Positions 1-27,883 of a DNA stretch of 27,883 nucleotides are shown in pieces; position 1 is the first letter of the stretch, and each line of letters begins with the position of its first letter. Below the pieces are notes generated by a model. It was not told where the DNA came from. It did no database searches and saw only the letters and a list, made by a program, of their open reading frames with translations. The stretch is from Opitutaceae bacterium (GTDB lineage: Bacteria; Verrucomicrobiota; Verrucomicrobiia; Opitutales; Opitutaceae), in NCBI GenBank assembly GCA_031254955.1, contig JAIRTK010000113.1, positions 1-27,883 of the forward strand, read 5' to 3'. The position numbers were made by a program, and so were the translations under genes.

Positions 1-2034
1 CCCTCCAACGAGGAGCGTTTTGCCAACATTTATAATTCGCCCATCCTGCCCCAAATCACCAAGGACTTCTTCCGCGATTTCGACTCCACCTTCTCCACCG
101 CGCTGGACGACCCCAATTATCTTTACGATTACAAACTGTTCTCGGCGTCCATCAACTACCAGGCGGGCGGCAGGTTTTTCGCGGAACTCGCGGGCAATTA
201 TATAAAGGAGGACTGGGAATCCATGCTCACCGCCCGGTCGGCCATGCCCCAAGTCTATATTGACGTGACCGAAACCCTGCCCGACGGCTCCGGCAACCCC
301 GGTTTCCTGCAACCCTACGGGCAGGAGGCGCACCTCGTCGCCCCGCTTGGGAAGGACACGTATAACGCGCGCGCCGCCGCCGCTTACATATTCGACCACG
401 AAAAGCTCGGCCTCATCACCGTCAGCGCCATGGCCGGCTGGCAATACTGGAGACAGGAGCAGCGCCAGTATTCCTATGGACTCAAGGGCATGACCGGGGA
501 CCCGCGCACCTGGACGCGCCCCTTCGGGCTGGACCGCTCGGGAAACATCACCTTCGCCGCCGCCACCATCGATCCACGCATTCACTACAGGTATTACTGG
601 ACGATCAACACCCCCGGCAACCGCCCCCGCCGGGACCTGCCGGACGGGGTTTATACCGTCACGGACGCCAGCGACAACGAATACCACGGCACGCCCGCGA
701 TGCTCCTCGACATGCGCGCCCCGTCCAACCAATCCCGCCAGAAAACCAGCCAGACCTATTTTCAGGCGGCCACGAACTGGAAAATGCTCGCCAGCCGCCT
801 GATCTGCCTCGGCGCCGTCCGCCATGACATTTATACCTCCAGGGTCTGGACCCCGACACCCGACATTTATGATCCTGTTTACGGCCCCGGTTGGGACGGC
901 CTCACCGTGCCCTTCCGTCCCTTGGGACCGGATAATTACGGCGCCTTGAGCGAGGCGGAACAGCTTCAGTGGTCGTCCCCCGCCGTGGACGCCGTCGTCA
1001 CGACTTTCTCCTCGGGCGCGATTTTTCACGCCAGAAACTGGCTCAGCCCCTATGTGAATTACGCGCAAACCTTCAGCCCCGCCGGCAACGCCCGCGACAT
1101 TCGCGGCGGCGCCTTCGGCCCCGCGCGCTCCCAAGGCTGGGATTTCGGCGTGCGCCTGACCCTGCTCGGAGGACGCGCCTCCGTTGTCATCAATTACTAT
1201 TTTGGCAAGGAGACGAACAGCCTCATCAACGCGGGAACCGTCGGCGGCTATATAAACACCATAGTCAACACCGGCGTGAATGGCGAGACGGGCATCAACG
1301 CCCGCGGCCTGCTCCCCGTGCAAGTCGGCCATGCCGACAGCCGGAACCGCCAGACCGAGGGCATCGAGGTGGACATCACCGCCAACCTCACCCGGCAGTG
1401 GCGGCTCTCATTCAACCTCGCCGCCCCCCAGGCATCCCAGTCGGACGCCTACAAGGACACGCGCGCCTTTATCGAACGCGAGGAATACCGCATGATGAAC
1501 ATCCTTCGCGACACCGGCATGGTCGCTTTCCGCGAAGGCAAAATGGCCTATGCCACCACCACGACGGCGCCTTACTATCTGACCTCGCGAGCCATTCCCC
1601 AATGGAACAACCTCATGAGCCTTATGCGCGGGGGCTACGACGAGTTTGACCAGCAAATCTCCCGCCGGGTCAGCCTGATCGCCAACCTCTTCACCGATTA
1701 CGCCTTCACCAAGGGCTGGCTCCGGGGCCTCAGGATCGGCGGCGGCGTCAACTACCGCGGCAAGGAAATCGTAAGCACCGGCAATATTTTTTCCGACGAC
1801 TGGCTCACGGCCACGCTTGCCATCGGCTATGGCAAACGCCTGCTGCGCCGGCACAACATCGTGTTCAGCCTCAAAATCGACAACCTCTTCGATTACGACA
1901 AGCCCCGCTATATCAACACCATTGCGCGCGCCCCGGGCGGCAGGCTCGACACGTCCGCGCGCGTGGCCACGCCGAATGCTTATTATTATATCAATCCCAT
2001 CAACTTCGTGTTCACCACCATCCTTAAATTTTAG
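1..2034 (+). CDS. TonB-dependent receptor, C-terminal beta-barrel (5' end outside window)
   Basis: The reading frame is open from base 1, so the plug domain, signal peptide and TonB box lie upstream of the window; 677 codons are visible. The product is an outer-membrane barrel typical of TonB-dependent receptors. It has alternating aromatic/polar strands, long Gly/Asn/Asp-rich loops, a late segment with the family-typical pattern LKIDNLFDYDKPRY, and a C-terminal Phe in FTTILKF, the usual signal for barrel insertion. Such receptors import oligosaccharides, siderophores or cofactors using energy passed on by TonB. Being upstream of an aldolase, an isomerase and a beta-mannosidase on the same strand suggests a carbohydrate ligand, but that is inference. 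An ATG at 223 is internal to the barrel and is not the start. Confidence 0.9.
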   Translation, partial: PSNEERFANIYNSPILPQITKDFFRDFDSTFSTALDDPNYLYDYKLFSASINYQAGGRFFAELAGNYIKEDWESMLTARSAMPQVYIDVTETLPDGSGNPGFLQPYGQEAHLVAPLGKDTYNARAAAAYIFDHEKLGLITVSAMAGWQYWRQEQRQYSYGLKGMTGDPRTWTRPFGLDRSGNITFAAATIDPRIHYRYYWTINTPGNRPRRDLPDGVYTVTDASDNEYHGTPAMLLDMRAPSNQSRQKTSQTYFQAATNWKMLASRLICLGAVRHDIYTSRVWTPTPDIYDPVYGPGWDGLTVPFRPLGPDNYGALSEAEQLQWSSPAVDAVVTTFSSGAIFHARNWLSPYVNYAQTFSPAGNARDIRGGAFGPARSQGWDFGVRLTLLGGRASVVINYYFGKETNSLINAGTVGGYINTIVNTGVNGETGINARGLLPVQVGHADSRNRQTEGIEVDITANLTRQWRLSFNLAAPQASQSDAYKDTRAFIEREEYRMMNILRDTGMVAFREGKMAYATTTTAPYYLTSRAIPQWNNLMSLMRGGYDEFDQQISRRVSLIANLFTDYAFTKGWLRGLRIGGGVNYRGKEIVSTGNIFSDDWLTATLAIGYGKRLLRRHNIVFSLKIDNLFDYDKPRYINTIARAPGGRLDTSARVATPNAYYYINPINFVFTTILKF

Positions 2035-2062
2035 CATGTTTCCAACTTTTGATTCCGGTACC

Positions 2063-2146
2063 ATGTCCACCAGCACCACAACCACCAATATCATCGTTCT
2101 GGACGGGCAAACACTCAATCCCGGCGTGCTTTCTCAAGGCGCCATT
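2063..2146 (+). pseudogene. 5' stub of a NAD-dependent D-2-hydroxyacid dehydrogenase
   Basis: The ATG at 2063 opens a frame whose residues 9-21 read NIIVLDGQTLNPG. This is the hallmark N-terminus of D-isomer-specific 2-hydroxyacid dehydrogenases of the glycerate dehydrogenase/hydroxypyruvate reductase type, which usually begin with a variant of (K)IVVLDGxTLNPGDLSW. After about residue 24 the similarity stops: the frame runs into Pro-rich sequence with no Rossmann fold and then overlaps the start of the next gene. About 300 residues are therefore missing, probably through an internal deletion. The stub lies 28 bp after the receptor stop, so an intact dehydrogenase was probably once part of this operon. 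The family assignment rests on one short motif; the end coordinate is approximate. Confidence 0.6.
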
Positions 2147-2225
2147 TTTTACCCCAAGCCCCCGCCCAACGCATATGGGCGCGCTTCTGCGCAGTCATTA
2201 TCCGTTTCGCTGTCTTTCCTTAATC

Positions 2226-3050
2226 ATGAAAAAAAGAAAATTTCATATTCGTTGTGATATGGAGGGCGTTGCCGGCGTGGTCGGCATGCCGCAAGTCACG
2301 CCGGGCGATCCGGAGTATCCGCAGGCGCGCGAGTGGTTCATGCGCGAGCTTCTCGCGCTGGTGGAGGGACTGCTGGAGGGCGGCGCGGACGACGTTTCCA
2401 TTTTCGACGAGCACTGGTTCGGGCGCAACATTGACATCGCGCGCCTGCCAAGAGGCGTGCGCGCCTGCTGCGGCAAGCCCCCGTATCGGCCCGACTGGGC
2501 GGGCGGACTCGACGCCTCCTGCGACGGCCTGATTCTGCACGGGTTGCACTCGATGGAAGGCGCCGGGCATCTGCTCAGCCACACCTACGAACCCGATTTC
2601 AAGGCGATTTATATAAACGGAAAACTGGTGGGGGAAATCGGCATGGAAACGGCGGTCGCGGGCGACTTCGGCGTGCCGCTCGTCCTGGTGGTCGCCGATT
2701 CGGCGGGGACCGCCGAGGCGCGCGCCTTGGTGCCGGGCGTCGTCACGGTGGACACAAAAATTTCCCGCTCGCCCTTGGGCGCGGAATGCCTCGCGCTGCC
2801 CGATGTCCTGGACCGCATCCACTCCGCCGCCGTCGCGGTCGCCCGGGGACCTTCCCCGGCGTCGCCGTGGAAACTCAATCCCGCGGAGCTTGTGTGCGTG
2901 TTCAAGCCGGGCGCCTATCTCGACGAACTCCGCCGGCAGGCCCCGGCGCTCTTTGTGGCGGGGGATTCGCTCCGCATCAACGCGCCCACGGCCACCGCCG
3001 CGTGGGCGGAATACTGGCAGGCCAAACTCAAGGCTCAGGCAAAACTATAA
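2226..3050 (+). CDS. M55 family D-aminopeptidase-like metallopeptidase
   Basis: The 274-residue product matches the zinc-dependent D-aminopeptidase DppA family along its length. Residues that align with the DppA metal and catalytic set are visible: D11 and E13 in CDMEGVAG, H63 in DEHWF, H108 in HGLHSMEG, H119 in LLSHTYEP and E137 in VGEIGM. ISRSPLGAECL also matches the family. DppA cleaves N-terminal D-amino acids from short peptides and acts in the cytoplasm; no signal peptide is seen here. The frame is open from 2049, but the ATG at 2226 (MKKRKFHIRC) puts the conserved DMEG motif at the normal distance from the start, so I chose it. It is followed after 18 bp by an aldolase gene. Why a peptidase sits in a sugar operon is unclear; some M55 members may act on other amides. 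Confidence 0.88.
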   Translation: MKKRKFHIRCDMEGVAGVVGMPQVTPGDPEYPQAREWFMRELLALVEGLLEGGADDVSIFDEHWFGRNIDIARLPRGVRACCGKPPYRPDWAGGLDASCDGLILHGLHSMEGAGHLLSHTYEPDFKAIYINGKLVGEIGMETAVAGDFGVPLVLVVADSAGTAEARALVPGVVTVDTKISRSPLGAECLALPDVLDRIHSAAVAVARGPSPASPWKLNPAELVCVFKPGAYLDELRRQAPALFVAGDSLRINAPTATAAWAEYWQAKLKAQAKL

Positions 3051-3068
3051 TTTCCCAAAACTATATTT

Positions 3069-3857
3069 ATGTTCAACGATTCTGAATTGCGCCTGCGCAA
3101 GGCGCTTGACAAAAAAACACCGATTATCGGGTCTTGGATACAGACCTCGTCCCCCGCCTGCGCCGAAATACTGGCGAATGCCGGTTTCGCGTGGCTTGGC
3201 ATGGATTGCGAACACACTTCGGCCGGCATCCTGGGGGTTGAAAACATCGCGCGCGCCATCCATGGACGCGGCACCGCCCTGCTTGTGCGCGTAAGCCGGG
3301 CCGACACCATCGAAATCCGCCAGTGTCTTGACGTGGGGGCGGCGGGCGTGATCGTTCCGATGGTGGAAACCGCCGCCCAGGCCCGCACCGCCGTGGCGGC
3401 GGCCAAATATCCGCCCGAGGGCGTGCGCGGCTACTGCTTCGGGCGCATGAACGACTGGGGATCGCATTTTGATGACTATGCCGCGACGGCCAACCAAAGC
3501 GTGGTCGTCATCGCGATGATCGAAACCCGGGCGGGGGTGGACAACATCGAGGAGATACTCGCGGTTCAGGGCATCGACGGCATTTTTATCGGCCCTTACG
3601 ACATGAGCGGCTCCTACGGTGTTCCGGGCCAGACCCAGCACCCTTGTCTAAAAAACGCCTATCAGTCACTGGTCGATGCCTGCCGCCGCCACGGCAAGGC
3701 CGCCGGACAGCACATCGTCAAATCGAACCCGGAAAAATTAAACGAAGCCGTGGCGCTTGGCTATAGCTTCATCTGCCTGGACGCGGACATCATTTTGATC
3801 AACCAGTCCGCCCGGGCCGTCATGGAAACCGCAAAAACAACGTTTAACATCCAATGA
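3069..3857 (+). CDS. HpcH/HpaI family class II aldolase
   Basis: A 262-residue protein of the HpcH/HpaI (2-keto-3-deoxy acid) aldolase family, which performs metal-dependent retro-aldol cleavage of 2-keto-3-deoxy acids to pyruvate, or a related oxo acid, plus an aldehyde. Counterparts of the HpaI active site are visible: H49 in MDCEH, R74 in LVRVS, metal ligand E152 in MIETRAG and D178 in IGPYDMSGSYG. The segment GAAGVIVPMVETA is also family-typical. Close relatives are 2-dehydro-3-deoxyglucarate aldolase and 4-hydroxy-2-oxoheptanedioate aldolase; the exact substrate cannot be told. The stop overlaps the start of the next gene in an ATGA tetranucleotide, which implies translational coupling. 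No signal peptide, so cytoplasmic. Confidence 0.9.
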   Translation: MFNDSELRLRKALDKKTPIIGSWIQTSSPACAEILANAGFAWLGMDCEHTSAGILGVENIARAIHGRGTALLVRVSRADTIEIRQCLDVGAAGVIVPMVETAAQARTAVAAAKYPPEGVRGYCFGRMNDWGSHFDDYAATANQSVVVIAMIETRAGVDNIEEILAVQGIDGIFIGPYDMSGSYGVPGQTQHPCLKNAYQSLVDACRRHGKAAGQHIVKSNPEKLNEAVALGYSFICLDADIILINQSARAVMETAKTTFNIQ

Positions 3858-4765
3858 AAGAATCGCTCAAAAATTATGCCCGCATCGGGGTTGTCTATCA
3901 CATGCTGTATTCGCGCTGCATGTCCGATCCGGATTATCATGTCGCCACCCTGGAGGCGTTCCTCAGGCGCGATGATATCGAGACATTCGATTTCTGCCTG
4001 CCCTACGGGCGGGAGCGGCAGCTAAGTCTGATCCCCGCGATACGGAGAAGCGGCAAGGTGAATATCGTCTATGCCACGCACCTCGTGCCGCTGCGCAAGC
4101 TCTCCTTCGCCTCCGATTCCTACTTCGAGCAGGCCCAGCTTCGCATGATCATCGCCGACATGGTGGAGCAGGCCGGCACGTGCGGCTGCTCCGGCTTCAT
4201 CTTCGCCTCGGGCGGCCCGGCCTTCGCCAAGGGCACGCCGGCCAACCATGACGCGTTTTATGATTTCTGCTGCTGGCTGTGCGAGTCTCTGGCAAAATAT
4301 AACATAGACGCGTTGCTGGAGCCGTTCGACTACGATTTCGACAAATCGTATCTATACGGTCCGCTGGACAAAAACATCGAACTGGTGGAGCGCGTCGCCC
4401 GCGTCCATCCCAACATCGGCATCGAGCTTGACATCGCGCACCTCCCGCTCATGCGCGAAGAGCTTGCCGGTTCCATCCGCCGCTGCGGAAAATGGCTCAA
4501 GCGCGTGCATTTTGGCAACTGCGTCATGAAAAACACCGCCGACCCGTTTTACGGCGACCGCCACCCGCCCGTCGGCTACCCCGGAGGCGAGATCGACACG
4601 CCGCAACTGGCCGTGGCGTTGCGGACGCTTTTGGAAACCGGCTTCCTGTCCACGGAAAAACGCGGCGATGTGGTCTTGGAGCTTAACCCCTTTCCCGGAA
4701 AATCAGAGGACGAATCCGTGCGCGATAACCTGAACCGGGTCATGCGCGCGTGGGCGCAAGTTTGA
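3854..4765 (+). CDS. TIM-barrel sugar phosphate isomerase/epimerase-like protein
   Basis: The 303-residue product belongs to the xylose-isomerase-like TIM-barrel superfamily (sugar phosphate isomerases/epimerases, hydroxypyruvate isomerase, AP endonuclease IV). Candidate metal ligands fall at strand ends as expected: E156 in LLEPFDYD, D193 and H196 in ELDIAHLPL, H219 in RVHFGNC and E276 in VLELNPF. It overlaps the upstream aldolase gene by 4 bp (ATGA), so the two are probably co-translated and act on linked metabolites. Isomerisation or epimerisation of a keto sugar or sugar acid that feeds the aldolase is a reasonable inference. No export signal. Substrate unknown. Confidence 0.82.
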   Translation: MKESLKNYARIGVVYHMLYSRCMSDPDYHVATLEAFLRRDDIETFDFCLPYGRERQLSLIPAIRRSGKVNIVYATHLVPLRKLSFASDSYFEQAQLRMIIADMVEQAGTCGCSGFIFASGGPAFAKGTPANHDAFYDFCCWLCESLAKYNIDALLEPFDYDFDKSYLYGPLDKNIELVERVARVHPNIGIELDIAHLPLMREELAGSIRRCGKWLKRVHFGNCVMKNTADPFYGDRHPPVGYPGGEIDTPQLAVALRTLLETGFLSTEKRGDVVLELNPFPGKSEDESVRDNLNRVMRAWAQV

Positions 4766-4818
4766 TTTTTCATGAAAATCCTGGCTGCTCGAAAAAATAT
4801 CAACATAAAGGTCATGCA

Positions 4819-6117
4819 ATGAAAATAGCATCATTCCCCGCCCGTATCCTTGTTTTCACCATTGGAAGCCTGGTGCCGACATTGGCGGCCGACTTCACCT
4901 GGAAATCGGCCGAACGCGGCCAATGGGCCGACGCGGCCCGCTGGCATCCCTCGGACAAGGGGTTTCCCAGAAACGAGGACGACAATGTGATTGGCAACTC
5001 GGCCTCTGGCGAAATCGCCTTGATGATTCCTGTTTCAATCCGGAATTTCACGTCAGGCACCCCGCTATTCATCGCCATCCACAAAAGCGGCAGCCTGCGT
5101 ATTAATGGAACGCTGGCGCTGGATTATCCCGACCCCAGGCAGGGGATTACCATCCGGGGAAACGAGGGTGCTGTATCAATCGCCCAGGTTGATATAAAAA
5201 ACGGTTCCTTGAGCTTTGGCACGGGCACCACGCATGGCGTCGCCAGGCTTTCCATCGGGTCCATAAACCTCTCCGGCGGCACAATCCTGCTCGGGGTGCT
5301 CAATAATTATGAACTCGGCCTTGTGACGTTCCTGGGCGTCGCCCCCAAGGCGATCAATCTCACACGCTATCAGGGTGGCTCGCTGGCCAATACAGTCACG
5401 GTCAAGGGGCTTGTCAGCGCGTCGAAAGCCTCGAACATTCGCATAATCGGCGGTTCGCGCGACGACAGGAACAAAAGCATCCACACGACAACACTCTTGA
5501 TAAACGCTACGACGGACTGCGCCACCAACGCCGTTCTTTTTGACAATGTGGATGACGGCGATGCAACGCTGGCACTCATCAAGAGCGGACAAGGCACGCA
5601 AACCCTAAGTGGCGCCAGCGCCTACACAGGCGGCACCATCGTCCGCGAAGGCAGGCTGTTGCTTGCCAATACCGCCGGCAGCGCCACGGGGTCCGGGGAT
5701 GTCGCCGTTGAAAACGGCGTGCTGGGCGGTGCGGGTTCAATGGTGCTGTCCCATAAAAAAACGGTCGCCATAAAGAGCGGCGCCACGCTCGCTCCAGGCG
5801 CCGCCAAAGCGGGTTCGCAACTTTCCATACGCGGTGATTTGAAAATGGAATCCGGCTCCGTGCTCGAGCTGTCCCTTGGCCAAAAAGGCGGCAGGAGCGT
5901 GTTGAAACGAGTGGCTGGGGATTGGACGTTCGCCCGGGAGCAAATCGTCGCGCTTGCCGCCATCGACGGCGGAATCGCACCCGGTATATACAAGGATGTC
6001 ATAGTCGGCCTGGCGGCGGACCCGGGGGTGGCGGGCTGGAGGCTCAAGGATGACGCCCACACGGCGAGCTTCACGTATGCCAAGGGCGCGGTCGGCATCG
6101 AAATCAAAACCCGCTGA
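4819..6117 (+). CDS. Secreted autotransporter-associated beta-strand repeat protein
   Basis: I place the start at 4819 because MKIASFPARI begins a good Sec signal peptide (hydrophobic core ILVFTIGSLVP, likely cleavage after TLAA) and an AAAGG Shine-Dalgarno-like stretch lies 7 bases upstream; the frame is open from 4750. The mature part begins FTWKSAERGQWADAARW, a common opening of these verrucomicrobial proteins. Around residues 250-320 it has the diagnostic autotransporter-associated repeat, with GTQTLSGASAYTGGT followed by a Gly-rich right-handed beta-helix pattern. It lacks both a C-terminal beta-barrel and a PEP-CTERM anchor, so at 432 residues it is a passenger-only protein, released or held by partners. 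It lies 4 bp before the beta-mannosidase gene. A role in surface glycan binding is possible but unproven. Confidence 0.75.
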   Translation: MKIASFPARILVFTIGSLVPTLAADFTWKSAERGQWADAARWHPSDKGFPRNEDDNVIGNSASGEIALMIPVSIRNFTSGTPLFIAIHKSGSLRINGTLALDYPDPRQGITIRGNEGAVSIAQVDIKNGSLSFGTGTTHGVARLSIGSINLSGGTILLGVLNNYELGLVTFLGVAPKAINLTRYQGGSLANTVTVKGLVSASKASNIRIIGGSRDDRNKSIHTTTLLINATTDCATNAVLFDNVDDGDATLALIKSGQGTQTLSGASAYTGGTIVREGRLLLANTAGSATGSGDVAVENGVLGGAGSMVLSHKKTVAIKSGATLAPGAAKAGSQLSIRGDLKMESGSVLELSLGQKGGRSVLKRVAGDWTFAREQIVALAAIDGGIAPGIYKDVIVGLAADPGVAGWRLKDDAHTASFTYAKGAVGIEIKTR

Positions 6118-6121
6118 CACC

Positions 6122-8599
6122 ATGCCATCGCTATTGCTGCACAACGGCTGGAGTTTCCGCCAGGCTGGCTCAAAAGATTGGTCTCCGGCGATCGTGCCCG
6201 GATGCGTCCACATGGATCTGCGTCGAATGGAGAAAATCCCGGACCCGTTTTTTGGTCGCAATGAGCATCAGTTGCAGTGGATCGAGATGCGAGACTGGGA
6301 ATATCGCCTTGTGTTTGATGTGCCGCAAGCCGCGCTTTCCGAGGAGCATCAGGAACTGGTTTTCGACGGTCTCGATACGCTGGCCGTCGTGACCTTGAAC
6401 GGCAAAAAAATTCTCGAATCAGACAACATGTTTGTCGGGCATCGCGTTTCCGTAAACGAAATGCTCAAGCCACGCGGCAACGAATTGCGCGTGTTGTTTC
6501 TCAGCGCGGGGCGCTTCGTGCGCGAACGTCGCAAGGAGCACATCTCGCCCCGCGAGTTCAACGACACCGTCGGCGGCTGCTCCAAGCTCCGCAAGCAACA
6601 ATGCCAGTTCGGCTGGGACTGGGCGCCGCGCCTCGTCACGTGCGGCATGTGGCGCTCCGTGCGTCTCGAATCCTGGAGCGCGGCGCGCATCACGGATGTG
6701 CGCGTCACGCAATGCCACAATCAAGGGCGCGTCTCGCTCGCCATCGCCCCCCGGTTCGCCGGCGCGCGCGGCGCGCGCTGGCGCGCAACCGTGTCGCTGC
6801 GCGGCAAAGAAATCGCGGAAGGCCGGGACTGCGTGGAGATCCCGTCACCCGAATTATGGTGGCCCGCCGGCCAGGGCGGACAACCGCTCTACGACATAAC
6901 CATCAAGGCCGACGCGGGGAAAACCGTGCTCCCGCTCTGGCGCACACGCATCGGTCTGCGCGAAGCGCGCCTCGACCAGTCGCCGCGAGGCGACGGCGGA
7001 ACACACTTCAGGTTTATTATAAATGGCCGCCCGATATTCGCCAAGGGCGCCAACTGGGTCCCCGTGCACTCCTTCCCCGTCGAGGGCGCGCATGATCCTC
7101 TGTATAAAAAGCTCCTCGCCGGCGCGGTCGAGGCCAACATGAACATGCTTCGCCTCTGGGGCGGCGGCATCTACGAGCATGACATTTTTTATGATTTGTG
7201 CGACGAACTCGGCCTGCTCGTCTGGCACGATTTCATGTTTGCGTGCAACCTTTGCCCCGGAGACAGGCCGTTCATGGACTCGGTGCGCGCCGAGGCCGCC
7301 TGGCAGTTGCGGCGGTTGCGCAACCGCGCCTGCGTCGCCCTGTGGTGCGGCAACAACGAAATCTATCAACTCAATCCGCAGGTGCACGACGGCGCGAAGG
7401 GCTTGTATGCGCGCAATTACAAAAAACTGTTCCACAAACTGCTCCCGTCCGCCGTCGCGAAACACGACCCCGGACGCGATTACTGGCCAAGCTCGCCCTA
7501 TCCGATTGAAGTCTCGCGCAAGGACAACACGGACGTGGCGCAGAAAGCCGGCGACGCCCACTTTTGGAAAGTGTATATAGCCCGGCATCCGATTGAGATG
7601 TATGAGACGCTGGACGTGCCGTTTTGCTCGGAGTTCGGAATGCAGGCGTTCCCGTCACCCGAAGTCGCCTCCGGTTTCTGCAAGGCGGAGGACCTCAATA
7701 TCGGCTCCGGCGATTTTGACAATCACCAGCACTTTCGCTCCGGGCGGCTGGCCGTGATGGAATATATTTTGAGACACTATAAAATGCCCCGGGATTATCG
7801 CGGCGCGGCCTATCTGTCGCAAATCCATCAAGCGCACGCCATCCGGACGGCCGTCGAGCATTTCCGCCGCTCGCAACCCGTGACGATGGGTTCCCTTTAC
7901 TGGCAATTGAACGACTGCTGGCCCTGCACTTCGTTCAGCAGCATCGAGCACGGCGGCCAATGGAAGGCGCTTCACTACGCCGCCCGCCGCTTCTACGCCC
8001 CCCTCTTGGCAAGCATCAAACTTGAGGGCGCCGAAACCATCGCCTTGGACAACACCCCCGTGAACACGCGGGGCGCCGCCCAATTCCATGCCGTCTGCGA
8101 CCGCCCCGGTGGATTCGCTGGAAAACTCGCATGGCGTCTGCTGACGATGGACGGGCAAACGCTCGAAGCCGGAGGCCGTCCGGTCCGCCTGGCATCGTTT
8201 GAGGCCAAATGCGTTGCGCGCCGCGACTTCACGGCGCGCCTGCGCGCGGCGGGCAGGGAAAACTGCGTGCTTCACGCCGCGCTCGTGGACAACGATGGTG
8301 TTATTCAATCCGAAAACACCGCATTTTTCACCGCGCCGCGATTTCTCAGACTCCCCCCGGAGCCGATACGCATTGATAGTAAACGTGACGGCGCCATCTC
8401 GCTTTTCTCCCCATTCTACCATCACCGCGCATGTCTCTGGAACGACGGCCCGCCGTCCGTGCGCTTCGAGGATAATTTCGTTGACCTGCTTCCCGGCGAG
8501 GAGCGCGTCATCCGGGTTCTCGCCCCCAAAGGGGCGGGCACGGGGAAACTGAAAGAAACACTCCGCGTCTTTTCCCTGGCGCATGTCGCGGCCGGGTGA
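6122..8599 (+). CDS. GH2 family beta-mannosidase
   Basis: An 825-residue glycoside hydrolase family 2 enzyme that would remove terminal beta-D-mannose from the non-reducing end of oligosaccharides. The N-terminal jelly-roll domain starts at LLHNGWSFRQAG, followed by the W-E-Y-R pattern typical of beta-mannosidases. The barrel carries the catalytic acid/base E413 in WCGNNEIYQ and the nucleophile E504 in FCSEFGMQAFPS; both surroundings are characteristic of beta-mannosidase rather than beta-galactosidase or glucuronidase. The length fits the family. The ATG at 6122 is chosen because the GH2 fold begins directly after it; the frame is open from 6050 but would overlap the upstream gene. No signal peptide, so cytoplasmic and dependent on import. 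Spacing to neighbours (4 bp and 23 bp) implies one transcript. Confidence 0.92.
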   Translation: MPSLLLHNGWSFRQAGSKDWSPAIVPGCVHMDLRRMEKIPDPFFGRNEHQLQWIEMRDWEYRLVFDVPQAALSEEHQELVFDGLDTLAVVTLNGKKILESDNMFVGHRVSVNEMLKPRGNELRVLFLSAGRFVRERRKEHISPREFNDTVGGCSKLRKQQCQFGWDWAPRLVTCGMWRSVRLESWSAARITDVRVTQCHNQGRVSLAIAPRFAGARGARWRATVSLRGKEIAEGRDCVEIPSPELWWPAGQGGQPLYDITIKADAGKTVLPLWRTRIGLREARLDQSPRGDGGTHFRFIINGRPIFAKGANWVPVHSFPVEGAHDPLYKKLLAGAVEANMNMLRLWGGGIYEHDIFYDLCDELGLLVWHDFMFACNLCPGDRPFMDSVRAEAAWQLRRLRNRACVALWCGNNEIYQLNPQVHDGAKGLYARNYKKLFHKLLPSAVAKHDPGRDYWPSSPYPIEVSRKDNTDVAQKAGDAHFWKVYIARHPIEMYETLDVPFCSEFGMQAFPSPEVASGFCKAEDLNIGSGDFDNHQHFRSGRLAVMEYILRHYKMPRDYRGAAYLSQIHQAHAIRTAVEHFRRSQPVTMGSLYWQLNDCWPCTSFSSIEHGGQWKALHYAARRFYAPLLASIKLEGAETIALDNTPVNTRGAAQFHAVCDRPGGFAGKLAWRLLTMDGQTLEAGGRPVRLASFEAKCVARRDFTARLRAAGRENCVLHAALVDNDGVIQSENTAFFTAPRFLRLPPEPIRIDSKRDGAISLFSPFYHHRACLWNDGPPSVRFEDNFVDLLPGEERVIRVLAPKGAGTGKLKETLRVFSLAHVAAG

Positions 8600-8622
8600 A
8601 TTTATAAAACCATTCTGAAGCC

Positions 8623-10260
8623 ATGAAAAGTCTCCGCCTGCCCCTTGTCTTTATAATTTGCGCGCTCCCCTCCGCCGGCAAAGCGCCATTCCGTATGCTT
8701 TATAACAATGACACGACCAATCTGGAAAGTTGCGTGGCGCCGTTTCATCCGAAGAACGCCCCCTTCACGGTTGACGTGCTGAAGGGTTCCATCGACGAGG
8801 CGGTGAGGGCGGGCGCGGATTGTTATATGTTTTCCCCCGGCCTGACCTGGGTGCCGTTGTGGAAAAGCAAAATCTATCCCCCGGCGGAGCACATGCAGTG
8901 GTGGCTCGACACCTTCAAACGCCCGATGAGCACCATCGGCGAATTTGTCCTGAACGGAGGCGACCTCGTGGAGGAATATGTCGCTTACTGCAAGGCGAAC
9001 AAGATAACCGCGTTCCTGTCACTTCGCGTAAACGATTATCATCACGTCGAGGACCTTGACGCCAGGCCCGGAGCGCGCATGCATCCCAGCTCGTGCCTCG
9101 CCGTGGACCGCTTTCGCCGGGAGCATCCTGAACTGCGGATCGCCGCCGCGGGCTTCACCCCGCCGGCCGGCTCGAATATTCCGCCCGCGCGCGATGCCAA
9201 TGTGATGAACTGGGGGCGAAAAGAAGTGCGCGAGCGACTGCTCGGCTTCATCCGCGAGCTTTGCGAAGGCTACGACATCGACGGGCTTGAATTGGATTTT
9301 CTGCGGCACTTCCGAATTTTCCCTGACGGCATTTCCAGCAAAAGGCGCGTGAAAATCGTCACCGACTTCACGCACGAAGTGAGAAAAATACTCGACCGCT
9401 CATCCCGCGAAGGGAAACGCCGCTGGCTGTGCGCGCGCGTGCCGGCCTTTTTCGAGGCGCAGGCGGCGCTGGGCATCGATTTGCCAAAGATGACCGCCGC
9501 CGGCCTGGATATGATAAATCTTTCGTCGAATTATTATACCGTGCAAAACGATCTCGAAATGGCGCGGGTGCGCAAGATGAATCCCGGCGCGGCGATTTAT
9601 CTGGAGATGACACATGTCACCTACGTAGGCCCGGATCCGCGCCGCGGCTTCGGCGACAGCAATTTTTACCGCCGCACGACCGACGAGCAGTTTTATACAA
9701 CGGCGCACCTGGCCTATGCCTCCGGACTGGACGGCGTCAGCTTGTTTAATTTCGCCTATTATCGGGAATACGGAGGCAGGCCCGAGCGCGGCCCGTTCAA
9801 CGAGCCGCCGTTTCATGTTATAAACAAACTGAAGGACCGCGGGTTCATCGCATCCTCGCCACAACACTATTTTCTCAGCGACCGCTGGCGCTCACCCTAT
9901 GGCAACCGCGTCCAGCTTGTCCTAAGCATGACGCGCGGGCGAAAAATGGAATTTGACATGATCATGGCCCCGCCCGCCCGGGGATGGAAAACCGATGCAA
10001 GGTTGCGCGTGCAATCGACGGAGGCGATGAGCGACGACACGCAGTTTGAAATTGAATGCAACGGCGTGAAACTCGCCGGCTCGAATGATGTTTCGGAGCC
10101 GTATGCGAATCCTTATCCGCCGCTGCTTGGCTCGCGGGAGACCTTGCGCGCGTGGAGGATTCCACGCGAAGCGCTGAAAATCGGGAAAAATATTTTTCAG
10201 ATAAGGCAGACGCAAGGCGGCCCGGCGCTCATTTATTTCATAGATGCCGCCATCGAATGA
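8623..10260 (+). CDS. Secreted family-10-like TIM-barrel glycoside hydrolase, copy 1
   Basis: A 545-residue protein with a short Sec signal peptide (MKSLRLPLVFIICALPSAG) and a TIM-barrel domain of the family-10-like glycosyl hydrolase type (GHL10/DUF187). The strand-4-like motif is DIDGLELDFLRH at residues 218-229, with acidic candidates D220, E223 and D225; another conserved acid is E394 in FNEPPFH. The last ~120 residues look like a beta-sandwich, with VSEPYANPYPP. It aligns along its whole length with the genes at 20737 and 24076, sharing YNNDTTN, WVPLWKSKIYPP, RVNDYHHVE, RRTTDEQF and FNFAYYREYG. The reaction is presumed to be glycoside cleavage outside the cytoplasm; the substrate is unknown. 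It follows the beta-mannosidase by 23 bp. The fold assignment is firmer than the activity. Confidence 0.78.
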   Translation: MKSLRLPLVFIICALPSAGKAPFRMLYNNDTTNLESCVAPFHPKNAPFTVDVLKGSIDEAVRAGADCYMFSPGLTWVPLWKSKIYPPAEHMQWWLDTFKRPMSTIGEFVLNGGDLVEEYVAYCKANKITAFLSLRVNDYHHVEDLDARPGARMHPSSCLAVDRFRREHPELRIAAAGFTPPAGSNIPPARDANVMNWGRKEVRERLLGFIRELCEGYDIDGLELDFLRHFRIFPDGISSKRRVKIVTDFTHEVRKILDRSSREGKRRWLCARVPAFFEAQAALGIDLPKMTAAGLDMINLSSNYYTVQNDLEMARVRKMNPGAAIYLEMTHVTYVGPDPRRGFGDSNFYRRTTDEQFYTTAHLAYASGLDGVSLFNFAYYREYGGRPERGPFNEPPFHVINKLKDRGFIASSPQHYFLSDRWRSPYGNRVQLVLSMTRGRKMEFDMIMAPPARGWKTDARLRVQSTEAMSDDTQFEIECNGVKLAGSNDVSEPYANPYPPLLGSRETLRAWRIPREALKIGKNIFQIRQTQGGPALIYFIDAAIE

Positions 10261-10313
10261 ACGTGTTCCCCCGTCCCGCCGCGTTTTCCCGCCAGCAACC
10301 AGCAATCACATTC

Positions 10314-10825
10314 ATGAAAAACCGGCTCGCCTCCTCCAGCCGCCGCCTGCGCATCCTGTCGCTCTGCGCCCCTGTCGCCGCCGCTTCGTCCGCCGCGGCG
10401 CCTGCGGCGCCTCCCGGTCAGCAGCGGGAGCAGGTTCACGCCGTCGAGCTGCCATTCGGATTTTGCCCCGATACCGGCGGCGGCGAGGGCCGTCGTGTAG
10501 AAATCGAGTTGAATAACGGGATTCGCAAGCGTGCGATGGCGAGGCGTTGTCGCGGCGCGAACCGCTGTGCTGGAAAATCGGCCCGCAGTGGGCGGTTCGT
10601 TCCGGCAACTGGAAGCTTATCAAACCCTTCGTCAACGCGCCCGCGATGCTTTTTGATTTGGACACGGATAACGCCGAGCAAAAAGACCTTGCCGGGAAGC
10701 ATCCTGAAAAATACGCCGGGCTTGAGGCCCAATGGAAAAGCTGGAACCAGCGGAACGAGAAAGCCCGCTGGGAAGACAAACGCTCCGACCTTCGCCAAGG
10801 CATCATGTATCAATCAAAACAATGA
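10314..10825 (+). pseudogene. Rearranged sulfatase remnant
   Basis: Three pieces of one secreted sulfatase appear out of order. A plausible signal peptide starts at 10314 (MKNRLASSSRRLRILSLC). On the plus strand, about 10529-10825 encodes the normal C-terminus of an arylsulfatase-like enzyme: QWAVRSGNWKLIKPF, then LFDLDTDNAEQKDLAGKHPE and a Trp-rich tail ending at a TGA. The segment that should immediately precede it in the protein lies in between but on the minus strand (10413-10520, listed separately). The catalytic core with the formylglycine motif CxPxR is absent. The gene is therefore dead through a large deletion plus a small inversion. A late plus-strand frame from TTG 10547 could still make a ~90-residue fragment, but that is not a functional enzyme. 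Confidence 0.75.
10413..10520 (-). pseudogene. Inverted internal fragment of the sulfatase
   Basis: Read on the minus strand this 108-bp segment gives 36 uninterrupted codons that start PVIQLDFYTTALAAAG and end LDGVNLLPLLTG. That is the conserved block found in formylglycine sulfatases shortly before the C-terminal W(A/R)xRxGxWKL block. The latter follows directly downstream but on the plus strand. Flipping the segment would restore the normal order. On the plus strand the same bases give an unremarkable Arg/Pro-rich peptide. The match is by motif only; the exact breakpoints (within about 15 bp) are uncertain. Confidence 0.7.
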
Positions 10826-11219
10826 ACACCAAACACAGATAAAAAAGGTTCCATTATGGAGTGCGGCGATTTATCGCCGCTTTTGACGGCGGGATTTATC
10901 CCGCCGCCAAGTCGCCGGCGCGACCTGTCATCCATCGTCGGCGGGGCGGGGAAATAAATTTCCCCGTCAAAAGCGGGACTGAAGTCCCGCACTCCATAAT
11001 AACCGCCTGCTTAACATCAATTCGTAATTCTTGACTGATGTTACGCGGCGGCGGCCTTTTGAACCATCAAATGAGACCTTCCTGCCTCCCTCGGTAACAC
11101 ATCCGCGCAATATCAGTTCTCAACCCACCATTCACCATTCTTAATTCCTCCATGAACTCTGGCGCCAAAACCAACCGGGCATTCAATATGGCGAGGAATC
11201 AAAACACTCTCCCACAACC
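10826..11219. other. Intergenic region holding the palindromic element and esterase leader
   Basis: This 394-bp gap holds the palindromic element described separately. About 10 bp beyond it is an 8-bp inverted repeat, TAACATCA at 11012-11019 and TGATGTTA at 11036-11043, with a 16-base loop. The rest, up to the esterase ATG at 11220, is AC-rich with a short direct repeat ACCATTC near 11130. I see no credible gene, no good sigma-70 promoter and no Shine-Dalgarno sequence. The esterase promoter should lie in the 11045-11215 part. Confidence 0.5.
10847..11004. repeat. MITE/REP-like palindromic element with terminal inverted repeats
   Basis: The ends carry a perfect 14-bp inverted repeat, ATTATGGAGTGCGG at 10853-10866 and its complement at 10987-11000. 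After a 2-base interruption it extends outward by GGTT/AACC (10847-10850 and 11001-11004). Inside are four perfect hairpins, each with an 8- or 9-bp stem and a 2-base loop: 10863-10880, 10888-10905, 10947-10966 and 10973-10990. An inner arm, CTTTTGACGG, also pairs with CCGTCAAAAG. No protein is encoded. It may be a non-autonomous transposable element, a REP/BIME-like sequence moved by a transposase acting in trans, or a bidirectional transcription stop. No target-site duplication is obvious. Confidence 0.8.
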
Positions 11220-12248
11220 ATGAAAATCACCACAATACTTCCATTGACGGCCTGCCTGCTGTCCTTGATTTCATTCGCGCGAGCCTCCGTCGTGGAATCG
11301 GCGGCGCGCACGCCGGAGCTTGAGCAAAAGCGCGAATACATCGCCACGGTTTCCAAACTCCACGGCGATCTGGTTTATAAAAAAGTCGGCGACCTTGAGC
11401 TGACACTCGACCTCATGCTGCCGCTTTCAACGACGGCAAAGAACGGACGGGAATTTTTCCCGGACGGCACGCCGGTCGTCATCTGGCTCCACGGCGGAGG
11501 CTGGCGCAACGGCTCGCGTTATTTTTCGGGCAACGACATCCGGTTTTTCGCCAACCACGGCATCGCGAGCGCGTGCGTTTCCTACCGGCTCGTGCAGGAC
11601 GGCAACGGCTGCACGGTGGAGACCTGCGTGATTGATTGTTTCGACGCGGTGCGCTGGCTCGTGAAAAACGCGGGGAACTATGGCCTGGCTCCGGGAAAAG
11701 TCTTTGTCTATGGCGGCTCGGCTGGCGCGCATCTGGCGCTGATGCTGGCATGGGCGGACGCGGATGCCTTTAAGGGCGATCCGGCGCTCGCGGACGCGAG
11801 GGTTGCGGTCGCCGGGGCGGTCGCCATCGCGCCCGTCGCGACACTCGCGGACCTGGACGCCCGCGATTCGATTGATTATCTGAACGAAAAGGGGCGCTTT
11901 GAAAAACTCATGGGCGGCAGCTTGCCGGAGAAGATGGATTTGGCGAAAAAAGCAAGCCCGCTGTATTGGTTGAAAAAAGACTCGCCGCGGACGCTCGTCA
12001 TCCACGGGACGCGCGACCAGCGCGTGAGCCTCAAGGGCAGTCTCATGCTTGAGGAGCGTGCGCGTGAGCTTGGCGCGGATTTCACGCTGTTGCGCGCACC
12101 GAACGCCGACCACAGCCAGCGCGGCGCAAGGGCGCCGTTGTGGCGGGTGCAGGGGCTGATCGTTTTGGACAACATGCTCGACATTGTCCAAAGCAGCTAT
12201 GGCGAGACGGACTGGGTGCGCCAGATTTGGCGCAGCGCGACGTTTTGA
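11220..12248 (+). CDS. Secreted alpha/beta-hydrolase esterase (BD-FAE/HSL-like)
   Basis: The 342-residue product has a Sec signal peptide (core ILPLTACLLSLISFA, cleavage probably after ARA or nearby) and an alpha/beta-hydrolase fold. The oxyanion motif HGGGW is at 91-95. The catalytic serine is S167 in VYGGSAGAHLAL, the acid is D266 in HGTRDQRV and the histidine is H298 in NADHSQ. HGGGW plus GGSAG places it with carboxylesterases of the hormone-sensitive-lipase/feruloyl-esterase-like group. Outside the cytoplasm it probably removes acyl groups (acetyl or feruloyl) from a polysaccharide or its fragments. It stands alone on the plus strand, separated from upstream genes by the palindromic element, and faces the glycyl radical operon convergently across 38 bp. 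Confidence 0.85.
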   Translation: MKITTILPLTACLLSLISFARASVVESAARTPELEQKREYIATVSKLHGDLVYKKVGDLELTLDLMLPLSTTAKNGREFFPDGTPVVIWLHGGGWRNGSRYFSGNDIRFFANHGIASACVSYRLVQDGNGCTVETCVIDCFDAVRWLVKNAGNYGLAPGKVFVYGGSAGAHLALMLAWADADAFKGDPALADARVAVAGAVAIAPVATLADLDARDSIDYLNEKGRFEKLMGGSLPEKMDLAKKASPLYWLKKDSPRTLVIHGTRDQRVSLKGSLMLEERARELGADFTLLRAPNADHSQRGARAPLWRVQGLIVLDNMLDIVQSSYGETDWVRQIWRSATF

Positions 12249-12286
12249 AATTCGCGACATGCCGTCGTCGGACGGGCCGGCAGGTT

Positions 12287-13177
12287 TCAGCGTGACACGG
12301 GGATTTTTGTGAGGACGGCGAGTTGGCGGACCCATTTGTCCGCGAGGTCTTCCTTTACCGCCGACAAGCCGCCGAGTTTGTAGTCGCGGCCAATCCGTCG
12401 CGCCTTGGAGCGTCCCCAAGGGTGGAAGGGCATGATGTCTATTTGGAGAATGTTTTTCAGGCGATTTGCGAGCGCGGCGATGGCTTCAAAATGTTCGGAG
12501 CGGTCGTTGTGGCCGGGGATGATTGGACAGCGCAGGATGGTTTTTCCGCCGGCGGCATCCAGGAGTCGGAGGTTTTCGAGGATGCGTTTGTTGGAAACGC
12601 CGGTGTATTCGCGGTGGCGGGCGTCGTCGATTTCCTTGATGTCATAGAGAAAGATGTCCGCGCAGCCGAGGAGGCTGTTGTATTTTTCAAAGTCGGCGAA
12701 GCCGGAGGTGTCGAGGCAGCAGTGGAGTCCGCCGGCCTTTGCCGCGAGCAGGAGCGCGCGGGTGAACTCGTATTGCAGCATGGGCTCGCCGCCGGAAAGG
12801 GTGAGCCCGCCGCCGGAACGGTCGTAGTAGGGTTTGTCGAGGAGGACGGTTTCGAGCACTTCGCCGGCGGAGCGCCACGCGCCGAGACGCGCGAGGGCGC
12901 CCGACGGACAGAAGGGCAGCTTGCCGGCGCAGGATTTTTTGCGGATGAAAATATGCTTTCCGGCGATGAGCCGGTGGCACTCGGGACACTCGCTCATGCA
13001 GTTGCCGCAGAGCCGGCATTTTTGTTCGTCGTAAGCGATTTCCGGAAACGGGGAAATGGATTCCGGATTGTGGCACCAAAGGCAGTTGAGCGGGCAGCCC
13101 TTGAGGAAAACGGTGGTGCGGATGCCGGGGCCGTCGTTGATGGAGAATTTCTGGATTTCGAGGACGAGGCCGCGCAT
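12287..13177 (-). CDS. Glycyl radical enzyme activating protein (radical SAM)
   Basis: A 296-residue radical-SAM activase that cleaves S-adenosylmethionine to put the radical on the glycyl radical enzyme encoded just upstream. The SAM-cluster motif CxxxCxxC is C28-C32-C35 in GCPLNCLWCHNPES, preceded by the activase signature FSINDGPGIRTTVFLKGCP. The SAM-binding GGE motif is in LTLSGGEPMLQ. A ferredoxin-like insert has C54, C57, C60, C64, C67, C83 and C90. That is one cysteine short of the eight needed for two full [4Fe-4S] auxiliary clusters, so one cluster may be missing or have an unusual ligand. It lies 61 bp after the partner gene on the same strand, the usual arrangement. Cytoplasmic and oxygen-sensitive. 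Confidence 0.93.
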   Translation of the reverse strand: MRGLVLEIQKFSINDGPGIRTTVFLKGCPLNCLWCHNPESISPFPEIAYDEQKCRLCGNCMSECPECHRLIAGKHIFIRKKSCAGKLPFCPSGALARLGAWRSAGEVLETVLLDKPYYDRSGGGLTLSGGEPMLQYEFTRALLLAAKAGGLHCCLDTSGFADFEKYNSLLGCADIFLYDIKEIDDARHREYTGVSNKRILENLRLLDAAGGKTILRCPIIPGHNDRSEHFEAIAALANRLKNILQIDIMPFHPWGRSKARRIGRDYKLGGLSAVKEDLADKWVRQLAVLTKIPVSR

Positions 13178-13238
13178 GGGATTTATAGGGGGCGACTTAA
13201 TTCGACGTGATTCGGCTTAAGCCGGGTCAGGGCAAAGC

Positions 13239-15590
13239 TCACTCATACATTGTCCGGGCGAGGATTTCCTTCTGGATATTTTGGTCGAGGTTGACGAAGC
13301 GCGCGGTCCAGCCGCCGACGCGCACGAGGAGGTTCGGGTATTTTTCGGGGTGAATCATCGCGTCCTCAAGGTCGCCGCGGTTCAGGCAGGTGATCATCAG
13401 GTGGATGCCGCCGGTCTCGAAATAGGTTTGGATGGCGGTTTTGAATTTTTCCAGGTTTTTGCCGGTGAGGAGGTTTTTGGAGACTTTCAGATTTTGCACG
13501 AAACCGCTGTGTAACTTGAACTGCTTCTTCATCGAGTTAAGCAGCGCGGTGAGGCCACTGTGGTCGGCGCCTGCGGTGGGGGCGTTGCCAACGGCGAGCG
13601 AGTCGCCCGCCTTACGACCGTCCGGCGAGGCGGCCATGCCGGCACCATAGCGCACGCCGCCTGGGTTGAGGTTGCAATTCAGAAAAAAATCCAGATCGCA
13701 TTGTTTGGCTTTGGAGGCGACGTTTTCATTCACAAAACGGCAGAGGTCGGCGTAAATATCGTCCACGTAGGCGTCGTCGTTGCCGAATTTCGGGCAATCA
13801 AGCATCATGCGGCGCTCCTTTTCGTGACCGTCAAAATTGGCGTCAATGATTTTGACGATCTGATCGAGCGTCAACTTCTTGTCATCGTAAACGAGTTTCT
13901 TGATGGCGGCGAGGCTGTCGGCGGTATTGGTGAGGCCGAAGGTTTCCACCTGGCTGCCGATGTAGCGGACGCCACCATCGAAGATGCCTTTGCCACGCGC
14001 GATGCAATCGTGCGTGAGGATGCTGGTGAAGAGGAACGCGGAGGTCGCGGCATGAATGTCGTTTTCCAGTTTATTCCGATGCGCGAAGAGCCCGTTTGTG
14101 TAATCAATCTGGCGTCTCACGGCGTCGTAGAGTTTTTCGTAAGTATCAAAGTTCGAAAGCGGACCGGTGCGCAGACCACGGTATTCGCGGACTTTCGGGT
14201 TCCAGCCGTCGTGCAGGACGAGGTCGAGCGCGCTGAGGTAAGTGATGATGTTGTTCGGCGAGCTGATGCTTTTGCTGTCAATCTGGATTTCGCCGCAGCC
14301 TTGCGGTATATAATCCTCCGCTTCCTGCATGGAGACGTTGTATGCTTTCGCGCACATGGGGATGTGCTCGTCGTCATTATAAAGCGTGGGCGAGACGCAG
14401 CCGGCGGCGATGAGTTCGAGCGCCTTGTCGAAGAGCGCGGGGTTTTGCCCTTTATGGAAACGCAGCGTGACGTTCGGTTCCTGCTCCTTCAACTCGAGTG
14501 TCACTTCCATTGCGGCCATCGCAAACTGGTCGGCGTTTTCAGGATTTCTGCGGCCTTTTCCGCCGATGATGATGCGGCAGTTGTTGATGGCGACGCGGAA
14601 GCCGTCCTTGAACTGGTCGGCAATAATGCGCCAGAGGGAGCGGAGCAGGTCCTTGGCTTCCTCGCGTGTGAGCGCGCCGGTGGCGATGTCATTGACGAAG
14701 AAGTCGCCGAGATAGACGTCGGCCCGTCCGTAATTGGCTGAGTCGGAGCAGATGACATATAGCCAGAAAAGCTGAATGGCCTCGCGGAGGCTGGCGGGTT
14801 TGTTGACGGCGATGTTGTCGAGGGCAACGGCCATTTGACGCAGTTCGTCCCTGCGCTTTTCGGTCGTGGTCACCGAGGCGGCTTGTTCACGGGCGTGAGC
14901 AGCGTAGTAGCGGCAGACATCGGCGAGGGTATCGAGAGCCATGAGCGCGGCGCGGCGGAATTCGGCATCGCCAGCGGTGCCGTTTTGGATTTCGACGCGT
15001 AGACCGGGGATGCCGAGGCGGAGGAGTTTGTCGAAATCAATCGAGAAGCAGCAAAGGCGGAAAAAGTGAGTGGCGTATTGAGCGGGGCCGACATTGTTGA
15101 CGCGGCTCATGCCTTTGACGAATTCTTCGCCGAGGCTCAACATGTATTTCGTCATTGGGCTGTGTTTTTCCCAGAAGGCACAGATTTCGAGGGCGTCCTT
15201 GTGGCGCGGGTCGGTTTCCGGGAGTTTGCCGGCGATTTCGTGAAGGGATTGGTAGTTGTAAATATAACCGCCGATTTCGCGCTGGAGAATGGAGCGGAGG
15301 TAGGCGTCGTGCGGGGAGACTTCGGTGTCGGGGCGGTCGTCGTCGCGCAACGCGGGGATGGCGGTGTTCACAATGCCTTCGTTGAGGAAGGCGACGAGGG
15401 GATGATAGAGCACGCGTCCGGCGAAGAGGTCGTAGTCGCGAAGCGGGTTGCAGAGGGCGGGATATTGCTCGCGGAGGCAGGCGGCCTCGCGGATGGCGGG
15501 ATGCTTGTCGAGGTTGGCGCGGTAGGCGCGGGTGAAGTTGCTGGCGAGGTCGAGTTTGCGCTGCTCGGCGGCAGTGAGAGTGTCGGACAT
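13239..15590 (-). CDS. Glycyl radical enzyme, PFL/dehydratase family, unknown substrate
   Basis: A 783-residue glycyl radical enzyme, about the length of glycerol/propanediol dehydratases. The active-site thiyl cysteine is C432 in YIPQGCGEIQID. The C-x-E arrangement (C432, E434) is the one known from eliminase-type members such as choline lyase and diol dehydratases, which normally read GCVEP; here a Gly replaces Val and Ile replaces Pro. It is not pyruvate formate-lyase, which has adjacent Cys-Cys. The radical glycine is G760 in VRVGGWTARF, 24 residues from the C-terminus, with Trp where Tyr is more common. The activase follows directly. The reaction is likely a radical dehydration or C-X bond cleavage of a small polyol or sugar-derived molecule; the substrate cannot be assigned. 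Confidence 0.93.
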   Translation of the reverse strand: MSDTLTAAEQRKLDLASNFTRAYRANLDKHPAIREAACLREQYPALCNPLRDYDLFAGRVLYHPLVAFLNEGIVNTAIPALRDDDRPDTEVSPHDAYLRSILQREIGGYIYNYQSLHEIAGKLPETDPRHKDALEICAFWEKHSPMTKYMLSLGEEFVKGMSRVNNVGPAQYATHFFRLCCFSIDFDKLLRLGIPGLRVEIQNGTAGDAEFRRAALMALDTLADVCRYYAAHAREQAASVTTTEKRRDELRQMAVALDNIAVNKPASLREAIQLFWLYVICSDSANYGRADVYLGDFFVNDIATGALTREEAKDLLRSLWRIIADQFKDGFRVAINNCRIIIGGKGRRNPENADQFAMAAMEVTLELKEQEPNVTLRFHKGQNPALFDKALELIAAGCVSPTLYNDDEHIPMCAKAYNVSMQEAEDYIPQGCGEIQIDSKSISSPNNIITYLSALDLVLHDGWNPKVREYRGLRTGPLSNFDTYEKLYDAVRRQIDYTNGLFAHRNKLENDIHAATSAFLFTSILTHDCIARGKGIFDGGVRYIGSQVETFGLTNTADSLAAIKKLVYDDKKLTLDQIVKIIDANFDGHEKERRMMLDCPKFGNDDAYVDDIYADLCRFVNENVASKAKQCDLDFFLNCNLNPGGVRYGAGMAASPDGRKAGDSLAVGNAPTAGADHSGLTALLNSMKKQFKLHSGFVQNLKVSKNLLTGKNLEKFKTAIQTYFETGGIHLMITCLNRGDLEDAMIHPEKYPNLLVRVGGWTARFVNLDQNIQKEILARTMYE

Positions 15591-15652
15591 GGGGATGGAA
15601 GGAGAGTTTTCTTGGTTGAATTTGTTATAACGGGAGAAAAATGTGGTGATGT

Positions 15653-15658
15653 ATCATA
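15653..15658 (-). promoter_or_regulatory. Possible -10 box for the glycyl radical enzyme operon
   Basis: The 129-bp gap upstream of the glycyl radical enzyme has a strikingly AT-rich stretch (15640-15690) in an otherwise GC-rich window. On the minus strand it contains TATGAT, one base from the sigma-70 consensus, about 63 bases before the ATG at 15590, with a weak TTAAAA upstream. An 8-bp palindrome GTTATAAC lies at 15624-15631. This suggests a separate promoter for the enzyme-activase pair besides any read-through from the GH130 side. No clear FNR or CRP site is seen. Confidence 0.35.
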
Positions 15659-15719
15659 AAAAATAAGAATATTATTTTTTAAGTTAATGAACCTTCCCCG
15701 ACAGCGGTTGGCATCCAGA

Positions 15720-16853
15720 TTAAAGAACGGTTTTTGAGGTTAAGGGACGGGCACATGGGCTGTCATTGCCACCCGTCTGAGAACGTATTTTGACCAGAGG
15801 CGGGCGGCGGTTTCGGAGGTATCGGTCATTTGTAAGGACGGCGAGGCCCCCGGGTGGCAGGTTGTCGAAAATCCAGTTGAGATCGGCGGGAGGAATTTTG
15901 CCCCAGATGAGCAGCGGGCGCTCGCGCAAGATGGCGAGATGTTTTGAGTGGATCTCCCGGGCGGAGGGGCCACCGGTATCGATGTGCATTTCCACGAGGC
16001 TCACCCCCATTCTCAGATAAGCGTCAATGGGGACGAAACCGGTGGAGTGGGTGTGAATGGCAATATGCGGGAAGGCAGTGGTAACGCGGCGATCGCAAGG
16101 TTCGATGAATTGCTCGTAGAGGCTGGGTGAAAGCAGGGCAGCGGCGTCCTCTTGGTGCCAGACGGTTCCGGCGGGCATCCATGCGTTGTAGAAGAAGCTG
16201 CCGACGCCACTGTGGAAAAGCGGGATGCGGTCGAGTTGGAATTTTCCGGCAGCAATAAAAAATTCGGTTAATTTCTCCGAAACCCGGCGGACTTCCTCCG
16301 GACGGTCAAACATGGCCATAACGAACTCGGTGCTGCCATAGAGGGAAGAAAGCAGGTCGGAGATGCCACGCATCCGGGTTGTCGCTAGCGGGAAGCGTCC
16401 GTCTGCGTGTTTGGCGAGGGCATCGAGCATTTGTCCCATGAGTCGCGCCCAAGGGGAATCAGGGTCGAAGATGGGGACGTGGTCCGGGGAAAAGCGGGCT
16501 GGGGTTTCGGCGCGAATGGAACCGGTGGTATGGCTGACGAAGAGCGGGCACCCGAGGAGCGCCTCGAGCCAGGGGATGCCCCAGAAGGCGCTGCCGGAGA
16601 AGATGAAATCGCCACCGAGTTTTTCGGTTTCGAGGAAAAGCCTTTCGGCGTCGGCGGCATAGGCGTTGGGATCGAAATCGGCAGGCACCAGCGGACGCTC
16701 TTCAGGCAGTGAGCGGCTGGAAGGATAGCGCGGGAGCGGGAACTCGCTTCCGGGCGAAAAGCCGAAAAGCGGACGCTTGTTTTCGCGGCGGAGAAAGGAG
16801 CGGAAAAGCTCAACGCGTTGGGCGATGGGTTTGTGCAGGATGGCAACGTTCAT
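15720..16853 (-). CDS. Uroporphyrinogen decarboxylase (URO-D) fold protein, apparent frameshift near C-terminus
   Basis: The frame encodes 377 residues of the URO-D superfamily, which contains heme-pathway decarboxylases and corrinoid-dependent methyltransferases (MtaA/CmuA type). Typical stretches are FIFSGSAFWGIPWLEALLGCP, split here as FSGSAFWG and WLEALLGCP, together with IAIHTHSTGFVPIDAYL and MGVSLVEMHID. Verrucomicrobia commonly carry such proteins in sugar loci; their role is not settled. After residue 341 the sequence loses family character (RYLRNRRPPLVKIRSQTGG). A neighbouring minus-strand frame reads MTDTSETAARLWSKYVLRRV, a natural C-terminal helix. Dropping one A from the run at 15829-15831 joins them and moves the stop to 15740. 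This is either a real frameshift or a sequencing error. No signal peptide. Confidence 0.75.
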   Translation of the reverse strand: MNVAILHKPIAQRVELFRSFLRRENKRPLFGFSPGSEFPLPRYPSSRSLPEERPLVPADFDPNAYAADAERLFLETEKLGGDFIFSGSAFWGIPWLEALLGCPLFVSHTTGSIRAETPARFSPDHVPIFDPDSPWARLMGQMLDALAKHADGRFPLATTRMRGISDLLSSLYGSTEFVMAMFDRPEEVRRVSEKLTEFFIAAGKFQLDRIPLFHSGVGSFFYNAWMPAGTVWHQEDAAALLSPSLYEQFIEPCDRRVTTAFPHIAIHTHSTGFVPIDAYLRMGVSLVEMHIDTGGPSAREIHSKHLAILRERPLLIWGKIPPADLNWIFDNLPPGGLAVLTNDRYLRNRRPPLVKIRSQTGGNDSPCARPLTSKTVL

Positions 16854-16931
16854 GGAAGGGAAAAGAATACGATTTCCTTATGGAACGCAGGCTGGCCATC
16901 GCCACGCGGACAGCCTGCGCGGGGATCGCGT

Positions 16932-17675
16932 TCACTTGAGTTCCAGATAGTCGCTGTAAGGAGGACCGCGGTGGGCGTTGAGGATGGCGCGGGCGACTTT
17001 CTGGGCGAGCATCGCGGAGCCGAAGTGGCTAAAGTGAACATCGGCGGGCTGCTGCCATTGTTCGAGGTTCGGCAGGGCGGCGCGATAAAGGTCGTTCACA
17101 AAAGCGCGTTTCGCTTTCATGACTTCGAGCGCCTTGGCGTTATAGGGCAGTTCGGCACCGGGCCGGCGGCCAATGTTGTCGGGAGGGATTGGCGTGGTGG
17201 TGGCGAAGACAATGATGGCACCAGTGGCGCGCAGTTTGTCGATGAGTTGCGCGAGGTTTTGGGCGTAGCCGTCGGGGTTGGGGCCGCGACTGGTAAGGTC
17301 ATGCAGCCCCCAGTTGCAATGGATGACAGCCCATTTTTTGCCCGCAAGCCACTCGTCGAGATGCTCAAGCGTGTGGGTGGTGTTCTGCGCGTTGTCAGGC
17401 ACCCGGAAGACGTTGAACTTGCGCACGAGCAGGCTGCGGACATCGTTGATGTAGCCGATGGAAATAGAATCGCCAATGAGCAAGACATTGGGCAACGCGG
17501 GGTCGGCTTTTACGAAGCGCATGGGCGTGGAGTCGGCGCTGCCGGCGCCGGCGGCTTTGACAGCGGCGCGCCAAGCGGCCTCATCGTTGTAGATGTCGGC
17601 GGCGGAGAGCGGCGCGGCAAGGAGCGGCGCGATGGCGAGGATGAACAGGGTGATGATGATGCGGGGAGGTTTCAT
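16932..17675 (-). CDS. Secreted SGNH/GDSL esterase
   Basis: A 247-residue SGNH hydrolase with a Sec signal peptide (hydrophobic core IIITLFILAIAPLLA, cleavage probably after SAA). Block I with the nucleophile is VLLIGDSISIGY, S70. Block III is replaced by NWGLHD around 121-126, where the Asn usually helps form the oxyanion hole. Block V is ADVHFSHFG, with H214 and D212. The pattern resembles the carbohydrate-esterase-like SGNH proteins common in Verrucomicrobia and Planctomycetes, which remove acetyl groups from polysaccharides. It lies between the GH130 gene (36 bp upstream) and the URO-D gene (78 bp downstream) on the same strand, so deacetylation of a mannoside substrate is a fair guess. 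Confidence 0.85.
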   Translation of the reverse strand: MKPPRIIITLFILAIAPLLAAPLSAADIYNDEAAWRAAVKAAGAGSADSTPMRFVKADPALPNVLLIGDSISIGYINDVRSLLVRKFNVFRVPDNAQNTTHTLEHLDEWLAGKKWAVIHCNWGLHDLTSRGPNPDGYAQNLAQLIDKLRATGAIIVFATTTPIPPDNIGRRPGAELPYNAKALEVMKAKRAFVNDLYRAALPNLEQWQQPADVHFSHFGSAMLAQKVARAILNAHRGPPYSDYLELK

Positions 17676-17711
17676 GGGTTTTGTTCGACGGGGGACGGTT
17701 GGGAAGTGCGG

Positions 17712-18689
17712 TTATCCTTTTTTGATTTCATCGACAAGCGCATCGACGGTGGTGTAGGCGACGGCAATGTGCGTGTCGGCCGCGCCGTAGTAGATGGCGA
17801 GGCGGTTGGTGGCGCTGTCCACGAGGGCGGCGCAGGGGAAGACTACATTGGGAACATGGCCGACGGTTTCGTAGTCTGTTTCGGGCCAGAGAATCGGGCC
17901 GGCTTTTTTGGCGATGACTTTCCATGGCTCATCGAGGTCGAGCAGCATGGCGCCGGCGCTGTAAACGAAGCCGTTGCAGGTGTCCATGACGCCGTGGTAA
18001 ATCGTCAGCCAGCCTTCGCTGGTTTCGATGGGGGTGGCGCCGCCGCCGATCTTGGTGCGCTGCCAGCGGGATGCGCCGCGTTCGAGGACGAGGCGGTGCC
18101 TGCCCCAGAAGGTGAGGTCGGGGCTGGCCGAATAGAAGATGTCGCCGAAGGCGTTGTGGCCGGGGCCGCTGGGGCGTGAAAGCATGCCGTAGAAACCACC
18201 GATTTTCCTGGGGAAGAGAACGCCGTTTCGATTGAAGGGGAGGAAGGCGTTTTCCAGCTGCTCAAAGGTTTTGAAGTCGCGGGTCTTGGCGATGCCGATG
18301 GTGGGGCCGTAGTAGCCGTTGCACCAGTGAACGAAGTAGGCGTCGTCGATTTTGGCGATGCGGGGGTCGTAGCCGTATTCCGTTTCGCGTTTATCGGCGG
18401 GACAGGAGAGGAAGGGCAGCGGCTTTTCGTCGAGCTTCCAAATCAGGCCGTCGTCGCTGTGGCCGATATGGATGGCGGGCAGCACTTCCTCGTAGTCGAG
18501 GCGAAAGACGCCGATGAATTTGCCGTTGAAAGGAACGACGGCGGAATTGTAAACGGAGCGCGCGCCGGGGAAGGGGCGGCGGCCAATGACGGGGTTCCCT
18601 GTGTGCCGCCAGATGTAGCGGTCGCAACCGGCAGGACGTTCCTGCCAAGGGATGTTGGGCAACTCGGAAGCGAGGACTTTGATGGACAT
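17712..18689 (-). CDS. GH130 family beta-mannoside phosphorylase-like enzyme
   Basis: The 325-residue product is a five-bladed beta-propeller of glycoside hydrolase family 130. Family features are NSAVVPFNGKFIGVFR, the catalytic-acid segment YGYDPRI with D108, the NRNGVLFPRKIGG block with basic residues suited to phosphate binding, and KIGGGATPIETSEGWL. Characterised members phosphorolyse beta-1,4- or beta-1,2-mannosides to mannose 1-phosphate; a minority hydrolyse. The frame is open much further upstream (to 19010), but MSIKVLASELPNIPWQERP at 18689 matches a normal family start and the upstream extension is low-complexity and palindromic. No signal peptide, so cytoplasmic, like the beta-mannosidase at 6122. 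It is the first gene of the minus-strand operon. Confidence 0.87.
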   Translation of the reverse strand: MSIKVLASELPNIPWQERPAGCDRYIWRHTGNPVIGRRPFPGARSVYNSAVVPFNGKFIGVFRLDYEEVLPAIHIGHSDDGLIWKLDEKPLPFLSCPADKRETEYGYDPRIAKIDDAYFVHWCNGYYGPTIGIAKTRDFKTFEQLENAFLPFNRNGVLFPRKIGGFYGMLSRPSGPGHNAFGDIFYSASPDLTFWGRHRLVLERGASRWQRTKIGGGATPIETSEGWLTIYHGVMDTCNGFVYSAGAMLLDLDEPWKVIAKKAGPILWPETDYETVGHVPNVVFPCAALVDSATNRLAIYYGAADTHIAVAYTTVDALVDEIKKG

Positions 18690-18850
18690 GGATGATGATC
18701 GAGGGTTGTTGGTTGTTGGATGTGCTTTATGGAGCGGGAAATGGATCAATGGGGAATGGCTGGAGGACGTGCGGGAGACAGAAGGCCTGGGGAAAACATG
18801 TGGTATTTTGGATGCGTTGGGAGATTCAGCGGAATGTTTACGGCGATTGC

Positions 18851-18863
18851 AGATTGTCAACAG
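18851..18863. promoter_or_regulatory. Candidate operator upstream of GH130 (TGTTGACA core)
   Basis: Read on the minus strand this is CTGTTGACAATCT, 160 bases upstream of the GH130 start. The same TGTTGACA(A) core occurs at 20379 and 20624 between the GntR regulator and the second hydrolase gene. The core TGT-NN-ACA is close to the short palindromes bound by FadR-subfamily GntR regulators. It also resembles a -35 box, so its role is ambiguous. Confidence 0.35.
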
Positions 18864-18902
18864 TATTTCTTTTACTAATCGGTGCCGCGCGCAGCCTCTG
18901 AC

Positions 18903-19020
18903 GTAACGCCAACTGGCGGACTGTCGCTTCGCTCGAAACCTGGTCTGCCGCTGGGCGGACCTTCGGCCCGTCAGCAGGTTGGGTTCCGGGCGAAGCGAGA
19001 AGCCTGACAACCTGCGTTAC
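18903..19020. repeat. Nested imperfect palindrome (about 118 bp)
   Basis: Three nested pairs of complementary arms surround a common centre: GTAACGC 18903-18909 with GCGTTAC 19014-19020, TCGCTTCGC 18924-18932 with GCGAAGCGA 18990-18998, and AACCTG 18937-18942 with CAGGTT 18975-18980. The whole could form a cruciform or a long branched RNA hairpin. No protein is supported. It resembles the palindromic elements at 10847 and 19208 in style but not in sequence. Confidence 0.55.
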
Positions 19021-19120
19021 ACCGGCAGCGCGTGACAGCAGCTACCAACCACAAATAAGGCGGGACGCCGAAGGCTGTCCTCAACCCAAAGAGGCGATGG
19101 AACGGGGTTTCATGAAGTCT

Positions 19121-19145
19121 ATCGTATCCTATAGGCGGATACGAT
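19121..19145. promoter_or_regulatory. 9-bp perfect inverted repeat, possible operator or hairpin
   Basis: ATCGTATCC (19121-19129) and its exact complement GGATACGAT (19137-19145) flank a 7-base spacer. A looser outer pair GGAAC/GTTCC lies further out. The size suits a dimeric repressor site or a small hairpin. It lies between the GntR and GH130 genes. Confidence 0.3.
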
Positions 19146-19207
19146 TATCGGATGTTCCGTAAGGACGGGCGCTACGAGTGGCCCGTAAAACGCAAAAATT
19201 GTGCCAT

Positions 19208-19348
19208 CCCATTTCCCAGTGAAAAGTATACTTTAGAAGCAGAGCCATGCAGGGGCTTCGCTTGCGAAGCCCGTTGCTGGTGCACGGTTATCAAGCCGGG
19301 CGTCGCTTGCGACGCCCCTGCAAAAGTGTGATTTTCATTGGGAATGGG
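19208..19348. repeat. MITE/REP-like element with two hairpins
   Basis: Outer arms CCCATTTCCCAGTGAAAA (19208-19225) and TTTTCATTGGGAATGGG (19332-19348) are complementary apart from one mismatch and one extra base. Inside, GCAGGGGC at 19249 pairs with GCCCCTGC at 19314-19321. Two perfect 9-bp hairpins with TT loops lie at 19253-19272 and 19298-19317; they differ from each other by two compensating changes. The arrangement of outer inverted repeat plus TT-loop hairpins is the same architecture as the 10847 element, though the sequences differ. Confidence 0.7.
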
Positions 19349-19536
19349 TATCGTCCCATGCGCCGCCATGCCATGCGCGGACAGATACGCCGGGGCTTTC
19401 TGTCCGCTGGATGAGTTTTAAGCGTGGCGACAAGCGTGGCGACTCAAGCCTGCAACCGCCGTTTGCAGGATGCCATCTTGTGGATGCCTAGCGGGCGCGC
19501 CCGAATCTGCGCAAGCGCAATGGAGCTGAAGAAGGC

Positions 19537-20217
19537 CTACAGGATATTCTTTTCCAGAGCGGCAATGGCTTGCTCAAGCTGGCGCTTCTTGATGGCGGAG
19601 ACAATGGCGCAATGCTCCTCGTAGCTCTCCATCCCGCGCTTGAGAAGCTTTTTGGCTTGGAGCGCCGTGAGGGATAGGGATTCGTCGTTGCCTTCCGTCA
19701 AGTAGTTGGTTTGCGAGTAGTGATGGGGGAGAAGCAAACACGTGATGAGCGGAAGCCAGACCGCAATCAGACTGCCGTCGCCCACGCGCTCAAGTATCGA
19801 GCGATGAAAATTCATGTCGCACTCAAGGATGTTCGGTATGTCCGCGCGCTCGCATATCGTCTTGAATTGCTCCAGATGCGTCTCCCATTCGGCCACGTCG
19901 GCATCGGTGATTTTCGGGAAAATCCGTCGCAGCGAGTGCATCTCTATTTGCTGGCGCAGCGTCACGAAAAGCGCTCGCGTCTCCTTCGATGCGCGTTTTT
20001 TCACACGCACGCCGCGGTTTGGCTCGGCCACCAGCAGGCCCTCCTTGGTCAATTGCAACAACGCGTCGCGTATCGGCCCACGGCTGACTCCATAGCGTTT
20101 CGCCAAGTGCTGCTCGCGCAACGCCGAGCCTTCGCCGTATCCTCCCGACAGGATCTCGGTGCGGAGATGGTTGACAATTTGCTCGCGAATGGTGCGGACA
20201 ACAGGGACACTTCTCAT
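19537..20217 (-). CDS. GntR family regulator, FadR/FCD subfamily
   Basis: A 226-residue transcription factor. Residues about 8-75 are the winged helix: VRTIREQIVNHLRTEILSG, split here as IREQIVNHL and LRTEILSG, then LREQHLAKRYGVSRGPIRDAL and EGLLVAEPNRGVRV. The rest is an all-helical FCD ligand domain with metal/effector-type residues such as ECDMNFHRSIL and YEEHCAIV. Such proteins are usually repressors released by a sugar acid or other carboxylate intermediate. I prefer the ATG at 20217 (MRSVPVVRTI) over 20268 because the winged helix normally starts within ten residues. It lies between the mannoside operon and hydrolase copy 2 and probably controls one or both. No effector can be named. 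Confidence 0.9.
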   Translation of the reverse strand: MRSVPVVRTIREQIVNHLRTEILSGGYGEGSALREQHLAKRYGVSRGPIRDALLQLTKEGLLVAEPNRGVRVKKRASKETRALFVTLRQQIEMHSLRRIFPKITDADVAEWETHLEQFKTICERADIPNILECDMNFHRSILERVGDGSLIAVWLPLITCLLLPHHYSQTNYLTEGNDESLSLTALQAKKLLKRGMESYEEHCAIVSAIKKRQLEQAIAALEKNIL

Positions 20218-20378
20218 GGATTGGCTCAATGTAACTGAGCAACACGCCGGATTAAGGCAGGTTGTCAATCAAATTACACGATGGACGAATAATCGCGCGA
20301 AGCATTTTGCAGGCGGCCGATTGAATTCTATCCTGATTTTAATGAACTAGATAAAAAACGCGCGATTGATAATTGAAG

Positions 20379-20388
20379 ATTGTTGACA
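20379..20388. promoter_or_regulatory. Candidate operator ATTGTTGACA (distal)
   Basis: An exact copy of the 10-base ATTGTTGACA found at 20624. It also lies within the arm of the 20372/20526 inverted repeat, whose other end contains ATTGACAAT. Possible GntR site or -35 element. Confidence 0.35.
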
Positions 20389-20623
20389 GCAGGACAATGC
20401 TGAGGCGGAGGTTCGCCCTCTCCATTGACAGCAGGATTCCTCCGCACAGGGGGCGATGAGGGAGGCATCGTGGTCTGTTTTCAAAAAAGAACCGTTCTGT
20501 CGCCTTGTCGGCAATCAAATCATTGACAATCTTCAATACGACATGTCCTGTCGTTGGGCGGTTCACCCGGAAAAAGCATATTCTCCCCTTCTTGTTTAAC
20601 AGCCCTTTATGCAATCATTAGAA

Positions 20624-20634
20624 ATTGTTGACAA
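20624..20634. promoter_or_regulatory. Candidate operator ATTGTTGACAA (proximal to hydrolase copy 2)
   Basis: This site lies about 105 bases upstream of the hydrolase copy 2 ATG. It contains the near-palindrome TTGT-TG-ACAA and an ideal TTGACA -35 hexamer, so operator and promoter may overlap. No clear -10 box is found 16-18 bases downstream. Confidence 0.35.
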
Positions 20635-20736
20635 AATACTTTCCTTGAAAGCTGTTGTCCGGCTTATGTCACCGAAAGCCACCCGCCTGCTTCAGGTCAG
20701 GGAAGTCGATGCGCCACGGCAACTTTCAACATCACC

Positions 20737-22482
20737 ATGATGAACCTCGAACAGCCAAAATCTTCAAACACCCCCGCCATGCTTGCCGCGCTCCTCGCCG
20801 CGGCGTTCCTGCACCTTCAGCCGGAGAGCCATGCCGCGGCCAATCCGCCCGCACCCGTGCCCGCGCGCGCCCAGGCGCCCTTTCGCGTTCTCTACAACAA
20901 CGACACCACCAATATCACCGCGTGCATCAGCCCCTTTTTCAAAAAAGGCCAGGCCTTCGCCCCTGAAATGATTGACGCCTCGGTCGCCGAGGCGGCCGGC
21001 GCCGACGCGCACATGTTTTCGCCGGGACTCGTGTGGGTGCCATTTTGGAAAAGCAAACTTTATCCGCCTGATGAACATTTTCGCTGGTGGCGGAACACCT
21101 TCCCCAACGGTCGGTTGCATCCGATTGCGCATTATCTGCTCGCTGGTGGCGACATCGTCGCGGACTTCCTGAAAAGCTGCCGCGCGCAGGGTGTGGCCGC
21201 TTTTGTCTCCGTGCGCCTCAACGACTATCACCGCGTCGAATTTCTGGACGCCCCCGGCGACGCCAGACTTGAGGAATTCGACTCGATTTGCATCGACCGT
21301 TTTCGACGCGGGCATCCCGAGTGGCGCCTGCATCCGCCCGCCATTCGCGACCGCGACTCACGCATGGCGGACGACGCCGACTCGCGCTCCGTTTTTGAGG
21401 CGCGTGACAGCGGTGTCATGGACTGGGCCGAACCCGGCGTGCGCGCGCGCATGGCCGCCTTCATCGACGAACTCGCCGAAAACTACGACATCGACGGCAT
21501 CGAACTCGATTTCCTGCGACACTACCGCTTCTTTCGCCCGGACGGCGCGCTCACTCCCGCCGAACGCTCCCGCATCATGACCGGCTTCGTCTCGCAAGTC
21601 CGCCGGACGCTCGACCGCACCGCGCCTGCCGGCAAACGCCGCTGGCTCTGCGTGCGCATCCCCGCCGTGCTCTCGCTGCACGCCCCGCTCGGCATCGACG
21701 CCGCCGCGTTTGCGGACGCCGGTGTGGACATGTTTAACCTCTCCTCGAATTACTTCACCGTGCAGCAGGATGTCGATGTTGCGGCCGTGCGCCGCCTCGC
21801 GCCACACGCCTCGATTTATCTCGAAATGAACCAGTGCACCGCCAAAGGCCCCGATGTCTCGCGCGGGCATGGCGACAACTTCATCTACCGCCGCACCACC
21901 GACGAGCAATTCCTCACCACCGCCCGCCTCGCCCTCGCGCGCGGAGCCGATGGCGTCAGCCTGTTCAACTTCGCCTATTACCGCGACTACGGCGAAGACC
22001 CCTCGCGCGGCCCTTTCAACGAGCCCCCCTTCCACATCCTCCCGCAACTCGCCGACCCCGCCCGCGTCATGACCGCCACGCCCTGCCACTACTATCTCGT
22101 CCCCATGTGGCGCTCGCCCTACGGCAACCCCGTGCAACTTCCCAAAAAACTTCATCCCGGCGACACCGCCGCGCTCCACATGGACCTCGTCGCGCCGGCA
22201 TCCGGCTGGCAAAAAAACGCCCGCCTCCGCGTCCAGACAAAAGACCTCATGCCCGCCGCCGCCACTTGGTCCGCCAGCCTCAACGGCGTTGCCCTCGCGC
22301 CGTCCGCCGATATTTCCGAACCGCTTCCTCCGCCCTATCCGCCCATGCTTGGCACCCCGCAAACCCTCCGTGCGTGGAGCATTCCGCCCGCGCTTCTCAA
22401 AGACGGCCAAAACAAAATCGAAATCACCCTGCGCAAAGGCCCCGCCGCCGAGATCATTTTCGCCGACATCATCACCGAATAA
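20737..22482 (+). CDS. Secreted family-10-like TIM-barrel glycoside hydrolase, copy 2
   Basis: At 581 residues this is the longest of three paralogues (others at 8623 and 24076). A long N-terminal region with a hydrophobic stretch MLAALLAAAFLHL and a cleavage-like SHAAA is followed by a Pro/Ala linker, then the TIM-barrel domain starting at FRVLYNNDTTN. The key motif is DIDGIELDFLRH at 251-262 (acids D253, E256, D258), with E429 in FNEPPFH. It shares nearly every motif with copy 1, including RRTTDEQF and FNFAYYRDYG, and is visibly closer to copy 1 than to copy 3. A unique acidic insert (RDRDSRMADDADSRS) is present before VMDWAEPG. The ATG at 20737 is followed directly by a second ATG at 20740; either may serve. 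The esterase gene starts 13 bases after its stop. Confidence 0.8.
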   Translation: MMNLEQPKSSNTPAMLAALLAAAFLHLQPESHAAANPPAPVPARAQAPFRVLYNNDTTNITACISPFFKKGQAFAPEMIDASVAEAAGADAHMFSPGLVWVPFWKSKLYPPDEHFRWWRNTFPNGRLHPIAHYLLAGGDIVADFLKSCRAQGVAAFVSVRLNDYHRVEFLDAPGDARLEEFDSICIDRFRRGHPEWRLHPPAIRDRDSRMADDADSRSVFEARDSGVMDWAEPGVRARMAAFIDELAENYDIDGIELDFLRHYRFFRPDGALTPAERSRIMTGFVSQVRRTLDRTAPAGKRRWLCVRIPAVLSLHAPLGIDAAAFADAGVDMFNLSSNYFTVQQDVDVAAVRRLAPHASIYLEMNQCTAKGPDVSRGHGDNFIYRRTTDEQFLTTARLALARGADGVSLFNFAYYRDYGEDPSRGPFNEPPFHILPQLADPARVMTATPCHYYLVPMWRSPYGNPVQLPKKLHPGDTAALHMDLVAPASGWQKNARLRVQTKDLMPAAATWSASLNGVALAPSADISEPLPPPYPPMLGTPQTLRAWSIPPALLKDGQNKIEITLRKGPAAEIIFADIITE

Positions 22483-22495
22483 AAACTGGATTCCC

Positions 22496-24049
22496 ATGCA
22501 ACTCCCACCGCGCCTCACAAGACCTGCAATCGCCATCCTTGCCCTCGTCTCTCTTGATGCACTGAAGGCCGGCGTCACGCCCGCGCCGCTTTTTGCAAAC
22601 AACGCCGTTCTCCAGCACGGCAAACCCGTCCCGGTCTGGGGCAAGGCCGCCGCCGGCGAAACCGTCACCATAACCTACCTCGGCCAAAGCAAAACCACCA
22701 TCGCCTCCACCAATGGCCAATGGATGATTGCCCTCGACCCGATGGAGCCTCGACAGGAGGGCACGCTCGTCATCAAAGGCGAAAACACGCTCGCGTTTTC
22801 CAATGTCGTCACCGGCGAAGTGTGGCTCGCCTCCGGCCAGTCCAACATGGCGCTCCAGCTCAAGGCCACGGCAAACGCGAGGGCGGAAGCCGCCACTGCC
22901 GACTGCCCCGGCATACGCGAGTTCAAAGTCATGCTCGCCGTCTCCGCCGTTCCCCTCGACAGCCTCTCCGGCCGCTGGATGCCTTGCGCTCCCAAGAACG
23001 CCGGCGACTACAGCGCCGCGGCCTATTATTTTGCCCGTGAATTGCACGCCGCGCTAAAAATGCCCGTCGGCATCATCACCAGCGCCAAAGGCGGCACGCC
23101 CATCGAGGCGTGGATGAGCGCCGTCGCCCTCAAGGAAAGCGGTCTCTCCGGCACGGTCGCCTCGCGCTGGCGGGAGATGATGCGCGCCTATCCTGAAAAA
23201 CTGGCCGCCTACAACACCAAGACCCTTCCCGACTGGGAAAAGAAAGTCGAAGCCGCCCGCGCAGCCGGAAAAACACCGCCGCCCAAGCCCTCCCTGCCGT
23301 CCGGCGGACCCGAGGACTACCGCATCCCGACAGGCCTCTATGGAGGCATGATTCATGCGCTCATCCCCTGCTCATTGCGAGGCGCCATCTGGTATCAAGG
23401 TGAAGCCAACACCGCCCATTCCGACGAATACCCCGCGCTCTTCGAGGCCATGGTCTCTGACTGGCGGCGTTCCTGGCGGCAGGGCGACTTCCCTTTCTTC
23501 TACGTGCAATTGCCCAACTACGAAATTCCCGCGCGCGACGATCGCGGGCGCAACCTCTGGCCCGGTCTGCGCGAAGCGCAAGCCAGGTCACTTGACCGGC
23601 TCCCCAACACCGGCATGGCCGTCACCATCGACATCGGCGACCCCGGCGACGTCCACCCCGTGAATAAACGCGACGTTGGCAACCGCCTCGCCCGCCTTGC
23701 CCTCGCCAAAGTTTACGGACGCGACATCGCCTGGTCCGGCCCCGTCGCCCGCTCCGCGACTCGCGAAAACGACGCGCTCCGCATTGCCTTCGGACATGCC
23801 GGCGGCGCTATAAAAACCCGCGACGACCAGCCCCCCGGCGGATTTGAAATCGCCGGCGCCACCGGGAAATTTTATCCAGCCACCGCCCGCATTGAGAACG
23901 GCACGGTGATCGTCCGGGCGCCTGACATCAGCGCTCCCGCGCGCGTCCGCTACGCGTGGAAAAACAACCCGTCCGACGCCAATCTCATCGGCGCGGACAA
24001 CCTCCCTGCCCCGCCATTCACACTCAACGCCGGTTCTCCCGCGAACTGA
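22496..24049 (+). CDS. Secreted sialate O-acetylesterase-like carbohydrate esterase
   Basis: A 517-residue protein of the sialate O-acetylesterase (SASA/DUF303) family with a Sec signal peptide (core AIAILALVSLDAL). An N-terminal beta domain with LFANNAVLQHGKPVPVWG precedes the SGNH-type catalytic domain. The nucleophile is S116 in LASGQSNMAL, the oxyanion segment is WYQGEANT around 299-306, and D385 and H387 lie in GDVHPVNKRDVG. All are family-typical. Many members in polysaccharide loci deacetylate plant or algal glycans rather than sialic acid, and the surrounding genes favour that view here. The ATG at 22496 is chosen because the signal peptide begins there; the frame is open from 22289 inside the upstream gene. 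Confidence 0.9.
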   Translation: MQLPPRLTRPAIAILALVSLDALKAGVTPAPLFANNAVLQHGKPVPVWGKAAAGETVTITYLGQSKTTIASTNGQWMIALDPMEPRQEGTLVIKGENTLAFSNVVTGEVWLASGQSNMALQLKATANARAEAATADCPGIREFKVMLAVSAVPLDSLSGRWMPCAPKNAGDYSAAAYYFARELHAALKMPVGIITSAKGGTPIEAWMSAVALKESGLSGTVASRWREMMRAYPEKLAAYNTKTLPDWEKKVEAARAAGKTPPPKPSLPSGGPEDYRIPTGLYGGMIHALIPCSLRGAIWYQGEANTAHSDEYPALFEAMVSDWRRSWRQGDFPFFYVQLPNYEIPARDDRGRNLWPGLREAQARSLDRLPNTGMAVTIDIGDPGDVHPVNKRDVGNRLARLALAKVYGRDIAWSGPVARSATRENDALRIAFGHAGGAIKTRDDQPPGGFEIAGATGKFYPATARIENGTVIVRAPDISAPARVRYAWKNNPSDANLIGADNLPAPPFTLNAGSPAN

Positions 24050-24075
24050 TCCACCCCTAAAATTCCGCCTGGTAA

Positions 24076-25803
24076 ATGACCAAACAAAATCTCGAAGTAT
24101 CGACAACGCTCACGTCCAGTTCGCGGCGTGGCTTTATAAAAACCGCCACCGGAACCATGCTCCTCGCCGCCGCCGCGCCGCGGACTTTTTTGCGTGCCGC
24201 CGACGAAAGCGAAAAGCATCCAGCCGCGTCTGCGCGCAAGCCGTTTCCCTATCGCGTCGTTTATAGCAACGACACCACGCATATCCTCGCATGCACCAGT
24301 CCGTATCACAAACAGGGCGAAGGCTTCCGCCCGGAAATGCTCGAAAGCTCCGTCGATGAAGTTTCCGGTCTCGTCGATGCACATTTTCTCCAGCCGGGCG
24401 TGGCATGGGTGCCGTGGTGGAAAAGCGCTGTGTACCCGGCGCGGGAACACTACCGCTGGTTCGAGGAACGCTACGGCGTGCCTCCCGACACTTGGGGCGA
24501 ATACATGCTCGCCGGCGGCGATCTTGTTGAGCTATTTGTTCAACGCTGCCGCTTCCGCAAACAAGCCCCCTTCGTCTCGTTGCGCCTTAACGACGTTCAC
24601 TACAAGGAATACGTCAACGCCCCCAAAGGCACTCCCATCAGCATCTACGCCTCGCAGGGGCTCTCGCGTTTCTACGAACAAAACCAAAAATGGCGCATTG
24701 GCGACAACATGGATGACTGGATGCTGCGCGGCCTCAACTGGGCCGTGCCCGAAGTTCGCGCTCACAAGTTCGCCTTCCTCGAGGAAATTTGCGCCAATTA
24801 CGACATCGAAGGCATCGAACTCGATTTCATGCGGTATTTCAGCTACTTCCAACTTAACCGCACCACGCCGCGCGAACGCTGCGCCATCATGACCGCCTTC
24901 GTTGCCGACGCGCGCACGATGCTCGACCGCACCACGCGCGCCGGACGCGGACGCCGCTGGCTTGCCGCCCGCGTGCCCGCCCTCACAGTCACGCACGACA
25001 TTCTCGGCATCGACCTGCCCGCGATGGTCGAGGCTGGCCTCGACGTGGCCACACTCTCCACGAACTACTTCGCCACGCAGCAAAGCGATTTGCCTGCGAT
25101 TCGAAAAAGCATTCCAAGCGCGACCGTGCTCAACGAAGTGACACACGTCGTTTCGGTTGGCAAACCCGTGAAACTGCCCGGCGCGCGCGAAGGCGATTTC
25201 TATGACACGCGCCGCGACCGCCGCGCCACGCCGCAACTCCTCGCCACCGCCGCGCACCTTGCCTACGCAAACGGCGCCGATGGCGTGAGTGTTTTCAACT
25301 TCCCCTACTACCGCGAATACGGTGTGCCCCACCAAGGTCCGTTCAGCGAGCCGCCCCTCCACATGCTCGGCCTGCTCGGTGAGCGGGACCGCCTCGCGCT
25401 CATCGCGCGGCAGCACTACATCCTCACGCCCGGCTGGCGCGGCCCCGGCTTCAAACAACCGCTTCCGCGCGCGTTTACCGCGGGAGAACCGGAAACCTTT
25501 GTTCTTAATTTCTCCCCGCCGGTCACCGGTTGGAGAAACGTCGGGCGCCTGCGTATCCAGGGCGAATCCTCGCTTGGCATCTCTTCATGGAGCATTCGCC
25601 TCAACGGCTATGCGCTCCGCTCCACACCCGACGTTTCCGAGCCCTACGCCAACATTTATACGCAACAACTCGGCTCTCCTGGCGAACTCCGTGCATGGTT
25701 TGTGCGGCCAGACGCGCTTGTCGCCGGTGTAAACACGCTGGAAATCATGCTCGAAAAAGGTTCCGCGCCGCGCATCACGTGCATCGACCTCTGGATTTCC
25801 TGA
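24076..25803 (+). CDS. Tat-exported family-10-like TIM-barrel glycoside hydrolase, copy 3
   Basis: A 575-residue paralogue of the genes at 8623 and 20737. Its N-terminus has a twin-arginine signal, SSRRGFIKTATGTMLLAAAAP, split here as SSRRGFIKTA then TGTMLLAAAAP, so it should be exported folded by the Tat route, unlike the other two. The barrel motif is DIEGIELDFMRY at 243-254 (E245 replaces the first Asp of the others; E248 and D250 are kept). E425 in FSEPPLH is kept, but the RRTTDEQF block of copies 1 and 2 is changed to RRDRRATPQLL, losing its Asp-Glu pair. The C-terminal sandwich keeps VSEPYANIY. These changes suggest a different substrate or cofactor. It starts 26 bp after the esterase. 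Confidence 0.8.
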   Translation: MTKQNLEVSTTLTSSSRRGFIKTATGTMLLAAAAPRTFLRAADESEKHPAASARKPFPYRVVYSNDTTHILACTSPYHKQGEGFRPEMLESSVDEVSGLVDAHFLQPGVAWVPWWKSAVYPAREHYRWFEERYGVPPDTWGEYMLAGGDLVELFVQRCRFRKQAPFVSLRLNDVHYKEYVNAPKGTPISIYASQGLSRFYEQNQKWRIGDNMDDWMLRGLNWAVPEVRAHKFAFLEEICANYDIEGIELDFMRYFSYFQLNRTTPRERCAIMTAFVADARTMLDRTTRAGRGRRWLAARVPALTVTHDILGIDLPAMVEAGLDVATLSTNYFATQQSDLPAIRKSIPSATVLNEVTHVVSVGKPVKLPGAREGDFYDTRRDRRATPQLLATAAHLAYANGADGVSVFNFPYYREYGVPHQGPFSEPPLHMLGLLGERDRLALIARQHYILTPGWRGPGFKQPLPRAFTAGEPETFVLNFSPPVTGWRNVGRLRIQGESSLGISSWSIRLNGYALRSTPDVSEPYANIYTQQLGSPGELRAWFVRPDALVAGVNTLEIMLEKGSAPRITCIDLWIS

Positions 25804-25900
25804 CCGCCCTGCGTGGCCTGCGCAAACAAACCCTTGGCCCATAATTTCAGGCGCATAAGGCCGCGACGCTGGGAGATGGCGAAGCGGTTGCGGCAGCATC

Positions 25901-25916
25901 ATCCGGCTGGCCGGAT
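25901..25916. terminator. Hairpin between convergent genes, possible terminator
   Basis: ATCCGG and CCGGAT form a perfect 6-bp stem with a CTGG loop, about 100 bp past the stop of hydrolase copy 3 and about 75 bp before the end of the convergent autotransporter gene. There is no adjacent U-tract, so intrinsic termination is only a possibility. Confidence 0.25.
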
Positions 25917-25992
25917 AATCCTAAATTCCGCAGTTTTTATAATGGAGGAATCGTTTTTTGGGGCAGGGTTTTCCGTTGGGCGGTGCGATCCA

Positions 25993-27816
25993 TCACCACG
26001 CGCAGGAGAGGCTGATGTCCAGACTGAGGCCGCGCATCCGGTCGCCTGTCCAGAACGACGCCTCGGCGGACGCGCCGAGGTGGTTGCTGATCCGCATGAA
26101 CGCGCCCAGGTCGAGCAGAGCGCCGCCGCCGCCGAGACTGTTCCGGCGGTTGATGTGGCTGGCAACATGCAGCTCGCTCTCGCCGTCGAACTCGTGGGCG
26201 TAGCTGGCGCGGCCGTAAAGGGTGAGCGCTTTTTTCGGGCGCCATTCAAAATCCCGCGAGAAGCCGGCGCCGGCGCGCACCTCGATCGAGTCGGTGTTGT
26301 TGACGCGGTAGGTGCGCCCGTAGGAATCGGTGGTGGTGGCGATTTCGACACGCTGGCCCGCGACCTGGATGGACGGCTGGAAAATCCATTTTTTGGGCAA
26401 AGTCACGAGCCTCCCGATCTCCACCGAGAAACCGAAGGTCTCGCCATCGGTCGTGAACTCGGGGCGCTCCGGCACGGCGACGAAATAATCGGCCATGGCG
26501 TAGCGCAGAACGACATCGGTGAACCACGCGCCGACGCGCTCTGTGTAATAGAGGCCGCCGCCGTCGGACTCGGAGCGAGTTTTGGCGATGTCGCCGGGCA
26601 GGCGCAAGCGGGACTCGGTTCGCTCGTAGAAGAGGCCAAGGGCGCGGAAGCCGTCGTCGGTGGTCCCGCCACCCCAGTCGCCGCCGACTTGCAGGCCCTC
26701 GGTGGAGACGCGCGCGCCGTCGTAGGCAGTGGCGGTGATGGTGTCGTGGCGGCGCGCGTTGTTGATCCACAATTCAAGCGTGTGCGGGCGGTTTTCGAGG
26801 CGCTCGAAGCGCATCCGGCGTGCGAGCGAGACGAGTACGGCCTTGCCGGCGATGAGTGCAGTGGCGTCGGCGCCGAGCATGGCAGGCGCGCTGGAAATCG
26901 CGTCAGCCACCCACTCGCCACCAGTGCCGGCGGCGTTGACCCGCCAGGTGTATTGCGCTCCGCCGAACTCGATGACGCTGTCCTCCGCCTGCACAAACGC
27001 GCCGGCGGCGGCAGAGCCGTCCCACGAGATGATGTCGGCGGGCAAGAAGCTGTCGCCAGACAGCGGATTGCGGGAGACAATGCTGCCGAAGGCGACCGTG
27101 GTGACGCCGTCCACGTTGCCGCCGATGTGCAGCCGGTCGAAAGAGAGATTGGTGCCGCTTACGTTAAGGTCGAGAAACAGTTGCGCGTCGGCGCCGCCGG
27201 TGTAGTTGCCGGCGATGGTGACGGTGCCGCTGATGGGGCCACCGCCAGCCTTGCCGACGCGCAGGATGCCGCGGTTGTTGAATTGCGCGATGTCGAGCAC
27301 GCGTCCGCCGGGCACGACAAGCGTGCCGGCGTCGAGGTTAAGGACGGCGGCGAAAACCGCGCCCGAAAGCGAAAGCGCACCTGAGCCGGTCTTGGTGATC
27401 ACGCCGGCCGCTCCGGTGATCGTGCCGGTGAAAGCGCCGCCGGTGGTTTGGTTGAAGACGAGGTGGCCGTGGTTTGCGATGGCGGACGGGAGGCTGGCGG
27501 TGGCGCCGAACAAGGTGCCGGAGTTGATGATGAGGCCGGCGGCGGTGGAAGCGTTGCCGACGAGGGTGAGCGCACCCTCGCCGTTTTTCACCAGAACACC
27601 GGCGCCGGTGACCACGCCCGAGAGCGTGGCGGAGAGGGCGAGTGGCACGTCCACCGCGCCGCCGCCGGCGCGAGTGCAACAGGAACACCCGGATGGGCGC
27701 GCCTTGCTCGGTGTAGTCGGTGTGGACAAATACCCGGCGGGACACCCGGGCCGGCATGCGGACCGCGTGTGTTTTCCGTGACCGGCATCGCTTTGGCGCG
27801 CTTCACATGAGTGCAC
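25993..27816 (-). CDS. Autotransporter fragment: passenger repeats and C-terminal beta-barrel, 5'-truncated
   Basis: The last ~270 residues form an autotransporter beta-barrel (start near HDTITATAYDGARVS, many alternating strands, ending LDISLSCAW with a terminal aromatic). Before it are autotransporter-associated passenger repeats such as GVLVKNGEGALTLVGN and GVITKTGSGALSLSG. The first ~50 residues after the ATG at 27816 are Cys/Pro-rich, do not form a signal peptide and do not resemble a passenger. Recognisable sequence starts only at about 27655 (VDVPLALSATLSG). The gene has therefore probably lost its signal peptide and most of its passenger, or is frameshifted there, and is likely non-functional unless another start restores it. 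Full proteins of this class are usually over 1000 residues; 607 are open here. Convergent with hydrolase copy 3. Confidence 0.7.
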   Translation of the reverse strand: MHSCEARQSDAGHGKHTRSACRPGCPAGYLSTPTTPSKARPSGCSCCTRAGGGAVDVPLALSATLSGVVTGAGVLVKNGEGALTLVGNASTAAGLIINSGTLFGATASLPSAIANHGHLVFNQTTGGAFTGTITGAAGVITKTGSGALSLSGAVFAAVLNLDAGTLVVPGGRVLDIAQFNNRGILRVGKAGGGPISGTVTIAGNYTGGADAQLFLDLNVSGTNLSFDRLHIGGNVDGVTTVAFGSIVSRNPLSGDSFLPADIISWDGSAAAGAFVQAEDSVIEFGGAQYTWRVNAAGTGGEWVADAISSAPAMLGADATALIAGKAVLVSLARRMRFERLENRPHTLELWINNARRHDTITATAYDGARVSTEGLQVGGDWGGGTTDDGFRALGLFYERTESRLRLPGDIAKTRSESDGGGLYYTERVGAWFTDVVLRYAMADYFVAVPERPEFTTDGETFGFSVEIGRLVTLPKKWIFQPSIQVAGQRVEIATTTDSYGRTYRVNNTDSIEVRAGAGFSRDFEWRPKKALTLYGRASYAHEFDGESELHVASHINRRNSLGGGGALLDLGAFMRISNHLGASAEASFWTGDRMRGLSLDISLSCAW

Positions 27817-27847
27817 TTCAACCCGATGCTACGCCCTCTTTCCCCAT

Positions 27848-27883
27848 TCTCGTTCTTCGTTCTTCGTTCTCGTTCTCTTTCTC
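27848..27883. repeat. Low-complexity CGTTCT/CGTTCTT repeat at window edge
   Basis: The window ends in imperfect 6-7-base units CGTTCTT, CGTTCTT, CGTTCT, CGTTCT, then CTTTCTC, continuing beyond the edge. On the minus strand these read as AGAACG units. No coding role is apparent; it lies just upstream of the truncated autotransporter. Confidence 0.6.

Follow-up and report, generated by a model that had tools for sequence, protein, structure and literature searches.

GH156-family paralogues beside a non-nan gene module in an Opitutaceae locus: putative inverting hydrolases of 2-ulosonic acid glycosides

The window analyzed here, the whole 27,883-nucleotide stretch of contig JAIRTK010000113.1 from an Opitutaceae bacterium, carries three related genes on its forward strand: copy 1 (8623..10260, 545 aa), copy 2 (20737..22482, 581 aa) and copy 3 (24076..25803, 575 aa). 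The original prediction that these are full-length paralogues is borne out by an end-to-end alignment, in which copies 2 and 3 are 52% and 41% identical to copy 1, and the shared motifs it listed stand as given except that copy 3 reads YSNDTTH at the first of them. Searching the genome to which the window belongs (574 contigs, 68.7% complete) gave matches at these three loci, with E-values of 0, 7e-175 and 7e-118, and no fourth copy. Recent tandem duplication is ruled out, since in the tree (a quick method, with SH-aLRT support only) every copy clusters with relatives from other genomes. An assembly artefact is ruled out as well: the copies differ over about half of their sequence, and most of the surroundings are retained in the sister genome G001. 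There, the genes preceding copy 1 are kept (L132), as are the surroundings of copy 2 (L131) apart from a symporter and a 223-residue frame that replace the window's URO-D-like and GDSL genes; this comparison covers the surroundings of copies 1 and 2, the place of copy 3 lying outside the G001 contigs compared.

Several carbohydrate-related genes lie around and between the three copies. Immediately 5' of copy 1 is a GH2 beta-mannosidase-like protein (6122..8599, forward strand, open frame listed from 6050), and further along are a BD-FAE-type esterase (11220..12248, forward), a GH130 phosphorylase of the beta-1,4-mannoside type (17712..18698, reverse; closest solved structures 1vkd of TM1225, 4udg of UhgbMP, and 5ayd), a GntR/FCD regulator by family annotation (19537..20268, reverse, divergent to copy 2) and, between copies 2 and 3, a SASA-type carbohydrate acetylesterase (22496..24049, forward, open frame listed from 22289). 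The BD-FAE-type and SASA-type families occur within four genes of a GH156 gene in 12/102 and 8/102 loci, respectively, where these counts, and a further one of 14/102, rest on a codon-bias gene caller known to miss genes. A Pfam census of direct neighbors covered 105 of 125 proteins (180–900 residues, next to GH156 in L005-L082), the 20 omitted for size coming mainly from known module loci. The commonest families were sulfatases (9), FAD oxidoreductases (8) and esterases, and the 25 commonest families included no glycosidase family other than the sialidase-like BNR_2 (2/105).

Upstream of copy 1, the contig opens with a gene that runs off its end (1..2034, forward) and encodes the C-terminal part of an outer-membrane protein resembling TonB receptors; this protein has no Pfam match itself, its relatives being TonB-dependent receptors (L005:6685-9945, L129:11776-15036). 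A module of three forward-strand genes follows, beginning with an M55 (DppA-type) metallohydrolase (2226..3050; PF04951, E = 1.6e-51; 1hi9, E = 3e-16). The second is an HpcH/HpaI pyruvate aldolase (3069..3857; PF03328, E = 6.5e-36; 4b5s, E = 1.4e-45), which also matches the 2-dehydro-3-deoxygalactarate aldolase 1dxe at E = 7e-43 and is a candidate aldolase for a liberated 2-keto-3-deoxy acid. The third is a TIM-barrel sugar isomerase/epimerase (AP_endonuc_2; 3854..4765) with a distant likeness to D-psicose 3-epimerase (E = 1e-4). No kinase is present among the window genes.

This module recurs elsewhere. M55 and isomerase genes lie near GH156 in nine further loci from Verrucomicrobiota and Clostridia, five of which add an aldolase or a kinase to the module; the three Clostridial instances have no aldolase in the module, an HpcH gene lying about 6 kb away in one. 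The M55 and TIM combination is found in a minority of loci (5/79), and a second arrangement, in which GH156 is accompanied by a KDPG-type aldolase and a PfkB kinase, likewise in 5/79. Six-frame profile searching supplied these counts of the module, the codon-bias gene caller having missed HpcH in L004 and M55 in L147. The M55, HpcH and TIM proteins of the congener G002 are 79, 88 and 84% identical to those of the window, and the adjoining GH156 is 34% identical. Searching 240 genomes for M55 gave five other high-scoring genomes, all with a TIM gene within about 2 kb and three with GH156 within 8 kb; GH156 was not found within the stretch examined at the other two, one of which begins at a contig end. 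A stricter threshold gave 2/5 against 0/43 for lower-scoring M55 matches (Fisher 0.009), the M55 score threshold having been chosen once the gap in scores had been seen. Among the literature matches listed on M55 or on HpaI aldolases in relation to sialic or octulosonic acids and aldolases, titles and abstract beginnings mention no such module, which is no proof of its absence.

For each of the three copies the sole strong PDB sequence match is 6rzd, EnvSia156 (E = 3.3e-20, 1.1e-19 and 5.4e-25 for copies 1, 2 and 3), and the profile match to EnvSia156 reaches E = 1.4e-36. The catalytic-domain similarity to the founding member that delimits GH156 is therefore found in the copies. The Pfam scan, by comparison, gave 10.8 bits to GHL10 (PF02638) for copy 2, below the cut-off of 27.9, and none for copies 1 and 3, 15.2 bits to GH18 for copy 1, below the cut-off of 29.6, and neither match for copy 3. 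With these Pfam scores under cut-off and a strong GH156 match, the suggestion of an unplaced group near GHL10/DUF187 is not upheld, and the family is not new because GH156 already has a solved and mutated member in EnvSia156. Judged from these comparisons, the three genes appear to be GH156 members in a sister clade to this characterized sialidase.

The export signals also differ between the copies. By eye, copy 1 has a short Sec-like signal and copy 2 a Sec-like signal with a Pro/Ala linker, and a Tat-like motif, SRRGFIK, lies near the N-terminus of copy 3. The long N-terminal region originally described for copy 2 may reflect the choice of start codon: its relative P0008 starts at the position that matches the ATG at 20779, inside copy 2, which may be the true start. 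A Tat-like motif occurs within the first 45 residues in 90/122 clade sequences (against 1/122 and 0/122 for this pattern in two control stretches), so that it is the clade norm and copies 1 and 2, which lack it, are the exceptions. The more general expectation of glycosidase-like hydrolases with export signals, kept as old paralogues, seems to hold.

EnvSia156 is described as an inverting GH156 exosialidase, solved (PDB 6rzd, 6s00, 6s04, 6s0e, 6s0f) and mutated, with Asp14 as base, His134 as acid and Arg129/Arg202/Asn346 as the carboxylate triad (PMC6811678; PMC6254351). In our alignment these five positions are conserved in all three copies and in 122/122 clade sequences, with a predicted base, acid and triad of D30, H140 and R135/R228/N376 in copy 1, D56, H165 and R160/R261/N411 in copy 2, and D66, H175 and R170/R253/N408 in copy 3. 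On the EnvSia side the acid and triad are present in 120/120 sequences and the Asp in 118/120, the other two having gaps, and just 16 columns are invariant over 92 mixed sequences, the catalytic five included. Among the GH156 proteins of module loci, the most divergent, L144, shows a gap at the position of Asp14 and His in place of Arg246; in L147, Asp14 is replaced by Glu. The original prediction had pointed to two other acidic motifs, and its observations on these are confirmed: DEQF is present only in copies 1 and 2, and DIDG becomes DIEG in copy 3. Glu at the DEQF position is carried by 116/122 clade and 109/120 EnvSia-side sequences, and by this alignment the change to Gln in copy 3 is genuine. 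As catalytic acid pairs both motifs are rejected, since the demonstrated catalysts of EnvSia156 map to other residues. Copy 3 retains its catalytic pair, the positions of Asp14 and His134 being intact in all three copies, and from the retained catalytic five we infer a reaction that would take off a terminal 2-ulosonic acid in one step, with inversion.

The residues that would read the rest of the sugar are different. Relative to EnvSia156, Q351 is Arg in 122/122 clade sequences, T352 is Glu or Asp in 118/122, W279 is Tyr in 120/122 and C53 is Leu or Val in 109/122 (Leu, Leu and Val in copies 1, 2 and 3), as aligned at about 24% identity with C53 and Asn15/Ser16 close to indels. All three copies share the first three changes, with R381/E382, R416/D417 and R413/E414 at the first two positions, and have Asn in place of F278. 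The EnvSia156-like set of contacts to C4, C5, the leaving group and the glycerol tail, together with the aromatic +1 platform, is predicted to be absent from the copies, although some of these positions vary on the EnvSia side too. Arg is also found at position 351 in 18/18 GH156 proteins listed from module loci, with matches of 100 bits or less and eight duplicate-place proteins removed and the G150 place (L053, L151) counted twice. Q351R need not exclude Neu5Ac, since the C5 contact of EnvSia156 is loose and Gln is found in only 55/120 sequences on the EnvSia side. Even so, the different shell and the unusual sugar-breakdown genes mean that a different acidic sugar may be released; the sugar taken would be not, or not only, Neu5Ac, and we lean slightly toward a main substrate other than Neu5Ac.

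The canonical nan pathway of ordinary sialic-acid catabolism consists of NanA, NanE, NanK and NagA, and NanE is its marker. By profile search, NanE occurs in 7/240 genomes and in 0/14 sampled genomes carrying the clade, a zero that is weak alone because the chance overlap of NanE and GH156 is only 0.4 genomes. Neither NanE (PF04131) nor NanA (TIGR00683) exceeds its cut-off in any of the three genus genomes (completeness 68.7% for the window's own, 72% for G001 and 96% for G002). NanA-like DHDPS paralogues, which could cleave ulosonic acids, are present in 56/57 genomes, with none above the strict cut-off. A PF07221 epimerase is found in G001 and a piece of one in G000, with none in the near-complete G002.

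Taken together, we consider it probable, at roughly 0.7, that the three proteins act as inverting exo-hydrolases on glycosides of 2-ulosonic acids and supply a pathway other than nan, a probability that covers the family, the mechanism and the link to the module; the sugar could be a sialic acid or, alternatively, one such as Kdo, Dha or a legionaminic type. An exported GH156 enzyme would grip the carboxylate of the terminal sugar with Arg/Arg/Asn and remove it, after which the sugar would be imported and deacylated by M55. HpcH would then split the deacylated sugar into pyruvate and a shorter sugar, to be isomerized by the TIM-barrel enzyme and phosphorylated by a kinase of the kind present in other module instances. 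The roles of NagA, NanA, NanE and NanK would thereby be filled mostly by proteins from other families, and the three copies might, as a guess, be directed at different linkages or acylated variants. A broader proposal, tentative and somewhat short of being favored, is that a widespread GH156 clade acts on a non-Neu5Ac 2-ulosonic acid (legionaminic-type, Kdo or Dha) together with an apparently undescribed M55/HpcH-HpaI/TIM/kinase pathway, a largely non-orthologous replacement of nan with parts common to Verrucomicrobiota and Clostridia.

The alternative that survives best, possible yet rather doubtful, is that the copies are plain GH156 exosialidases with the same mechanism, cutting alpha-linked Neu5Ac, Neu5Gc or Kdn from glycoproteins, with the sialic acid consumed via a DHDPS paralogue resembling NanA or remaining for other bacteria, and the N-glycan core then trimmed by GH130 and GH2. 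This would agree with the catalytic five identical to EnvSia156, the UhgbMP/TM1225-type GH130 and GH2 mannosidase-like protein in the locus, the GntR/FCD regulator, and the SASA gene lying between the second and third copies, whose family's place beside GH156 is compatible with sialic acid as well. Some sialidase producers are also described as missing genes for sialic acid use (PMC10154618). This alternative is harder to reconcile with the altered shell residues, several of them fixed, with the NanE result in the genus and the missing epimerase of G002, and with human-gut GH156 proteins, of which only 5 of 19 expressed had sialidase activity and 14 had none (Mann 2022, as summarized in the review PMC10298468).

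Somewhat less probable, and on balance unlikely, is that the same mechanism acts on Kdo or Dha in rhamnogalacturonan II side chains, Kdo-rich algal walls or bacterial lipopolysaccharide (Kdo). At the position of the O9 pocket, the bulky Leu/Val points to a tail shorter than that of a nonulosonic acid, HpcH/HpaI and KDPG-type aldolases with kinases suit 2-keto-3-deoxy acids, and environmental Planctomycetota GH156 are described, after Mann 2022, as likely targeting plant glycans (PMC11929135). However, rhamnogalacturonan-II enzymes are not recognized within the window, the direct neighbors elsewhere are led by sulfatases, FAD oxidoreductases and esterases, and an unacylated sugar would leave M55 without an obvious job. 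Titles and abstract beginnings in the GH156 literature listed report no non-sialic substrate. Finally, that these are generic TIM-barrel glycosidases of the GHL10 type, using the customary pair of carboxylates, resembling GH156 in fold only and unrelated in mechanism, is highly improbable: the weak GHL10 and GH18 matches, the precomputed PF02638 label on some GH156 relatives and the 22.0 bits of the divergent L144 protein favor it, but every scan falls short of the GHL10 cut-off and the whole GH156 active site is among the invariant columns.

To our knowledge, few GH156 members have been characterized. A clade with Arg throughout at the C5-contact position, part of it linked to a specific gene module, gives a direct way to test what the GH156 members without sialidase activity cut, advises caution against naming every environmental GH156 gene a sialidase, and offers candidate hydrolases for rarer ulosonic acids.

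Compared with known systems, the copies resemble EnvSia156 over most of the protein and share its catalytic five, the buried Arg246 and Asp132, and they differ in their low identity, in adjoining a non-nan module and in carrying export signals, whereas P0121, 95% identical to EnvSia156, begins at the barrel. With GHL10/DUF187 they have in common the TIM-barrel hydrolase type, their conserved motifs being those of GH156. The likeness to the nan pathway would be one of function, with aldolase, epimerase/isomerase, sugar kinase and amide hydrolase activities inferred beside a sialidase-family enzyme; in the window the aldolase is HpcH/HpaI, the isomerase AP_endonuc_2 and the hydrolase M55, with kinase and NanE absent, and in G133 the module kinase is a ROK protein, of the same family as NanK.

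The three GH156-like genes at 8623..10260, 20737..22482 and 24076..25803 (copies 1, 2 and 3, all on the + strand) are open, complete-length paralogues in the window, and the whole-length relationship put forward in the original prediction holds in end-to-end alignment, with identities to copy 1 of 52% for copy 2 and 41% for copy 3. Pfam and NCBIfam scans of the three copies gave no match above cut-off, and a search of all PDB sequences gave one strong match per copy, in each case EnvSia156 (PDB 6rzd; E of 3.3e-20, 1.1e-19 and 5.4e-25 for copies 1, 2 and 3), the exosialidase on which GH156 was founded. A profile of 29 relatives also recovered 6rzd from the PDB (E of 1.4e-36), with an alpha-galactosidase second at 0.005. 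The window's own genome yielded three places, those of copies 1–3, and no other; it may hold additional copies, since the assembly comprises 574 contigs and is 68.7% complete. Matches to the clade profile number ten in G001 (same genus, part of them fragments) and four in G002 (same genus, near-complete).

According to PMC6811678, EnvSia156 uses Asp14 as base and His134 as acid, with Arg129, Arg202 and Asn346 holding the carboxylate; Asp14 variants are inactive on an aryl substrate and His134 variants impaired. These positions were placed through P0121, a relative that matches EnvSia156 at 95% identity in the searched stretch and shares its numbering. Asp14, Arg129, Asp132, His134, Arg202, Arg246 and Asn346 are identical in all 122 sequences of the window's clade (the three copies and the best-scoring 119 of 939 relatives) and in all 120 EnvSia-side sequences (the top-scoring 120 of 1257), bar two gaps at Asp14, and all seven are among the only 16 invariant columns of a mixed 92-row alignment. 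As these seven positions are kept, activity is predicted for copy 3 as well as for copies 1 and 2. The DEQF and DIDG motifs had been taken for catalytic acid pairs, a role that falls away because neither is among the catalytic residues named for EnvSia156 in the part of PMC6811678 drawn on here. The DEQF Glu (E355 in copy 1) is nevertheless widely kept (116 of 122 in the clade, 109 of 120 on the EnvSia side), and the loss noted for copy 3 (24076-25803, +) is real, with Gln in its place.

In a tree of 114 rows (quick IQ-TREE, SH-aLRT), a 90-row clade with support of 100 excludes the EnvSia proteins. A single 13-row clade (support 100) contains copies 1 and 2, each grouped with different relatives of other origin; the partner of copy 3, on long branches, is the L064 protein of another genome in the Verrucomicrobiota (support 99). 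Since each copy has relatives from elsewhere, the three copies are old. A Tat-like motif occurs in 90 of the 122 clade sequences, where two control stretches gave 1 and 0 of 122, and it is present in 21 of 120 EnvSia-side sequences; copy 3 is typical of the clade in this respect, while copies 1 and 2 are not.

Copy 1 is preceded by a TonB-receptor-like protein (named via its relatives), an M55 hydrolase, an HpcH/HpaI aldolase closest to 4b5s- and 1dxe-type 2-keto-3-deoxy acid aldolases, a TIM-barrel isomerase (TIM), a PATR-repeat protein (4750-6117, +) and a GH2 mannosidase-like protein. Metal-ligand motifs look intact in M55 and TIM, as do those of the active site in HpcH. The genes separating the copies encode an esterase, a glycyl-radical enzyme and its activase (12287-15590, −), an adjoining URO-D-like protein (15720-16853, −), a GDSL protein, a GH130 closest to TM1225 and UhgbMP, a GntR/FCD regulator and a SASA acetylesterase. 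The glycyl-radical enzyme falls short of all NCBIfam cut-offs listed (TIGR01774 being the best, with 329.7 vs. 678.2 bits) and has a 90% identical counterpart near GH130 in G001 (L131); the URO-D-like protein scores 21.6 bits vs. a Pfam cut-off of 23.9, and the matching G001 contig showed no counterpart of it. Like the PATR-repeat protein, an autotransporter beta-domain protein (25993-27816, −) stands beside the GH156 genes, and by best BLAST hit autotransporter-like genes adjoin or lie near GH156 in G001 (L134) and G002 (L129, L130).

Among 79 loci chosen by GH156 (from the best 80 of 488 stretches by similarity), M55 and TIM lie near GH156 in five: L004, L005 and the Clostridia loci L069, L072 and L078. 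HpcH is inside the module in L004 and L005 (the latter also with a PfkB kinase) and about 6 kb from M55 in L078; it was not found in L069 or L072. In a second arrangement, likewise seen in 5/79 (L037, L040, L046, L051, L077), GH156 has a KDPG-type aldolase and a PfkB kinase beside it. Separately, FAD-dependent oxidoreductases (PF12831) stand at most four genes from GH156 in 14 of 102 loci (L019, L022, L028, L031, L035, L043-L045, L069, L072, L078 and others), with 17 among 530 near genes vs. 2 among 294 far ones. Identity between the window and G002 (L129) is 79% for M55, 88% for HpcH and 84% for TIM, and 34% for the adjoining GH156.

So that loci were not chosen by GH156, the M55 protein also served as query against 240 sampled genomes of Verrucomicrobiota. 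Six genomes, the window's included, exceeded 180 bits, the next reaching 110 (a threshold set after the gap was seen). The five others have TIM within about 2 kb in every case (directly adjoining M55 in three), GH156 within 8 kb in three (G162, G133 and G188, the last with GH156 divergent from the module), HpcH within the stretch in two and, next to TIM, a sugar kinase in three (PfkB in G188, ROK in G133, FGGY in G124). No GH156 was found in L145 (G246, M55 at the contig end) or L146 (G124), in stretches of about 9-15 kb. Under a stricter GH156 threshold (E of 1e-40 or lower, with six candidates scored per genome), GH156 lies within 8 kb for 2/5 high-scoring M55 hits vs. 0/43 lower-scoring ones on the same contig (Fisher 0.009). 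M55, TIM and GH156 come together in a total of nine loci besides the window (L132 = L004, L005, L129, L144, L147, L148, L069, L072, L078), with an aldolase or kinase adjoining in five (L132, L005, L129, L144, L148). Two GH156 proteins from module loci depart at conserved positions, with Glu at Asp14 in L147 and a gap at Asp14 plus His at Arg246 in L144. Of 108 other locus proteins, 92 have D14/R129/H134/R202/N346 in full, 13 show a gap at Asp14 and no other change, and three depart in other ways.

The positions around the sugar are a different matter. According to PMC6811678, EnvSia156 contacts the C5 acetamide through Gln351 and O9 through Cys53; O4 is served by Thr352 and Trp279, and the platform for the leaving group consists of Phe278/Trp279/Phe203/Trp164. 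Position 351 is Arg throughout the window's clade (122/122), in 90 of 108 other locus proteins and in all 18 GH156 proteins listed from module loci, and Gln in just 55/120 on the EnvSia side. The clade has Glu/Asp at 352 (118/122; Thr in 107/120 on the EnvSia side), Tyr at 279 (120/122; Trp in 106/120), Ser/His/Asn at 278 (111/122; Phe in 119/120) and Leu/Val at 53 (109/122). Judging from these residues, as mapped by alignment, a 2-ulosonic acid would still be gripped, with C4, C5 and the tail probably read differently from EnvSia156. The function is most likely the inverting exo-hydrolysis of terminal 2-ulosonic acids, and the released acid would be split by a pyruvate aldolase other than NanA.

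That acid could be a sialic acid, broken down along an unusual pathway, or a different ulosonic acid. NanE was over cut-off in 1/57 relatives, in a genome without a GH156 profile match, and in 7 of the 240 sampled phylum genomes; the 14 that carry this GH156 clade include none of these seven, a zero that is weak taken alone because just 0.4 was expected by chance. NanA was over the strict cut-off in none of the 57 relatives, with weaker, DHDPS-type matches in 56. PF07221 epimerases occur in 8/16 genomes examined, G001 among them, with a partial match in G000 and none in G002. In G009, a same-family genome with three GH156 profile matches, a NanA-like gene and a PF07221 epimerase are about 1.3 kb apart (L143; G009:C7:215000-230000), possibly a Bacteroides-type sialic acid cluster. 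We lean slightly toward another ulosonic acid as the sugar. For human-gut GH156, PMC10298468 cites Mann 2022 as finding that 5 of 19 expressed proteins were sialidases, which leaves room in the family for other substrates.
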